Shown here: piece by piece, positions 1 to 64,000 of the stretch
Numbering within the stretch: position 1 is the stretch's first letter
Layout: every line of letters begins with the position of its first letter
Assembly (NCBI RefSeq): GCF_936925435.1
Contig: NZ_CAKZHQ010000003.1
Coordinates: 1-64,000 of the forward strand
Reading direction: 5' to 3'
Length of the DNA: 64,000 bases
Source of the DNA: an uncultured Ramlibacter sp.
GTDB lineage: Bacteria; Pseudomonadota; Gammaproteobacteria; Burkholderiales; Burkholderiaceae_C
Notes under the pieces: model-generated
The model's database searches: none
What the model saw: the letters and a program-made list of their open reading frames with translations, nothing else
What the model was told of the DNA's origin: nothing
Translations under genes and position numbers: made by a program

Positions 1-815
1 ATGGAGTCGCTGCCCTGGCGCACGGTGGTGACCACCTTGACCAGGCTTTCATTCATGGCCTTGAGCGCGCTCAGCAATTGACCGGTCTCGTCCTTGCTGT
101 GCACTTCGATGCGGGACGTCAGATCGCCCTGCGCCACCGTCTGCGCAATGCGCACTGCCTCAGAAATCGGACGCGTGATGGAGCGGATGACCCACAGGCC
201 GACCAGGACGGCGAGCAGCAAGCCCACCACGATGGAGCCAATGGCCACGGCCCGGATCGTTGCATAGCGCGCCACCGCGCCGTCGTACTCCTGCTTGGCC
301 ACATCCACCTGCAACTGCACGATCGCGTCAAGGTGCTTGGCCAAGGGCGTAAACAGCGGCTGCAAGGCACTGGTAATCAGGCGGCCCACTTCCTTCTGGT
401 CATGGGCGCGCAACGCCTTCTGCACCGGGTGCAAGCCCTCGGCGACGAAGCGCTCGAGCGCCTGGCTCACGTCCTTGGCGATGCGCTCTTCTTCCACCGT
501 CAGCTGGGTGGCCATGTAGGTTTTCCACATCTTGCTGCCGTCGGCAATGTCTTTCTCGATGGCCTCGCCAAAGCGAGCGCCGGCTTCCGGCGTTGCCGCG
601 CTCATCCCGGCATAGGCGGCGACCTGGCTGCCCTGCACGGCGCGGCGGACGGAGCCGATCTGGCCCAGGGCCACGGTGCGGTCTTCGTAGACGGTCTGCA
701 ATGCGTCGCGGGTCGCGCCCAGGCCCTGCAAGCCAACGCCGCCGACCAGGATCAGAAGCAGGGACATCAGGCCCAGCAGCAGGGACAGGCGGGTACCAAT
801 TTTGAGATTCTTCAT
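1..815 (-). CDS. Methyl-accepting chemotaxis protein, N-terminal part (cut by window edge)
   Basis: Chemoreceptor whose first 271 residues are in the window; the signalling domain lies beyond base 1. Reading down from the ATG at 815 the protein begins MKNLKIGTRL with a first membrane segment (about residues 10-30, rich in L, V and G). A periplasmic four-helix sensor-like region follows, then a second membrane segment (about 190-215) and a HAMP domain beginning near RSITRPISEAVRIA. This is the standard layout of Tar/Tsr-like receptors with a helical ligand domain. The ligand cannot be told from sequence. The gene is divergent from the AhpD-like gene at 1038. Confidence 0.88.
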   Translation of the reverse strand, partial: MKNLKIGTRLSLLLGLMSLLLILVGGVGLQGLGATRDALQTVYEDRTVALGQIGSVRRAVQGSQVAAYAGMSAATPEAGARFGEAIEKDIADGSKMWKTYMATQLTVEEERIAKDVSQALERFVAEGLHPVQKALRAHDQKEVGRLITSALQPLFTPLAKHLDAIVQLQVDVAKQEYDGAVARYATIRAVAIGSIVVGLLLAVLVGLWVIRSITRPISEAVRIAQTVAQGDLTSRIEVHSKDETGQLLSALKAMNESLVKVVTTVRQGSDS

Positions 816-1037
816 GTTTCTTTTTGCTGCGGGGCAGCGTTCTAATTGGGGAAGAAAACCGGCGGCCCCGCAACGCGGCGAAGTCGACCAGCGTGGTGCC
901 CAAAACCAGACGTCGTCTCGATGAAGGGCAGAACGATTCTTGTTTGGACGCTGAACCGGCCAAAGCGCGAGAAGGCGGGGGAACGCCATTCATTTGCGCT
1001 TTCACCACACGCATAATTTGCGTCCAAGGAGACCGCC

Positions 1038-1616
1038 ATGCCCACCAGCCGCTATCCCGCCCCCGAACTCAAGGACCTGCCCGAAGACATCCGCGCCAAG
1101 GTGCTGGAAGTGCAGGACAAGGCCGGCTTCGTGCCCAACGTCTTCCTGGCGCTGGCACGCCGGCCGGCCGAATGGCGGGCCTTCTTCGCCTACCACGACG
1201 CCTTGATGCTCAAGGAGGATGGGTCTCTGACCAAGGGCGAGCGCGAGATGATCGTCACCGCCACCAGCGCCGCCAACAACTGCCTGTACTGCGTGGTGGC
1301 GCACGGCGCCATCTTGCGCATCCACGAGAAGAAACCCCTGGTGGCCGACCAGGTGGCCGTCAATTGGCGCAAGGCCGACATCACGCCGCGCCAGAGCGCC
1401 ATGCTGGCGTTCGCGATGAAGGTCTGCCAGCACAGCGACGAGGTCGGCGAGGAGGACTTCCCGCCCCTGCATGCCCATGGCTTCTCGGACGAGGACATCT
1501 GGGACATCGCCGCCATCACGGCCTTCTTCGGCCTGTCCAACCGCATGGCCAGCTTTTCCAACATGCTGCCCAACCCGGAGTTCTATCTGATGGGCCGGGT
1601 ACCCAGGCAGAAATAG
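1038..1616 (+). CDS. AhpD-like peroxidase-related protein (carboxymuconolactone decarboxylase fold)
   Basis: 192-residue protein of the AhpD/CMD superfamily, the group often named peroxidase-related enzyme. The redox motif is CLYCVVAH, with Cys82, Cys85 and His89 in the spacing (CxxCxxxH) that AhpD uses to reduce peroxide-linked disulfides. The ATG at 1038 has AAGGAGACC just upstream. Family members are cytoplasmic thiol peroxidases or disulfide reductases, and the physiological substrate of this subgroup is not established. It stands alone between two chemoreceptor genes, so context adds nothing. Confidence 0.85.
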
Positions 1617-1794
1617 GACGAAGGAGCGGCGCGCAATCGAGCTGCCGGGAACGGCGACACCACCACCTCAAGATTCCTTCCCGCCGGCCGATAACTGGAC
1701 CAGTGCCGCCACAAGGCGCGCCTTGTCATGGCCGTACGCTTGCTTGTTCTCGTCGTCCGGCCGCTTTCTTGAGCCTGCCCCCACGGTGAATCCC

Positions 1795-3312
1795 ATGAAA
1801 CTGCGAACTCGCGTCCTGCTCCTTTGTATGGTTGCCCTGCTGGGCATGGTGGTGCTGGCCGCGGTGTCGCTGTCCACCCTGCGGCAATCGATGATGAAGG
1901 ACCGCACCGCCCAGTTGTCCACGCTGGTCGTTCTGGCGCATTCGGCGCTGGAAAAGCTGCATGCGCAGGAAAAGGCCGGCGAACTCTCGCAGGCCGACGC
2001 GCAGAAGGAGGCCAAGCGCATCATCGGCAGCTTCCGCAAGGACGAGCAATATTTCTTCGTGCGCGGCTTCACCAATGACGTGAACTACGTGCACCCGAAT
2101 CCCAAGCGCATCGGCATCGTCGACGAAAAGGGCGGCAAGGAAGCCGGCGTGCGCTACCGCGCCGCGCTGCAGGGCAAGACCATCGGCACGGTGATCGCCC
2201 CCGGCACCCGCCCCGGCACCAAGAACGAGGTCGAGAAGCTGTATGCGGTGATCAAGTTCGAGCCCTGGGACTGGACCATCGGTTTCGGCGACTACATCGA
2301 CGACATCGACACGGCCTTCTGGCGCAGCGCGATCATCCTGCTGTCGATCGGCGGCGTCCTGATGCTGATCGTCGGCGGCCTGGGTTGGAGCCTGGCGCGC
2401 AATCTGTACCGCCAGCTGGGCGGCGAGCCGGCCTATGCCTCGGACATCGTGCGCCGCATCGGCGCCGGCGATCTGTCGGTGAGCGTGAACCTGCGCCCGG
2501 GTGACGAGGCCAGCCTGCTGGCCGCAATGCACCAGATGCAGCAAAACCTGGCCGGCACCGTCAAGCAGATCCGCGAATCGACCGACACGATCGCCACCGC
2601 CTCCGGCGAGATCGCCTCCGGCAATCAGGACCTGTCCTCGCGCACCGAGGCCCAGGCCAGCGCACTGGAGCAGACCGCGGCCTCGATGGAGGAGCTGACC
2701 ACCACCGTCAAGCAGAACGCCGACAATGCCCGCCAGGCCAACCAGCTCGCGCTGTCGGCCTCCTCGATCGCCGTGCAGGGCGGCGACGTGGTCAGCCAGG
2801 TGGTGGACACCATGGCCTCGATCAGCGGCTCGTCCAAGAAGATCGTCGACATCATCTCGGTGATCGACGGCATCGCCTTCCAGACCAACATCCTGGCCCT
2901 CAACGCTGCTGTGGAAGCAGCGCGCGCCGGCGAGCAAGGCCGTGGCTTTGCGGTTGTGGCCAGCGAAGTGCGCAGCCTGGCGCAGCGCTCGGCAGCGGCA
3001 GCCAGGGAGATCAAGGGCCTGATCGACGACTCGGTCGGCAAGGTCGATACCGGCAGCGCCCTGGTGAGCCAGGCCGGCGCAACGATGGAGCAGATCGTCG
3101 GCAGCGTCAAGCGCGTGACTGACATCGTTGGCGAGATCACCCTGGCCAGCCAGGAGCAGACCGCCGGCATCGAGCAGATCCACCAGGCGATCACCCAGAT
3201 GGACCAGGCCACGCAGCAGAACGCCGCGCTGGTGGAAGAGGCCTCGGCCGCAGCCACCTCGCTGCAGCAGCAATCGCAGCATCTGGTGGCGGCCGTGCGC
3301 ATCTTCAGCTGA
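1795..3312 (+). CDS. Methyl-accepting chemotaxis protein with single Cache sensor
   Basis: 505-residue chemoreceptor. I start at the ATG at 1795, whose product [11 protein letters not shown] leads straight into a membrane segment; the in-frame ATG at 1723 would add 24 residues without a membrane-anchor character. Residues about 35-180 form a single-Cache (sCache_2) periplasmic sensor, with EQYFFVRG and the [13 protein letters not shown] end typical of receptors for small organic acids. A second membrane segment is at about 190-212, then HAMP. The MCP signalling domain holds the hairpin tip [20 protein letters not shown], which contacts CheA and CheW. Alternating Q/E-A heptads are likely methylation sites. 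No chemotaxis kinase gene is nearby. Confidence 0.95.
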
Positions 3313-3329
3313 GGCCTGGCGCCCGGCGT

Positions 3330-3749
3330 CTAGGCAAGCAGGGCGCGCACCCAGTCCGGCAGGGGCAGCGACTTTTGCGCCGGGAAGTCGACCCACACCG
3401 TGGTCGCGCCGCCGCTGGCGTAGATGGTGCCAAGCTGGTCGGTGCGCTCCATCGTGGCCCAGCTCTCGAAGCTGCTGCGGCCCGGGTCGCTGACGTACAT
3501 CTTGACCAGGATGTCGCCGGGAAACTCGAACTGGCGGTGGAAGGTGCAAAAGGCGTTGATGATGACCAGGCCCTCGCCGCGCGGGTCCAGCGCAATGCCA
3601 ATGGAGCGCAGCCATTCCAGCCGGGCGATCTCCAGGTAGCGGAAATAGATGGTGTTGTTGACATGGCCCATGGCGTCCATGTCGCCCCAGCGGATGGGGA
3701 TGACCATCTCGTAGACAAACTTCTTTTTCTCGGGGATGTCGATCTTCAT
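3330..3749 (-). CDS. Acyl-CoA thioesterase, 4-hydroxybenzoyl-CoA thioesterase (hot-dog) family
   Basis: 139-residue single hot-dog protein. The family signature WGDMDAMGHVNN (residues 21-32) carries the conserved Asp and the HVNN turn of 4HBT/YbgC-type thioesterases, which hydrolyse acyl-CoA or aroyl-CoA thioesters in the cytoplasm. It is the last gene of a minus-strand run: its ATG at 3749 directly follows the stop of the DMT transporter (3746-3748). Coexpression with a short-chain dehydrogenase and an exporter suggests handling of a fatty or aromatic acyl-CoA product. The exact substrate is unknown. Confidence 0.86.
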   Translation of the reverse strand: MKIDIPEKKKFVYEMVIPIRWGDMDAMGHVNNTIYFRYLEIARLEWLRSIGIALDPRGEGLVIINAFCTFHRQFEFPGDILVKMYVSDPGRSSFESWATMERTDQLGTIYASGGATTVWVDFPAQKSLPLPDWVRALLA

Positions 3750-4636
3750 CGGTGTGCCTTGATGGATGCCAGGATGCCCAGGGTGAACAGCACGCAGGCG
3801 GCCGATTGGGCCAGGCTGGGCCAGCGGCCGTCCCAGGCAAAAGAATAGAGCAACGCGAACAAGGTTTCGCTGACGATCAGCTGGCCGCACAGGCTGGCCG
3901 ACAGGCGCCGGCTGGCAATGTTCCACAGGAGGGTTGCCAGCCAGGCCGAGCCAAAGCCTGTCGCTATGCAAATGATAGCAAACCGCGGCCATTCCGAGCG
4001 GGAGAACAGCTCTTTTGCCTCTGATCCGGCGGCCAACCAGAGGGCCAGCGCGCCCAGGCCTGTGGCCACGCCCAGCCAGTTGGCCCAGTCGGTGGCGCGC
4101 ACCTCGGGGTGGCGCTTGAGCCAGGTCGAATTGAGGATGGCAAAGGCGGTCCAGCAGGCCATGGCCGCCACCGCCAGCGCGATGCCGCGCCAGTAGCTGG
4201 CGTCCGCTGCGGTCTGCAGCCCGCCGTGCGGGGCCCCCATCATCAGCGCCAGGCCGGCCAGCGTCAGCACCAGGCCGGGCGCCAGCGCCGCCCAGCGCAG
4301 GTGGCCTGGCTTGCCCAGCAGCATGACCCACAGCGGGATGGTGCCGATGATGAGCGTGGGCACCTCGGTGCCAGCATCGCGGATGGCCAATACCAGCAGC
4401 AGATAGTAGCCGCCAAAGCCCAGCAGGCTCATGCCCAAGGCGGCGCCGGCTTGCTGCCATGTCGGCAGGCGGCGCGGCCGCAACAACAGCAAGAGCACGC
4501 CGGCCACCGCGCCATAGGCGGCAAAGCGGCCGGCGCTCAGGTCGACCGAGGAATAAGCCGCCACCATGCGCGGCGCCACGAAGACCAGTCCCCACAGGGC
4601 GCCAGCCGCCAGGCCGGCCAGGATGCCCGTCAACAC
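3746..4636 (-). CDS. DMT-superfamily (EamA) transporter
   Basis: Inner-membrane carrier of about 296 residues with ten predicted membrane helices in two EamA repeats. Examples are GILAGLAAGALWGLVFVAP at the N-terminus and LSASLCGQLIVSETLFALLY in the second repeat. The usual length of the family is 280-310. No ATG fits the N-terminus; I use the GTG at 4636 (product begins VLTGILAG), 11 bases after the upstream SDR gene stops. A TTG one codon later is also possible. DMT proteins mostly export metabolites such as amino acids. The stretch near 3963-4019 is AT-rich and contains a dispersed repeat copy in antisense orientation, encoding FAIICIA with rare codons. Confidence 0.86.
   Translation of the reverse strand: MLTGILAGLAAGALWGLVFVAPRMVAAYSSVDLSAGRFAAYGAVAGVLLLLLRPRRLPTWQQAGAALGMSLLGFGGYYLLLVLAIRDAGTEVPTLIIGTIPLWVMLLGKPGHLRWAALAPGLVLTLAGLALMMGAPHGGLQTAADASYWRGIALAVAAMACWTAFAILNSTWLKRHPEVRATDWANWLGVATGLGALALWLAAGSEAKELFSRSEWPRFAIICIATGFGSAWLATLLWNIASRRLSASLCGQLIVSETLFALLYSFAWDGRWPSLAQSAACVLFTLGILASIKAHR
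3963..4019 (+). repeat. Dispersed 17-nt arm plus hairpin repeat, copy 1 (inside DMT transporter gene)
   Basis: The arm GCTATGCAAATGATAGC (3963-3979) is followed by a GC-rich part containing CCATTCCGAGCGGG and a GAGC...GCTC hairpin ending in TTTT. It runs opposite to the transporter gene. The transporter codons here (TTT, ATT, ATA, ACA) are rare for this genome. See the other copies at 13259, 28678, 35861, 48458, 57217 and 60002. Confidence 0.6.
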
Positions 4637-4647
4637 GGATCTGCTTT

Positions 4648-5430
4648 TTACAAAGCGAAGCCGTCGTCGGCAGCGATGATGGCGCCGTTGATGAAGTGGC
4701 TCTGGCTGCTGGCCAGCAGCACCACCAGCGCGTCCAGGTCTTCGGGCTGGCCGACGCGCTTGCGCGGCAGCATCTGCATCAGCCTCTGGCCCTGCTCGGT
4801 CTGCCAGTGGTGGTGGTTGATCTCGGTGTCGATGTAGCCCGGGCAAATGGCGTTGGTGTTGATCTCGAAGCGGCCCCATTCCAGCGCCATGGCCTTGGTC
4901 ATGTGGACCACGGCCGCCTTGCTCATGCAATAGGCGCCGATCTGCGGCAGCACCTTCAGGCCGGCCATCGAGGCGATGTTGATGATGCGCCCGCCGGTGT
5001 AGGTGCCCGGCGCCGCGCCGCGCGCGCGCGCCAGCATGCGCTTGCCCACTTCCTGCGCCACGAAAAAGGCGCCCTTGACGTTGGTGTCGAAGATGAAGTC
5101 GTAGTCGTCCTCGCCCACGTCTTGCAGGCGCTGGGTGGTCGAGACGCCGGAGTTGTTGACCAGGATGTCGATCGAGCCGACTTCGGTCTCGGCATGGGCG
5201 ACGGCCGACTTGATGCTGTCCAGGTTGGTCACGTCCAGCTGCGTCACATGGGCATCGCCGCCCTCGGCCTCGATCTGCGCGCGCAGCTCCTTGAGGCGCT
5301 CGACCCGCCGACTGGCCAGCACGACGGCGGCGCCGGCGCGGGACAGGGCCCGGGCGAACTGCGCGCCCAGGCCGCTGGAGGCGCCAGTCACAAAGGCGAC
5401 GCGGCCGGATAAATCGATGCTGTACGCCAC
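4648..5430 (-). CDS. Short-chain dehydrogenase/reductase (SDR)
   Basis: Classical SDR of 260 residues, an NAD(P)(H)-dependent oxidoreductase. The dinucleotide motif TGASSGLG is at residues 15-22, the structural NNSG at 92-95, and the catalytic residues are Ser154 (NIASMAG), Tyr167 and Lys171 (YCMSK). The start is GTG at 5430, with GGAG five bases upstream. It opens a minus-strand operon with a DMT exporter and a thioesterase. It is divergent from the ETF-ubiquinone oxidoreductase gene, sharing a 126-bp region with a TetR-type palindrome, which fits a role in fatty-acid or acyl-CoA oxidation. The substrate is not evident. Confidence 0.9.
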   Translation of the reverse strand: MAYSIDLSGRVAFVTGASSGLGAQFARALSRAGAAVVLASRRVERLKELRAQIEAEGGDAHVTQLDVTNLDSIKSAVAHAETEVGSIDILVNNSGVSTTQRLQDVGEDDYDFIFDTNVKGAFFVAQEVGKRMLARARGAAPGTYTGGRIINIASMAGLKVLPQIGAYCMSKAAVVHMTKAMALEWGRFEINTNAICPGYIDTEINHHHWQTEQGQRLMQMLPRKRVGQPEDLDALVVLLASSQSHFINGAIIAADDGFAL

Positions 5431-5453
5431 AGGAGTCTCCTGACTAAAAATAA

Positions 5454-5470
5454 GAACGACCGTTCGGTTA
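5454..5470. promoter_or_regulatory. TetR-type operator palindrome between SDR and ETF-QO genes
   Basis: The 17 bases GAACGACCGTTCGGTTA contain the perfect palindrome ACCG-TT-CGGT (5459-5468) in the short divergent intergenic region. ACCGNNCGGT-like cores are common for TetR-family repressors, several of which control fatty-acid degradation in betaproteobacteria. The position allows control of both genes. The regulator is not encoded in this window; the assignment is inference. Confidence 0.45.
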
Positions 5471-5556
5471 CCACCGTCTGCCACTCTAAAATGCCTGGGC
5501 CCGGCGGCAGCCACCGCCCACCCGCGAGTGCAAACAATTATCAGCGAGAGAGCTCC

Positions 5557-7254
5557 ATGACCCACGAAGAAATACTGGCGCAGTTCGGACCGCGCGAAGC
5601 AATGGAATACGACGTGGTGGTGGTCGGCGGCGGCCCCGGCGGCCTGGCCACGGCCATCCACCTCAAGCAGCTGGCGGCCGCGCATGGCAAGGAGGTGTCG
5701 GTGGTGGTGCTGGAGAAGGGCTCCGAGCCCGGCGCCCACATCCTGTCGGGCGCCATCATGGACCCGCGCGCCCTGAGCGAGCTGTTCCCCGACTGGAAGG
5801 AACGCGGCGCGCCGCTGAACCAGCCGGTGACCGACGACGCCATGGTGTTCCTGGGCGAGAACTCGGCGTTCCGCACGCCCAATATCTTCCTGCCCGCGTG
5901 CTTCGAGAACCACGGCAACTACATCGTCAGCCTGGGCAACGTGACCCGCTGGCTGGCCCAGCAGGCCGAAGCCCTGGGCGTGGAGATCTTCCCGGGCTTT
6001 CCGGCGGCCGAAGTCCTGTACAACGCCGACGGCTCGGTCAAGGGCGTGGCCACCGGCAACATGGGCGTGGGCAAGGACGGCGAGCCCACCGACAGCTTCC
6101 AGCTGGGCATGGAACTGCATGCCAAGTACACCATCTTCGCCGAGGGCTCGCGCGGCCATCTGGGCAAGCAGTTGATCGGCCGCTTCAAGCTGGACGCCGG
6201 CAAGGATCCGCAGACCTACGGCCTGGGCGTCAAGGAAGTGTGGGAGATCGACCCCAAGCGTCACACGCCGGGCTTCGTCATGCACACCGCCGGCTGGCCC
6301 ATGGACAACAGCACTTACGGCGGCGCCTTTCTGTACCACATGGAAGGCAACAAGGTGGTGCTGGGCTTCATCACCGGCCTGGACTACAGCAACCCCTACC
6401 TGAGCCCCTTCGAGGAATTCCAGCGCTGGAAGACGCACGCCAACATCCGCTGGTACCTCGAAGGCGACACCGAGCAGGGCATCAATCCCGGCAAGCGCCT
6501 GGAATACGGCGCGCGCGCCATCACCGCCGGCGGCCTGATGAGCCTGCCCAAGCTGGTCTTCCCCGGCGGCGCCCTGGTCGGCTGCGATGCGGGTTTTCTC
6601 AACGTCAGCCGCATCAAGGGCAGCCATGCCGCCATCAAGACCGGCATGCTGGCCGCGCAGGCAGCCTACGACGCCATCACCGCCGGTCGCCAGCACGACG
6701 AACTGGACGCCTACCCCAAGGCCTTCGAAAAGAGCTGGCTGCACGAGGAGCTGAGCAAATCGCGCAACTTCAAGGCCTGGTTCAAGAAGGGCCTGCTGGT
6801 GGCCACGCTGATGAACGGCATCGAGCAATGGCTGCTGCGCGGCCGCATGCCCTGGACGCTGCGCCGCGACAAGCCCGACCACGCCGCCCTGAAGCCGGCA
6901 TCGCAGTGCAAGCCCATCGTCTACCCCAAGCCCGACGGCAAACTGACCTTCGATCGGCTCTCATCGGTGTTCATCTCCAACACCAACCACGCCGAGGAGC
7001 AACCGGCCCATCTGACACTCAAGGATGCGTCGGTGCCGGTCAACGTCAATCTGGCGCGCTTTGCCGGTCCCGAGGCCCGCTACTGCCCGGCCGGCGTGTA
7101 CGAGTTCGTCAAGAACCCGGACAACACCGACCGCCTGCAGATCAACGCGCAGAACTGCGTGCATTGCAAGACCTGCGACATCAAGGATCCCACCCAGAAC
7201 ATCGTCTGGGTCACGCCCGAAGGCGGCGGCGGGCCCAACTACACCAACATGTAG
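5557..7254 (+). CDS. Electron-transfer flavoprotein:ubiquinone oxidoreductase
   Basis: 565-residue membrane-associated flavoprotein that passes electrons from ETF (reduced by acyl-CoA and other dehydrogenases) to ubiquinone. Near the N-terminus is the FAD Rossmann motif VVVVGGGPGGLATAIHL (about residues 20-36). The central part carries conserved GLGVKEVWEI and FPGGALVGCDAGFLNV. The C-terminus has the [4Fe-4S] ligands as YCPAGVYEF and NCVHCKTCDIKDP. Length matches the family (about 550-600). I start at the ATG at 5557, with GAGAGAG upstream, rather than the in-frame ATG at 5491. The divergent neighbour is an SDR. Confidence 0.96.
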   Translation: MTHEEILAQFGPREAMEYDVVVVGGGPGGLATAIHLKQLAAAHGKEVSVVVLEKGSEPGAHILSGAIMDPRALSELFPDWKERGAPLNQPVTDDAMVFLGENSAFRTPNIFLPACFENHGNYIVSLGNVTRWLAQQAEALGVEIFPGFPAAEVLYNADGSVKGVATGNMGVGKDGEPTDSFQLGMELHAKYTIFAEGSRGHLGKQLIGRFKLDAGKDPQTYGLGVKEVWEIDPKRHTPGFVMHTAGWPMDNSTYGGAFLYHMEGNKVVLGFITGLDYSNPYLSPFEEFQRWKTHANIRWYLEGDTEQGINPGKRLEYGARAITAGGLMSLPKLVFPGGALVGCDAGFLNVSRIKGSHAAIKTGMLAAQAAYDAITAGRQHDELDAYPKAFEKSWLHEELSKSRNFKAWFKKGLLVATLMNGIEQWLLRGRMPWTLRRDKPDHAALKPASQCKPIVYPKPDGKLTFDRLSSVFISNTNHAEEQPAHLTLKDASVPVNVNLARFAGPEARYCPAGVYEFVKNPDNTDRLQINAQNCVHCKTCDIKDPTQNIVWVTPEGGGGPNYTNM

Positions 7255-7308
7255 GCGGCGCGGCAGGGGTCCGCGAAAACCCGTAGTCGGGGGCCCGTCC
7301 GGCCGGGC

Positions 7309-7314
7309 CATAAT
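7309..7314 (+). promoter_or_regulatory. Likely -10 box of the TRAP operon promoter
   Basis: CATAAT lies 78 bases before the TTG start of the substrate-binding gene and just upstream of the operator palindrome at 7320. I see no convincing -35 hexamer at the usual spacing, so this is tentative. Confidence 0.3.
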
Positions 7315-7319
7315 CGGGA

Positions 7320-7338
7320 AAAGTTGTATGACAACTTT
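7320..7338. promoter_or_regulatory. Perfect 19-bp palindrome, GntR (FCD)-type operator candidate
   Basis: AAAGTTGTATGACAACTTT is an 8-bp inverted repeat around ATG. The core TTGTATGACAA fits TNGTNNNACNA, the usual operator pattern of GntR regulators of the FadR/FCD subfamily. It lies just downstream of the likely -10 box, where binding would block transcription of the TRAP operon. FCD regulators commonly sense organic or sugar acids, which are also typical TRAP substrates. Confidence 0.55.
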
Positions 7339-7391
7339 GGCGAACGTGGCCCCAATGGCCATGCGCAACCCTTCCCCTCCAGGAGACAAAC

Positions 7392-8366
7392 TTGAAGCTT
7401 TCCCAACTCACTCTCGCCGCGGGCCTGGCCCTGGGCCTCGCCGCAGCCGCACAAGCCCAGACCACGGTGCTCAAGATCGGCTACGCCACGACCAAGGAAT
7501 CGCACTACGGCGTGGGCTCCACGGTGTTCTGCGATGAGATCGAGAAGGGCACGGCCGGCCGCTACAAGTGCCAGCAGTTCCCCAGTTCCGCCCTGGGTGG
7601 TGAGCGCGAGCAGATCGAAGCCGTGCAACTGGGCACGCAGGACCTGACCAACACCTCGACCGGCCCGGTCGGCAACTTCGTGCCGGAAGTCAAGATCGTC
7701 GACATCCCCTTCCTGTTCCGTGACTACGACCACGCGCGCAAGGTGATGGACGGCCCGATCGGCCAGGACATCCTGGCCAAATTCCCCAGCAAGGGCATCA
7801 TCGCCCTGGCCTGGACGGAAAACGGCTTCCGTCACATGACCAACAGCAAGCGCGACATCGTCAAGCCGTCCGACGCTGCCGGCCTGAAGATGCGCACCAT
7901 GGAAAACAAGGTGCACATGGACGGCTACCGCACCTTCGGCATCCTGCCCACGCCCATGGCCTTCCCGGAACTGTTCGGTGCCCTGCAGCAAGGCACGGTC
8001 GACGGCCAGGAAAACCCCATCCCCGTGATCCTGGCCTCCAAGTTCTCGCAGGTGCAAAAGCACCTGTCGCTGACCGGCCACGTGTACTCGCCCGCCCTGC
8101 TGCTGCTGTCGCCCAAGGTCTGGAACAAGCTGTCGGACGCCGACAAGAAGGTCTTCAGCGACGCGGCCAAGAAGGCCGGTGCGGCCCAGCGCAAGAAGGT
8201 CAACGACGACGAGAACAGCGGCATCGCCCAGCTCGAGAAGGACGGCATGAAGGTCACCAAGACCGTCGACGGCGCGGCCTTCCGTGAAGCGCTCAAGCCC
8301 GCCTACGCCGGCTACGCCAAGGAATTCGGCGCCGACAACATCAAGAAGATCCAGGACGTCAAGTAA
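7392..8366 (+). CDS. TRAP transporter solute-binding protein, DctP family
   Basis: 324-residue periplasmic binding protein. The start is TTG at 7392, seven bases after AGGAG. A signal peptide (about residues 1-22, ending AAQAQ) precedes the mature N-terminus TTVLKIGYAT. DctP hallmarks are GLKMRTMEN, with the conserved Arg that salt-bridges a carboxylate ligand, and PTPMAFPELFGALQQGTVDG. The ligand is therefore probably a carboxylic acid. It is first in the operon with the small and large permeases, and a hairpin separates it from the small permease, which may raise its level relative to them. Confidence 0.95.
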   Translation: MKLSQLTLAAGLALGLAAAAQAQTTVLKIGYATTKESHYGVGSTVFCDEIEKGTAGRYKCQQFPSSALGGEREQIEAVQLGTQDLTNTSTGPVGNFVPEVKIVDIPFLFRDYDHARKVMDGPIGQDILAKFPSKGIIALAWTENGFRHMTNSKRDIVKPSDAAGLKMRTMENKVHMDGYRTFGILPTPMAFPELFGALQQGTVDGQENPIPVILASKFSQVQKHLSLTGHVYSPALLLLSPKVWNKLSDADKKVFSDAAKKAGAAQRKKVNDDENSGIAQLEKDGMKVTKTVDGAAFREALKPAYAGYAKEFGADNIKKIQDVK

Positions 8367-8387
8367 GCTCCGGCGACGACCCAACAC

Positions 8388-8415
8388 ACCGCCCGGCGAC
8401 CCCGGGCGGTTTTTT
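8388..8415 (+). terminator. Intercistronic terminator-like hairpin just before the TRAP small permease
   Basis: ACCGCCCGG (8388-8396) pairs with CCGGGCGGT (8402-8410) over a five-base loop, followed by six Ts (8410-8415). The ATG of the next gene is at 8417. It looks like a Rho-independent terminator that would be partial, leaving more binding protein than permease. The 3' arm GGGCGG is also the only plausible Shine-Dalgarno for the next gene. Confidence 0.75.
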
Positions 8416-8416
8416 C

Positions 8417-8929
8417 ATGAAGACCTTCGAACGCTATTTCCTCGCCGCCAACCGCTGGGCCCTGATCGGCCTGCTGGCGGCCATGGCCGTCATTATTTTC
8501 ACCAACGTGGCGCTGCGCTACCTCACCAGCCACTCCATCGAATGGGCCGAGGAAGTCTCGCGCCACATGATGATCTGGCTGACCTTCCTGGGCGCCGGGC
8601 CCGTGCTGCGCTACGGCGGCCACATCGCGGTGGAGAACCTGCAGGACGCGCTGCCGCGCCAGGCCGCCATCGCCCTGCGCGCCTTCATCGCCGTCTGCCT
8701 GTTTGCCTTCTTCGGCTTCATGATCTGGTACGGCTGGCTCTACATGCAGCGCACCATGTTCCAGCTGACGGCCGCCACCCAGATCCCCTTTGCCTATGTC
8801 TATTCCGCCATGCCGGTGGGCGGGTTGCTGCTGATCGTGCACTGGAGCCTCATCGTGCGCAGCTACGTGCTGCGCCGCGAGTTCGCCTCTGACGCTCACT
8901 TCGACGCCACCGCGAGTGCCTCCCTATGA
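8417..8929 (+). CDS. TRAP transporter small permease, DctQ family
   Basis: 170-residue inner-membrane protein with four predicted helices (around residues 14-34, 50-68, 87-110 and 128-150), the usual DctQ layout. The motif WAEEVSRHMMIWLTFLGAG, with its EE(V)xR pattern, is characteristic. DctQ pairs with the large permease and helps dock the binding protein. Its stop overlaps the ATG of the large subunit (ATGA at 8926-8929), so the two are translationally coupled. Its ribosome-binding site lies within a terminator-like hairpin. Confidence 0.93.
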   Translation: MKTFERYFLAANRWALIGLLAAMAVIIFTNVALRYLTSHSIEWAEEVSRHMMIWLTFLGAGPVLRYGGHIAVENLQDALPRQAAIALRAFIAVCLFAFFGFMIWYGWLYMQRTMFQLTAATQIPFAYVYSAMPVGGLLLIVHWSLIVRSYVLRREFASDAHFDATASASL

Positions 8930-10218
8930 ACGCCAGCCTGCTTCTGCTTCTCGGTTCCTGCTTCTTCCTGGCCATCGGCGTGCCGGTGGCCTTTGCCCTG
9001 GGCCTGGCCACCGTCGTCACCCTGATCCTGGCCGAGAGCTATCCGCTGTTCGTGCTGCTCAAGGAAACCTTCACCGGCGTCGACAGCTTCCCGCTGATGG
9101 CCGTGCCCTTCTTCATCCTGGCCGCCGAGCTGATGAGCGGCGGCTCGCTGACCGAGGTGCTGCTCAAGTTCGCCGGCCAGTTCGTCGGCCACAAGCGTGG
9201 CGGCCTGGGCTACACCAACGTGGTGTCACTGACCTTCTTCTCCGGCATCTCGGGCTCGGCCCTGGCCGACGCGGCCGGTCCCGGCTCGATGCTGATCAAG
9301 ATGATGGACAAGGCCGGCTACGGCCGCGCCTACGCGGCGGCACTGACGGCATCGACCGCCATCGTCGGTCCCATCATCCCGCCCTCGATCATCATGATCA
9401 TCTACGCGCTGCAGGAGGACAACGTCACCGTCGGTGGCCTGTTCGTTGCGGGCATCGTGCCGGGCATCCTGATCGCTGTGGCCATGTGCGCCGTCAATTT
9501 CTGGGTTTCCAAGAAGCGCAACTACCGCGGCGAGGGCCAGATGCCGCCCTGGCCCGAGGTCTGGCGCACCACCTGGAAGGCCATCCCCGCCCTGCTGCTG
9601 CCGGTGATCATCCTGGGCGGCATGCGCGCCGGCTGGTTCACGCCCACCGAGGCCTCGGTGGTGGCGGTGTTCTATGCCCTGGTTTGCGGCAAATTCATCT
9701 ACCGCACGCTGGAATGGAAGGCCCTGCCCGACATCCTGGCGCGATCGGCCCTGCTGACCGCCTCGGTGCTGATCATCATCGGCCTGTCGGCCTCGTTCGC
9801 CTGGATCCTGACCATCGAGGCCGTGCCGCAGACCATGGCCGAGTGGATCGTCAGCATGAACCTGTCGCCGTGGATGTTCCTCATCTTCGTCAACATCTTC
9901 CTGCTGCTGTTCGGCATATTCATCGAGCCCCTGCCCGGCGTGATGGTGCTCGCGCCCATCCTCGGGCCGGTGGCCATGAAACTGGGCATCGACCCGATCC
10001 ACTTCGCCATGATCGTGATCTACAACCTGACGCTGGGCATGATCACGCCACCGGTGGGCGGGCTGCTGTTCGTCACCTCCAACGTCTCGCGCGTGCCCAT
10101 GGGGCCGCTGGTGCGCGAGCTCATGCCCTTCCTGTGGGCCCATGGCGTGGTGCTGGTGCTGCTGACCTTCGTGCCGGCCCTGAGCACCTGGGCGCCGCAC
10201 GCGCTGGGATTCAAATAG
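8926..10218 (+). CDS. TRAP transporter large permease, DctM family
   Basis: 430-residue membrane protein of 11-12 predicted helices that forms the sodium-driven transport channel. DctM features include PFFILAAELMSGGSLTEVLL near residue 65, FFSGISGSALADAAGPGSM near 105 and the repeat-like GMITPPVGGLLFVTSNV in the C-terminal half. Length matches the family (about 425-435). It completes a dctP-dctQ-dctM operon; the next downstream element is the gcvT promoter and riboswitch. Confidence 0.95.
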   Translation: MNASLLLLLGSCFFLAIGVPVAFALGLATVVTLILAESYPLFVLLKETFTGVDSFPLMAVPFFILAAELMSGGSLTEVLLKFAGQFVGHKRGGLGYTNVVSLTFFSGISGSALADAAGPGSMLIKMMDKAGYGRAYAAALTASTAIVGPIIPPSIIMIIYALQEDNVTVGGLFVAGIVPGILIAVAMCAVNFWVSKKRNYRGEGQMPPWPEVWRTTWKAIPALLLPVIILGGMRAGWFTPTEASVVAVFYALVCGKFIYRTLEWKALPDILARSALLTASVLIIIGLSASFAWILTIEAVPQTMAEWIVSMNLSPWMFLIFVNIFLLLFGIFIEPLPGVMVLAPILGPVAMKLGIDPIHFAMIVIYNLTLGMITPPVGGLLFVTSNVSRVPMGPLVRELMPFLWAHGVVLVLLTFVPALSTWAPHALGFK

Positions 10219-10223
10219 CGCGG

Positions 10224-10229
10224 CTATAC
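10224..10229 (+). promoter_or_regulatory. Probable -10 box of the gcv operon
   Basis: TATACT lies about seven bases before the start of the glycine riboswitch. The -35 region would overlap the end of the dctM gene, where I see no strong hexamer. Confidence 0.45.
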
Positions 10230-10235
10230 TCGCCG

Positions 10236-10444
10236 CGTCAGGAGAGAGTTCCTTCGCGGAACCACCGAAGGCGCAGGCCCCCAGCCGAACGCTCAGGTAC
10301 CCAGGACTGACAAGGCGCTTCCATCGCGGGGCGTTCACCTTGCTGGAGAGAGGCCTGCCGCCCCCGTGGCGCAGCAGTCCCACCGAAGGAGCAACCCCCG
10401 TTTCGCACGGGGCGAATCTCTCAGGTAAAGCGGACAGCAGGGGC
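10236..10444 (+). ncRNA. Tandem glycine riboswitch
   Basis: Two similar aptamers lie in tandem in the gcvT leader. The first (about 10237-10311) has CAGGAGAGAG, ACCACCGAAGGCGCA and CTCAGGTACCCAGGACTGAC. The second (about 10340-10443) has CTGGAGAGAGGC, CACCGAAGGAGCAA and ATCTCTCAGGTAAAGCGGACAG. These are the conserved GGAGAG, CCGAAGG and CTCAGGTAAA-GGACAG blocks of the glycine riboswitch class. Downstream, CAGGGGC (10438-10444) can pair with GCCCCTG (10474-10480), next to the GGAGAG ribosome-binding site, and no T-run follows. Control is therefore probably translational, with glycine turning on gcvTHP. Confidence 0.93.
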
Positions 10445-10491
10445 CGCCCATGGTCTGTACCATGGTTTCGTTCGCCCCTGGAGAGTCACGC

Positions 10492-11622
10492 GTGCCAGCC
10501 ACCCCATCCAGCCTTTTGCAAACCCCGCTGCATGCCCTGCATGTGGAGCTCGGCGCCCGCATGGTGCCCTTCGCCGGCTATTCCATGCCAGTGCAATACC
10601 CGGCCGGCCTGATGGCCGAGCACCAGCAGACTCGCAGCGCCGCCGGCCTGTTCGACGTCTCGCACATGGGCCAGCTGCGCTTGGCGGGGCCCGATGCTGC
10701 CGCCGCGTTCGAGTCGCTGATGCCGGTCGACGTGATCGACCTGGCCGTGGGCAAGCAGCGCTACGGCCTGCTGCTGAGCGACGAGGGCGGGATCATCGAC
10801 GACCTGATGTTCGTGCGCAGGGAAGAAGACATCTTCGTGATCGTCAATGGCGCCTGCAAGGTGAGTGACATTGCCCACATCCAGTCGCGCATAGGCACAC
10901 GCTGCGAAGTCATCCCCATGCCGGAGCGCGGCTTGCTGGCCCTGCAGGGACCGCAGGCGGTGACGGCGCTGTCGCGGCTGCTGACCGGGGTGGAGAAGCT
11001 GGTTTTCATGACCGGCGGCGCCTTCACCTGGGAAGGCACGGATCTGTACATCACGCGCAGCGGCTACACCGGCGAGGACGGCTTCGAGATTTCGGTGGCC
11101 GATACCCACGCGCAGCTGCTGGCCCGCACCCTGCTGGCCCAGCCCGAAGTCAAACCCATCGGCCTGGGCGCGCGCAATTCGCTGCGGCTGGAAGCTGGGC
11201 TGTGCCTGTACGGCAACGACATCGACACGACCACCACGCCGGTGGAGGCGGCCCTCACCTGGGCCATCCAGAAGGTGCGGCGCAGCGGCGGCGCGCGCGC
11301 CGGCGGCTTTCCCGGCGCCGCCAAGGTGCTGGCCCAACTCGATGGCACAGTGCCTTTGGCGCGCAAGCGCGTCGGCCTGGTGGCGCTGGAGCGCATTCCG
11401 GTGCGCGAGCCGGCCCAGTTGCAGGACCTGGAGGGCCGGCCCATCGGCGCCGTCACCAGCGGCCTGCTGGGCCCGACCGTGGACACGCCAGTGGCCATGG
11501 GCTATGTGGGCGCGGCTTTTGCATCGCCGGGCACACGCCTCAATGCCATCGTGCGGGGCAAGAGTGTGCCCATGGAGGTGCGCGCCATGCCCTTCGTGCC
11601 GGCGCGCTACCACCGCGGCTGA
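10492..11622 (+). CDS. gcvT: Glycine cleavage system T protein (aminomethyltransferase)
   Basis: 376-residue T protein, which takes the aminomethyl group from lipoylated H protein and gives methylene-tetrahydrofolate and ammonia. The start is GTG at 10492, preceded by GGAGAG; an in-frame ATG at 10450 falls inside the riboswitch expression platform and is rejected. Hallmarks are MVPFAGYSMPVQY near the N-terminus, the FDVSHMGQ motif with the folate-site Asp, SGYTGEDGFE in the middle, and GLGARNSLRLEAGLCLYGNDID. It heads the gcvT-gcvH-gcvP operon under the glycine riboswitch. Confidence 0.97.
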   Translation: MPATPSSLLQTPLHALHVELGARMVPFAGYSMPVQYPAGLMAEHQQTRSAAGLFDVSHMGQLRLAGPDAAAAFESLMPVDVIDLAVGKQRYGLLLSDEGGIIDDLMFVRREEDIFVIVNGACKVSDIAHIQSRIGTRCEVIPMPERGLLALQGPQAVTALSRLLTGVEKLVFMTGGAFTWEGTDLYITRSGYTGEDGFEISVADTHAQLLARTLLAQPEVKPIGLGARNSLRLEAGLCLYGNDIDTTTTPVEAALTWAIQKVRRSGGARAGGFPGAAKVLAQLDGTVPLARKRVGLVALERIPVREPAQLQDLEGRPIGAVTSGLLGPTVDTPVAMGYVGAAFASPGTRLNAIVRGKSVPMEVRAMPFVPARYHRG

Positions 11623-11658
11623 AAAAATTGGAATCTGACCCCCATTAGGAGAAGCACC

Positions 11659-12033
11659 ATGACCATGAAGTACACGCAGGACCATGAATGGGTCCAACTC
11701 GAGGACCACGAAGCAGCCGTGGTCGGCATCACCCTGCATGCGCAGGACGCGCTGGGTGACGTGGTCTTCGTCGACCTGCCCGAGGTCGGCAAGAGCTACG
11801 CCAAGGGTGAGGTCGCCGGCGTGGTGGAGTCGGTCAAGGCCGCCGCCGATGTCTACATGCCGATCGCCGGCGAAGTGACGGAGGTGAACGAAGCCCTGCG
11901 CGCCGACCCCTCGCTGGCCAACAGCGACCCGCTGGGCAATGGCTGGTTCTTCAAGATTCTGATCAAGGACATGGCGCAGTTCGATGTGCTGATGGACGAG
12001 CCCGACTACGCCAGGTTCGCCAAGGACAACTGA
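11659..12033 (+). CDS. gcvH: Glycine cleavage system H protein (lipoyl carrier)
   Basis: 124-residue carrier that shuttles the aminomethyl intermediate between the P, T and L proteins on a lipoyl arm. The lipoylation site is Lys60 in [12 protein letters not shown]. The N-terminal [12 protein letters not shown] and the GNGWFFKI segment are also typical. The ATG at 11659 has GGAGA about eight bases upstream; the ATG at 11665 is a second possibility. It lies between gcvT and gcvP in the same operon. Confidence 0.98.
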
Positions 12034-12049
12034 TTCCACCGGAGCCACC

Positions 12050-14938
<2,889 letters not shown>

Positions 14939-14986
14939 GGTCGCGCGATCGACCCGCTGATCCCCATCGTCATTGCCGGCGCCGCC

Positions 14987-15700
14987 ATGGCCGGCTTCGT
15001 CCAGGGCCTGTCCGGCTTCGGTTTCAGCCTCACCGCCATGTCGCTGTGGGCCTGGCTGCTGGAGCCGCGGCTGGCGGTGGCCCTGGCGGTCTTCGGCGGC
15101 TTGACCGGCCAGGTTTTCAGCGCGCTCACCGTGCGCCGCGGCTTCAGCCTGGCCCAGGTCGGCCCCTTCCTCGCAGGCGGCCTGGCCGGCCTGCCCCTGG
15201 GCCTGTTGCTGCTGCCGCGGCTGGACATCCCTGCCTTCAAGGGCCTGCTTGGCTTGCTGCTGGTGGTGGTGTGCCCGCTGATGTACTTTTCGGCGCGCCT
15301 GCCGCGCGTGACCCGCGGGGGCCGTGTCGCCGACGGCCTGGCCGGCGCGGTGGGCGGCTTCATGGGCGCGCTCGGCGGCTTCAGCGGCGTGGTGCCCACC
15401 CTGTGGTGCAGCCTGCGCGGCATGGCCAGGGACAGCCAGCGCAGCGTCATCCAGACCTTCAACCTCGCCGTACTGACGGCCACCTTCGGCAGCTACCTGC
15501 TCACCGGCATCGTCACCCCCGCCATGCTGCCCCTGTTCGCTATCGTCGCACCGGCCGTGGTGTTGGCCTCCCTGCTGGGAGCGCGCGCCTACGCCGGCAT
15601 CAGCGACACGGCCTTTCGCAAGCTGATCCTGCTGCTGCTGACCGCCTCGGGCATCGCCCTGCTGGTCGCCGCCCTGCCGGAATTGGGCCGGCGCCTGTAG
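14987..15700 (+). CDS. TSUP-family permease (TauE/SafE-like)
   Basis: Inner-membrane protein of the sulfite exporter TauE/SafE family with seven to eight predicted helices; family members move sulfonates, sulfite or similar small anions. The first helix AGFVQGLSGFGFSLTAMSLW carries the family GxxGFG-type signature, and GGFMGALGGFSGVVPTLWC forms the repeat in the second half. The ATG at 14987 gives 237 residues but truncates the first helix slightly. The open frame continues up to the gcvP stop and would read IDPLIPIVIAGAAMAGF, so a non-ATG start near 14948-14957 is possible. It follows gcvP by less than 50 bases and may be cotranscribed. Confidence 0.85.
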   Translation: MAGFVQGLSGFGFSLTAMSLWAWLLEPRLAVALAVFGGLTGQVFSALTVRRGFSLAQVGPFLAGGLAGLPLGLLLLPRLDIPAFKGLLGLLLVVVCPLMYFSARLPRVTRGGRVADGLAGAVGGFMGALGGFSGVVPTLWCSLRGMARDSQRSVIQTFNLAVLTATFGSYLLTGIVTPAMLPLFAIVAPAVVLASLLGARAYAGISDTAFRKLILLLLTASGIALLVAALPELGRRL

Positions 15701-15808
15701 CCGCAGCCCGGACCGTGGGAATTGGCCCACAGTGGCCACCCGTCGCAGTGGCAGGCGCCTGGTTAGCATGCCATCATGCATGGGTGTAACGGGCGAAGGA
15801 GACAGGCC

Positions 15809-16213
15809 GTGACCCTGAAAGCGTACGTGGTGGAAGACAGCCCGGCGATCCGCTCGAGCCTGGTGGAGTCGCTCGAAGAGCTCGCCGGCATCGTCACCAC
15901 CGGCGTCAGCGGCCAGGAGCAGCAGGCCATCGCCTGGCTGGGCGACCCGGCCAACGCCTGGGACATCGCCATCGTCGACCTGCTGCTCGAATCCGGCGGC
16001 AACGGCCTGCGCGTGCTGGCCGCCCTGCGCGGGCGCAGTTCGCAGCAGAAGGTGGTGGTGCTCACCGGCATGGCCAGCGCCGAGGTCCGGCGCCAATGCG
16101 AAACACTGGGTTGCGACGCCATTTTCGACAAGGCCATGGAGGCCGAGGCCCTGCTGGATTTCTGCGCCGCCCTCTCGCGCGAGGCCGCCACCGCGGCCCA
16201 GCCTCGCGCATGA
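15809..16213 (+). CDS. Stand-alone response regulator receiver protein
   Basis: 134-residue receiver domain with no output domain. The start is GTG at 15809, eight bases after GAAGGAG. Phosphorylation-site features are the acidic pair Glu9-Asp10 (VVEDSP), the acceptor Asp57 in IAIVDLLLE, the switch Thr in VVLTGMAS and a Lys in IFDKA. Single-domain regulators relay phosphate or bind a protein partner such as a flagellar switch. No histidine kinase is adjacent; the next gene is a second lone receiver. Confidence 0.9.
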   Translation: MTLKAYVVEDSPAIRSSLVESLEELAGIVTTGVSGQEQQAIAWLGDPANAWDIAIVDLLLESGGNGLRVLAALRGRSSQQKVVVLTGMASAEVRRQCETLGCDAIFDKAMEAEALLDFCAALSREAATAAQPRA

Positions 16214-16303
16214 CTGACTGTGCGAAAATGTTTCGCACCCGGCCCGCGCAACGCGCAAGGCAATCCCAAGGCCGGAGCAACACAGCATTTCACCAGGCCC
16301 ACA

Positions 16304-16747
16304 ATGAACGACGCCGCGATCCTCGTGGTGGATGACAATCCCGACCATCTTGAACTGACCGTCATGGCGCTCAGCGAATGCTGCGACGTCTCCAGCATCG
16401 CGACGGCAAGCGACGGCGTCGAAGCCCTGGACTACCTGTTCGGCCGCAACAGCCACGCCGGCCGCGACACACGCCAGCAGCCCCGGCTGGTGATCCTGGA
16501 CATGAAACTGGTGCGCATGCACGGCCTGGAAGTACTCAAGGCTCTGCGGGCCGACCCACGCACGGCGGTGCTGCCGGTGGTCATGCACTCCTCGTCCACC
16601 GAAAAGAGCGACATCGCTGCGTGCTATGCCAACGGCGCCAACAGCTATGTGCGCAAGGCCACCGACTACGACGAGCTGCGCCGCAAGATGCGCCAGGTGT
16701 ATGCGTTCTGGATGACGGTCAACGAGCGCTTCAGCAACAGCGGCTGA
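16304..16747 (+). CDS. Rcp1-like stand-alone response regulator
   Basis: 147-residue receiver domain. The acidic pair is Asp10-Asp11 (LVVDDNPD) and the acceptor is Asp66 in LVILDMKLV; the switch region VVMHSSSTEKSD and Lys in YVRKATDYDEL complete the site. The ALDYLFGRN insert is typical of the Rcp1 family, whose founding members work with phytochrome-type or hybrid kinases. I use the ATG at 16304; the frame is open further upstream but without receiver sequence. It ends just before a GC-rich repeat and converges on the DsbA-like gene. Confidence 0.9.
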   Translation: MNDAAILVVDDNPDHLELTVMALSECCDVSSIATASDGVEALDYLFGRNSHAGRDTRQQPRLVILDMKLVRMHGLEVLKALRADPRTAVLPVVMHSSSTEKSDIAACYANGANSYVRKATDYDELRRKMRQVYAFWMTVNERFSNSG

Positions 16748-16748
16748 C

Positions 16749-16842
16749 AGGCCTCAGGCGGCTCTTGAGCGGCGCTGGGCCGCCCCAAGGCGCGAAGGCC
16801 CCCTCGGGGGGCAGCGAGCTACACGCAGTGAGCAAGCGTGGG
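16749..16842. repeat. GC-rich intergenic repeat-like sequence between convergent genes
   Basis: The stretch holds GGCGCTGGGCCGCC, then GCGAAGGCCCCCTCGGGGGGC and a tail with GCGAGCTACACGCAGTGAGC. Several inverted repeats can pair (CCCCC-TC-GGGGGG is the strongest). It lies between a plus-strand and a minus-strand gene, as REP-like elements and bidirectional terminators often do. A shorter similar block, GGGGGCCTTCGC, occurs at 25124-25135. Confidence 0.45.
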
Positions 16843-16844
16843 GG

Positions 16845-17495
16845 TCAACTGCCCGTGATCTGCCGCAGCGCCTGCTCGAAAGCCTCGGGCGGCTGGCCAC
16901 CCTGGACCAGGTGCTTGTCGTTGATGATGACCGAGGGCACGGCATGGATGCCGTGGTCCACGTAATAGCTCTCGCGCTCGCGCACCTGGTCGGCATACTC
17001 CTCACCCGCCAGGATCTCGCGGGCCCGCGCGCCGTCCAGCCCCGCGGCCTCGGCAGCCTGGGCCAGCACCTCGAGGTCCTCCATCACGCGGGCCTCGCCG
17101 TGGTAGGCCTGCAGCAAGGCCTTCTTCAGCGCGTACTGGGCCTGCGGCCCTTCCAGTCCGGCCCAGTGCAGCAGGCGGTGCGCGTTGAAGGTGTTCCAGA
17201 CACGGCCGCGCCCTTCCTTGCGGAACTCGAAGCCCAGGGCCGCGCCGCGCTGGCGGATGTTCTCGCGGGCGCCGGCCTGCTGCTCGGGCGTCGATCCGTA
17301 CTTCTCGCGCAGGTGCTCACCGATGTCCTGGCCGCCGGGCGGCATGTTGGGGTTGAGCTCGAAGGGCTGGAAGTGCAGTTCCACCGGCACCTCGCTGCCC
17401 AGGCGGCGCAGCGCCTCGTCCAGGCTGGCCAGGCCGATCGCGCACCAGGGGCAGGCGATGTCGGAGACGAAATCGATCTTCAGTGGCTTGTTCAT
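16845..17495 (-). CDS. DsbA-family oxidoreductase (FrnE-like)
   Basis: 216-residue cytoplasmic thioredoxin-fold protein of the DsbA/FrnE group, with no signal peptide. The redox motif is CPWC at residues 15-18 (DIACPWCAIG), and the cis-Pro loop is AVPSVIIND near the C-terminus. The helical insert includes NTFNAHRLLHWAG, characteristic of FrnE proteins, which reduce or isomerise disulfides or bind small thiols. The ATG at 17495 is preferred for its GGAC spacing; an ATG three codons earlier (17504) is possible. It is divergent from the cation antiporter gene. Confidence 0.9.
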   Translation of the reverse strand: MNKPLKIDFVSDIACPWCAIGLASLDEALRRLGSEVPVELHFQPFELNPNMPPGGQDIGEHLREKYGSTPEQQAGARENIRQRGAALGFEFRKEGRGRVWNTFNAHRLLHWAGLEGPQAQYALKKALLQAYHGEARVMEDLEVLAQAAEAAGLDGARAREILAGEEYADQVRERESYYVDHGIHAVPSVIINDKHLVQGGQPPEAFEQALRQITGS

Positions 17496-17555
17496 GGCGT
17501 CCATGCTAGTGGGCTTTGAATGCCCCCGCCAGAGCAAAGCTGATAAGGTCATGCC

Positions 17556-19295
17556 ATGCATTCCGCCGGCTTCATCCAGGATCTGGCCGTGATCATGCTG
17601 ATCGCGGGCCTGGTCACCATCGTCTTCCATCGCCTCAAGCAGCCCGTGGTCCTGGGCTACATTCTGGCGGGGGTCATCATCGGGCCGCACACGCCGCCCT
17701 TCGCCCTGGTCAGCGACGAGCACACCATTCGCATCCTGTCGGAGCTGGGCGTGGTCTTCCTGCTGTTCTCGCTGGGCCTGGAATTCAGCCTGCGCAAGCT
17801 GGCGGCGGTGGGCATGACGGCCGTGGTGGCCGCCGTCACCGAGATCGCCGCCATGCTGGCCATCGGATTCGGCCTGGGCCAGTGGTTCGGCTGGAGCCGG
17901 ATGGACTCGATCTTCCTCGGGGCCATCCTGTCGATCTCCTCGACGACCATCATCGTCAAGGCGCTGTCCGAGCTGCAGCTCAAGAACCAGCGCTTTGCCC
18001 AGCTGATCTTCGGCGTGCTGATCGTCGAGGACATCCTGGCCATCGCCATGATCGCCCTGCTCTCGGCCCTGGCCACCACCGGCGAGGTCGATGCGCCGGC
18101 GGTGTTCGGCACCCTGGGCCGGCTGTCGCTGTTCATGGTGGTGTCGCTGGTGCTGGGCATCCTGGTCGTGCCGCGCCTGCTCGACTCCGTGGCCAAAGCG
18201 GCCAGCGACGAGATGCTGCTGATCACGGTGCTGGGCCTGTGCTTCGGCTTTTGCCTGCTGGTGGTCAAGCTCGAGTACAGCATCGCCCTGGGCGCCTTCG
18301 TCATCGGCGCGGTGATGGCCGAGTCGCGCCAGCTGCGGCTGATCGAGCGCCTGACCGGGCCGCTGCGCGACATGTTCAGCGCGATCTTCTTCGTCTCCAT
18401 CGGCCTGCTGCTCGATCCCGGTGTGCTGCTGGCCTACGCCGGGCCTATTGCCATCATCACGGCGGCGGTGGTACTGGGCAAGGTGCTCTCCTGCGCGGGC
18501 GGCAGCTATCTGGCGGGCAACGACGGCCGCACCTCGGTCAAGGTCGGCATGGGCCTGGCGCAGATCGGCGAGTTCTCCTTCATCATCGCCTCGCTGGGCC
18601 TGACCCTGAAGGTGACCAGCGACTTCCTCTACCCCATCGCGGTGGCGGTGTCGGCCCTCACAACGCTGTTCACGCCCTACCTGATCCGGCTGTCGGACCC
18701 GCTGAGCCTGCGCGCCGCCGCTGCCATGCCCACGCGCCTGTCGGCCTGGCTGGGCCGCTACCCGGCCTGGCTGGCACGCCTGTCCCGGCCCGGCGATGCC
18801 GTCCACCTGCGCGCCATCATCGGCCGCATCGTGCTGCAGGTGCTGGTCAATTTCGCTCTGATCGCGGCGGTCTTCATCGCCGGCGCCTATGCTGGCTCAC
18901 AGCTGGGCGGCGTGGTCAGCCTGCCGCTGCTGGACGACCCCCGGGTGTCCGATGCCCTGGCCTGGAGCGCCGCCCTGCTGGTGTCCCTGCCCTTCCTGAT
19001 CGCCGCCTACCGCAAGCTCAAGGCCCTGGCCATGCTGCTGGCCGAGATGCTGGTGCGCTCCCGGGTGCTGCGCCGGGCCATGGAAGAAGTCATCCCCGCG
19101 GCCGGCGTCGCCGGCATCCTGGCGCTGATCGGCTGGCTCAGCGCCAGCATCCTGCCACCCTGGGAATGGCTGGCCGGCATCCTGGCCGGCGCGGCCGTGG
19201 TCACGGCGGTGCTGTGGCAGCGCTTCGTGCGCCTGCACACGCGGCTGCAGCTGGCGCTGATCGAGACCATGCAAGCCCACAGCAGCCCGCACTGA
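17556..19295 (+). CDS. CPA2-family cation:proton antiporter (KefB/YbaL-like)
   Basis: 579-residue membrane protein. The N-terminal Na/H exchanger domain (about residues 1-385) has some twelve helices, with the CPA2 signatures GYILAGVIIGPHTPP, FLLFSLGLEFSLRKL and SISSTTIIVKAL. The C-terminal 180 residues hold further hydrophobic helices instead of the RCK/TrkA-N nucleotide domain that KefB, KefC and YbaL carry. It probably exchanges K+ or Na+ for H+, and gating by glutathione or NAD is unlikely without the RCK domain. It is monocistronic, with DsbA-like and hydrolase genes on the opposite strand either side. Confidence 0.92.
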   Translation: MHSAGFIQDLAVIMLIAGLVTIVFHRLKQPVVLGYILAGVIIGPHTPPFALVSDEHTIRILSELGVVFLLFSLGLEFSLRKLAAVGMTAVVAAVTEIAAMLAIGFGLGQWFGWSRMDSIFLGAILSISSTTIIVKALSELQLKNQRFAQLIFGVLIVEDILAIAMIALLSALATTGEVDAPAVFGTLGRLSLFMVVSLVLGILVVPRLLDSVAKAASDEMLLITVLGLCFGFCLLVVKLEYSIALGAFVIGAVMAESRQLRLIERLTGPLRDMFSAIFFVSIGLLLDPGVLLAYAGPIAIITAAVVLGKVLSCAGGSYLAGNDGRTSVKVGMGLAQIGEFSFIIASLGLTLKVTSDFLYPIAVAVSALTTLFTPYLIRLSDPLSLRAAAAMPTRLSAWLGRYPAWLARLSRPGDAVHLRAIIGRIVLQVLVNFALIAAVFIAGAYAGSQLGGVVSLPLLDDPRVSDALAWSAALLVSLPFLIAAYRKLKALAMLLAEMLVRSRVLRRAMEEVIPAAGVAGILALIGWLSASILPPWEWLAGILAGAAVVTAVLWQRFVRLHTRLQLALIETMQAHSSPH

Positions 19296-19330
19296 GCGGG
19301 CACGTTTTCCGGCGGCCTGCCGGCAGCCGC

Positions 19331-20116
19331 CTACGCCATGGCAGGGTCGCGCTGGGTGCGCAGGAATTCACGCACCAGGGCGGCGAACTCGTAGGGCTTT
19401 TCCACCGCGCTCATGCGCCCGGTGTCCAGGGTGCGCAGCTCCGCGCCTGAGATGCTGCGCGACAAGGCTGCGCCCTTGTCCAGCGTGATGCTGTCGTCGT
19501 GCTTGGCGGCGATCACCAGGGTGGGGCAGGCGATCAGCGGATTGCTGCCGCCGAAATCGACGTCCAGGATGGCCTGGCAGGTGGACACATAGACCTGCGG
19601 ATCGGCCTCGACCAGCACCGAACGCAGTTGGGCGGCCGTGGCCGCACCATGCGGGTCGGCCAGGAAGGCCGGCGAGAACCAGCGCCCCATCGCCTCCTGG
19701 GCAACGCCTTCCATGCCGTGGTCCAGCGCCATCTTGGCCCGCGCCAGCAGGCGCTGGCGGATCACGCCATCGAAATAGGTGGCGGAATTGGCCATCACGA
19801 TGCTGGTCACCAGATGCGGGTAGCGCAATGCCAGCTGCTGGCCCACCATGCCGCCCAAGACCAGGCCGACAAAGCTCACCGGGCCGTCCGCATGCTCCTG
19901 GATGAGGCTGGCGGCGTCGTCGGCGAAAGCGGCCATGGTGAAGGGCCCCGGCAGCCGTTCCGAACGGCCGTGGCCGCGGTGGTCGTAGCGCAGCACCGTG
20001 TAGTGGCGCGCCAGGATTTGCGCCACCTCGTCCCACATGCTCAGGTCGCAGCCCAGCGCGTGGCTGAGCATCACCACCGGTCCTCGGCCTTGCTTGACGA
20101 AATTCAGGTGCGGCAT
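19331..20116 (-). CDS. Alpha/beta hydrolase fold protein, PcaD-like, lacking catalytic Ser and His
   Basis: 261-residue alpha/beta hydrolase homologue close to 3-oxoadipate enol-lactonase. The fold landmarks are present: SHALGCDLSMW, RYDHRGHGRS and LVIAAKHDDSI. The nucleophile elbow reads GLVLGG with Val86 (codon GTC) where the family has Ser. The catalytic His position reads GRMSAVEKP with Arg234 (CGC). The frame is open throughout, so this looks like a maintained pseudoenzyme or a very divergent active site rather than decay. The ATG at 20116 is used. No other pca genes are nearby. A binding, scavenging or regulatory role is possible; function is unknown. Confidence 0.88.
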   Translation of the reverse strand: MPHLNFVKQGRGPVVMLSHALGCDLSMWDEVAQILARHYTVLRYDHRGHGRSERLPGPFTMAAFADDAASLIQEHADGPVSFVGLVLGGMVGQQLALRYPHLVTSIVMANSATYFDGVIRQRLLARAKMALDHGMEGVAQEAMGRWFSPAFLADPHGAATAAQLRSVLVEADPQVYVSTCQAILDVDFGGSNPLIACPTLVIAAKHDDSITLDKGAALSRSISGAELRTLDTGRMSAVEKPYEFAALVREFLRTQRDPAMA

Positions 20117-20213
20117 GCGTGTCCCCGTCGCCATCGAACCGGCATTTTGGTCGCCGGGTGGCAATTTGCCGTGGAATTAATGCCCAAGATGTACCGTTTC
20201 ATGTGCACTGATC

Positions 20214-21398
20214 CTAATGCGCAACAGTGCAGCGCTCCAGCCGGTCGACCCGCCAGGCGCAAAAGGTGCCGATGGCGCCCAGCACGGCGGCGATGCCATA
20301 CATCCACTCGAAGCCCCAGCGCGAGGCAAAGGCCCCTCCGGCGAGCACGCCCAGCACCCCGCCCAGGCCGTAGCCGGTGACGGTGAACAGTGCCTGGCCG
20401 CGGCCCCGCAGGCGGCCGGGAAAGTGCTGGGTGACCATGGCGATGCAGGCCGTGTGGTGGGTGGCGAAAGTCAGCGCATGCAAAAGCTGGGCGACAAACA
20501 GGACAGCCAGCCAGTCGCCGCCCGCGCCCGTCAGCGCCATGCGCAGCGCCGTCGCCGCGCCGCAGACCACCAGCCAGCGGGACATCGGCAGACGGCCGAT
20601 CAGCCGGCCCTGCCAGAAGAACCAGCCGATCTCCACCAGCACCGAGACGGCCCACAGCGCCCCGATCATGGCCTTGCTATAGCCCAGCGCGTCCAGGTAC
20701 AGCGACAGGAATCCGTAGACCGCGAAGTGCGCCATCACATGGAAGAACAGCGCGGCAAAGAACCAGCGCAGCACCGGCTGGCGCAGCACCGGGCCGATCG
20801 GCTCGCGCGGAGCATCGGCGTGGGTGGGCTTCTCGCGCACATCGGGCAGCCACCAGGTGCAGGCCAGCACGCCGGCCAGGGTCAGCAGGGTCCAGCCGGG
20901 GAAATGCCCCATGCCGAAGTGCTCGAACCAGGCGCCGGCCAGAAAGACCGTGAGCATGAAGCCGGCCGAGCCCCACAGGCGGATGCGGCCGTAGCGGCCC
21001 CAGTCGCCGGCCACCAGGTGGGCCATGGCGGCCTCGGTCAGCGACATCATCGAACTGGTGTGGGTGAACAGCAGCAACAGCACCAGGGCTATCCACAGGG
21101 CGCCACCGTCCCACCACAGGCCCAGCGAAGCCACCAGGGCCACGGCGGCGCTCAGCCGCAGCAGCCGCACCCGCTCACCCGTGTGGTCGGACAGCGCGCC
21201 CCATGCATAGGGCGCAAACACCCGGGTCAGGGACTGCACCGAGGTCAGCAGGCTGATGACGACGATGGGCAGGCCCAGGCTCTTGAGCCACAGCGGCAGG
21301 TAGGGATTGAAAAAGCCGATGTGGGCGAAGTAGGTGGCCGACAGCGCGGCAAATGGCACGATCTGGCGGCCTCTGGCCGCCACTGCAGGCAGGCTCAT
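20214..21398 (-). CDS. MFS transporter (HcaT/LacY-like, MFS_1-like family)
   Basis: 394-residue major-facilitator protein with twelve predicted helices in two halves. The first helix AALSATYFAHIGFFNPYLPLWL and the loop GALSDHTGERVRLLRLS (the loop 2-3 motif) resemble the HcaT/nucleoside symporter group, proton-coupled importers of small aromatic acids or nucleosides. The substrate is not predictable. The ATG at 21398 lies five bases after the aroC stop, so the two genes form an operon, an unusual link between a shikimate gene and a transporter. Confidence 0.9.
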   Translation of the reverse strand: MSLPAVAARGRQIVPFAALSATYFAHIGFFNPYLPLWLKSLGLPIVVISLLTSVQSLTRVFAPYAWGALSDHTGERVRLLRLSAAVALVASLGLWWDGGALWIALVLLLLFTHTSSMMSLTEAAMAHLVAGDWGRYGRIRLWGSAGFMLTVFLAGAWFEHFGMGHFPGWTLLTLAGVLACTWWLPDVREKPTHADAPREPIGPVLRQPVLRWFFAALFFHVMAHFAVYGFLSLYLDALGYSKAMIGALWAVSVLVEIGWFFWQGRLIGRLPMSRWLVVCGAATALRMALTGAGGDWLAVLFVAQLLHALTFATHHTACIAMVTQHFPGRLRGRGQALFTVTGYGLGGVLGVLAGGAFASRWGFEWMYGIAAVLGAIGTFCAWRVDRLERCTVAH

Positions 21399-21402
21399 TC
21401 CG

Positions 21403-22500
21403 TCACAGGAAGGAAGCCTGGATCCGCTCCATCGGCGGGTCGACGTCGGCGTTTTGCGCCCGGTTGCGCAGCGCATGCTCCATCAGCACCAGGGCCAGCA
21501 TGGCCTCGGCAATCGGCGTGGCGCGAATGCCCACGCAGGGGTCGTGGCGGCCCTTGGTCACCACCTCGGTGGCCTCGCCGCGCACATTGATGGTCTCGCG
21601 CGGGCTGATGATGGAACTGGTGGGCTTGATGGCGATGGACACCTCGATGTCCTGGCCTGTGCTGATGCCGCCCAGCATGCCGCCGGCGTTGTTGGAGCGA
21701 AAGCCCTGCGGCGTCATGGAGTCGCCGTGGCTGGTGCCGCGTTGCGCCACGCTGGCGAAACCGGCGCCGATCTCCACGCCCTTGACGGCGTTGATGCCCA
21801 TCATGGCCCAGGCGATGTCGGCGTCGAGCTTGTCGAACAGGGGCTCACCCAGCCCCACCGGCACATTGCTCGCGGTGACGCGGATGCGCGCGCCGCAGGA
21901 GTCGCCGGCCTTGCGCAGGCTGTCCATGTAGGCCTCCAGCGCCGATACATCGGCCACCGGGGCGAAAAATGGGTTGTGGGCGACATGCTCCCAGCCCTCG
22001 AACGGGATGGCCAGCTCGCCGATCTGCTGCATGCAGCCGCGAAACAGCATGCCGTGCTTGTGCGCCAGCCATTTCTTGGCGACCGCGCCGGCCGCCACCA
22101 TGGGCGCCGTCAGTCGCGCCGAGGAGCGCCCGCCGCCGCGCGGGTCGCGCAGGCCGTATTTGTGCAGGTAGGCGTAATCGGCATGGCCGGGTCGGAAGGT
22201 CTGGGCGATCTCGCTGTAGTCCTTGCTGCGCTGGTCGGTATTGCGGATCAGCAGGCAGATGGGGGTGCCGGTGGTCCGGCCCTCATAGACGCCCGACAGG
22301 ATCTCGACCTTGTCCTCTTCCTGGCGCTGGGTGACATGGCGGCTGGTGCCGGGACGGCGCCGGTCCAGGTCGCTCTGGATGTCGGCCTCGGACAGCGCCA
22401 TGCCGGGCGGGCAGCCGTCAATGACGCAGCCGATGGCCGGGCCATGCGATTCGCCGAAGTTCGTGACCGCGAAGAGTGTTCCGAAGGTGTTGCCGCTCAT
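21403..22500 (-). CDS. aroC: Chorismate synthase
   Basis: 365-residue enzyme converting 5-enolpyruvylshikimate-3-phosphate to chorismate with reduced FMN, the last common step of aromatic biosynthesis. The three family signatures are visible: [18 protein letters not shown] at residues 12-29, [17 protein letters not shown] in the C-terminal half, and [22 protein letters not shown]. Length matches the family (about 350-370). It is followed at once by the MFS gene. The rest of the pathway in this window (pheA, tyrA, aroA) sits at 57-61 kb. Confidence 0.98.
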
Positions 22501-22589
22501 AGACCCGGATTATCCCAGAGGGGGCCGGGAATGCTTCCTGCTTGGAATGCTGACGCGGGGCCCGCCAGGCACCGAAGGAGAGCAAAGCC

Positions 22590-23012
22590 ATGCTGGACCG
22601 GACCAAGACCCAGTTCTCGCACGTCAAGCCCACCGATACGACTTATGTGTCGGGCGGTCTGCGTGATTTCTTCCTCTACCGCGACCTCGGCATCGCCGAA
22701 GCCACCCAGGGCAAGGTGATCGCGCACCTGGTCAAGGCCAATATGGCACCTGAAACGGGCACAGGCTGGCACCGCCATGAGGCGGATTTCCAGATCGTCA
22801 TCATGATCAAGGGCTGGGCCCGCTTCATGTACGAGGACAAGGAAACCCTGGTCGAGGCCGGCGACTGCGTGCACCAGCGGCCCGGCATCGCCCACTACCT
22901 GTTCGACTACTCGCCCGACATGGAGTACCTGGAGATCGTCTCCCCGGCCGACTTCAAGAGCATCGACGTCGAGCCGGTCTGCGCCATCCCCCCCGCGACG
23001 CCCTGGAAGTAG
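22590..23012 (+). CDS. Small cupin-domain protein
   Basis: 140-residue single cupin. Cupin motif 1 appears as TGWHRHEADFQIVIMIKGWARF, with two His and a Glu or Gln that could bind a metal, and motif 2 as GDCVHQRPGIAHYLFDY with a third His. Cupins of this size include dioxygenases, isomerases and binding proteins, and the substrate cannot be told. It is divergent from aroC and followed by a GC-rich repeat that separates it from the convergent GST gene. Confidence 0.85.
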   Translation: MLDRTKTQFSHVKPTDTTYVSGGLRDFFLYRDLGIAEATQGKVIAHLVKANMAPETGTGWHRHEADFQIVIMIKGWARFMYEDKETLVEAGDCVHQRPGIAHYLFDYSPDMEYLEIVSPADFKSIDVEPVCAIPPATPWK

Positions 23013-23018
23013 GCCCAC

Positions 23019-23094
23019 CACCGAAGCGGCCTACGGCCGCCTCCCCCTCAAGGGGGCGCCACCAGCGGACCGGCAAAGCCGGATCCGCGGTGGC
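23019..23094 (+). repeat. REP-like intergenic repeat, copy 1
   Basis: It contains GAAGCGGCC-TAC-GGCCGC, then CTCCCCCTCAAGGGGG and GGACCGGCAAAGCCGGATCC, that is, three successive palindromic hairpins. The same order occurs on the opposite strand at 40125-40200. Both copies lie between convergent genes (here cupin and GST) and probably end transcription from either side. Confidence 0.75.
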
Positions 23095-23109
23095 CCACGA
23101 AGGGACGGG

Positions 23110-23766
23110 TCAAAACTCAGCGTCCAACTCGTCGATCTCGTCGGGTTCCTTTTTCGCCGCGGTGACCCACTCCTTCATCGCCGGCAGTTCCATGACGCGC
23201 TTGCAATAGGCCACGCTGGCCTTGTCCAGCGGCACGTCGTAGCTGAGGAAGCGCGTCACCACCGGTGCGTACATGGCGTCGGCCATGCAGGGCTGCTTGC
23301 CGAACAGGAAGGGACCGCCATAGGCGGCGAAACACTCCTTCCAGATCGCCAGCACGCGGTCGATGTCGGCCTGGGCCCGCGACCAGACCTTGAAGCCGGG
23401 GAAGTGGGCCTTGATGTTCATCGGCAGGGCGCCGCGCAAGGCTGAAAAGCCCGAATGCATCTCGCCGCAGATGGCACGGCAATGGGCCCGGGCCTTGATG
23501 TCGGCCGGCAGCAGGCCGGCCTTGGGCTTGATTTCGTTGAGGTATTCGCCGATCGCCAGGGTGTCCCAGACCTTGACCCCGCCATGCTCGAGCGAGGGCA
23601 CCAGCATGGAACTCGACAGCAGCAGCATCTCGGCCTTCATGGCTGGGTCGTCCGGCGGGATCACCTTTTCGCTAAAGTCCAGACCGGCCAAGCGGGCCAT
23701 CAGCCAGCCACGCAGCGCCCAGGCGCCGTAGTTCTTGCTGCTGATGGTGAGGACGGGCTTGGCCAT
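23110..23766 (-). CDS. Glutathione S-transferase
   Basis: 218-residue GST-fold protein. The N-terminal thioredoxin-like domain (about 1-80) carries KNYGAWALRGWL, where glutathione-activating residues lie, and LVPSLEHGGVKVWDTLAIGEYL, the cis-Pro and glutathione gamma-glutamyl contact motif. A helical C-terminal domain follows, ending near FGKQPCMADAMYAPVVTRF, a variant of the N-capping box region. The start ATG at 23766 has AGGAG. It is divergent from the PHA depolymerase gene. Substrate unknown; detoxification is likely. Confidence 0.9.
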   Translation of the reverse strand: MAKPVLTISSKNYGAWALRGWLMARLAGLDFSEKVIPPDDPAMKAEMLLLSSSMLVPSLEHGGVKVWDTLAIGEYLNEIKPKAGLLPADIKARAHCRAICGEMHSGFSALRGALPMNIKAHFPGFKVWSRAQADIDRVLAIWKECFAAYGGPFLFGKQPCMADAMYAPVVTRFLSYDVPLDKASVAYCKRVMELPAMKEWVTAAKKEPDEIDELDAEF

Positions 23767-23899
23767 GTTGTCTCCTGGTGCGGCGGAAAGCTCCGCCTGA
23801 ACCCCTATCGCAATCCCTGTGCCAGAGCGGTGCATGCTGGCCCGCAACTTGCCTGCCTTTGCACCGGGCAGGCCACCAGCCTGCCGGAAAGCCCAGCCC

Positions 23900-25111
23900 A
23901 TGCTCTACCAGGCGTACCAGACGCAATCCGACTTCACCTCGCCGCTGCGCCTGCTGGCAATGCAGCAAAGCAGCCTGCTGTGGCTGCAAAAGACCGAGGG
24001 TTCGCTGCTGCGCAAGCTCTCTGCCGCAGCCGAGGTGGTGTCGCGCATGCGGCTGACCCATTCGCGGCCGGCCTATGGAATCGCCAGCGTCCAGGTCCAG
24101 GGCCATGCCGTCACTGTGGTCGAGGAAAAAACCCAGACCCTGCCCTTTGGCACCTTGCTGCACTTTCGCAAGCCGGGCGTTGCCGCCCAGCCAGCGGTGC
24201 TGCTGGTGGCGCCACTGTCGGGCCATTTCGCCACCCTGCTGCGCGAAACCGCGCGCACCCTGCTGCAGGACCACGACGTCTACATCACCGACTGGCACAA
24301 CGCCCGCGACGTCCCGTTGCGCGAGGGTGGCTTCAGCCTGGACGACTACATCGACCACATGATGCAGTTCATGGCGGCGATCGGCCCGGGCGTGCATGTC
24401 GTGGCCGTCTGCCAGCCCTGCGTGGCGGCGCTGGCCGCCACCGCCCTGATGGCCGAGGACGACCATCCAGCCCAGCCGCGCAGCCTGACCCTGATGGCCG
24501 GCCCGGTGGACTGCCGTGTCAACCCGACGGCGGTCAACACACTGGCCACCAGCAAGCCGATCGAATGGTTCGAGAAGAACCTGATCAGCCACGTGCCCTT
24601 CCCCCATGCCGGCCACATGCGCCGCGTCTACCCCGGCTTCGTCCAGGTTTCGGCATTTCTGAGCATGAACCTGGAGCGGCACAAGCAGCAGTTCCGCAAC
24701 CTCTACCAGCACCTGGTGGATGGCGAGATCGAGCAGGCCGACGTGATCCGGGTGTTCTACGACGAGTACCTGGCGGTCAACGACCTGCCGGCCGAGTTCT
24801 ACCTGGAGACGGTCGAGAAAGTCTTCCAGACCTACGACCTGGCCCGCGGCGAGCTGTACTACCGCGGCCGCAAGGTCGATTGCGGCGCCATCCGGCGCAC
24901 CGCCCTGTTCACGGTCGAGGGCGAACGCGACGATATCTGCGCGGTCGGCCAGACCGTGGCCGCGCAGGATCTGTGCACCGGCATCCGGCCCTGCCTGAAA
25001 ACCCACCACATCCAGACCGGTGTGGGCCACTACGGGGTGTTCAGCGGCCGGCGCTGGAACCAGCAGATCTACCCGCGCCTGCGCGACGTGGTGCACGCCG
25101 CCAGCAATTAA
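23900..25111 (+). CDS. Intracellular polyhydroxyalkanoate depolymerase (PhaZ-type)
   Basis: 403-residue protein of the PHB_depo_C / PhaZa family, which hydrolyses amorphous storage PHB inside the cell. The N-terminus MLYQAYQTQSDF is typical. In place of the lipase-box Ser the nucleophile is Cys171 in HVVAVCQPCVAALAA, as in the Cupriavidus intracellular enzyme family. Other landmarks are YITDWHNARDVPL, and GVGHYGVFSGRRWNQQIYP near the C-terminus with the likely catalytic His. I use the ATG at 23900, not the in-frame upstream one. It indicates that the organism makes PHA granules. Confidence 0.94.
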   Translation: MLYQAYQTQSDFTSPLRLLAMQQSSLLWLQKTEGSLLRKLSAAAEVVSRMRLTHSRPAYGIASVQVQGHAVTVVEEKTQTLPFGTLLHFRKPGVAAQPAVLLVAPLSGHFATLLRETARTLLQDHDVYITDWHNARDVPLREGGFSLDDYIDHMMQFMAAIGPGVHVVAVCQPCVAALAATALMAEDDHPAQPRSLTLMAGPVDCRVNPTAVNTLATSKPIEWFEKNLISHVPFPHAGHMRRVYPGFVQVSAFLSMNLERHKQQFRNLYQHLVDGEIEQADVIRVFYDEYLAVNDLPAEFYLETVEKVFQTYDLARGELYYRGRKVDCGAIRRTALFTVEGERDDICAVGQTVAAQDLCTGIRPCLKTHHIQTGVGHYGVFSGRRWNQQIYPRLRDVVHAASN

Positions 25112-25132
25112 AAAGCCCCCACGAGGGGGCCT
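25111..25132 (-). terminator. Hairpin terminator between phaZ-like and CBS genes
   Basis: CCCCC-ACGA-GGGGG flanked by As on one side. Read on the minus strand it ends in CTTTTT, so it mainly terminates the CBS gene; read on the plus strand it follows the depolymerase stop directly. Confidence 0.75.
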
Positions 25133-25163
25133 TCGCAGCCGGGGACGGCCCGTCGCCGCCCCG

Positions 25164-25628
25164 TCAGAGCCTGGGCGCCGGTGTCTCGTCGCCGGTCTCA
25201 GGCCAGTCGCGGATGTAGGCCTTGAGCATCTTGTTCTCGAAGTTCTGGCTGTCCACCACGGCCTTGGCCACGTCGTAGAAGCTGATCACGCCCATCAGCA
25301 TGCGCCGGTCCATCACCGGCATGTAGCGCGCGTGGCGCTCCAGCATCATGCGGCGCACCTCGTCGAGCTCGGTTTCCGCGGTGCAGGTCAGCGGATGGTC
25401 GTCCATCGCCGTGCGCACCAGGGTCGAGCCGACCACGCCGCCGTTCTTGACGATGCAGACGATCACCTCGCGGAAAGTCAGCATGCCCACCAGGTCGCCA
25501 TGGTCCATGACGACCAGGGAGCCGATGTCTTTTTCGGCCATGGCGTCGATGGCTGTGGCCAGCGGCTCGTCGGGTGTGACGGTGTACAAGGTGCTGCCCT
25601 TGACGCGCAGGATGTCGCTGACTTTCAT
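25164..25628 (-). CDS. CBS-domain pair protein
   Basis: 154-residue protein made of two CBS motifs (about residues 8-58 and 75-130), which together form a Bateman module that binds adenosyl compounds such as AMP, ATP or SAM. Typical strings are AIDAMAEKDIGSLVVMD and RHARYMPVMDRRMLMGVISF. There is no attached enzyme or channel domain, so it probably acts as a small energy sensor for a partner protein. The ATG at 25628 follows CGAGGAGCAACC. It is divergent from the sulfhydrylase gene. Confidence 0.92.
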   Translation of the reverse strand: MKVSDILRVKGSTLYTVTPDEPLATAIDAMAEKDIGSLVVMDHGDLVGMLTFREVIVCIVKNGGVVGSTLVRTAMDDHPLTCTAETELDEVRRMMLERHARYMPVMDRRMLMGVISFYDVAKAVVDSQNFENKMLKAYIRDWPETGDETPAPRL

Positions 25629-25713
25629 GGTTGCTCCTCGGGGGCAGGGTGGTCGAACGAATATAGCCCACAATCGTGCCGTTCCACAGAGGCATTCCGA
25701 GGAGACACCCCCC

Positions 25714-27024
25714 ATGCCCGGCTATTCCGACCCCGGTTTCGACACCCTGGCGCTGCACGCCGGCGCCGCGCCCGATCCGGCCACCGGCGCCCGCGCCGTC
25801 CCCATCCACCTGACCACGTCCTTCGTCTTCGAGTCCAGCGACCACGCGGCGGCGCTGTTCAACCTGGAGCGCTCGGGCCACGTCTATTCGCGCATCAGCA
25901 ACCCGACCAACGCGGTGCTGGAGCAGCGGGTGGCCGCCCTGGAAGGCGGCATCGGCGCCATCGCCACCGCCAGCGGCCAGGCCGCCCTGCACCTGGCCAT
26001 CGCCACCCTGATGGGCGCCGGTTCGCACATCGTCGCCAGCACGGCGCTGTATGGCGGCTCACAGAACCTGCTGCACTACACCATGCGCCGCTTCGGCATC
26101 GAGACCACGTTCGTCAAACCGGGCGACATAGCTGGATGGAGGGATGCGGTCCGGCCGAACACCAAGCTGCTGTTCGGCGAGACCGTGGGCAACCCCGGCC
26201 TGGACGTGCTGGACATCCCGGTGGTCAGCGAGATCGCCCATGCGGCCGGCGTGCCCTTACTTGTGGATTCCACCCTGACCTCCCCTTACCTGATGCGGCC
26301 CCTGGATCTGGGCGCCGACCTGGTCTACCACTCGGCCACCAAGTTCCTGTCGGGCCATGGCACGGTGATCGGCGGCGTGGTGGTCGACGGCGGCAGCTTC
26401 GACTGGGACGGCCCGGCGGCAGCCGGTCGCTTTAGCGAACTCACCGCGCCCTACGAGGGCTTCCACAACATGGTCTTCAGCGAGGAGTCCACCGTCGGGG
26501 CCTTCCTGCTGCGCGCGCGCCGCGAAGGCTTGCGCGACTTCGGCGCCTGCATGAGCCCGCACACGGCCTGGCTGATCCTGCAAGGCATCGAGACCCTGCC
26601 GCTGCGCATGGAGCGCCACATGAGCAATACCGCCAAGGTGGTGGAATTCCTGGCGGCCCATCCCTTCGTCTCGCGTGTGGGCCATCCCATGCTGGCATCC
26701 CACCCCAGCCACGCGCTGGCGCAAAAACTGTTGCCCAAGGGCGCGGGCTCGGTCTTCAGCTTCGACATCAAGGGCAACCGGGCCCAGGGCAAGGCCTTCA
26801 TCGAGGCGCTCAAGCTGTTCAGCCACCTGGCCAACGTCGGCGACTGCCGCTCGCTGGTCATCCACCCGGCCAGCACCACCCATTTCCGCATGACCGACGA
26901 CGCCCTGGCCGGTGCCGGCATCGGCCAGGGCACGATCCGCCTGTCCATCGGCCTGGAAGACCCGGCCGACCTGGTGGAGGACCTCAAGCGCGCCCTGAAG
27001 GCGGCGGAAAAGGCGGGCGCCTGA
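25714..27024 (+). CDS. O-acetylhomoserine/O-succinylhomoserine sulfhydrylase (MetY/MetZ-like)
   Basis: 436-residue PLP enzyme of the Cys/Met metabolism family that makes homocysteine from an activated homoserine and sulfide. Conserved strings are HVYSRISNPTNAVLEQRVAALEGG in the N-terminal third, the PLP-lysine motif SATKFLSGHG and VIHPASTTHFRM near the C-terminus. The length and long insert favour MetY-type (O-acetylhomoserine) over MetZ. The ATG at 25714 has GAGGAGACACC. Its stop overlaps the start of the next hydrolase gene by one base, so the genes form an operon with a P450. Confidence 0.92.
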   Translation: MPGYSDPGFDTLALHAGAAPDPATGARAVPIHLTTSFVFESSDHAAALFNLERSGHVYSRISNPTNAVLEQRVAALEGGIGAIATASGQAALHLAIATLMGAGSHIVASTALYGGSQNLLHYTMRRFGIETTFVKPGDIAGWRDAVRPNTKLLFGETVGNPGLDVLDIPVVSEIAHAAGVPLLVDSTLTSPYLMRPLDLGADLVYHSATKFLSGHGTVIGGVVVDGGSFDWDGPAAAGRFSELTAPYEGFHNMVFSEESTVGAFLLRARREGLRDFGACMSPHTAWLILQGIETLPLRMERHMSNTAKVVEFLAAHPFVSRVGHPMLASHPSHALAQKLLPKGAGSVFSFDIKGNRAQGKAFIEALKLFSHLANVGDCRSLVIHPASTTHFRMTDDALAGAGIGQGTIRLSIGLEDPADLVEDLKRALKAAEKAGA

Positions 27025-27830
27025 TGGAACTCCTCGTCAACGGCCACAAGACCTTCGTCTACACCGGCGGCAAGCCCTTCGATGCCGCCAAGCCCAGCGT
27101 GGTCTTCCTGCATGGCGTGCTCAACGACCACAGCGTCTGGATCCTGCAGACCCGCTATGTCGCCCACCACGGCTGGAACGTGCTGGCGCCCGACCTGCCC
27201 GGCCACTGCAGGAGCGCGGGCGCACCGCCGCGTTCGGTGGAAGAGGCCGCGCAGTTCGTGCTGAACCTGCTGGATGCCGCTGGCGTGCCAAAGGCCGCCC
27301 TGGTGGGCCACAGCTTCGGCTCGCTGGTCGCACTGCAGGCCGCGGCCATGGCGCCGGAGCGCATCAGCCACCTGGCCTTGCTGGGCACGGCGGCGCCCAT
27401 GAAGGTCTCGCCTGCCCTGCTGGACAGCTCGCTGCACCAGCCGATGCAGGCCATCGCCATGGTCAACCTGTTCTCGCATTCCATGCTGGCGCCGCCGCCC
27501 TCAGCCCTGGGTCCAGGCACCTGGCTGTACGGTGGCTCCAGGGCGCTGATGAAGCGGGTGCTGGCCAGCAACACCCAGGTCAACCTGTTCCACACCGGCT
27601 TCAAGGCCTGCGACGACTACAGCGGCGGCGAGGCGGCAATGGACAAGCTGCAATGCCCGGTGCTCTTCGTGCTGGGCAAGAACGATTCCATGACCCTGCC
27701 CAGGATGGCCCTGCCGTTGCAGGAGCGCGCGAAGAACGGCCGCACCGTCCTGCTGGAGGCCGGCCACCAGATGATGACCGAGGCGCCCGACGGCGTGCTG
27801 TTCGCCCTGCGCGGCTTCTTGCAGCCGTGA
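27024..27830 (+). CDS. Alpha/beta hydrolase
   Basis: 268-residue alpha/beta hydrolase with an intact catalytic triad: Ser in LVGHSFGSLV, Asp in VLGKNDSMT and His in LEAGHQMMTEAPD. The oxyanion region FLHGVLNDHSVW is also clear. The ATG overlaps the stop of the sulfhydrylase gene, and its own stop overlaps the GTG start of the P450. This tight packing points to a shared pathway. The substrate is unknown; ester, lactone or thioester hydrolysis are all possible. Confidence 0.9.
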   Translation: MELLVNGHKTFVYTGGKPFDAAKPSVVFLHGVLNDHSVWILQTRYVAHHGWNVLAPDLPGHCRSAGAPPRSVEEAAQFVLNLLDAAGVPKAALVGHSFGSLVALQAAAMAPERISHLALLGTAAPMKVSPALLDSSLHQPMQAIAMVNLFSHSMLAPPPSALGPGTWLYGGSRALMKRVLASNTQVNLFHTGFKACDDYSGGEAAMDKLQCPVLFVLGKNDSMTLPRMALPLQERAKNGRTVLLEAGHQMMTEAPDGVLFALRGFLQP

Positions 27831-29113
27831 ACGGCATCGCCATCACGCCACCGATGACGGCGCAGCGCGCCGGCGAGATCGCGCACACGCTGGACCTGCG
27901 CGCCCTGCCGCCCGACTTCTACGCAAACCCCTATCCGGTCTATGCCCATCTGCGCGCCACCGAGCCAGTCAAGCGCATGCCGGACGGTTCGTATCTGCTC
28001 ACCCGCTATGCCGACCTGGTGAGCGTGTACCGCGACGCCGAGAGCTTCAGCTCGGATAAAAGGGTGGAGTTCACACCAAAGTACGGGGAAGGCGCCCCGT
28101 TACTGGAGCACCACACGACCAGCCTGGTGTTCAACGACCCGCCGCTGCACACGCGGGTGCGCAAGCTGATCATGGGTGCGCTGACGCGGCGCGCCATCGC
28201 CGACATGGAGCCGGGCCTGGTCACGCTGGTGGACGGCCTGCTCGATGCGATCGAAGCCCAAGGCGGTGGCGACCTGGTCGAGGATTTCGCATCGGCGATT
28301 CCCGTGGAGATCATCGGCAACCTGCTGGGCGTTCCGCACGCAGACCGCACGCCCTTGCGCGCGTGGTCGCTGGCCATCCTGGGCGCGCTCGAACCCAGGC
28401 TCACGCCCGAACAGGAAGCGCTGGGCAATCGCAGCGTTAACGAGTTCAGCGCCTATCTCAAAACCTTGGTCGCTGAGCGCCGCAAGCGCCCCGGCGACCC
28501 GGAGCACGACGTGCTGACCAGGCTGATCCAAGGAGAGCAAGCAGGTGAAACGCTCAGCGAGTCCGAGCTCTTGCATAACTGCGTCTTCATCCTCAACGCC
28601 GGCCACGAGACCACCACCAACCTGATAGCCAACGCCCTGGTGGCGCTGCAGGAGTGGCCGCAGGAAAAGTCCGGATTGCTATCGAAATTGAAGCATCACA
28701 GGGAGGATCTCCGGGCTCTGGAGGCCGATTTGACCCTTGCAGTCGACGAGTTCCTGCGCTTCGAGTCGTCCAACCAGTTGGGCAACCGGCGCGCCCGGCG
28801 CGACTGCGAAGTCGGTGGCGTGGCGCTGCCGGCGGGCGCCCTGGTGACACTGTGCATAGGCGCGGCCAACCGCGACCCGGCGCAGTTCGACGACCCCGAC
28901 ACGCTGCGGCTGGACCGCGAGCCCAATCGCCATCTGGCCTTCGGCTTGGGCATCCACCAGTGCGCCGGCCTGAGCCTGGCGCGGCTGGAAGGCCGCATCG
29001 CCATCGGCCGCTTCCTGCAGCGTTTTCCCGGCTACCGGCTGACGGCCAACCCGACCCGTGGCGGTCGCGCACGTTTCAGAGGCTTCTTGCAGGCGCCGTT
29101 TGCGCTGGCCTAA
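27827..29113 (+). CDS. Cytochrome P450
   Basis: 428-residue soluble bacterial P450. The I-helix oxygen-activation motif AGHETT is at residues 258-263, the ExxR pair is Glu308/Arg311, and the heme-binding loop FGLGIHQC ends at Cys379. HHTTSLVFNDPPLHTRVRK (B-C region) resembles the CYP families that act on terpenes, fatty acids or aromatics. The start is GTG at 27827, overlapping the stop of the hydrolase gene; ATG at 27854 is an alternative. Residues about 284-300 lie in a dispersed-repeat patch, which makes the J-helix region longer than usual. No ferredoxin partner is adjacent. Confidence 0.93.
   Translation: MNGIAITPPMTAQRAGEIAHTLDLRALPPDFYANPYPVYAHLRATEPVKRMPDGSYLLTRYADLVSVYRDAESFSSDKRVEFTPKYGEGAPLLEHHTTSLVFNDPPLHTRVRKLIMGALTRRAIADMEPGLVTLVDGLLDAIEAQGGGDLVEDFASAIPVEIIGNLLGVPHADRTPLRAWSLAILGALEPRLTPEQEALGNRSVNEFSAYLKTLVAERRKRPGDPEHDVLTRLIQGEQAGETLSESELLHNCVFILNAGHETTTNLIANALVALQEWPQEKSGLLSKLKHHREDLRALEADLTLAVDEFLRFESSNQLGNRRARRDCEVGGVALPAGALVTLCIGAANRDPAQFDDPDTLRLDREPNRHLAFGLGIHQCAGLSLARLEGRIAIGRFLQRFPGYRLTANPTRGGRARFRGFLQAPFALA
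28678..28733 (+). repeat. Dispersed 17-nt arm plus hairpin repeat, copy 3 (inside P450 gene)
   Basis: The arm GCTATCGAAATTGAAGC (28678-28694) is followed by CTCC-GGGCTCT-GGAG (hairpin) and GGCCGATTTGACC. It is in frame and encodes about residues 284-302 with codons rare for this genome (CTA, TTG, AAA). One arm base differs from the inverted-repeat ideal. Confidence 0.5.
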
Positions 29114-29137
29114 ACTGGCGCAAACAGGAGACAAACC

Positions 29138-29482
29138 ATGGACAGCACAGCCCATCCCGCATCCGCCGGCGCGGTCGACCCACGCAGCTTTGCCAGCTTC
29201 GCGCAGTTCTATCCCTTCTATCTCACCGAGCACAGCAACCGGACCTGCCGCCGCCTGCACTTCGCCGGCTCCACCCTGTCGCTGGTCTGCCTGGCCCGGC
29301 TGCTGACCACCGGCAATGCCTGGTGGCTGCTGGCCGGCCTGCTGTGCGGCTATGGCTTCGCCTGGATCGGCCACTTCGGCTTCGAGAAGAACAAGCCGGC
29401 CAGCTTCAAGCGGCCGCTCTACAGCTTCATGGGCGACTGGACCATGTACAAGGACATCTGGACCGGCAAGGTCAGGATGTAG
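29138..29482 (+). CDS. Mpo1-like (DUF962) membrane protein
   Basis: 114-residue protein of the DUF962 family, related to yeast Mpo1, an Fe(II) dioxygenase that alpha-oxidises 2-hydroxy fatty acids. Conserved acidic and His residues lie at EH (31-32), His41 (RRLHFAG), His79 and Glu83 (WIGHFGFEKN). Two hydrophobic stretches (about 43-58 and 60-78) suggest membrane attachment. The ATG at 29138 has AGGAG. It follows the P450 by 24 bases and its last 11 bases overlap the convergent ligase gene. Confidence 0.87.
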   Translation: MDSTAHPASAGAVDPRSFASFAQFYPFYLTEHSNRTCRRLHFAGSTLSLVCLARLLTTGNAWWLLAGLLCGYGFAWIGHFGFEKNKPASFKRPLYSFMGDWTMYKDIWTGKVRM

Positions 29483-30911
29483 CGAACAGCCGCAGCAGGG
29501 CCAGCCGGTCGACCTTGCCGCTGGCCAGCTGCGGCAGGGCGTCGACAAAGAGCACTCGGGCGCCAGTGCCCAGTTGCAGTGACTGCTCCAGCAGGCGCAG
29601 CTGCGGCGCCTGCTCGGTGCCCGGCTCCTGCGCCAGGGCGATGCCCACGGTGACAGCGCCGCCGTCCAGGCGCACGGCCAGCACCGCGCAATCGCGCAGC
29701 GCCAGCAGGCCGCGGATCTGCTCCTCCAGCCGCACTGCCGGCAGCTTGATGCCACCCAGGTTGACCAGGTCGTCGTGGCGGCCGGCCAGTTGCAGCAGGC
29801 GCGGGCCCACCAGGGCGCCCCAGTCGCCGCTGTGGAACCAGCCGTCGCGCAAAGCCGTGTCGCCCTGCGTCGCCGCCCCCACATAGCCGTCGGCCATGGC
29901 CGGCGTGCGCAGCACGATGCGGCCGGTCTGGCCGGCCGGCAGCTGCGCGCCAGCCTCGTCGACGATGCGCACGTCCACCCCCGCGCTGAGCACGCCGCGG
30001 CCCTGCGCATCGAGGTCGTAGCAGATGCCGCCGGTCTCGTTGGCGCCGTAGCGGCTGATCAGCGGGCCGCCGAAGACCTGCAGGGCGCGTTCGCGCAGCT
30101 GCGGCGAGACAAAGCCGCCCACGGTGCCGACGAAGACTTTGCGGCGCGCCTGGAATTGCGGCGGCAACTGCGCCAACAGGCGCTCCAGGTGCAGCGGCAG
30201 TGCCCAGATGTGGCTGGGGTCCAGCGCCGGCAACGCGCTGCCCGACACAGCCAGCAGCGTGCCGCCGCGGCGCAGGCAGGCGCAGCTGTGGCTGAAGGCG
30301 GTGTTGATCACCAGCGGCCCGGCCAGCATCAGGCGCGTGTCGCGGCCGTAGCCCGAGTTCTCGGCGCCGCTGTCGATCCAGTGCTCCATGGCCTGGCGCG
30401 AGACCTGCATGAACTTGGACAGGCCCGATGAGCCCGAGGTGCGGATCAGGCGCTGCGGTTCGTGCGGCTCCAGCACGGCGCGCGCAGCCTGCATGGCAAT
30501 TGCGGTGGGCGCGGCCAGCGCCTGCTCGATGAAGGCCGTGTCCGCCAGCTGGAAGCGCGCCGCCACCGGCACCTGCTGCGGCGCCTCCGACAGCACCCAG
30601 TCCACCAGGCCAAACAGCGCGGGCGCATCGGCGTCATCGCGAGCGCTGAACAGGGCCGAGACCGCGCCGATGTTCTCGCAGGCCAGCAGCCCCAGCAGTT
30701 GCAGGTAAAAGCCCGGCTGCGACAGCGCCACCCGCTGGCCGCGCTGCACGCCCAGCGCCTGCAGGCAGCGGCCCAGGCCGTCGATGCCGCGCAGCAGGCT
30801 GGCGTAGGTCCAGGCCTGGCGGTCCTGGACCACGGCGATGCGGTCCGGCTCGCGCATCGCCACCGCCTCGATCCATTCGAAGCTGGTGGGCGGCGGCCGC
30901 CCCATGGCCAT
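29472..30911 (-). CDS. Adenylate-forming enzyme (acyl-CoA synthetase/AMP-ligase family)
   Basis: 479-residue single adenylation-domain protein. The phosphate loop is RTSGSSGLSKFM (about residue 156), the adenine-binding core GANETGG, the hinge region SGDWGALVGPRLLQLAGRHDDLVNLGG, and the catalytic lysine is in LASGKVDRLALL at the C-terminus. It is slightly shorter than most acyl-CoA synthetases and has no carrier domain, so it could be a fatty-acid or aryl-acid CoA ligase. The ATG at 30911 directly follows the YihY stop; an ATG two codons later is possible. It converges on the Mpo1-like gene with an 11-base overlap. Confidence 0.88.
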   Translation of the reverse strand: MAMGRPPPTSFEWIEAVAMREPDRIAVVQDRQAWTYASLLRGIDGLGRCLQALGVQRGQRVALSQPGFYLQLLGLLACENIGAVSALFSARDDADAPALFGLVDWVLSEAPQQVPVAARFQLADTAFIEQALAAPTAIAMQAARAVLEPHEPQRLIRTSGSSGLSKFMQVSRQAMEHWIDSGAENSGYGRDTRLMLAGPLVINTAFSHSCACLRRGGTLLAVSGSALPALDPSHIWALPLHLERLLAQLPPQFQARRKVFVGTVGGFVSPQLRERALQVFGGPLISRYGANETGGICYDLDAQGRGVLSAGVDVRIVDEAGAQLPAGQTGRIVLRTPAMADGYVGAATQGDTALRDGWFHSGDWGALVGPRLLQLAGRHDDLVNLGGIKLPAVRLEEQIRGLLALRDCAVLAVRLDGGAVTVGIALAQEPGTEQAPQLRLLEQSLQLGTGARVLFVDALPQLASGKVDRLALLRLFATS

Positions 30912-32114
30912 CTACAACACGTCTTTCAGGTAGACCGTGGACAGGCCGCCGCTGCGCCACAGCCCCGCGGTCGACTCCGATTGCGGCAGCAGCAGATGCC
31001 GCATCAGCGGCTCCAGCGCCGTGGCCTGCGGATCGGCCAGCAGCAGGTAGCGGGTAGCGTCCTCGTCATCGACCTCGTTGACGCGGCCGATCCAGTCCAG
31101 GGCCACCAGGGTCTCGAGCACCGGCTCGAGCTGCAGCGCGTCGACCTGCAGGGCCTGGCCCAGCGCCGCCGCACTGAGCCCACGCTGCGCCGTCGGCCGG
31201 CTGCGCCCGAGCGCCTGCAACACCTCCAGGGCCAGCTGGAACTGCCAGCCGTGGCCGCCGCCGCGCCGCGCCACCCCGGCCATCAGGCTGGGCAGGTAGG
31301 CCGCGACCACCGCGCCCGCCAGCACGACGACCCAGGCCACGTAGATCCAGACCAGCAGGATGGGAAAGGTGGCAAAGGCGCCGTAGACCGCCGAATAGGT
31401 GGGCACCATGCCGATGTAGGCCGCCAACAGGCGCTTGGCCAGCTCGATGCCGGCGGCGGCGAACAGGCCGCCGGCCCAGGCGTGCGAACGCCGCACCGGC
31501 GTGTTGGGCACGTAGCGGTACAGCGCCGCCAGGCCGGCGGCCAGCAGCACGTACTCCAGCAGGTCCAGCACGAAGCGCAGGCTGCCCGGCATGGCCCCGA
31601 CCAGGCCGCGCGAGGCCGACAGCACATAGGAGCTCAGGCTGATGGACGCGGCCAGGAGCAGCGGGCCCAGGGTCATCACCGCCCAGTAAATGAGGACCCG
31701 GCGTCCCAGCGAGCGCGGCCGCCGCACCCGCCAGATGCCGTTGAGCGTGCGGTCGATGGTCAGCACCAGGGCCAGGGCGGTGAAAAACAGCGCCGCCAGG
31801 CCGGCCACGCCCAGCCGGCTGGCCTTGCCGGCGAACTGCGTGAGGTAGCCCAGCACCTGGCGTGCGATGGCCTCGGGGATCAGGCTTTGCACCAGCCAGT
31901 TCTGCAGCGCCACCTGCAGCTTGCCGAACATGGGAAAGGCGGTGAACACCGCCAGCACCACGGTGAAGAAAGGCACCAGGGCGATGGTGGTGGTGAAAGT
32001 CAGGCTGCTGGCCGTCAGGCCCAGCCTGTCCTCGCGGAAACGCTCGCCCAGCGTCAGCGCAGTGGACTTCCACGGAAAGTGCGACAGGTCGTTGAGCAGT
32101 TCACGGGCGTCCAT
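30912..32114 (-). CDS. YihY/virulence factor BrkB family membrane protein
   Basis: 400-residue inner-membrane protein. The N-terminus MDARELLNDLSHFPWKSTALTLGERFREDRLGLTASSLTF is typical of the BrkB/YihY family, with six predicted helices between about residues 30 and 290. A soluble C-terminal tail of about 100 residues follows, resembling a winged-helix. Older databases call this RNase BN, which is a misassignment. Function is unsettled. I prefer the ATG at 32114; one at 32138 is possible. It is divergent from the DUF2069 gene. Confidence 0.9.
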   Translation of the reverse strand: MDARELLNDLSHFPWKSTALTLGERFREDRLGLTASSLTFTTTIALVPFFTVVLAVFTAFPMFGKLQVALQNWLVQSLIPEAIARQVLGYLTQFAGKASRLGVAGLAALFFTALALVLTIDRTLNGIWRVRRPRSLGRRVLIYWAVMTLGPLLLAASISLSSYVLSASRGLVGAMPGSLRFVLDLLEYVLLAAGLAALYRYVPNTPVRRSHAWAGGLFAAAGIELAKRLLAAYIGMVPTYSAVYGAFATFPILLVWIYVAWVVVLAGAVVAAYLPSLMAGVARRGGGHGWQFQLALEVLQALGRSRPTAQRGLSAAALGQALQVDALQLEPVLETLVALDWIGRVNEVDDEDATRYLLLADPQATALEPLMRHLLLPQSESTAGLWRSGGLSTVYLKDVL

Positions 32115-32136
32115 CGCCGCTATGATGCCATCGCCC

Positions 32137-32532
32137 ATGGACACCACCCCCGCCTCACCGCCCGCCGCCCTCCCCCCCGATCCCGCCGTCGCCCTGACCC
32201 GCACCCTGGCCGTGGCCAGCCTGCTGGGACTGATCGTTCTGGGCCTGGCCTGGGAGCTGTGGCTGGCGCCGCTGCGCCCGGGCGGCACCTGGCTGGCCAT
32301 CAAGGTCCTGCCGCTGTGCATCCCGCTGGCCGGCATCCTGCGCCACCGCATGTACACCTACCGCTGGGTCAGCCTGCTGGTCTGGCTGTATTTCACCGAA
32401 GGCGTGGTGCGCGCCTGGGGCGACCGGCCGCCGGGCAACTGGCTGGCGATGCTCGAGGTCGTGCTGTGCCTGGTGTTGTTCGCGGCCTGCGCCCTGCATG
32501 TGCGCCGCCGCCTGCGAAAATCGGCGCCATGA
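32137..32532 (+). CDS. DUF2069 membrane protein
   Basis: 131-residue protein with about four hydrophobic helices in the layout of the DUF2069 family: LAVASLLGLIVLGLAWELW, then AIKVLPLCIPLAGILRHRMYTYRWVSLL and MLEVVLCLVLFAACALHV. The motif RMYTYRWVSLLVWLYFTEG is the conserved core. Function is unknown. The stop overlaps the ATG of the FAD-linked oxidase in an ATGA, so the two are translationally coupled. The upstream ATG at about 32125 is an alternative start. Confidence 0.85.
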   Translation: MDTTPASPPAALPPDPAVALTRTLAVASLLGLIVLGLAWELWLAPLRPGGTWLAIKVLPLCIPLAGILRHRMYTYRWVSLLVWLYFTEGVVRAWGDRPPGNWLAMLEVVLCLVLFAACALHVRRRLRKSAP

Positions 32533-33947
32533 GCTCCCTGATCGACCAGTTGCGCCGCATCGCCGGCGCGGCCAACGTGCTGCACGAAGGCGACCTGGAC
32601 GCCTACGAAACCGACTGGCGCAAGCGCGCGCGCGGCAAGGCCCTGGCCGTGGTGCGGCCAGGCTCCACCGGCGAGGTGGCCGCCGTGGTCAAGGCCTGCG
32701 CCGCCGCCGGCGTGTCCATCGTGCCGCAGGGCGGCAACACCGGCCTGGTGGTGGGCTCCACACCCGACAGCTCGGGCACCCAGGTGGTTCTGAACCTGGC
32801 GCGCATGAACGCCGTGCGCGCCGTCGATGCCGACAACCTGACCATGACGGTGGAGGCCGGCTGCGTGCTGCAGATGGTGCAGGACGCCGCCCAGGTGGCC
32901 GGCTTCCTGTTTCCCCTGAGCCTGGCGGCCGAGGGCAGCTGCACCATCGGCGGCAACCTGGCGACCAATGCCGGTGGCACCCAGGTCGTGCGCTACGGCA
33001 ATGCGCGCGAACTGTGCCTGGGCCTGGAAGTGGTCACCGCCGCCGGCGAGGTCTGGGACGGCCTGTCGGGCCTGCGCAAGGACAACACCGGCTACGACCT
33101 GCGCGACCTGTTCATCGGCAGCGAGGGCACGCTGGGCATCATCACCGCCGCCACGCTGCGCCTGCACCCCCTGCCCGCGGCCACCCTGACGGCCTGGGCT
33201 GCCCTGCCCTCGCTGGAGGACGCGCAGGCCCTGCTGGGGCTGGCCCACCGCCAGCTGGGCGCCAGCCTGACCGGCTTCGAGGTGATGGGGCAGTTCGCCC
33301 TGAGCCTGGTGGTGCGCCACTTCAGCCAGCTGCGCGTGCCGCTGTACGAGGACTCGCCTTACTGCGTGCTGCTGGAAACCTCCGACAGCGAGTCCGAGGA
33401 GCATGCCCGCACGCGCCTGGAGCGCCTGCTGGAACAGGCGCTGGAAGACGGCTGTGTCACCGACGCGGTGCTCGCCGGGAACCTGTCGCAGGCGCGCCAG
33501 CTCTGGCATGTGCGCGAGAGCATCCCGCTGGCCCAGGCCGAAGAAGGCCTGAACATCAAGCACGACATCTCCATCCCGGTCTCGCGCATCCCCGAGTTCT
33601 GCCTGGAAACCGACGCCTTGCTGCGGCGCGAAATTCCCGGCGTGCGCCTGGTCAACTTCGGCCACCTGGGCGACGGCAACCTGCATTACAACGTGCAGGC
33701 GCCCGAGGGCGGCGACAACCAGGCCTTTCTGCGCGACTGGGAGGACAGGGTCAACACCCTGGTCTACGACTCGGTCCAGGCTTTCGGCGGCTCGATCTCG
33801 GCCGAGCACGGCGTGGGCAGCCTCAAGCTGGACAAGCTGCCGCACTACAAGTCGCCGGTGGCGCTGGACATGATGCGCGCCATCAAGAAGGCCCTGGATC
33901 CTGCCAACACCCTCAATCCGGGCCGCGTGGTCCGGCCATTTGCATAA
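32529..33947 (+). CDS. FAD-linked oxidase, D-2-hydroxyacid dehydrogenase type (GlcD/D2HGDH-like)
   Basis: 472-residue flavoprotein. The N-terminal PCMH FAD domain shows [14 protein letters not shown]-like [16 protein letters not shown] and [21 protein letters not shown]. The C-terminal FAD-oxidase domain ends with the metal-site string [14 protein letters not shown] and [14 protein letters not shown]. These are hallmarks of D-lactate, glycolate and D-2-hydroxyglutarate dehydrogenases. In betaproteobacteria this gene usually lies near thyA and is often annotated as D-2-hydroxyglutarate dehydrogenase, which recycles the side product of SerA. Start ATG at 32529 overlaps DUF2069. Confidence 0.93.
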
Positions 33948-33954
33948 TTGCGCC

Positions 33955-34764
33955 ATGACCCGCCCCGTCCGCTCCCAGTACGAAGACTTCATGCGCCATG
34001 TGGACACGCATGGCACGCCCAAGACCGACCGCACCGGCACCGGCACCAAGAGCGTCTTTGGCCACCAGATGCGCTTCGACCTGGCCGAAGGCTTTCCCCT
34101 GGTGACCACCAAAAAGGTCCATCTCAAGTCCATCATCCACGAGCTGCTGTGGTTCCTGGAAGGCTCGAGCGACAACAACAAGCTGCGCGAGCGCGGCGTC
34201 ACCATCTGGGACGAGTGGGCACGCGAGGACGGCGACCTGGGCCCGGTCTACGGCGTGCAGTGGCGCAGCTGGCCCACGCCGGACGGCGGCACCATCGACC
34301 AGATCGCCCAGGCCGTCCACACCATCAAGACCAACCCGGACTCGCGCCGCATCATCGTCAGCGCCTGGAACGTGGCCGACATCCCGAAGATGGCGCTGGC
34401 GCCCTGCCATGCCTTCTTCCAGTTCTATGTCGCTGATGGAAAGCTGTCCTGCCAGCTCTACCAGCGCAGCGCCGACATCTTCCTGGGCGTGCCCTTCAAC
34501 ATTGCCAGCTACGCCCTGCTCACGCACATGGTGGCCCAGCAATGCGACCTGCAGGTGGGCGACTTCCTCTGGACCGGCGGCGACTGCCACATCTACAGCA
34601 ACCACCACGAGCAGGTGGCGTTGCAGCTGTCGCGTGCGCCCTACGCCTACCCGGTGCTCCACATCAAGCGCAAGCCGGCATCCATCTTCGACTACCAGTA
34701 CGAGGACTTCGAGGTGCTGGAGTACCAGTGCCACGGCGCGATCAAGGCGCCCGTGGCTGTCTAG
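33955..34764 (+). CDS. thyA: Thymidylate synthase
   Basis: 269-residue ThyA. It methylates dUMP to dTMP using methylene-tetrahydrofolate, yielding dihydrofolate. The nucleophile Cys lies in [12 protein letters not shown], with the dUMP phosphate-binding [20 protein letters not shown] following. The N-terminal [18 protein letters not shown] is conserved. The ATG at 33955 is used rather than one five codons upstream. The stop is one base from the folA start, so dihydrofolate made here is reduced by the neighbour. Confidence 0.98.
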
Positions 34765-34765
34765 C

Positions 34766-35263
34766 ATGAAGCTGGGCATCATCTACGCGCGCTCGCGCAA
34801 CGGCGTGATCGGCAAGGACAACGCCATGCCCTGGCGGCTGCCGGAGGACCTGGCCCACTTCAAGACCGTCACCATGGGCGCGCCCGTCCTCATGGGCCGC
34901 AAGACCTGGGATTCGCTGCCGCCGAAGTTTCGCCCGCTGCCGGGCCGCCGCAACATCGTCATCACGCGCCAGAGCGACTGGCTGGCCGCAGGCGCCGAGC
35001 GCGCCGGCTCGCTCGAAGAGGCGCTGGCGCTGTGCGCAGGCCAGGCCCAGACCTGGGTCATCGGCGGCGCCCAGATCTACCGTCAGGCCCTGGCGCTGGC
35101 CGACCGTGCCGAGGTCACCTTCATCGACGCCGACTACGAAGGCGATGCCTTCGCGCCCGAGCTCGATGCGCGCTGGCAGGAAGTGGCGCGCAGCGAACAC
35201 ACGGCGGCCAGCGGCCTGCCCTACAGCTTCGTCACCTACAACAACACACAACGGGGAGACTGA
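34766..35263 (+). CDS. folA: Dihydrofolate reductase
   Basis: 165-residue DHFR regenerating tetrahydrofolate with NADPH. The N-terminus IIYARSRNGVIGKDNAMPW has the folate-site loop, the catalytic acid is the Asp in RLPEDLAHFK, and GRKTWDSLP and WVIGGAQIYRQAL carry the NADPH contacts. Coupled to thyA (one base between) and followed by DUF4337 with one base between, so it is the middle gene of a likely three-gene unit. Confidence 0.98.
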   Translation: MKLGIIYARSRNGVIGKDNAMPWRLPEDLAHFKTVTMGAPVLMGRKTWDSLPPKFRPLPGRRNIVITRQSDWLAAGAERAGSLEEALALCAGQAQTWVIGGAQIYRQALALADRAEVTFIDADYEGDAFAPELDARWQEVARSEHTAASGLPYSFVTYNNTQRGD

Positions 35264-35264
35264 C

Positions 35265-35873
35265 ATGTCAGCAGGCGGATTCCACGTGCACGGCCCGCAC
35301 GACCACGAACTCGAACATGCGCGCGAGCATGCGGCGCACGGCGGCGACAAGGGCCATGGTATCGGCGGCGGCAGCCTGACCAGCCAGGTCGCCATGTTCA
35401 CCGCGGTGATCGCCACCGTCGGCGCCATCTTCTCCTACATGGGCGGCGCGACCCAGGCCAATGCCGGGCTGTACAAGAACAACGCCGCCATCAAGAAGAC
35501 CGAAGCTTCCAACCAGTGGAATTACTTCCAGTCCAAGAGCACCAAGCAATCGCTGGCCGAGGTCTCGCGCGACCTGTCGCCGGAAGCAGGCAAGGCCGTC
35601 TACCAGGCCAAGATGGAGCGCTACGAGAAGGAAAAGAAAGAGATCGAGGCCGAGGCGCGCAAGCTGGAGGCCACCTCAGCGGACTGGGACAAGCGAAGCG
35701 ACGAGCAGATGCACCAGCACCACCGCTGGGCCCAGGCCACCACGGCGCTGCAGGTCACGATCGCGCTGGCGGCGATCGCCCTGTTGACGAAAAAGCGCTG
35801 GCTGGAATGGGGCATGGCCGGCATGGGCCTGCTGGGCCTGGGCATCGGCGTGCTCGCAATGCTCCGTATTTGA
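35265..35873 (+). CDS. DUF4337 membrane protein
   Basis: 202-residue protein of the DUF4337 family. A His-rich N-terminus (HVHGPHDHELEHAREHAAHGG) is followed by one membrane helix (about residues 41-58), a charged coiled-coil (about 95-145, EKEKKEIEAEARKLEATS) and two further helices at the C-terminus. The function is unknown, and the His cluster could bind metal. It starts one base after folA. Its TGA stop lies inside a dispersed-repeat arm (35871-35873). Confidence 0.88.
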   Translation: MSAGGFHVHGPHDHELEHAREHAAHGGDKGHGIGGGSLTSQVAMFTAVIATVGAIFSYMGGATQANAGLYKNNAAIKKTEASNQWNYFQSKSTKQSLAEVSRDLSPEAGKAVYQAKMERYEKEKKEIEAEARKLEATSADWDKRSDEQMHQHHRWAQATTALQVTIALAAIALLTKKRWLEWGMAGMGLLGLGIGVLAMLRI

Positions 35874-35914
35874 TAGCAGCCCAGGCCCATTGGGAGGGGG
35901 TTACAGGCCTTTTT
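35861..35914 (+). repeat. Dispersed 17-nt arm plus hairpin repeat, copy 4 (end of DUF4337 gene)
   Basis: The arm GCTCCGTATTTGATAGC (35861-35877) contains the DUF4337 stop codon. It is followed by AGGCCCATTGGGAGGGGG and AGGCCTTTTT, so it probably works as the terminator of the thyA-folA-DUF4337 unit. Confidence 0.6.
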
Positions 35915-35951
35915 CCCTGAAAGCGCGGCGGCGCCGCGCCCCCAGATGTCC

Positions 35952-37385
35952 TCAGGGCTGGCTGGCCTGCTGCTGCGACGGCGGGACAGACGCAATGGCC
36001 GGCTCGGCACTGAAGCCACCGCCCAGCGCCAGCAGCAGGTTGACGCGCTGCACGCGCCGTTCGGCCTGCACCCGCAGCATGGTGGAGCGCACCGAGTAGA
36101 CGGCCAGCTGCTGCTGCGTCACCGTGCGCAGGTCGGTGGAGCCGACCCGGTAGCGCACGTTCTGCAGGTCCAGCACGCGTTGTGAGTCCCGGGTCTGGGC
36201 CTCGATGATGGGCTCGCGCTGCCGCAGCGTGGCCTCTTCGGACAGCGCCGTCTCAACCTCGCTGAACGCCCGCAGCGCGGTCTGCGCCCAGACCGCGGTG
36301 GCCTGCTTTTGCTCGGCCGCGCGCGCTTCGGCCTGGGCCTTGAGCGCGCCGGCGTTGAACAACGGCGCCAGCAGGCTCAGACCCACGCTGCCCAGCGGGT
36401 CAGGCCTTTCCTGCATCACGAACATGTCGCTGCTGATGGAGGAAATACCCGCCGTCAAGGTCAGGCGCGGCAGGCGCGCCACCTGGGCCTCGCCGGCGCG
36501 GTTGAAGGCAGCGGCCACGCGCCTGTGGGCGGCCACGATGTCGGGCCGGCGCTCCAGCAGCTCCGAGGGCACGCCCGCCGCCACCGCGAAGTCCACGCGC
36601 GGCCAGGCCTCGGTGGTCTGCAACTCCGCAGCCGGGTAGCGGCCCAGCAGCAGCTCCAGCGAACGCACGGCTTTGGTGTAGGACAGGTCGAGCTGCCGCT
36701 CGGCGTCGGCAAAGGTCTGGCGGTTCACCTGGGCCTGGGCCACATCCACATCGCTGCCCACGCCCACGCGCTGGCGCTGGCCGGCCAGCTGCACGGACTG
36801 CTCGCTGGAGCCGAGCATCTGGCGCGCCAGTTGGCGTTGCAGCGCGGCTTCCGTGGCCAAAAACCAGGATTTGGCGACCAGCGCGGCGATCGACTGCCGG
36901 GCCGCCGCAAAGTCGGCCTCGGTCGATGCGTACTGGTCCTCCGCCGAGCGCCTGGCATAGCGGACACGGCCCCACAGGTCCAGCTCCCAGGAGGCGGAGA
37001 CCACCCAGCCATTGAGGCCGGAGCCGTCGCCGCCCATCTTGCCGCCAAAGCGCCCCAGCAGGTCGACCGCCGGCAGGGCCTGGGCGCCGGCGATGCGCAC
37101 GCCCGCGGCGGCCTGTTCCACCCGCGCAGCAGATGCGCGCAGGTCGTTGTTGTAGCTCAGCGCTTCGGCCACCAGACGCGTCAGCACCGGGTCGGCAAAG
37201 ACGGCGATCCAGTCGTTCTGCACGCTGCCCGTCACCGCGCCGGCGCGCCATTGCGCCGGCGGCTGGGCGTTGGCCAGCGCCTCCTTGGCCAGCTCGGCCT
37301 GGTCGGGCGGACGCTTGGTCGCGCAGCCGGCTCCCAGGCCAGCGACGGCGACCAGCCACCAGAATCGCTTGGAAGACAAGGTCAT
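35952..37385 (-). CDS. RND-type outer membrane lipoprotein (NodT/TolC-like efflux factor)
   Basis: 477-residue outer-membrane factor. The signal peptide ends in the lipobox LGAGC, so the mature protein should carry a lipid on Cys21. Two OEP repeats follow, each with the coiled-coil and beta-strand pattern of TolC-like tubes: SVSLSLLAPLFNAGALKAQAEAR and YRVGSTDLRTVTQQQLAVYSV are typical. It forms the exit duct for the HlyD-type export pump encoded just upstream (six bases apart). No RND or MFS pump gene is in the window, which is odd for an efflux system. Confidence 0.92.
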   Translation of the reverse strand: MTLSSKRFWWLVAVAGLGAGCATKRPPDQAELAKEALANAQPPAQWRAGAVTGSVQNDWIAVFADPVLTRLVAEALSYNNDLRASAARVEQAAAGVRIAGAQALPAVDLLGRFGGKMGGDGSGLNGWVVSASWELDLWGRVRYARRSAEDQYASTEADFAAARQSIAALVAKSWFLATEAALQRQLARQMLGSSEQSVQLAGQRQRVGVGSDVDVAQAQVNRQTFADAERQLDLSYTKAVRSLELLLGRYPAAELQTTEAWPRVDFAVAAGVPSELLERRPDIVAAHRRVAAAFNRAGEAQVARLPRLTLTAGISSISSDMFVMQERPDPLGSVGLSLLAPLFNAGALKAQAEARAAEQKQATAVWAQTALRAFSEVETALSEEATLRQREPIIEAQTRDSQRVLDLQNVRYRVGSTDLRTVTQQQLAVYSVRSTMLRVQAERRVQRVNLLLALGGGFSAEPAIASVPPSQQQASQP

Positions 37386-37391
37386 GGCCGC

Positions 37392-38528
37392 TCAGTGGAG
37401 TTTGAGGACCAGGTAGTCCAGCTTGGTGCTCACGCGCAGCAGCACCTTGCGCAGGATGTGGATCGCCTGCACATGCTGCGTGTAGATGGCGCCCTCGCCC
37501 ACCGCGCCGGCCGGCAGAAAGACGTCGGCGAACTTGGGGTCGACGTCCAGCTTGACACCGAAGCGGCCCGGCGGAATCGCCATCGGGCCGGTCGTCGGCA
37601 GGTTTGTGGAGTTCGCCACCTGCCCCTGAGCCTGGGCCCAGACGATGGAGTCGACCTTGGCCTTGATCACCACGCCGGGGTTGGTCTTGATGGTGAACTC
37701 GGCCTCGTCGCCGGGTGCGACCTGGTGCAGCTCGTTCTGGCTGTAGAGCGCGACCACCTCATAGGTCTGCTCGACAAACGTCATCGCCGGCGTCACGGGA
37801 AAAGCCGTCGTCATCGCGCCGGGACGCAGCTGCACGTTGATCGCATAGCCATCGGCGGGCGCCAGGATGGTGGTTTGCGACAGCTCCCAGCGCGCGTTCT
37901 CCAGCTGGGCCTTGATCTGCGCCACATCGGCGCGGTCGTCGCCGACGGTGGCGAACAAGCTGGCGCGCACCTGCGATTCGCCCGCCAGGGCGCCGGCAAG
38001 CTGGGCTTCGAGTTCCAGCGTGTTGGCTTGTGCCTGCTCGAGGGCGAAACGGTCGCCCGCGCCGCCGGCGACCAGCTGGCTGTTCTGCTCGACACGCTTG
38101 CGCGCCAGTTCGAGTTGCGCGCGCACGGCCCTGGACTTGGCCGTGGCGGAATTGAGTTCTTCGCGCAGCTTGCGGGTGCCGCCGATCGCGTTTTCCAGCT
38201 GCGCCTCCAGCGCCCTGACCTGCAGCTCATAGGGCGTGGGATCGATCTTGAACAACACGGAGCCGCGCTTGACGGGGCGATTGGGCTCGACCGGCACGGC
38301 GATCACCTTGCCCTTGACCTGCGGCACCACGTTGATCACGTACTTGAAGACACGCACGTCGGCGGTGGACGGGGCGAACACGTTCAACGCCAGGATCATC
38401 GCAGTCAACGCAACGATGGGGATGGTGATCACGATCACCATGGACGTCGTATTCCACGGCAACCATTTGAATTTGAAGAAGATCAGCCACACGAAGGACG
38501 CGTAGATGCCAAGCAGCAGGATGTCCAT
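37392..38528 (-). CDS. HlyD/EmrA-like membrane fusion protein (YiaV/YibH-like)
   Basis: 378-residue periplasmic adaptor with one N-terminal membrane anchor (about residues 10-30 and a second hydrophobic stretch). The biotinyl-lipoyl-like segment VIAVPVEPNRPVKRGSVLFKID is followed by a long alpha-hairpin coiled-coil (about residues 95-215) and a beta-barrel domain. The pairing with an adjacent DUF3302 gene matches the E. coli yiaW-yiaV arrangement. It links an inner-membrane partner to the outer-membrane duct downstream. Its ATG overlaps the stop of the DUF3302 gene (TAATG), so they are coupled. Confidence 0.9.
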   Translation of the reverse strand: MDILLLGIYASFVWLIFFKFKWLPWNTTSMVIVITIPIVALTAMILALNVFAPSTADVRVFKYVINVVPQVKGKVIAVPVEPNRPVKRGSVLFKIDPTPYELQVRALEAQLENAIGGTRKLREELNSATAKSRAVRAQLELARKRVEQNSQLVAGGAGDRFALEQAQANTLELEAQLAGALAGESQVRASLFATVGDDRADVAQIKAQLENARWELSQTTILAPADGYAINVQLRPGAMTTAFPVTPAMTFVEQTYEVVALYSQNELHQVAPGDEAEFTIKTNPGVVIKAKVDSIVWAQAQGQVANSTNLPTTGPMAIPPGRFGVKLDVDPKFADVFLPAGAVGEGAIYTQHVQAIHILRKVLLRVSTKLDYLVLKLH

Positions 38529-39097
38529 TACGCGGCTCCGGCAGGACGCGGCGCGGAGGCCGATGGCATGCCCGAACGCGCGGCCTGCGCGCGCGCGCGG
38601 ACGAGCTTGAGTTCGGGGGTGAGGGCGCCGTGCTGCTCGAGCCGGTCCAGCTCGGCCAGCAGGTGCTCCAGGTGCTCGTCCTCCAACTCATTGCGGCGCG
38701 CCTTCTCGCCGGCCTCGATGAAGAAGTCATCGTGCTTTTCCGTCCCGTAGGCCACCTTGTAGCCAATCGGTTTGGTGTAGGCCCACAACCAGGCCAGCGG
38801 CCACAACAGGCCGCCGAAGGCAAGCGACAGCAGGCACAGGGTATGGATGGCCTGCTTTTGCGGATGGTGGCGCTTCTCGGCGATCTTTTCGGGCATCACA
38901 TGGACGATCCAGAACACCGCGATCGCGATGACCGGAACAATGAGCAGCACGATGTAGGAGATGACGTTGGCGGCAGTGTCCAGCGCCTCGCCCGACAGGA
39001 AGGAGGCTTGCGCCGGGCCGGCGCACAAAAGCCCACCGGCGGCCATGGCTGGCCCGATCACGGCTGGCGTTGCTGCCCGTTTGATTGTCACAGTCAT
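38528..39097 (-). CDS. DUF3302 membrane protein (YiaW-like)
   Basis: 189-residue membrane protein of the DUF3302 (YiaW) family. It has an N-terminal signal-like helix ending AQASFLSG, then two membrane helices (VISYIVLLIVPVIAIAVFWIV and LCLLSLAFGGLLWPLAWLWAY) and a C-terminal charged, probably coiled tail. The ATG at 39097 has a strong GGAGG. It opens the export operon and may act as the inner-membrane partner of the HlyD adaptor, although its role has not been established. The upstream region has an inverted repeat. Confidence 0.85.
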   Translation of the reverse strand: MTVTIKRAATPAVIGPAMAAGGLLCAGPAQASFLSGEALDTAANVISYIVLLIVPVIAIAVFWIVHVMPEKIAEKRHHPQKQAIHTLCLLSLAFGGLLWPLAWLWAYTKPIGYKVAYGTEKHDDFFIEAGEKARRNELEDEHLEHLLAELDRLEQHGALTPELKLVRARAQAARSGMPSASAPRPAGAA

Positions 39098-39156
39098 GGC
39101 GCGTCCCCTCCAGAGGGATGAAAAAGCAGGGGTGGCGAAGATCCCAACGGTGTGCG

Positions 39157-39177
39157 CCGTCCGGACTGTACGGACGG
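39157..39177. promoter_or_regulatory. Inverted repeat upstream of the DUF3302/HlyD/OMF export operon
   Basis: CCGTCCG (39157-39163) and CGGACGG (39171-39177) flank seven bases, and TGTAC occurs twice (39167 and 39181 regions). The site lies 60-80 bases before the ATG at 39097, within a 229-bp divergent region, and resembles operators of TetR-type efflux repressors. The regulator is not in the window. Confidence 0.4.
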
Positions 39178-39326
39178 TGTTGTACCCCAGCGAGTGTTCA
39201 GTCACCCGGCTGGACGGACAATTGCCCTTTGGTCCTACCGATGGTTTTCGCCAATGGACAGCGCTGCGGCCAGTGGGCCGTCCTGGCATCAGTGAAAATC
39301 CCGGCCTGAGCAACGATGGGGCCCCC

Positions 39327-40103
39327 ATGAAAATCACCACCTGGAACGTCAATTCGCTGACGGCCCGCCTGCAGCATGTGCTGGACTGGCTGGCCGCCAA
39401 CCCGGTCGATGTCCTGTGCCTGCAGGAACTCAAGCTGACCGACGACAAATTCCCGCTGCAGGCTCTGCAGCAGGCCGGCTACGCGCACTGCGCGGTCTTC
39501 GGCCAGAAAACCTACAACGGCGTCGCCCTCCTGAGCCGGCTGCCCCTGCTGGACGTGGTGCGCAACATCACCGGATTCGAGGACGAACATTCGCGCGTGA
39601 TCGCAGCAACGGTGGACGGCCCCCAGGGCCCGCTGCGCGTCATCAACGGCTATTTCGTCAACGGCCAGGAGCCCGGCTCGGAGAAGTTCGGCTACAAGAT
39701 GCGCTGGCTGGGCGGCCTGCAAGCCTACGTGGCGGCCGAACTGGCCCGCCATCCGCAGTTGGTGTTGCTGGGCGACTTCAACATCGCGCCGGAAGACCGC
39801 GATTCCTTCGACCCGGTCGGCCTGAAGGACACCATCCACCACACAGTGGAAGAACGCGAGCACTTCCGCCAGCTGCTGGCGCTGGGCCTGAGCGACAGCT
39901 TCCGCCTGTTCGAGCAGCCCGAGAAGAGCTACAGCTGGTGGGACTACCGCATGCTGGGCTACCAGAAGAACCGCGGCCTGCGCATCGACCACATCCTGGT
40001 CAGCGCGCCGCTCCAAGCCCAGGTCAAAGCCTGCAGCATCGACCGCGTCCCGCGCAAATGGGAAAAGCCCAGCGACCACGCACCCGTGACACTAGAGATC
40101 TAA
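39327..40103 (+). CDS. Exodeoxyribonuclease III / AP endonuclease (XthA family)
   Basis: 258-residue DNA-repair nuclease of the Exo III/APE1 fold that cuts at abasic sites and trims 3' ends. Catalytic landmarks are the N-terminal TWNVNSL (metal), LQELKL (Glu), the LLGDFNIAP box (Asp and Asn) and the C-terminal LRIDHILVS and PSDHAPVTLEI, with the catalytic His. Length matches the family. The ATG at 39327 was chosen because it starts directly with MKITTWN. It is divergent from the export operon and converges on ntrC across a REP-like repeat. Confidence 0.95.
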   Translation: MKITTWNVNSLTARLQHVLDWLAANPVDVLCLQELKLTDDKFPLQALQQAGYAHCAVFGQKTYNGVALLSRLPLLDVVRNITGFEDEHSRVIAATVDGPQGPLRVINGYFVNGQEPGSEKFGYKMRWLGGLQAYVAAELARHPQLVLLGDFNIAPEDRDSFDPVGLKDTIHHTVEEREHFRQLLALGLSDSFRLFEQPEKSYSWWDYRMLGYQKNRGLRIDHILVSAPLQAQVKACSIDRVPRKWEKPSDHAPVTLEI

Positions 40104-40124
40104 CCGGCGGCAGTGTCTTTTCCA

Positions 40125-40200
40125 GGACGCGTGGATCCGGCTCCGCCGGTCCACTGCGTCGCCCCCCAGTGGGGGGAGGCGGCCGCAGGCCGCTTCGGGG
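40125..40200 (-). repeat. REP-like intergenic repeat, copy 2
   Basis: On the minus strand it reads GAAGCGGCC-TGC-GGCCGC, then a CCCCCCACTGGGGGG hairpin and GGACCGGCGGAGCCGGATCC, the same order as 23019-23094. It separates the convergent exonuclease III and ntrC genes and probably terminates both. Confidence 0.75.
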
Positions 40201-40206
40201 GGCGTC

Positions 40207-41700
40207 TTACTCCAGGCCGAGTTCCTGGATCTTGCGCGTGATGGTGTTGCGGCCGATACCCAGCTTTTGCGCGGCCTCGATACGGCGGCCACGGGTGTTG
40301 GCCAGGGCGGTGACGATCAGGCGCGACTCGAAGCGCCGCGTCAGCTCATCCCAGACATCCATGCGGCCGCTGGCCAGCAGCTCCAGCGCCTCGGCTTCCA
40401 GGCCCGACTCCCAGCTGCGCTGGCCTGCCGGGGCGGCGAAGACTTCGGCCGGCACCGCAAGCGCAGCGCCGTCGCCCATCAGCCTGGCCGGCTCGGCTGC
40501 CGGGGCAAGGCTGGGCCGTGGTGGGGCCGCGTCCGCAGGACCTGCGGCCACTTCCGGTGGCAGGTCCTTGGCTTCGACCAGTTGGGCCGGCGCCATCACC
40601 GTCAGCCAGTGGCAGATGTTCTCCAGCTGGCGCACGTTGCCCGGAAAGCCGAAGGTGCCAAGGCGGGTGATCGCCGCGTCGGAGATGCGCTTGGGCTCCA
40701 CGCCCAGCTGCTTGGCGCTCTGGCCCAGGAAGTGCCGGGTCAGCATGGGGATGTCTTCGAGGCGCTCGCGCAGCGCCGGCAGGCGCAGGCGGATCACGTT
40801 CAGGCGGTGGAACAGATCCTCGCGGAAGGCCCCTTCCTTGACGCGCTGCTCCAGGTCCTGGTGCGTCGCTGCGATGACGCGCACATTGGCCTTGACGGCG
40901 CTGTGGCCGCCGACGCGGTAGAAGTGGCCGTCCGACAGCACGCGCAACAGGCGCGTCTGCAGGTCAAACGGCATGTCGCCAATCTCGTCGAGGAAGAGCG
41001 TGCCGCCCTCGGCCTGCTCGAAGCGGCCGCGGCGCATGGTCTGGGCGCCGGTGAAGGCGCCGCGCTCGTGGCCGAACAGCTCGCTCTCGAGCAGGTCCTT
41101 GGGGATTGCGGCGGTGTTGATGGCGACGAAGGGACCGTTGGCGCGCGGCGAGTGCTTGTGCAGCGCGCGCGCCACCAGTTCCTTGCCCGAGCCGGACTCG
41201 CCGGTGATCATCACCGTGACGTTGGATTGCGACAGCCGGCCGATGGCGCGGAACACGTCCTGCATGGCCGGCGCCTGGCCCAGCATCTCGGGCGTGGCGG
41301 CCATGCGCTCCTCGGCCACCTCCTCGCGCTGGCTTTCCTCCACTGCACGGCGGATCAGCTCCACCGCCTTGGGCAGGTCGAACGGCTTGGGCAGGTATTC
41401 GAACGCGCCGCCCTGGAAGGCCGAGACGGCGCTGTCCAGGTCGGAGAAGGCCGTCATGATGATGACCGGCAGGCCAGGATGCTTTTCCTTGACCTTGGAC
41501 AGCAGGTCCAGGCCGGAGCCGCCGGGCATGCGGATGTCGCTGACCAGGATCTGCGGGCCGTCGTCGTCGGCGTCGTCGAGCGCCGAGATCACATCGCGCG
41601 GGTTGGTGAAGCTGCGGGTGGGGAGATCCTCGCGCAACAGCGCTTTTTCCAGCACGAAGCGGATGGATTGGTCATCGTCAACGATCCAGATCGGCTTCAT
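40207..41700 (-). CDS. ntrC: Nitrogen regulation protein NR(I), NtrC
   Basis: 497-residue sigma-54 activator. The receiver domain has the acidic triplet DDD (8-10) and phosphoacceptor Asp55 (LVSDIRMPGG). The AAA+ domain shows Walker A GESGSGKE, the sigma-54-contact loop GAFTGAQ, and Walker B LFLDEIGDM. The C-terminal Fis-type helix-turn-helix is RRIEAAQKLGIGRNTITRKIQELG. Phosphorylated by NtrB under nitrogen limitation, it activates glnA and other genes. The glnA region in this window has matching NtrC sites and a sigma-54 promoter. Confidence 0.98.
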   Translation of the reverse strand: MKPIWIVDDDQSIRFVLEKALLREDLPTRSFTNPRDVISALDDADDDGPQILVSDIRMPGGSGLDLLSKVKEKHPGLPVIIMTAFSDLDSAVSAFQGGAFEYLPKPFDLPKAVELIRRAVEESQREEVAEERMAATPEMLGQAPAMQDVFRAIGRLSQSNVTVMITGESGSGKELVARALHKHSPRANGPFVAINTAAIPKDLLESELFGHERGAFTGAQTMRRGRFEQAEGGTLFLDEIGDMPFDLQTRLLRVLSDGHFYRVGGHSAVKANVRVIAATHQDLEQRVKEGAFREDLFHRLNVIRLRLPALRERLEDIPMLTRHFLGQSAKQLGVEPKRISDAAITRLGTFGFPGNVRQLENICHWLTVMAPAQLVEAKDLPPEVAAGPADAAPPRPSLAPAAEPARLMGDGAALAVPAEVFAAPAGQRSWESGLEAEALELLASGRMDVWDELTRRFESRLIVTALANTRGRRIEAAQKLGIGRNTITRKIQELGLE

Positions 41701-41738
41701 GGGTTCCTTGTCAACCTCGGGTCAGATACATCATTTGT

Positions 41739-42818
41739 TCATGGCAACGGAATCAAGAGCTTGAAATCCGTCCTCCAGGGCACGCTGTCACATTCGATCA
41801 GGCCATGGTGCTGCTGCACGAAGGTTTGCGCCAGCGTCAGCCCCAGGCCGGATCCGCCTTCCCTGCCCGACACCAGCGGGTAAAAAATGCGGTCCTTGAT
41901 CGAGTCCGGAACACCGGGCCCATTGTCGATGACATGCAATTCCAGTGCCAGTCGGTAGCGCTGCTTGCCGAATGTCACCTGGCGGGCGATCCGGGTGCGT
42001 AAAGTCAGCTGGGCCTCGCCCTGCGCGATGCGTTCGGCCAGCGCCTGGCAGGCGTTGTGCGCGATGTTCAGCACGGCCTGGATCAGTTGCTCGCGGTCGC
42101 CGCGAAACTCGGGGATGGAGATGTCGTACTCGCGCACGACCCGCAGGCCGCGCGGGAACTCCGCCAGGATCAGCGAGCGAACGCGTTCGCAGACCTCGTG
42201 GATGTTGACGTCGCCCACCACGTGGGGCCGGCGGTGTGGCGCCAGCAGCCGGTCCACCAGGGTCTGCAGCCGGTCGGCCTCATGGATGATGACCTGGGTG
42301 TACTCGATCAGGTCCTTGGACTCGATCTCCATCTGCAGCAGTTGCGCCGCGCCACGGATGCCGCCCAAGGGGTTCTTGATCTCATGGGCCAGGTTGCGGA
42401 TCAGTTCCTTGTTGGCCTGGGCCTGGTCGATCAGCCGCTCCTCGCGCTCTTGCCGGGCCTGCTGCTCCAGCGGCAGCAGTTCGACCACGAACTCGCCCGG
42501 CCTGTCGGTCTGCGCCACGATGACGTGGACCTGCAATGGATCGGCGTTGTGGCGCAGCAGCCAGGCGTCGTAGCGCAGCGCGGCGAACTCGTTGCTGCCT
42601 GCGCCTTCGAGCGCATTGCTCAGGATGTGCGGCTCGGTGAAGCACTGCGGGAAGCTCGAGCCTTCGATGGTCCGGCGCGAGCTGCCCAGGGCGTCTTCCA
42701 GCGCTGCATTGGCAAACAGAACGGCGCCGTCGCCATGGACGACTGCCACCAGTGTGGCCAGCAGGTCGAAGGACTGGAAGCGGGCGGCGGGGGGGAGCGG
42801 GGGTGAGGGCTTGGTCAA
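41739..42818 (-). CDS. ntrB: Nitrogen regulation histidine kinase NR(II), NtrB
   Basis: About 359-residue cytoplasmic sensor kinase. An N-terminal PAS domain (FDLLATLVAVVHGDGAVLFANAALEDALG) is followed by the dimerisation domain with the phosphorylated His in NLAHEIKNPLGGIRGAAQLL, and the ATP-binding boxes include NIAHNACQAL (N box), DNGPGVPDSI (G1) and GGSGLGLTLAQ (G2). The PII protein normally controls its balance between kinase and phosphatase. No ATG is suitable; I chose the TTG at 42818, just after the DUF4124 stop, so the exact start is uncertain. ntrC follows after 38 bases. Confidence 0.95.
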   Translation of the reverse strand: MTKPSPPLPPAARFQSFDLLATLVAVVHGDGAVLFANAALEDALGSSRRTIEGSSFPQCFTEPHILSNALEGAGSNEFAALRYDAWLLRHNADPLQVHVIVAQTDRPGEFVVELLPLEQQARQEREERLIDQAQANKELIRNLAHEIKNPLGGIRGAAQLLQMEIESKDLIEYTQVIIHEADRLQTLVDRLLAPHRRPHVVGDVNIHEVCERVRSLILAEFPRGLRVVREYDISIPEFRGDREQLIQAVLNIAHNACQALAERIAQGEAQLTLRTRIARQVTFGKQRYRLALELHVIDNGPGVPDSIKDRIFYPLVSGREGGSGLGLTLAQTFVQQHHGLIECDSVPWRTDFKLLIPLP

Positions 42819-42822
42819 GCCC

Positions 42823-43320
42823 TTATTTTGACGCAGTGGGCGCGGGCACCCGGCCCAGTTCGCGGCGGATGCCGGCGATATCGCTCTCGTTGCGGGCGAT
42901 ACTGGTCTTGAGTTCGGCCACGCGGTCCAGGTACTTCTGATGGTTGCGGTGCTCGGGACCGAGCTTCTCGGGCTCGCCGTTGTTGTATTCCTTGACCAGT
43001 TCACCCTGGCGGGCCTCGGCCTTCTTCAGCTCCGACTCCAGGATCTGGCGCGCATCGGAATCGCGCGCGCGCTGGTCACCCGAGTCGACGCGGGGCGCGG
43101 CCTTGGCCTCGGCCGACGGCGCACGGGCAGAGGAACTGCCGCTGACGCGCGTACCCTCCACCACGGTGACGTTGCCACCTTCGACCAGCTTGCAGCCCTT
43201 GGATTGCGCCTCTGCGGTGTTGTTGGTGTAGCTGTTGCCGCAGCGGTAGACGCGGCTTTGCGCTTGGCTGTTGGCCACCATGACGGCAGCGAGCAAGGGG
43301 ATCAGCAGGAGGGACTTCAT
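42823..43320 (-). CDS. DUF4124 domain periplasmic protein
   Basis: 165-residue secreted protein: a signal peptide (about 1-20, cut before QSRVYRC) precedes a DUF4124-like segment VYRCGNSYTNNTAEAQSKGCKLVEGG with two Cys. A long charged helical tail follows (about 90-150, EAELKKAEARQGELVKEY-like). DUF4124 proteins are common in betaproteobacteria between glnA and ntrB; the function is unknown. It is transcribed with ntrB and ntrC, downstream of a glnA terminator. Confidence 0.88.
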   Translation of the reverse strand: MKSLLLIPLLAAVMVANSQAQSRVYRCGNSYTNNTAEAQSKGCKLVEGGNVTVVEGTRVSGSSSARAPSAEAKAAPRVDSGDQRARDSDARQILESELKKAEARQGELVKEYNNGEPEKLGPEHRNHQKYLDRVAELKTSIARNESDIAGIRRELGRVPAPTASK

Positions 43321-43411
43321 GGCTTGCTTCCTCGCATCGGAATGCGCGGGACGGTCTGCCAGTATCGTGCAAAGCTTGATGAAATCCAATTAAGCCATTG
43401 ATTCAAAAAGG

Positions 43412-43437
43412 AAAAGGGCGACAAATGTCGCCCTTTT
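43412..43437 (-). terminator. glnA terminator
   Basis: AAAAGGGCGACA pairs with TGTCGCCCTTTT over a two-base loop. Read on the minus strand it follows the glnA stop by 30 bases and ends in a T-rich arm. It separates glnA from the DUF4124-ntrB-ntrC unit, which may be reached by read-through. Confidence 0.85.
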
Positions 43438-43468
43438 GCAATTCCCGGGGAATTCCCCCTGTGCTTAA

Positions 43469-44887
43469 TTACAGGGAGTAGTACATGTCGTATTCGACCG
43501 GGTGGGTGGCCATGCGGAAGCGCGTGACTTCCTGCATCTTCAGCTCGATGTAGGCGTCGAGCATGGAATCGGTGAACACACCACCCTTTGTCAGGAAGCC
43601 GCGACCCTTGTCCAGGTAGTCCAGCGCCTGGTCCAGGCTGTGGCAGACGGTCGGGATCAGCGCGTCTTCTTCGGGCGGCAGGTGGTACAGGTCCTTGGTG
43701 GCGGCTTCGCCCGGATGGATCTTGTTTTCCACGCCGTCCAGGCCGGCCATCATCAGGGCCGAGAAGGCCAGGTAGGGGTTGGCCAGCGGATCGGGGAAGC
43801 GCGCCTCGATGCGGCGGCCCTTGGGGTTGGCCACGAACGGGATGCGGATCGATGCGGAACGGTTCTTGGCCGAGTAGGCCAGCTTGACCGGGGCCTCGTA
43901 GCCGGGGACCAGGCGCTTGTAGCTGTTGGTGCCGGGATTCGTGATCGCATTCAAGGCGCGGGCGTGCTTGATGATGCCGCCGATGTAGTACAGCGCGAAG
44001 TCCGACAGGCCGGCGTAGCCGTCACCGGCGAACAGGTTCTTGCCGTCCTTCCAGATCGACTGGTGCACGTGCATGCCCGAGCCGTTGTCGCCGACGATGG
44101 GCTTGGGCATGAAGGTCGCGGTCTTGCCGTAGGCGTTGGCGACGTTGTGCACCACGTACTTGAGCAGGATGGTCCAGTCAGCGCGCTGCACCAGCGTGCT
44201 GAACTTGGTGCCCAGCTCGTTCTGGCCGGCGCCGGCCACTTCGTGGTGGAACACTTCGACCGGAATGCCCAGCGATTCGAGGATCAAGGACATCTCGGCG
44301 CGCATGTCCTGCGTGCTGTCGACCGGGGGCACGGGGAAGTAGCCGCCCTTGACGGTGGGACGGTGGCCCTTGTTGCCGCCTTCGATCTTCTTGCCGGAAT
44401 TCCACGGCGCTTCGTACTCGTCGATGTGGAAGAACGAGCCGGACATTTCATTGCCCCAGCGCACGTCGTCGAAGATGAAGAATTCGGGTTCCGGTCCGAA
44501 GTAGGCCGTGTCGCCCAGGCCGGAAGCCTTCAGGTAGGCCTCGGCACGGCGGGCGATCGAGCGCGGGTCGCGGTCATAGGCCTTGCCGTCGGTCGGGTCG
44601 AGCACGTCGCACGACATGAACAGCGTGGTCTCTTCGTAAAACGGGTCGATGTTGGCGGTGTTCGGGTCCGGCATGAGCAGCATGTCGGACGCTTCGATGC
44701 CCTTCCAGCCGGCGATGGACGAGCCGTCGAAGGCATGGCCGGAGGTGAACTTGTCATCGTCGAAGTGCGACACGGGCACGGTGACGTGCTGCTCCTTGCC
44801 ACGGGTGTCGGAGAAGCGGAAGTCAACAAACTTGACTTCGTTTTCCTTCACCATCTTCATCACGTCGGCGACGGTCTTGGCTGCCAT
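43469..44887 (-). CDS. glnA: Glutamine synthetase, type I
   Basis: 472-residue GS-I beta. It makes glutamine from glutamate, ammonia and ATP. The N-terminal FDGSSIAGW and [11 protein letters not shown] motifs, metal- and ATP-site [19 protein letters not shown], and [18 protein letters not shown] are conserved. The adenylylation site is the Tyr in [10 protein letters not shown], so activity is probably controlled by GlnE. Transcription is likely from the sigma-54 promoter at 44936-44951 with NtrC sites further upstream. Confidence 0.98.
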
Positions 44888-44935
44888 CAGGTTCTCCTGT
44901 TCGATGGTTGTTGATCAATTGATGGGACACAGGAA

Positions 44936-44951
44936 TGCAGTTTCTGTGCCA
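44936..44951 (-). promoter_or_regulatory. Sigma-54 (RpoN) promoter of glnA
   Basis: On the minus strand the sequence is TGGCACAGAAACTGCA. It matches the consensus TGGCAC-N5-TTGCA at all but one base (C for T before TGC), with the GG and GC elements at the exact -24/-12 spacing. It lies about 50 bases upstream of the glnA ATG. Confidence 0.9.
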
Positions 44952-45017
44952 AAGCTGGTGCATGGCGCGGTCCCGCAAAGCCCGGCGATTGTCTACCATC
45001 TTGGGCGCTTTTCCCTA

Positions 45018-45040
45018 CGGGGAGCTGTCACAGCTCCCCG
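45018..45040. other. Strong 10-bp hairpin between the NtrC sites and the sigma-54 promoter
   Basis: CGGGGAGCTG and CAGCTCCCCG flank a three-base loop TCA. There is no T-run on either strand, so it is not a standard terminator. It could terminate the upstream CinA-family gene by structure alone or bend the DNA between the enhancer and promoter. Confidence 0.5.
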
Positions 45041-45045
45041 CACAA

Positions 45046-45062
45046 AGCACCACAACAGTGCA
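45046..45062. promoter_or_regulatory. NtrC enhancer site 1 for glnA
   Basis: AGCACCACAACAGTGCA has the NtrC half-sites (T)GCAC and GTGCA separated by seven bases. It lies roughly 130 bases upstream of the expected transcription start. Confidence 0.7.
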
Positions 45063-45073
45063 AACCAACACAA

Positions 45074-45090
45074 TGCACCGTCATAGTGCA
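45074..45090. promoter_or_regulatory. NtrC enhancer site 2 for glnA
   Basis: TGCACCGTCATAGTGCA is a near-perfect NtrC palindrome (TGCAC-N7-GTGCA). Its centre is 28 bases from that of site 1, giving the paired-site architecture expected for cooperative NtrC binding. Confidence 0.8.
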
Positions 45091-45095
45091 TTGTG

Positions 45096-45908
45096 TTATC
45101 GCACCAATTCGGGGCCAAGTTTGACCCCATGTGCCTGTAGGCCAGTGATGAGCTGGGCGTAGGCGACATCGACCGCACCGGGCTCGCCCTTGACGCCCAG
45201 GTCGATGTGGCGGCCGTACTGCGGGTGGTCGACGCTGGGCAGGCTGAACACCTTGATCCCCGGATGGTCGCGCTCTATGGTTTCCATCAGCGGCGTCAAC
45301 GCAGCCTCCATCGCGCCGAAGACGATGACCGACTTCTCGACATAGGCCTGTTGCCGGAACAGGTGCTGGTAGTGGGTGTCCAGCACCCACTCCATCATCG
45401 GCCAGGCCATGACCGGAAAGCCGGGCACGAAGTGGACATCGCCCACGCTGAAGCCGGCGATCTTGTTGTACGGGTTGGGGATGATGGTCGCGCCCTTGGG
45501 GAACACACCCATGTTCAGTCGGTGGATGTTGTCGGGCCGGTCCGGTTCGTAAGGCGTACCCTGCTCACGCGCGATGTCCTGCATGCGCTCGCGGATCAGG
45601 GCCTCAGCTTCGCGGTGCAGCTCGAGCTCCGCGCCCAGGGCGCGGGCCGCGCATTGGCGGGTGTGGTCGTCGGGCGTGGCGCCGATGCCGCCGCAGGAAA
45701 ACACCGGGCTGCCCGACGCGAAAGCACGCTGCAGCGTGGCCGTGATGCGTTCGGGCGAATCGCCCACGTAGTCGGCCCAGGCCAGCTGCAGCCCGCGCGC
45801 GGCGAGCAGCTCGATCAGCTTGGGCATGTGCTTGTCGGCGCGCTTGCCCGAGAGGATTTCGTCGCCGACGATGACCAGGCCGACGTCAGGGGATGGTGAG
45901 TGGGACAT
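45096..45908 (-). CDS. Competence/damage-inducible protein A (CinA) N-terminal, MoaB/Mog-like domain protein
   Basis: 270-residue protein with a molybdopterin-binding-like domain (about residues 10-180). The signatures are VGLVIVGDEILSGKRADKH, the FSCGGIGATPDDHTRQ glycine loop and FVPGFPVMAWPMMEWVL. It lacks the C-terminal nicotinamide-nucleotide deamidase domain of full CinA, so it is a short COG1058 protein, possibly an ADP-ribose pyrophosphatase. The ATG at 45908 overlaps the end of the EI24 gene by 23 bases. Its stop is six bases before an NtrC site. Confidence 0.9.
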   Translation of the reverse strand: MSHSPSPDVGLVIVGDEILSGKRADKHMPKLIELLAARGLQLAWADYVGDSPERITATLQRAFASGSPVFSCGGIGATPDDHTRQCAARALGAELELHREAEALIRERMQDIAREQGTPYEPDRPDNIHRLNMGVFPKGATIIPNPYNKIAGFSVGDVHFVPGFPVMAWPMMEWVLDTHYQHLFRQQAYVEKSVIVFGAMEAALTPLMETIERDHPGIKVFSLPSVDHPQYGRHIDLGVKGEPGAVDVAYAQLITGLQAHGVKLGPELVR

Positions 45909-46749
45909 TCTCGATGGGGGGCAAGGTGGGAATGGGCCCGGGCGGCGCCGCGGGCGCTTCGGCGCGCAGCTTCTCCAGCGCCGCCAGGCAGTAGTGGGAG
46001 AACCAGAGCGAGGAGAAGGCAAACACCAGGGTGTAGATCCAGATCGCCACCGGTACCAGGATGACGAAGGCGGCGGCGAACAGCACGCCCGAGGCCCAGA
46101 TCAGGCTGGGCGCGGCCCCCAGGTAGCCGGTGAGCACGCCCATGCCCAGCAAGGTCATGCGGTGGCGACGCATCAGCTCGCGCCGCTCGGTGGGGCTGGC
46201 GTGGTCGGCCAGCGCGTCAAAGGCCATCACCCGGTAGGTCAGCCAGCCCCAGATCAGCGGCGGCAGCACCAGGATCAGGGGCGGCACCAGCCACAGCGGC
46301 AAGGAGATGACCAGGGCGACCAGCGCCAGCAGGGTCGAGCCCAGCGACCAGGCGATCGCCCACAGCAGCGAGCCGCCCTTCTTGCGCTCCAGCGCCGGAA
46401 AGCGACGCTCGGCCACCAGCGACGCCAGCGCGGGCGCCATCAGCACGGCCACCAGCAACAGGCAGCCCACCACGATCAGCGGGGTCACGGCGAAGATCAC
46501 GATCAGCGGCGCCACCACGGTCTTGAGGTTGCCCACACCCATGCCTTGCAGCCAGTTGCCGATGCTGCTGATCAGCGCCGAAGATTCCAGCCAGGCAAAC
46601 ACGCCGCCCACTGCCGTGTCCCAGTACAGCCAGCCCAGGCCCAGCGCCAGGGCCACCATCAGGATCAGCGGCAGAACCGACAAGGCGATCACCCGCGGAT
46701 GCAGGCAGTAGGCCACCGCACGCCAGAAAGCATCGAGAAACAGGCTCAT
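45886..46749 (-). CDS. EI24-domain membrane protein (CysZ-like)
   Basis: 287-residue inner-membrane protein of the EI24 family, to which the sulfate permease CysZ belongs. Four to six helices are visible: HPRVIALSVLPLILMVALALGLGW, LIVIFAVTPLIVVGCLLLVAVLMAP and ALVISLPLWLVPPLILVLPPLIWG are the core. It ends with a Pro-rich tail. A sulfate or other anion-transport role is inferred from the family. It starts 25 bases after the desaturase stop and overlaps the CinA-like gene. Confidence 0.88.
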   Translation of the reverse strand: MSLFLDAFWRAVAYCLHPRVIALSVLPLILMVALALGLGWLYWDTAVGGVFAWLESSALISSIGNWLQGMGVGNLKTVVAPLIVIFAVTPLIVVGCLLLVAVLMAPALASLVAERRFPALERKKGGSLLWAIAWSLGSTLLALVALVISLPLWLVPPLILVLPPLIWGWLTYRVMAFDALADHASPTERRELMRRHRMTLLGMGVLTGYLGAAPSLIWASGVLFAAAFVILVPVAIWIYTLVFAFSSLWFSHYCLAALEKLRAEAPAAPPGPIPTLPPIENVPLTIP

Positions 46750-46774
46750 GGGCGCAGCATAGCGCGGCGCCGTG

Positions 46775-47731
46775 TCAGGCCTTGCCGAACAGGCGCTTGA
46801 CGCCCAGCCATTGCTGCGACCAGAAGCCGCGGCCGTAGTCGCGGCCCTGTTCAACCTGGTCGCGCACGCCGGTCGGGTCGTAGCGCTGCTCGAAGTTGGC
46901 CGTGCCGAACAGGATGTCCCACCAGGGCAGCAGCACGCCGAAGTTATGCCCTCCCAGCGTGCCTTTGCCGTGCGTCTCGTGGCCAATGCCGATGCTGTGG
47001 TGCAGGCGGTGAAAGCGTGGGCTGATCCACAACCGCTCCCCCACCCGTCCGAAGCCCAGGCGCAGGTTGGCGTGCTGCAGGCTTTCGCTCAACTGCGTGA
47101 TGGCGACGATGGCGACGAACTGGCCCGGCGCCACGCCCAGCAGCTGCGCCAGCAGCACCAGCAGGCTGTCGCGGATCAAGTCGTCGAGCAGGTGGTTGCG
47201 GTTGTCGCTCCACATCGTCATCTGGCGCTGCGAGTGGTGCAGCGAATGCAGGCTCCACCACAGGTTCAGCCCATGCTGGCCACGGTGGATCCAGTAGTCG
47301 GCCAGGTCGAACAGCAGCAGGTAGATCAGGAAGCTGGCCCAGGCCACGTCGGTCACGCCCGGCCAGAGCTGGTCGAGGTGGAAGGTGCCCAGGCCCTCCA
47401 CCCGTGCCATGCCGAACAGCGCATCGAACAGCGGCTCGACCAGGAAGAACAGCGCCACCCGGAACAGCCCGAGCCGGTGGATCAGGGTGTAGAGCACGTC
47501 GGTGCGGATGGTGGCGCGGTCGGTCACCGCTTCCACCGGCCGCCAGCGCTGCAGCGGCCCGATCACCGCCAGCAGCACGGCGATCTGCAGCAGCCCTACC
47601 AGCAGCCAGCCGGTGGCGGTGTAGCCATCTTCCAGCAGCTGGCCCAGGCCCAGCGCGAACATCAGCGGCTGCACCGCGGTTTCAAACAGCCATTGCTGCG
47701 CGCCAGAGAAGGTGTTGTCCAGCCAATCCAT
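46775..47731 (-). CDS. Sterol desaturase / fatty acid hydroxylase family protein
   Basis: 318-residue integral membrane di-iron enzyme. The His clusters that bind iron are HRGQH (about 150), HSLHHSQ and HRLHHS, spread in the usual HxxxH / HxxHH / HxxHH order, and there are four or more helices around them. Family members hydroxylate or desaturate fatty-acyl chains or sterol-like lipids. Here lipid A or fatty-acid modification is most likely. It follows the deacetylase by one base and precedes the EI24 gene. Confidence 0.9.
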   Translation of the reverse strand: MDWLDNTFSGAQQWLFETAVQPLMFALGLGQLLEDGYTATGWLLVGLLQIAVLLAVIGPLQRWRPVEAVTDRATIRTDVLYTLIHRLGLFRVALFFLVEPLFDALFGMARVEGLGTFHLDQLWPGVTDVAWASFLIYLLLFDLADYWIHRGQHGLNLWWSLHSLHHSQRQMTMWSDNRNHLLDDLIRDSLLVLLAQLLGVAPGQFVAIVAITQLSESLQHANLRLGFGRVGERLWISPRFHRLHHSIGIGHETHGKGTLGGHNFGVLLPWWDILFGTANFEQRYDPTGVRDQVEQGRDYGRGFWSQQWLGVKRLFGKA

Positions 47732-47732
47732 G

Positions 47733-48563
47733 TCAGCGCGTCCCCCCGATCCAGCCGCTGTACGCCGGATGCTCGCGCAGCGTCCGGAAGCAAAAGCCCT
47801 TGTCCTTGAGTCCCACGATCAGCGGTTCCAGCACGGCCGGCGCCCAGGGGTCCTTGCGCGACCAGATGCCCAGGTGCGCCAGCAGGATGTCGCCGGCGCG
47901 GATGTCGCGCAAAGCCTTTTTGAGCAGCGCATCATTGCTGGAAGACTCGCTGGGCAGCTCGTCGCCCAGGAAGCCGGCCGGCGCCCAGCCCACGTGCGCA
48001 TAGCCGCATGCCTTGGCGGCTGCGAGCAGGCTCGGCGAGGTCTTGCCGCCGGGCGCGCGGTACAGAGGCAAGGGTTTCTTGCCCGTGATGTCCTGCAGGC
48101 GCTGCGCCGCCTTGCCGATCTCGGTGCAGTACTGGCCTGCTGTCCATGTCGCCTCGACAGCGGCGTTCGGGCCGGCCGAGGGACGGACGCGAAAACGGGG
48201 TGGATCGCCGGCCACGTCGGCGCGCCAGTACGTGTGGTCCCAGGTGTGGGAAGCGAACTCGTGGCCCTCGGCTGCACGCGCCTTCCACCAGGGCGCCCAG
48301 TGCCCGCCCAGGCTGCCGTCGCCGGCCTTGGTGGGCTCGTTGGCGCCGAAGAAGGTGACAACAACCTGCTGGCGCTGCAGCACCTGGGCCACCAGGGGTG
48401 CCACTTCCATGTGGCCGGTGTCGAATGTCAGGTAGAGCGGCTTTTCGCAGGCGTTCTGGCCTGCAGCCCCCGTGGAATGGACGCAGCCCGCTACCAAAAG
48501 CGTAGCAAATGCCAGCTTCCGCAGGGCTTCAGCGCGGCGCGTGGTCCAGCGTCCAGACGCCAT
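47733..48563 (-). CDS. Polysaccharide deacetylase family lipoprotein
   Basis: 276-residue NodB-fold protein. A lipobox VAGC follows a short signal sequence, so it is probably lipid-anchored in the envelope. NodB motif 1 reads LTFDTGHMEVAP, with the second Asp of TFDDG replaced by Thr. Motif 2 is SHTWDH, the metal His pair, motif 3 YRAPGGKTSP, and the late His is in DILLAHLGI. The first Asp and both His are kept, so deacetylation of a glycan is still plausible. The ATG at 48563 overlaps the upstream propeller gene by 35 bases. A dispersed repeat falls in the signal peptide. Confidence 0.88.
   Translation of the reverse strand: MASGRWTTRRAEALRKLAFATLLVAGCVHSTGAAGQNACEKPLYLTFDTGHMEVAPLVAQVLQRQQVVVTFFGANEPTKAGDGSLGGHWAPWWKARAAEGHEFASHTWDHTYWRADVAGDPPRFRVRPSAGPNAAVEATWTAGQYCTEIGKAAQRLQDITGKKPLPLYRAPGGKTSPSLLAAAKACGYAHVGWAPAGFLGDELPSESSSNDALLKKALRDIRAGDILLAHLGIWSRKDPWAPAVLEPLIVGLKDKGFCFRTLREHPAYSGWIGGTR
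48458..48506 (-). repeat. Dispersed 17-nt arm plus hairpin repeat, copy 5 (inside deacetylase gene)
   Basis: On the minus strand the arm GCTACGCTTTTGGTAGC is followed by GGGCTGCGTCCATTCC and ACGGGGGCTGCAGGCC, the same order as copy 6. It encodes the end of the signal peptide and lipobox (FATLLVAGC) with AT-rich, rare codons. Confidence 0.6.
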
Positions 48564-49509
48564 GGGGGGATTTCCCGACATTGACCTGCCGCACGATCTT
48601 CCGGGTCGCGGTGTCGATCACGGTCAGCTTCCTGGCCCAGCGCGAGCTCACCAGTAGCAGCTTGCCGTCAGCCAGCACCTCCATGCAGTCCGGGCCGCCA
48701 GGTGCGGCATAGGTGTCGACCAGTTCCAGGGTCTGCAGGTCGATCTTGCCGATGGTGTTGGCGACGCGGTTGCTGACGTAGACATGGCGCTTGTCGCCGG
48801 CGCCGCGGAAGGCATGGGCACCGGCGCCGGTCTTGATCGCCTTGACCAGTTTGGGCTCCTTGCCGCTGACGTCATAGACCTCCACCGTGTCGCCACCTGT
48901 CATGCCCACCAGCACCATGCGGTCGTCCGGCGTGCCGTACACGTCGGCCGGCAACGAACCGGTCTTCACGCGCCACTTCTGGGTCTGGCTGGCCAGGTCG
49001 ATCGCCACCAGCTCGTCGCTGTCCTGCATCGAGACATAGGCGGTCGTGCTCTTGCTGTCGATCCAGATGTGGCTGGGCGTCTTGCCGGTGGCGACGCGCT
49101 TGGCCAGCTGGATGTTGCTGCCGTCCCAGCGGTAGATGTCGACGTGGTTCAGGCGGTTGGCCGCCGTGACGAACCACTTCATGTCGGGCGAGAAGCGCAG
49201 GTGGTAGGGGTCGAAGACGCCGCGCAGGGTGCGCTGGATGCCGGCCGTCTTGGGGTCGATGAAGGTCAGCGTGTCGCCCAGGGCATTGGCCACGATCACC
49301 GACTTCTCGTCGGGCGTCATGTACAGGTGGTGCGGCTCCTTGCCGGTGGGCAGGCGCTTGACCTCCTTCCACGTCACCGGATCGATCACGCTGACGCTGG
49401 CATCGAGCGAGTTGAGCACGAAGATCGGCGACGTCTGGGCCAGGGCGGCGTGGCAGAAAACGCAGAAAAGGGCTGCCGTCAAGGCAAGGCGACGCAATAA
49501 AAAGATCAC
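48529..49509 (-). CDS. YncE-like beta-propeller protein, secreted
   Basis: 326-residue protein with a signal peptide (about 1-24, ending AALAQ). It has seven-bladed YVTN/YncE repeats, seen as recurring patterns such as FVLNSLDASVSVIDPVTWKEV, VIVANALGDTLTFIDPKT and VYVSNRVANTIGKIDLQTLEL. These are periplasmic proteins; some bind DNA or act in quinohemoprotein pathways, but the role here is unknown. It is the first gene of the minus-strand run with deacetylase, desaturase, EI24 and CinA-like genes. Confidence 0.9.
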   Translation of the reverse strand: MIFLLRRLALTAALFCVFCHAALAQTSPIFVLNSLDASVSVIDPVTWKEVKRLPTGKEPHHLYMTPDEKSVIVANALGDTLTFIDPKTAGIQRTLRGVFDPYHLRFSPDMKWFVTAANRLNHVDIYRWDGSNIQLAKRVATGKTPSHIWIDSKSTTAYVSMQDSDELVAIDLASQTQKWRVKTGSLPADVYGTPDDRMVLVGMTGGDTVEVYDVSGKEPKLVKAIKTGAGAHAFRGAGDKRHVYVSNRVANTIGKIDLQTLELVDTYAAPGGPDCMEVLADGKLLLVSSRWARKLTVIDTATRKIVRQVNVGKSPHGVWTLDHAPR

Positions 49510-49575
49510 AACAAGGCACTTCCAGGGGAATCGTCAAGTGTATCCGGCGCCCTGCGCTCCCCGTAACATCCGCGC

Positions 49576-50349
49576 ATGGAAACCATCCTGGCAGACGGCG
49601 CGCGCCTCGAAGTTCAACGCCTGGCTGCCGGCGCCGGCCGACCGCTGGCGCCGCTGGTGTTCCTGCATGAAGGGCTGGGTTCGGTGGCGATGTGGCGCGA
49701 CTGGCCGGCACGGCTGTGCCTGGAGACGGGCCGGCCGGGCATCGTCTACTCGCGGCGTGGCTATGGCCGCTCCGAGGCCGTTTCCGACGTGCGCGCCACC
49801 GGCCGGCTGCAGCCGGACTACATGCACCGCGAGGCACTGCAGGTGCTGCCGCAAGTGCTGGCGCAGCTGGGCATCGAAAAACCGGTCCTGGTGGGCCACT
49901 CCGACGGCGGCAGCATCGCCCTGCTCCACGCCTCGCGTTTCCCGGTGCAGGCCTGCGTGGTGATGGCCCCGCATGTCATCGTGGAGGACATGTCGGTCCA
50001 GGCCATCGCCCAGGCGCGCGACGCCTACGCCGGTGGGGGCTTGCGCGAGCGGCTGGCGCGCTACCACGCGGATGTAGACGGCGCGTTCTGGCAATGGAAC
50101 GACATCTGGCTCAGCCCCGCCTTCCGCGACTTTGACATCCGCGCCGAGTGCCAGCACATCAGTACGCCGGTGCTGGCGATCCAGGGCCTGGATGACCCCT
50201 ATGGCAGCCTGCGCCAGATCAGGGAGATCGCGCCGACGCTGGGGCGTTTCGAGATGGAGCCCATCGCCCAATGCGGCCACTCGCCCCACAAGGACCAGCC
50301 CGAGCGCACGACGGCGCGCATTGCCAGCTTCCTGGCCGCCGTCGGCTGA
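49576..50349 (+). CDS. Alpha/beta hydrolase
   Basis: 257-residue hydrolase with an intact triad: Ser in LVGHSDGGSIALL, Asp in IQGLDDPYG and His in AQCGHSPHKDQPE. The GYGRSEAVS and FLHEGLGSVAMW regions are typical of the carboxylesterase or haloperoxidase group. It is divergent from the YncE gene and converges on the pseudouridine synthase gene, with no bases between the stops. Substrate unknown. Confidence 0.9.
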   Translation: METILADGARLEVQRLAAGAGRPLAPLVFLHEGLGSVAMWRDWPARLCLETGRPGIVYSRRGYGRSEAVSDVRATGRLQPDYMHREALQVLPQVLAQLGIEKPVLVGHSDGGSIALLHASRFPVQACVVMAPHVIVEDMSVQAIAQARDAYAGGGLRERLARYHADVDGAFWQWNDIWLSPAFRDFDIRAECQHISTPVLAIQGLDDPYGSLRQIREIAPTLGRFEMEPIAQCGHSPHKDQPERTTARIASFLAAVG

Positions 50350-51072
50350 TCAGGGCTGCAGAGCCGCCAGGTCGGCTGGCGTCAGCCAGCGCCACTGGCC
50401 GGGCGCCAGGTCGGTCGGCAGCGCCAGCGCGCCGATGCGCGAGCGGTGCAGGGTTTCGACCCGGTTGCCCACTGCCGCCAGCATGCGCTTGACCTGGTGG
50501 TATTTGCCCTCGGTCAGGGTCAGGCGCAGGCTGTGTTCGTCGGTCGCCTCGCAGGCGGCCGCCAGCACGGGCTTGGGGTCGTCGTCCAGCACCACGCCAG
50601 CCAGCAGCTTGTCCACCTGCTTGGCGTCGACCGGGTGCTTGGTCCCGACCTCATAGACCTTGGGCACGTGGTGGCGCGGCGAACTCATGCGGTGGATGAA
50701 CTTGCCGTCATCCGTCAGCAGCAGCATGCCCGTGGTGTCCTGGTCGAGCCGGCCCACCGCCTGCACACCCTGGATCGGGCCCTTTTGCGGCCGCTGGCGC
50801 AGCGGCGCCGGCAGCAGGGTGTAGATACTCGGCCAGGTCGAAGGCTTTTGCGAACACTCCGTGCCGGCCGGCTTGTGCAGCAACACATAGGCCTTCTCGT
50901 GGTACGCCCAGGGAACGCCCTGGACGCTGAAACACAGGCCCAGCGCCTCAAACTCCGCCGAGGCGTCGGTGCAAACCTCGTCTGCCACGCTCACCCTGCC
51001 CTGCTGGACCAGACCGGCGCAGACCCGGCGCGTGCCGAAGCCCTGTGAATAAAGAATTTCCTGCAACTGCAT
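50350..51072 (-). CDS. rRNA pseudouridine synthase, RsuA/RluE/RluF family
   Basis: 240-residue pseudouridine synthase. A short S4 RNA-binding domain (residues 1-45: GFGTRRVCAGLVQQGRVSVAD) precedes the catalytic domain, with the Asp nucleophile in VGRLDQDTTGMLLLTDDG and the loops YVLLHKPAG and LTEGKYHQVKRMLAAVGNRVE. It resembles RsuA, which modifies 16S rRNA position 516. I use the ATG at 51072 (MQLQEIL), not the upstream one at 51099. Confidence 0.92.
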   Translation of the reverse strand: MQLQEILYSQGFGTRRVCAGLVQQGRVSVADEVCTDASAEFEALGLCFSVQGVPWAYHEKAYVLLHKPAGTECSQKPSTWPSIYTLLPAPLRQRPQKGPIQGVQAVGRLDQDTTGMLLLTDDGKFIHRMSSPRHHVPKVYEVGTKHPVDAKQVDKLLAGVVLDDDPKPVLAAACEATDEHSLRLTLTEGKYHQVKRMLAAVGNRVETLHRSRIGALALPTDLAPGQWRWLTPADLAALQP

Positions 51073-51137
51073 GCGGGGAGTATCGCAAACGTCCGCCACG
51101 CGCAGGCTTGCAGCGGCCTCAGGCCGCCTGCCCAGGG

Positions 51138-51320
51138 TCAGCCGCGCGGCTGGCGGTTCTGGCGCTGCTCTCGCGGCGCTTCCTCGTCGCGCCGCAGAAA
51201 TTTGCGTGCCTTGGGCTGGCTGGCGCGGTAGCTGCGGCGCTCGGCCTCGGCATCCGACGCGTCCAGGCCGGCGTACTTGTCGCGCCGGCTGACCGGGTGC
51301 TTTTCAGGGGATTGGTGCAT
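51138..51320 (-). CDS. Small basic hypothetical protein
   Basis: 60-residue highly charged protein (MHQSPEKHPVSRRDKYAG start, many Arg and Lys). The ATG at 51320 has AGAGGACG at a good distance. I do not recognise a family. The reading could be a chance frame in a GC-rich gap, but the start signal and lack of a better gene in the interval make it plausible. Confidence 0.4.
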   Translation of the reverse strand: MHQSPEKHPVSRRDKYAGLDASDAEAERRSYRASQPKARKFLRRDEEAPREQRQNRQPRG

Positions 51321-51435
51321 GGCTCGTCCTCTTGGTCCTGCGTTTGGCAGCCGAGGGCCACCTCTGCGCAAAACGTAGTGGCCGCAGCGCGCGCCTGCCG
51401 TAGGACGAATTCCCGTGCGTGTAGGACAGCGGCGC

Positions 51436-51744
51436 TCAGCGCACTGCGGACGTCATCGCCAGCTGGCGCTCCAGGGGCGCCAGTTCCATGCCGACCGCAT
51501 GGAGCTCGCTGTACAGGCTCTGGCGTGCCCAGATGTCGGGTTCGGCGCTGATGCGGGTGCGGATCTCATTGCGGCGCGCCTGCAAAGGTACGGCCTGGCT
51601 GATCAGATCAGCAACCTGCTCCGCCGTCAGCGTGGGCCGGGGCCGCGAACCGGCCGCCTGCCAGGTCCAGGCGTCGCCGATGGACGACACCGTGGAACAG
51701 CCCGCCGTCAGCGCGAGGGCCACGCAGCACAGTGCAACACGCAT
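51436..51744 (-). CDS. Small putative lipoprotein
   Basis: 102-residue protein. The signal peptide MRVALCCVALALTAGC ends in a lipobox (LTAGC, Cys16). The mature part is mostly helical (AEQVADLISQAVPLQARRNEIRTRI). Its ATG at 51744 has AGGAG six bases upstream. I do not recognise a named family. It precedes the 3' end of the tmRNA gene on the same strand. Confidence 0.65.
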   Translation of the reverse strand: MRVALCCVALALTAGCSTVSSIGDAWTWQAAGSRPRPTLTAEQVADLISQAVPLQARRNEIRTRISAEPDIWARQSLYSELHAVGMELAPLERQLAMTSAVR

Positions 51745-51817
51745 GAGTACTCCTGGAAAAAAGAAAGCCTGCCTATCGTAGCCCGGAAGAGCTTCAAAAG
51801 GCAGGCCGTCTGCGAGA

Positions 51818-52204
51818 TGGTGGAGCTGGCGGGAATTGAACCCGCGTCCGCAAGCCTTTTTCGCACAGTTCTACATGTTTAGCCGTCTGATTTGGATCTC
51901 GCTTCCCCTAGCGCACAGCGGCACGCTCTAGAGGACGCCAGCAACCTATTTTCTCGTCCCGTGCCAAGTTACCCGACACGGAGCCAGCCTCTGAAATTAT
52001 CTTTGCAGCCGGGAGCCCCTAGCTTGCGCTAAAGACCCCTTGCCCAGCCCAGAGGCCTGCTGTTGCAAAGCTCACCGGCAATTAAGCGGCGAGTGCGAAA
52101 CGTTCGTCGTTTGCAGTTAGTTTGTTTGAATCTGTTTTACGAGCGCATTCAGCTCGACATGCCCTGCCGCGCGTCCGAACCCACGTCGAAACCAGTGCAG
52201 CCCC
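51818..52204 (-). ncRNA. ssrA: Transfer-messenger RNA (tmRNA)
   Basis: About 387-nt tmRNA. The 5' end GGGGCTG (52204-52198) pairs with CAGCTCC before the CCA end (51818-51824), forming the tRNA-like acceptor stem. The T-loop GGTTCAATTCCCGCC lies at the 3' end. The internal message encodes the tag ANDERFALAA followed by TAA (52083-52112 region). It rescues stalled ribosomes. It lies directly after gph on the same strand, and its promoter probably overlaps the gph 3' end. Confidence 0.97.
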
Positions 52205-52217
52205 AGGAAGGCATAGT

Positions 52218-52892
52218 TTAAGCCCTGGCGGCCGATTGCAAGAGCGCCAGCAATTCAAGCGGTGAATCAATGTGGGCATGGGCGCCCCATTGCTGCGTGT
52301 CGGCGTTGCTGCCGAGGTAGCCATAGCTGGCCGCCACCGTGCCCATGCCAGCCGCCAGGCCAGCCACGATGTCCCGCTCGTCGTCGCCCACATACACGCA
52401 GCGTGCCGGATCCAGACGCAATTGCCTGGCGGCTTCCAGCAACGGGGCCGGATGCGGTTTGGCGTGCGGCGTGGTGTCGCCGCTGACCACCGTGCCGGCC
52501 GTGGCAAACAGCGGCATCTGCCGCGTCAGCGGCAGGGTGAAACGCTGCGACTTGTTGGTCACCACACCCCAGGCCAGGCCCAGGCTGTGCAGTTGCGCCA
52601 GCATCTGGGCAACGCCGTCGAAGGCATAGGTGCGCTCGGTCATGCAGTTCTCGTAGTTGACGAAGAACTCCTCGCGCATGGCCTCGTACTCGGGATGGTC
52701 AGGTTGCATGCCGAAGGCAATACCCAGCATGCCGCGGGCCCCGGCACCGGCCATCGGCCGGTACTGCTCCAGGGGCAGGGAAGCCATGCCGCGGCCGGTG
52801 CGCATGCGGTCGGCTGCCGCGCCCAGGTCGGGCGCACTGTCGATCAGGGTGCCGTCCAGGTCGAACAGCACGGCTTGCACATCCTTGAACAT
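52218..52892 (-). CDS. gph: Phosphoglycolate phosphatase (HAD family)
   Basis: 224-residue HAD hydrolase. The nucleophile Asp lies in LFDLDGTLIDSAPDLG (motif I), motif II in VVTNKS, the Lys in PHAKPHPAPLLEA (motif III) and the acidic pair in VYVGDDERDIVAG (motif IV). It removes phosphate from 2-phosphoglycolate or a related compound. The ATG at 52892 overlaps the ubiG stop by one base, and this ubiG-gph pair is common in proteobacteria. Confidence 0.93.
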   Translation of the reverse strand: MFKDVQAVLFDLDGTLIDSAPDLGAAADRMRTGRGMASLPLEQYRPMAGAGARGMLGIAFGMQPDHPEYEAMREEFFVNYENCMTERTYAFDGVAQMLAQLHSLGLAWGVVTNKSQRFTLPLTRQMPLFATAGTVVSGDTTPHAKPHPAPLLEAARQLRLDPARCVYVGDDERDIVAGLAAGMGTVAASYGYLGSNADTQQWGAHAHIDSPLELLALLQSAARA

Positions 52893-53605
52893 CAATTTTT
52901 TTGCGTCGAGATGAGGTAATTGACGCTGGTGTTGGCCGACAGCCAGTAGCGCTGCGTCAGCGGGTTGTATTCCATGCCTCGCGTCTGCCCCAGCTGCAGG
53001 CCCGCCTCGCGGCAATGCGCAGCCAGTTCGCTGGGCCGGATGAATTTGAGGTACTCGTGCGTGCCACGCGGCAGCATGTTGAGCAGGTACTCAGCGCCCA
53101 CGATGGCAAACAGGAAGGCCTTGGGGTTGCGGCTGATGGTGGAAAAGAACACCCAGCCACCGGGCTTGACCAGGGTGGCACAGGCACGGACCACGGACGA
53201 AGGGTCGGGCACGTGTTCCAGCATTTCCATGCAGGTCACGGCATCGAAACTGCCGGGCTGCTCGGCCGACAGGGCTTCGGCGCTGACCTCGCGGTAGGTC
53301 ACATTCGGTGTCTGCGCTTCGAGTGCATGCAGCTGGGCGACCCGCAAGGCCTTGGCGGCCAGGTCGATCCCCAGCACGTCAGCGCCCTTGCGGGCCATCG
53401 AATCGGACAGGATGCCGCCGCCGCAGCCGACGTCCAGGACGCGCTTGCCGGCCAGCGGCATTTGCGAACCTATCCAGTCCAAGCGCAGCGGGTTGATCTG
53501 GTGCAGCGGCCGGAACTCGCTGTCGGGGTCCCACCAGCGGTGGGCCAGTTCCGAGAACTTGGCCAGTTCGGCCGGGTCGGCGTTGACGGCAGGGGTGTCG
53601 GTCAT
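52892..53605 (-). CDS. ubiG: Ubiquinone biosynthesis O-methyltransferase
   Basis: 237-residue SAM-dependent methyltransferase that carries out both O-methylations of ubiquinone biosynthesis. The SAM-binding motif is VLDVGCGGGILSDSMA, with the family strings FSELAHRWWDPDSEFRPLHQINPLRL near the N-terminus and CMEMLEHVPDPSSVV in the core. The start is either ATG 53605 or 53614; I chose the former. It follows the ompA terminator and is coupled to gph. Confidence 0.95.
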   Translation of the reverse strand: MTDTPAVNADPAELAKFSELAHRWWDPDSEFRPLHQINPLRLDWIGSQMPLAGKRVLDVGCGGGILSDSMARKGADVLGIDLAAKALRVAQLHALEAQTPNVTYREVSAEALSAEQPGSFDAVTCMEMLEHVPDPSSVVRACATLVKPGGWVFFSTISRNPKAFLFAIVGAEYLLNMLPRGTHEYLKFIRPSELAAHCREAGLQLGQTRGMEYNPLTQRYWLSANTSVNYLISTQKN

Positions 53606-53630
53606 GGACGTCATTTTCGCGGAGCCAATG

Positions 53631-53658
53631 AAAAAAGCCCCGTTGCCGGGGCTTTTTT
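53631..53658. terminator. Bidirectional-looking terminator after ompA-like gene
   Basis: AAAAAAGCCCCG pairs with CGGGGCTTTTTT over four loop bases. It follows the stop of the OmpA-like gene by 18 bases and separates it from ubiG on the same strand. Confidence 0.92.
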
Positions 53659-53675
53659 CGGGCAATCCTTGCGGA

Positions 53676-54335
53676 TTACTTGGTGGCGCGGGTACCGACC
53701 ACTTCGATTTCCACGCGGCGGTTCTTGGCGCGGCCTTCGCTGGTCTTGTTGTCAGCGACAGGTTGCTTCTCGCCCTTGCCTTCGGTGTACACGCGGTTCT
53801 TCTCGATGCCCTTGGACACGAGGTAGGCCTTGACCGATTCAGCGCGCTGGACCGACAGCTTCTGGTTGTAGGCGTCAGAACCGACGGAGTCGGTGTGGCC
53901 GACGCCGATGATCACTTCCAGGTTGATGTCCTTGACCTTGCCGACCAGATCGTCGAGCTTGGCCTTGCCTTCGGGCTTGAGGACAGACTTGTCGAAGTCG
54001 AAGAAGGCGTCAGCAGCGTAGGTCACCTTGGTGGCTGCGGGCGGCTGAGGGGCGGCGGGAGCCGGGGCCGGGGCCGGGGCCGGGGCGACAACAGGAGCCG
54101 GAGCCTGAGCGACCAGAGCGCCATCGCAACCCTTGGCGGCAGTGGCAGGCGTCCAGTTGGAATTGCGCCAGCACAGTTCGTTCGTGCCGTTCTTCCAGAC
54201 GTATTCGCCGGTGCCGTTGACCCAGTTGTCGATACGGGTGCCACCATCGGCTGCGGTCACGCGGGTTTGTGCGCCCGCAGCAGTTGCCAGCGCAGCGGAG
54301 GCAATCAACAGCGCCACTTTGTTCAGTTTCTTCAT
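53676..54335 (-). CDS. OmpA-family outer membrane protein
   Basis: 219-residue protein. A signal peptide (about 1-22, AAGAQ end) is followed by a short N-terminal part with two Cys (ELCWRN and AKGCDG), an Ala-Pro repeat linker (about 75-98) and the OmpA C-terminal peptidoglycan-binding domain. The latter includes FFDFDKSVLKPEGKAKLDD, GHTDSVGSDAYNQKLSVQRAESV and NRRVEIEV. There is no large beta-barrel domain, so it is the small OmpA-like type that tethers the envelope to peptidoglycan. It is divergent from gyrA. Confidence 0.95.
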   Translation of the reverse strand: MKKLNKVALLIASAALATAAGAQTRVTAADGGTRIDNWVNGTGEYVWKNGTNELCWRNSNWTPATAAKGCDGALVAQAPAPVVAPAPAPAPAPAAPQPPAATKVTYAADAFFDFDKSVLKPEGKAKLDDLVGKVKDINLEVIIGVGHTDSVGSDAYNQKLSVQRAESVKAYLVSKGIEKNRVYTEGKGEKQPVADNKTSEGRAKNRRVEIEVVGTRATK

Positions 54336-54561
54336 GGTTCTCCTCTTGGGGAAAAAGCCGCAGCTGCGCTGCGTTAAACATTACGATTAAGGTGACCATC
54401 ACCGAAAACGTCAAAGTTATTGTGCCACACGTCCTTACACAAGCAATGGGTACCGGGTGCAAGCAACGTAGGACAAAACCTAATTAGGGAGGAATGTTGC
54501 TGGTGCGCGACAGGCAAGGCTTGCCCGTAAAATCCGGACTCCGCGCGCCTCAATCCTCCTC

Positions 54562-57213
<2,652 letters not shown>

Positions 57214-57216
57214 TCA

Positions 57217-57270
57217 GCTACTTTTTTCATAGCGCCTCAAGCCCATTGGACGGGGGCTTGAGGCTTATTT
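57217..57270 (+). repeat. Dispersed 17-nt arm plus hairpin repeat, copy 6 (gyrA-pheA gap)
   Basis: The arm GCTACTTTTTTCATAGC (57217-57233) starts three bases after the gyrA stop. The hairpin GCCTCAAGCCC (57234-57244) / GGGCTTGAGGC (57254-57264) follows, with CCATTGGACGGGGGCT between, then TTATTTG. It is the cleanest copy. It probably weakens read-through from gyrA to pheA, and the pheA ribosome-binding site GAGG lies in the 3' arm. Confidence 0.75.
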
Positions 57271-57271
57271 G

Positions 57272-58363
57272 ATGGGCAACATGGGTAAGAACCTGGCGCA
57301 ACTGCGGACCGAAATCGACGCCGCGGACCGTGAGCTGCTGCGCGTGCTGAACCAGCGCGCTGCACTGGCCAATGAAGTGGGCGAAGTCAAGCGCGCGGAA
57401 GGCTCGCCGGTGTTCCGGCCCGAGCGCGAAGCGCAGGTCATCAACGGATTGCAGGCGGCCAACCCCGGCCCGCTCAAGGCCGCCAACGTCGCCACCATCT
57501 GGCGCGAAATCATGTCGGCCTGCCGCGCCCTGGAGGCCCCGCAGCGCGTGGCCTACCTGGGCCCGGCCGGCACCTTCAGCGAGCAGGCGGCGCTGCAGTT
57601 CTTCGGCTCCAGCATCGAGCACGTGCCCTGCGTCAATTTCGACGAGGTCTTCCATGCGGCCACGGCCGGCACAGCCGACTTCGGCGTGGTGCCGGTGGAG
57701 AACAACACCGAGGGCGTGGTGACGCGCTCGCTCGACCTGCTGCTGGGCTCGCCTCTGCACATCGTCGGCGAGGTCAGCCTGCTGGTGCGCCACCACCTGC
57801 TGCGCCTGAGCGATTCGCTCGAAGGCATCGAGGTGGTGCTGGCCCATCCGCAGGCGCTGGCGCAATGCCAGGGCTGGCTGGCCAAGCACCTGCCCAAGGC
57901 CGAGCGCCGCGCCGTCTCCAGCAACGCCGAGGGCGCGCGCCTGGCAGCGGGCAACCCGGCCTGGGCCGGCATCGCCAGCGAACGCGCCGGCAGCGAGTTC
58001 GGCCTGCACACGGTGGTCCAGGCCATCCAGGACGACGCCTTCAACCGCACCCGTTTCGCCGTCGTCTGCCTGCCCCAGGTGCTGGCCGCGCCGCAGGCCT
58101 CGGGCAGCGACTGCGTCAGCCTGGTGGTCTCGGTGCCCAACAAGCCCGGCGCGGTCCACGACATCCTGGTGCCGCTCAAGCAGCACGGCGTGTCGATGAC
58201 GCGCTTCGAATCCCGCCCGGCCCGTTCGGGCCAGTGGGAATACTATTTCTACATCGACATCCAGGGCCATCCTTCGCAGCCGCATGTGGCGGCGGCGCTG
58301 GCCGACCTGCGGGGGCTTTGCGCCTTCTACAAGGTGCTCGGTACCTATCCGGTGGGCGAATAA
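57272..58363 (+). CDS. pheA: Chorismate mutase / prephenate dehydratase (P-protein)
   Basis: 363-residue bifunctional enzyme of phenylalanine biosynthesis. The N-terminal AroQ mutase (about 1-85) has LAQLRTEIDAADRELLRVLNQRAALANEV. The dehydratase domain (about 95-270) shows AYLGPAGTFSEQAA, VVPVENNTEGVVTRSLDLL and SNAEGARLAA. A C-terminal ACT domain (about 285-360), beginning near LVVSVPNKPGAVHDIL with the ESRP motif, senses phenylalanine. I start at the ATG at 57272, with a TTG just before and an ATG three codons later as alternatives. tyrA follows with three bases between. Confidence 0.98.
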   Translation: MGNMGKNLAQLRTEIDAADRELLRVLNQRAALANEVGEVKRAEGSPVFRPEREAQVINGLQAANPGPLKAANVATIWREIMSACRALEAPQRVAYLGPAGTFSEQAALQFFGSSIEHVPCVNFDEVFHAATAGTADFGVVPVENNTEGVVTRSLDLLLGSPLHIVGEVSLLVRHHLLRLSDSLEGIEVVLAHPQALAQCQGWLAKHLPKAERRAVSSNAEGARLAAGNPAWAGIASERAGSEFGLHTVVQAIQDDAFNRTRFAVVCLPQVLAAPQASGSDCVSLVVSVPNKPGAVHDILVPLKQHGVSMTRFESRPARSGQWEYYFYIDIQGHPSQPHVAAALADLRGLCAFYKVLGTYPVGE

Positions 58364-58366
58364 AGC

Positions 58367-59239
58367 ATGTTCGAGCAACTTGGTCTGATCGGCTGCGGCC
58401 TGATGGGCGGCTCCTTCGCGCTGGCGCTCAAGCGCGCCGGCCTGGTCAAGCGCGTGGTCGGCTACAGCAAGTCGCCCTCGACCACCGAGCGCGCGCGCCA
58501 GATGGGCGTGATCGACGTCGAGGCGCCCTCGGCCCTGCTGGCCGTGTCGGGTGCCGACATCGTGCTGCTGGCCGTGCCGGTGGCCGCCACCGAGGCCACC
58601 CTCAAGGCCATCAAGCACCTGGTCAGCAAGGACATGCTGATCATGGACGTGGGCTCGACCAAGCGCGACGTGGTCGACGCCAGCCGCCGCGTGCTGCGCG
58701 AGCACGTGGGCTCCTTCGTGCCCTGCCACCCCATCACCGGCAAGGAAGTCTCGGGCGTGGAACACGCCGACGCCGACCTGTATGGCGGCCGCCAGGTCAT
58801 CCTCACACCGATCGAGCGGACCCAGGTGGTGCAGCTGAACAAGGCCACCGCACTGTGGGAGGCACTGGGCTGCAATGTGCTCAAGATGTCGCCGGAGGCG
58901 CACGATGCCGCCTTCGCCGCCGTCAGCCACCTGCCGCACCTGATTTCCTTCGCGCTCATGAACAGCATCACCAGCCAGGCCCAGGGCAAGGACTTCCTGT
59001 CGCTAGCCGGCCCGGGCTTTCGCGACTTCACCCGCATCGCCGCCAGCGACCCCAAGATGTGGCGGGACGTGCTGATGGCCAACCGCCAGGAACTGCTGGC
59101 CCAGGCCGAGGTGTTCCGGCGCAGCCTGCAGGCGCTGGAGACCATGATCGACAAGGGCAATGCCGAGGCGCTGGAAAGTCTGATCGAGCACGCCAGCCAG
59201 ACCCGCGCCCACTGGCGCATGGGCGCGAAAAAGGGATGA
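58367..59239 (+). CDS. tyrA: Prephenate dehydrogenase
   Basis: 290-residue NAD(P)-dependent dehydrogenase of tyrosine biosynthesis. The Rossmann motif is LIGCGLMGGSFALALK near the N-terminus, the active-site region is PCHPITGKEVSGVEHADADLYGG, and the C-terminal helical domain carries SHLPHLISFALMNSI. It lacks mutase and ACT domains, so it is the short monofunctional type. It lies in the pheA-tyrA-aroA run, so both branches of aromatic amino-acid synthesis are expressed together. Confidence 0.96.
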   Translation: MFEQLGLIGCGLMGGSFALALKRAGLVKRVVGYSKSPSTTERARQMGVIDVEAPSALLAVSGADIVLLAVPVAATEATLKAIKHLVSKDMLIMDVGSTKRDVVDASRRVLREHVGSFVPCHPITGKEVSGVEHADADLYGGRQVILTPIERTQVVQLNKATALWEALGCNVLKMSPEAHDAAFAAVSHLPHLISFALMNSITSQAQGKDFLSLAGPGFRDFTRIAASDPKMWRDVLMANRQELLAQAEVFRRSLQALETMIDKGNAEALESLIEHASQTRAHWRMGAKKG

Positions 59240-59257
59240 GTTCCCGCGCGAGGCCCC

Positions 59258-61255
59258 ATGTTCGCCACTGAGTTCCTGGATCTTGCGCCGCTGGCGTCCG
59301 CCGGCGGCACGGTGGTGCTGCCCGGCTCCAAGAGCATCTCCAACCGGGTGCTGCTGCTGGCCGCGCTCAGCGGCGGCACAACCACGGTCCACGACCTGCT
59401 GGACTCCGACGACACCCGCGTGATGCTCGATGCGCTGCGCGCGCTGGGCTGCGGCGTGCGCCAGGACGGCGCCCTGGTCGAGATCACCGGCCTGGGCGGC
59501 ACGCCCCCCAATGCACCGGCCAAGCTGTTCCTGGGCAATGCCGGCACCGCCATGCGGCCGCTGGCCGCCGCCCTGGCCGTGCTGGGCGGCGACTTCGAAT
59601 TGAGCGGCGTGGCACGCATGCACGAGCGGCCCATAGCCGACCTGGTCGACGCCCTGCGCCAGTTGGGCTGCAGCATCGATTACCTGGGCAACGACGGTTA
59701 CCCGCCGCTGCGCATCGGCCGCCCTGCCCTGCGGCTGGACCAGCCCATCGCGGTGCGCGGCGACGTCTCCAGCCAGTTCCTCACCGCCTTGCTGCTGGCC
59801 CTGCCCCTGGTGGCGAAGCAGGACGTGGGGATCGAGGTGGTCGGCGAGCTGATCTCCAAGCCCTACATCGAGATCACGCTGAACCTGCTGCAGCGCTTTG
59901 GCATCGCCGTGCGGCGCGAAGGCTGGCAGCGCTTCACCATTGCGGCCGGCAGCAGCTACCAGTCGCCCGGCAGCATCCACGTCGAGGCCGACGCCTCGTC
60001 TGCTAGCTATTTCATAGCGCTCGGAGCCCTGGCAGCGGGTGCTCCAGGCCGAAATGGCATCCGGATCGAGGGTGTGGGCGAGACCTCCATCCAGGGCGAC
60101 ATCCGCTTCGTGGAAGCGGCCCGCCAGATGGGCGCGCTGGTCAGCGGTGGCCCCAACTGGCTGGAGATCCGGCGCGGCGCCTGGCCCCTCAAAGCCATCG
60201 ACCTGGACTGCAACCACATCCCCGACGCCGCCATGACACTGGCGGTGATGGCCTTGTACGCCGACGGCCCCAGCACGCTGCGCAACATCGCCAGCTGGCG
60301 CGTCAAGGAAACCGACCGGCTCGCCGCCATGGCCACCGAGCTGCGCAAGCTCGGCGCCACGGTGGAGGAAGGCGCGGACTTCCTGCGCGTCACGCCGCCC
60401 CTGGCATGGACGGCTGGCTGTATCCACACCTACGACGACCACCGTGTCGCCATGTGCTTCTCGCTGGTCGCCTTCAACCCGGCCGGCCTGCCGGTGCGCA
60501 TCGAAGACCCCAAGTGCGTGGCCAAGACCTTCCCGGACTACTTCGAGGCCCTGTTCTCTGTGGTCCAGACACCAGCGACCCGCATCCCGGTCATCTGCGT
60601 GGACGGCCCCACCGCGTCGGGCAAGGGCACGCTGGCCTCCGAGCTGGCACACCGGCTGGGCTACCACTACCTGGACTCCGGCGCGCTCTACCGCATCACC
60701 GCCCTGGCGGCCCTGCGCGCCGGCCTGGCGCTGGATACCACTGATGAGCAGGCCGTCGCCAGCCTGGCCCGGTCCCTGCCGGTGCGCTTCCTTGGTGGCC
60801 AGGTGCTGCTGGACGGCGAGGATGTGGGCGCGGCGATCCGCACCGAGGAAGCGGGCATGAACGCCTCCCGGGTCTCGGCCCTGCCGGCCGTGCGCACTGC
60901 CCTGGTCGCCCTGCAGCACAGCTTCCGGCAACTGCCCGGCCTGGTGGCCGACGGCCGCGACATGGGCACAGTGATCTTCCCGGACGCGCCACTCAAGATC
61001 TACCTCACGGCGAGCGCCGCCCAGCGCGCGCAAAGACGCTATAAGCAGTTGATTTCAAAGGGTATTTCGACTACAATCGACGCTCTTCGCGCTGACCTTG
61101 AGGCCAGGGATGCCAGGGACATGTCCCGCAGCACCGCCCCCTTGAAGCCCGCGCAAGACGCCCTCCTGCTGGATAACTCCGGCCAAACGGTTGAAGAATC
61201 GGTTGGCCAGGTGCTCCGGTGGTGGGAGGGCAAACAGGTTTTCAAGTCCGCTTGA
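59258..61255 (+). CDS. aroA-cmk: Fused 3-phosphoshikimate 1-carboxyvinyltransferase / cytidylate kinase
   Basis: 665-residue bifunctional protein. Residues about 1-440 are EPSP synthase, with [28 protein letters not shown], the DASSASYF segment and [15 protein letters not shown]. Residues about 448-665 are cytidylate kinase, with the P-loop [23 protein letters not shown] and [18 protein letters not shown]. The frame is continuous across the junction ([17 protein letters not shown]), so the fusion is real. AroA makes the substrate of chorismate synthase; Cmk phosphorylates CMP and dCMP. A dispersed repeat lies inside the AroA part. rpsA follows, as cmk-rpsA does in E. coli. Confidence 0.96.
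60002..60056 (+). repeat. Dispersed 17-nt arm plus hairpin repeat, copy 7 (inside aroA)
   Basis: The arm GCTAGCTATTTCATAGC (60002-60018) is followed by GGAGCCCTGGCAGCGGGTGC and TCCAGGCC, with GGAGC / GCTCC able to pair, then GAAAT. It encodes the conserved AroA motif SASYFIA with codons rare in this genome (TCT, GCT, TAT, ATA), so the protein is unaffected. Confidence 0.6.
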
Positions 61256-61411
61256 AGATCTGACTGGCCCACACAGCCCCTCTCGCGCGTCAGCGCCCAG
61301 GCCGTGTGGATCGACAACCTAACCGCGGTGCCAAGCCGCACAACGCCGTCACAGCCTTAGAAACATTCGCAATAGTGCGGATGGAAACCTGTCGACGTGC
61401 AAGGAAACCCA

Positions 61412-63097
61412 ATGTCTGAATCTTTTGCCGCCCTTTTTGAAGAATCGTTGCAACGCTCCGAAATGCGTACCGGCGAGGTCATCACCGCCGAAGTCGTTCG
61501 CATCGAACACAGCTTCGTCGTCGTCAACGCCGGACTCAAGTCCGAAGCCTATGTGCCGATCGACGAGTTCAAGAACGACAAGGGCGAGATCGAAGTCCAG
61601 GTCGGCGACTTCGTCTCGGTGGCCATCGACGCCATCGAAAACGGCTACGGCGACACCATCCTGTCGCGCGACAAGGCCAAGCGCCTGGCGTCCTGGATGA
61701 GCCTGGAAAAGGCCCTGGAGTCCGGCGAGTTCGTCACCGGCACCACCTCCGGCAAGGTCAAGGGCGGCCTGACCGTCCTGGTCAACGGCATCCGCGCCTT
61801 CCTGCCCGGCTCGCTGATCGACACGCGTCCGATCAAGGACCTGACGCCTTACGAGAACAAGACCCTGGAATTCAAGGTCATCAAGCTGGACCGCAAGCGC
61901 AACAACGTGGTGCTGAGCCGCCGCGCCGTTGTCGAAGCCTCGATGGGCGAAGAGCGCGCCAAGCTGATGGAAACCCTCAAGGAAGGCTCCGTCGTGCGCG
62001 GCGTCGTCAAGAACATCACCGAATACGGTGCGTTCGTTGACCTGGGCGGCATCGATGGCCTGCTGCACATCACCGACATGGCCTGGCGCCGTGTCCGCCA
62101 CCCGAGCGAAGTGGTGCAAGCCGGTCAGGAAATCACCGCCAAGATCCTCAAGTTCGACACCGAAAAGAACCGCGTCTCGCTGGGTCTCAAGCAGATGGGC
62201 GACGATCCCTGGATGGGCGTCAACCGCCGCTACCCGCAAGGCACGCGCATGTTCGGCAAGATCACCAACATCGCCGACTACGGCGCGTTCGTGGAACTCG
62301 AGCCCGGCATCGAAGGCCTGGTGCACGTCTCCGAAATGGACTGGACCAACAAGAACGTCGCTCCTTCGAAGATCGTCTCCCTGGGTGACGAAGTCGAAGT
62401 CATGGTCCTGGAAATCGACGAAGACAAGCGCCGCATCTCCCTGGGCATGAAGCAATGCAAGGCCAACCCCTGGCAGGAATTCGCGCAAAACACCAAGCGC
62501 GGCGACCGCGTCAAGGGCCCGATCAAGTCGATCACCGACTTCGGCGTGTTCGTCGGCCTGGCAGCAGGCATCGACGGCCTGGTGCACCTGTCCGACCTGT
62601 CCTGGAACGAAACCGGCGAAGCCGCCGTGCGCAACTACAAGAAGGGCCAGGAAGTCGATGCCATCGTGTTGGCCGTCGACGTGGACCGCGAGCGCATCTC
62701 CCTGGGCATCAAGCAGTTGGACGGCGACCCGTTTGCCACCTTCACCTCGGTGCATGACAAGGGCGCGATCGTTTCCGGCAAGGTCAAGACCGTCGACGCC
62801 AAGGGCGCCGAGATCGACCTGGGCGAAGACATCATCGGCTACCTGCGCGCCTCGGAAATCTCCCGCGACCGCGTGGAAGACGCCCGCAACGTGCTCAAGG
62901 AAGGCGACGAAGTCTCGGCCGTGGTGGTCAACGTCGACCGCAAGACGCGCAACATCCAGCTGTCGATCAAGGCCAAGGACATGGCCGACGAGCAAGGCGC
63001 GATGGCCAACCTGAGCCAGCAGTCGTCGCGTGAAAACGCCGGCACGACCAGCCTGGGCGCCCTGCTGCGCGCCAAGCTGGACAACAGCGAAAAGTAA
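61412..63097 (+). CDS. rpsA: 30S ribosomal protein S1
   Basis: 561-residue protein with six S1 RNA-binding repeats, for example [23 protein letters not shown] and [23 protein letters not shown]. It recruits mRNA to the 30S subunit. I start at the ATG at 61412 ([13 protein letters not shown]), with AAGGAAA upstream; an earlier GTG is not supported. The 156-bp leader after aroA-cmk probably holds the autoregulatory S1 binding region, but I cannot name a structure in it. The sequence [10 protein letters not shown] follows the fourth repeat. Confidence 0.98.
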
Positions 63098-63105
63098 AGC
63101 CAAGG

Positions 63106-63136
63106 ACACGGCAGGACGCAAGTTCTGCCGTGTTTT
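63106..63136 (+). terminator. rpsA terminator
   Basis: ACACGGCAG (63106-63114) pairs with CTGCCGTGT (63125-63133) over a ten-base loop, followed by TTTT. It separates rpsA from ihfB. Confidence 0.85.
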
Positions 63137-63148
63137 GTCGCTTCCTCC

Positions 63149-63463
63149 ATGACCCGATCCGATCTCGTCGAAGAACTGGCAGCACGCTTTGGCCAGCTCA
63201 CGCACCGCGACGCCGAATACGCCGTCAAGACCATTCTTGACGCGATGGGCGAAGCACTGGTGCGCGGGCACCGCATCGAGATCCGCGGCTTCGGCAGCTT
63301 CTCGATCAACCGGCGGCCGCCGCGCATGGGGCGCAACCCCCGTTCCGGCGAAAGCGTGCAGATTCCGGAAAAGCGCGTCCCCCACTTCAAGCCGGGCAAG
63401 GCCCTGCGCGAGGCAGTGGACAGGCGCACGGCCGAAATCGAGGCCGGGTCCACACCGGCGTGA
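63149..63463 (+). CDS. ihfB: Integration host factor, beta subunit
   Basis: 104-residue HU/IHF-family DNA-bending protein. The N-terminal [12 protein letters not shown] start is typical of IHF-beta, and the DNA-contacting arm reads [27 protein letters not shown]. It binds specific sites with the alpha subunit and bends DNA, for example at sigma-54 promoters such as glnA. The ATG at 63149 follows TCCTCC. The rpsA-ihfB-lapA-lapB order is the conserved proteobacterial one. Confidence 0.97.
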
Positions 63464-63491
63464 CCGCTAAAATCGGCTCCTCCACCTGGGG

Positions 63492-63779
63492 ATGCCGTTG
63501 AAATACCTCATGTGGCTGCTCAAGGCAGCCATTTTTTTTACCCTGTTCGCATTCGCCCTGAACAACCAGCAGGACGCCACCGTGCACTTTTTCTTTGGCA
63601 CGCAATGGCGCGCGCCATTGGTGCTGGTGGTGCTGTCGGCGTTCGCCCTGGGCCTGGCCATAGGCGCCCTGGGCATGGTGCCGCGCTGGCTGCAGCAGCG
63701 CGCCGCCGCCAAGCGGCGCAGGCGCGGCCTGTCCACCCTGACGGCGGACGACCCGGCCAGCACCCACCATGGACTTTGA
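63492..63779 (+). CDS. lapA: LapA-family inner membrane protein
   Basis: 95-residue membrane protein with two hydrophobic helices (about 7-24 and 41-62) and a basic cytoplasmic tail (QQRAAAKRRRRG). It matches lipopolysaccharide assembly protein A, which works with LapB in controlling LPS synthesis. The ATG at 63492 lies just before the first helix. Its last 12 bases overlap lapB. Confidence 0.88.
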   Translation: MPLKYLMWLLKAAIFFTLFAFALNNQQDATVHFFFGTQWRAPLVLVVLSAFALGLAIGALGMVPRWLQQRAAAKRRRRGLSTLTADDPASTHHGL

Positions 63780-64000
63780 TCTCAGCTGGGTCCTGTGGGG
63801 CCTGCCCATCGCCTTCGTGTTGGGCTGGCTGGCCTCGCGGCTGGACCTGCGCCAGCTGCGCATCGAGAACCGCCAGGCGCCCAAGGCCTATTTCCGCGGC
63901 CTCAATTTCCTGCTCAACGAGCAGCAGGACAAGGCCATCGACGCCTTCATCGAGGCGGTGCAGAACGACCCCGACACCTCCGAGCTGCACTTCGCCCTGG
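63768..64000 (+). CDS. lapB: LapB (YciM) LPS-assembly protein, N-terminal part (cut by window edge)
   Basis: First 77 residues of a protein with one N-terminal membrane helix (about 5-20, WVLWGLPIAFVLGWLASR). A tetratricopeptide region then begins at about residue 40 (AYFRGLNFLLNEQQDKAIDAFIEAVQNDP). In E. coli LapB guides LpxC degradation through FtsH and so limits LPS synthesis. The ATG at 63768 overlaps lapA. The rest lies outside the window. Confidence 0.9.

What the first reader, a model, noticed from the sequence alone, without database searches (positions are those of the whole stretch)
3963..60056. A dispersed ~55-bp repeat (17-nt GCTA...TAGC arm plus GC hairpin) occurs seven times, five times inside genes as in-frame patches
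Seven places share one structure. The 17-nt arms are GCTATGCAAATGATAGC (3963), GCTACCAATTCGATAGC (13259), GCTATCGAAATTGAAGC (28678), GCTCCGTATTTGATAGC (35861), GCTACGCTTTTGGTAGC (minus, 48506), GCTACTTTTTTCATAGC (57217) and GCTAGCTATTTCATAGC (60002). Each is followed by a GC-rich hairpin resembling CCATTGGACGGGGGCT and often a T-rich end. Arm length is exactly 17 in every copy. In the five coding copies (DMT exporter, gcvP, P450, deacetylase, aroA) the reading frame is kept and the codons are rare for the genome. In aroA the conserved AroA motif SASYF is preserved, so the repeat seems to have overwritten coding DNA with near-synonymous sequence rather than inserted. I think short palindromic repeats of this sort exist elsewhere in Comamonadaceae, but I cannot name a family.
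Basis: partly seen in the sequence, partly recalled or inferred. Interest (0 to 1): 0.75.

Follow-up and report, generated by a model that had tools for sequence, protein, structure and literature searches.

The report
Long DNA signature rewritten inside genes
Some bacteria of the Comamonadaceae family carry many copies of a roughly 62-letter DNA signature, between and inside genes, apparently written into existing sequence rather than inserted and spelled differently in different genomes, which suggests a large self-recognition code of unknown purpose.

Summary
A weight matrix built without the window scores the seven places 21.9 to 75.3; the next best place there scores -22.3. The unit is 62-66 nt: a 17-nt palindrome GCTAY-N7-RTAGC, a GC-rich middle and a T-rich tail. 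The host genome has at least 150 copies.

"Overwritten, not inserted" is right; "near-synonymous" is not, except in aroA. In 18 genes no patch shows a consistent gain of 20-21 residues; ten equal in length at least one orthologue from an arm-poor genome, and mitochondrial GcvP aligns without a gap. Protein identity is 29-37% in the patch, 74-77% beside it (10 genes per relative).

Four other arm-rich genomes (one same-genus, three other genera) have the arm at most of the same codons compared, with a different middle in each ("dialect", read by eye). Of 59 same-genus relatives 58 show no enrichment. Among 94 strong copies the closest pair is 81% identical.

This does not look like a mobile repeat. 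It most resembles DNA-uptake or other self-marking sequences evolving in place, but is much longer. Function is inferred: comEC and a pilin family do not separate carriers, and some viral contigs carry the motif. A probable fragment was reported in 2017 without function.

The parts
3963..4024 (+). Degenerate copy inside the EamA/DMT transporter gene, antisense to the gene
   Evidence: Arm GCTATGCAAATGATAGC, 10 of 10 specified bases; weight-matrix score 21.9; Pfam EamA. No orthologue was recovered in G049, G005 or G021.
13259..13320 (+). Degenerate copy inside gcvP: arm and tail present, middle native-like
   Evidence: Score 23.8; arm 10 of 10 at the same codons in G049 and G092, 8 of 10 in G005 and 6 of 10 in G021 and G102; PDB GcvP chains differ by 0 or 1 residue here.
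28678..28739 (+). Degenerate copy inside a cytochrome P450 gene
   Evidence: Score 24.0; the G049 orthologue has an arm (9 of 10) and a copy in the G049 spelling at the same codons; G021 3 of 10.
35861..35922 (+). Copy over the 3' end of ORF 35106-35873; its arm holds the stop codon
   Evidence: Score 57.3; ORF list. That the ORF is a gene rests on codon usage alone.
48445..48506 (-). Copy encoding the N-terminal, signal-peptide-like region of a polysaccharide deacetylase
   Evidence: Score 60.9; arm 10 of 10 at the same codons in G049, G092, G102 and G103, 3 of 10 in G005; Pfam Polysacc_deac_1. 'Signal-peptide-like' is by eye.
57217..57278 (+). Near-consensus copy directly after the gyrA ORF, overlapping the start of the next ORF (chorismate mutase / prephenate dehydratase)
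   Evidence: Score 75.3; ORFs; Pfam.
60002..60063 (+). Degenerate, possibly nascent copy inside aroA (SASYF region)
   Evidence: Score 22.0; 7 of 10 in G049, G005 and G021, and no arm in any of the 22 same-genus orthologues aligned.

Best explanation
A genome-wide DNA signature of some Comamonadaceae. Shown: a 62-66 nt motif (17-nt palindrome GCTAY-N7-RTAGC, variable GC-rich middle, conserved tail) occurs at 150 or more places in the host, mostly between genes but also in frame inside genes. At the gene sites compared it replaces native sequence with little or no change in length. Many sites are shared between genera, while the middle differs between genomes. Inferred: the DNA sequence itself is selected or driven because some cell component recognises it. 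The nearest precedent is the DNA-uptake signal of Neisseria and Haemophilus: fragments carrying the motif are taken up preferentially, recombine, and so push each site toward the receptor's preference, the protein adjusting where it tolerates change. Where the recogniser is lost, as may be the case in most of this genus, the sites decay in place. I put in-place evolution under DNA-level constraint at about 0.85 and the uptake-signal role at about 0.35-0.4.
For: Length: against G005 and G021 (arm-poor, same genus) the patch equals at least one orthologue in 10 of 18 genes, differs by 1 in four and is longer by 2-6 in four. PDB chains differ by 0 or 1 residue at the GcvP site, lack 1 at PutA and 3-4 at D-amino-acid aminotransferase. 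Arm at orthologous codons (at least 8 of 10 specified bases): G049 14 of 17 genes, G092 5 of 7, G102 4 of 5, G103 4 of 4; G021 1 of 16, G005 2 of 16, none of these three being 10 of 10. HscA, ThiL and the deacetylase are 10 of 10 in all five arm-rich genomes, PuuD 9 of 10 in the host and 10 of 10 in the other four. Middles differ by genome at shared sites (by eye). Arm counts over 147 genomes: host 165, G049 230, the other 58 same-genus relatives 1-32, each below its backwards control; of 28 other family genera 11 have 113-575 and two have 71 and 48; 59 genomes of other families 0-21. 94 strong copies: mean pairwise identity 62%, maximum 81%. Chromosomal strand is balanced: 49 of 96 on +, 29 of 65 neighbours alike. 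Identity to orthologues in weakly conserved columns 85/145 (G005) and 70/143 (G021), in strongly conserved ones 111/250 and 93/227. Uptake sequences are described as underrepresented in constrained coding sequence and modelled by molecular drive (PMC7811141, passages); dialects exist in Neisseriaceae (PMC3630211, passages).
Against: No uptake data. comEC is found in 131 of 147 genomes: in all 15 with raised arm counts (in three pieces of different frames in G086) and in 116 of the other 132, so it does not discriminate. GspH pilins are in all 27 genomes searched, 11 arm-rich and 16 arm-poor. The motif is far longer than known uptake sequences. One spelling occurs in 85 stretches of viral contigs against 35 for the backwards control; 40 of 87 matches have a loosely defined tail, and in 6 of 9 loci looked at an ORF spans the motif; prophages and host flanks are not excluded. 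Columns of middling conservation match orthologues no better than strongly conserved ones (81/174 in G005, 60/166 in G021), so the column trend is weak. In other genera some patches are 4-9 residues longer (HscA and deacetylase in G092, PuuD in G102 and G092, deacetylase in G103), and ThiL, PuuD, HemD, MurU and others lie in length-variable loops, so insertions and deletions are not excluded there. Between co-directional genes the motif is sense in 16 and antisense in 7. Two genomes of other families exceed their control clearly (G127 10 against 4, G128 17 against 3).
Confidence: 0.4

Rival explanations
1. Chromosome-wide binding site of one or two double-stranded-DNA-binding proteins (chromosome organisation, segregation, replication or a global regulator). 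The two palindromic parts would be two dimer sites about 23 bp apart, and dialects would follow changes in the binding protein.
For: 17-bp palindromic arm with an AT-rich centre and fixed spacing (147 of 150 matches are exactly 62 nt); chromosomal strand balanced; sites kept at orthologous codons.
Against: Known sites of this kind are much shorter (recalled); no cognate protein identified; absence of enrichment in 58 of 59 same-genus relatives would be odd for a core chromosome function.
Confidence: 0.25
2. An ancient small mobile element (MITE or REP type) inserted in the family ancestor and has been decaying since, with compensating deletions at gene sites.
For: 77 of the 96 best copies lie between genes or at gene edges by a heuristic; short element with internal inverted repeats; four gene sites are longer than the arm-poor orthologues by 2-6 residues, and single orthologues are shorter by up to 16 (MurU in G049).
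Against: No consistent gain of about 20 residues at any of 18 gene sites, nor against the PDB outgroups tried; no near-identical pair among 94 strong copies; different middles at shared sites; the one Y1 transposase gene found is not flanked by the motif.
Confidence: 0.12
3. Templated writing: single-stranded copies of a master sequence (retron-like or recombinase-driven) anneal to partly matching sites and convert them.
For: Replacement with little length change, dialects, and copies within ORFs of viral contigs. Strongly conserved columns match the arm-poor orthologues in 41-44% of cells, so targets may have been partly similar already.
Against: Fresh conversions should give near-identical 62-nt copies; the closest of 94 are 81% identical. 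Weakly conserved columns keep orthologue bases somewhat more often than strongly conserved ones. No master locus was identified or searched for.
Confidence: 0.1
4. An RNA element (terminator or processing hairpin) acting in transcripts.
For: Palindromic parts followed by a T-rich tail; of 27 copies between genes 16 lie sense between co-directional genes, 7 antisense.
Against: Inside genes it lies in both orientations (9 sense and 6 antisense of the 15 classed coding), within reading frames; no covariation in 18 copies; no Rfam match at any copy in the window.
Confidence: 0.08

Closest known systems
DNA uptake sequence (DUS) of Neisseriaceae
   Same: Many dispersed copies, in and between genes, with species dialects (PMC3630211, passages read).
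   Different: 10-12 bp against 62-66 nt with two palindromic parts; uptake function shown there, not here; unrelated sequence.
Uptake signal sequence (USS) of Haemophilus influenzae / Pasteurellaceae
   Same: Core plus AT-rich parts at fixed spacing; underrepresented in constrained coding DNA; modelled by molecular drive (PMC7811141, passages read).
   Different: 9-bp core with flanking AT tracts; no second GC-rich palindrome.
REP / REPIN elements with RAYT transposases
   Same: Short, palindromic, mostly between genes, many copies (recalled; abstracts seen).
   Different: The Y1 transposase gene found in the host is flanked by another repeat, and the motif replaces sequence rather than inserting.
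Spaced motif ATAGCT(N)22CAAAAG of Polaromonas naphthalenivorans CJ2 (PMC5217627, section 13 and passages read)
   Same: Found in a member of the same bacterial family; begins like the 3' half of the arm; 125 copies, 101 intergenic, 18 in genes. Probably the same element (inference; not aligned here).
   Different: Only a fragment was reported; no full motif, dialects, in-place evolution or function.
Beta-proteobacterial repeat element BRE (PMC3110155, section 14 read)
   Same: Dispersed in Comamonadaceae and sometimes inside genes.
   Different: 75-91 bp in Bordetella, often in tandem and of variable number; its sequence is not in the text and was not compared.

Membership tests
DNA uptake sequence (DUS/USS) | Many dispersed copies in both orientations | tested here: met
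   150 copies at E up to 1, 149 of them below 0.01, the tool's scoring cap; 49 of 96 on +
DNA uptake sequence (DUS/USS) | Evolves in place; coding frame kept | tested here: met
   18 genes; PDB outgroups for three genes; four genes are longer by 2-6 residues
DNA uptake sequence (DUS/USS) | Species dialects | tested here: met
   Different middles at the same codons in G000, G049, G092, G102, G103, read by eye from few copies
DNA uptake sequence (DUS/USS) | Raises DNA uptake or transformation | not testable with these tools
   Needs a competence assay
DNA uptake sequence (DUS/USS) | Short motif of about 10-30 bp | tested here: not met
   Conserved columns extend over about 64 nt, about 67 bits in model-selected copies
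DNA uptake sequence (DUS/USS) | Carriers have uptake machinery; a receptor tracks the motif | tested here: inconclusive
   comEC in 15 of 15 genomes with raised arm counts and 116 of 132 others; GspH in 27 of 27
DNA uptake sequence (DUS/USS) | Scarce in foreign (phage) DNA | tested here: inconclusive
   85 stretches against 35 for the control in viral contigs; some within ORFs
REP/REPIN with RAYT | Repeat flanks a RAYT gene of the same genome | tested here: not met
   One Y1_Tnp match in the host; best motif score in its 3.3-kb locus 4.2 bits
MITE / insertion element | Insertion at filled sites relative to empty sites | tested here: not met
   No consistent gain of about 20 residues in 18 genes; intergenic sites not tested
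MITE / insertion element | Terminal inverted repeats | tested here: not met
   Consensus ends are not inverted copies of each other, by eye; target duplications not tested
Known Rfam RNA family | Match at gathering score | tested here: not met
   Three matches in the window, none at a copy; the other copies were not scanned
Beta-proteobacterial repeat element BRE | 75-91 bp, often tandem | tested here: not met
   62-66 nt; closest neighbours among the 96 best copies are 920 nt apart; sequences not compared

The most novel reading that the evidence does not exclude
A new class of genomic self-identity code: a bipartite signature of more than 60 nt that a lineage keeps writing, in its own dialect, into fixed positions across the genome, overriding protein sequence inside core genes across genera, and which phages of these bacteria may copy.
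Probability: 0.35. Interest if true: 0.92.

Novelty: new variant of a known kind. Interest (0 to 1): 0.8.

Why it matters
Uptake signals are known from two bacterial families (recalled; PMC7811141 and PMC3630211 deal with these two). A third, in Comamonadaceae, with a far longer two-part motif, would open a natural comparison of how such signals arise, change dialect and vanish. If it is not an uptake signal, then an unknown recognition system is strong enough to dictate amino-acid sequence at orthologous loops of core enzymes in several genera, which also matters to anyone reading protein conservation in these genomes.

Tried and rejected
Hairpin-RNA reading: no covariation in the 18-copy alignment, no Rfam family at the window copies. 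RAYT-mobilised REP: the only Y1 transposase match is flanked by a different repeat. Insertion: disfavoured by lengths in orthologues and outgroups. Chance for the four weak window copies: R1 alone left 3963 and 28678 undecided; the independent weight matrix and, for 28678, the G049 orthologue settled it. For 3963 no orthologue was found, so its in-place origin is untested. comEC and GspH as marker genes: no separation. Paper searches for the element or for uptake sequences in Comamonadaceae: in the open-licence library only; PMC5217627 alone reported something that looks like part of it. PMC2755013 (passages) mentioned only CRISPR repeats.

Limits. R1 is tuned to the host's dialect, and one search scored at most 88 candidates per genome (host 88, G049 5, 59 others 0), so it says nothing about other dialects; arm counts do. 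The coding classification of the 96 best copies is a codon-usage heuristic; it called the deacetylase copy 'between'. The 94 copies were chosen by the model. Rows dropped: I aligned 16 of 26 matches and left out 10 with 35-45% identity as likely paralogues or too distant; I used 30 loci, and the G049 EarP, G021 ThiL and G005 TrmH matches had no locus and were not compared; one search covers the first 11 genes only. Tail filters are loose patterns of my own.
Full report
What is there. Extending the search to the genome shows one unit: GCTAY-N7-RTAGC, eight loosely conserved bases, a core near GTCCATTnGACGGGGGC, then TAGAGGCC-GATTT and an end near CTCnnAAA. A strict pattern finds 18 copies and none when read backwards. 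A covariance model made from those 18 finds 150 copies at E up to 1, of which 149 are below 0.01; 150 is the number the tool scored, so this is a lower bound. Of the 150, 147 are exactly 62 nt long. A weight matrix that leaves out the window scores the seven places from 21.9 to 75.3, with nothing else above -22.3 in the window, a maximum of -15.7 in DNA of arm-poor same-genus genomes and of -4.6 in 20 simulated windows. Seven in 64 kb would mean roughly 490 in the genome if the window is typical (inference).

Where the copies lie. By a codon-usage heuristic, 15 of the 96 best copies sit inside a reading frame, 4 more in frame but with a stop, and 77 between genes or at gene edges; the coding copies number 2, 3, 2 and 8 in successive quarters by score. 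On the chromosome orientation is balanced: 49 of 96 on the plus strand, 29 of 65 neighbouring pairs alike. Between co-directional genes 16 are sense and 7 antisense; inside genes 9 sense and 6 antisense. The 94 strong, full-length copies average 62% pairwise identity and the closest pair is 81% identical. A repeat that still spreads by copying should show some near-identical pairs.

Replacement, not insertion. I compared 18 gene copies codon by codon with orthologues. Against the arm-poor same-genus genomes G005 and G021 the patch has the same length as at least one orthologue in 10 genes (gcvP, HscA, Dat, OppD, PutA, TrmH, EarP, and the C13, C38 and C51 genes), differs by one residue in four (P450, deacetylase, Kef, MurU) and is longer by 2 to 6 in four (aroA, ThiL, PuuD, HemD). 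Single orthologues are shorter by more: 12 residues in G021 for the C38 gene, 16 in G049 for MurU. No gene shows a consistent gain of 20-21 residues. Gene names here are by resemblance; only the window genes were checked with Pfam. More distant relatives agree: PDB GcvP chains differ by 0 or 1 residue across the site, the mitochondrial one by 0; PutA chains of the best-scoring group have one residue fewer; two D-amino-acid aminotransferases have three and four fewer; mitochondrial Hsp70 is longer.

The DNA overrides the protein. For the first 11 genes (10 per relative), amino-acid identity in the patch is 53/185 to G021 and 72/196 to G005, against 74% and 77% in the flanks; to G049 it is 92/196 against 81%. 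Unrelated proteins therefore share peptides such as IA..VHSTGA.AE. In the deacetylase the motif encodes the signal-peptide-like N-terminus. The aroA copy is different: its arm is two synonymous changes away from the G049 sequence, and none of 22 same-genus orthologues has an arm, so it may be a site in the making. Dat is a second candidate for recent gain: the host copy scores 49 bits, while G049, G005, G021 and G092 match the arm in only 4-6 of 10 bases.

Old sites, changing spelling. G049, the one arm-rich same-genus relative found, has an arm (at least 8 of 10 specified bases) at the same codons in 14 of 17 genes; G092, G102 and G103, from three other genera, in 5 of 7, 4 of 5 and 4 of 4; G021 and G005 in 1 of 16 and 2 of 16, none of them 10 of 10. 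HscA, ThiL, the deacetylase and PuuD carry it in all five arm-rich genomes. The middle differs: in G049 it reads near TGCCCACG-CACAnTTGGCGCGCTC-TGCAGGCC, and other spellings appear in G092, G102 and G103. These were read by eye from a handful of copies, not modelled. Several patches in the other genera are 4-9 residues longer, so length is less strict there. Since arm-rich genera share sites, the state in G005 and G021 is probably loss by substitution; gain in place is best shown where outgroups or G049 lack the motif (GcvP, PutA, Dat, aroA).

Distribution. Arm counts over 147 genomes: host 165 (backwards control 48), G049 230 (41), the other 58 same-genus relatives 1-32, each below its control. 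Of 28 other family genera 11 have 113-575, two have 71 and 48, and 15 have 0-16. The 59 genomes of other families have 0-21, of which G127 (10 against 4) and G128 (17 against 3) clearly exceed their control. In 1.33 Mb of Comamonadaceae-type DNA around aroA (80 loci) the arm occurs 47 times in 34 loci, against 0 with the spacer one base shorter, 1 with it one base longer and 0-9 for other rearranged patterns; loci with the arm include records named Rhodoferax, Acidovorax, Polaromonas, Curvibacter and Extensimonas. The best-matching named AroA is that of Ramlibacter montanisoli (81%), so the host is Ramlibacter-like.

How it may work. A motif that stays at fixed positions, changes spelling across a genome, lies on both strands and overrides protein sequence in tolerant loops is best explained by selection or drive on the DNA itself. 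The known precedent is the uptake signal, described as underrepresented in constrained coding sequence and modelled by molecular drive (PMC7811141, passages), with dialects in Neisseriaceae (PMC3630211, passages). Weakly conserved columns keep the bases of arm-poor orthologues more often than strongly conserved ones (85/145 against 111/250 in G005; 70/143 against 93/227 in G021), which fits stepwise change better than block writing; but the trend is weak, since columns of middling conservation give 81/174 and 60/166. Against the uptake reading stand the length, the lack of a marker gene that tracks the motif and its presence in some viral contigs, within ORFs in 6 of 9 loci looked at, two of them terminase-like by eye. 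The function stays open.

What was known. No paper found describes the element. PMC5217627 (section 13 and passages read) lists ATAGCT(N)22CAAAAG in Polaromonas naphthalenivorans, 125 copies, 101 intergenic and 18 in genes, as a potential novel motif, and names Rhodoferax ferrireducens T118 as the genome with most motif pairs (140); this looks like part of the same element (inference). The BRE repeat (PMC3110155, section 14 read) is longer and often tandem. Searches: in the open-licence library only.

Noticed in passing
L037, L038, L039, L040, L042 (AroA of same-genus relatives G004, G011, G002, G007, G019): Other GC-rich stretches, several with inverted repeats, sit in frame inside aroA as insertions of about 16 to 30 codons, at sites different from the motif.
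   Followed up: no
L223:1124-1929 (host contig C5): The only Y1 transposase match in the host is flanked by inverted TAAATGGGGTCAGATTCCAATT-type repeats, apparently its own repeat family.
   Followed up: partly
G086:C1:1836740-1837544: comEC is split into three pieces of different frames in an arm-rich genome (113 arms): a pseudogene or a sequencing error.
   Followed up: no
L385, L349, L356, L359, L331, L373 (viral contigs): Copies of the arm with a downstream spelling seen in other Comamonadaceae lie within ORFs of viral contigs, two of them terminase-like by eye; no family search was run on them.
   Followed up: partly
10229-10447: Tandem glycine riboswitch aptamers upstream of ORF 10450-11622 and of gcvP further on.
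   Followed up: no
51818-52204: tmRNA gene on the minus strand.
   Followed up: no
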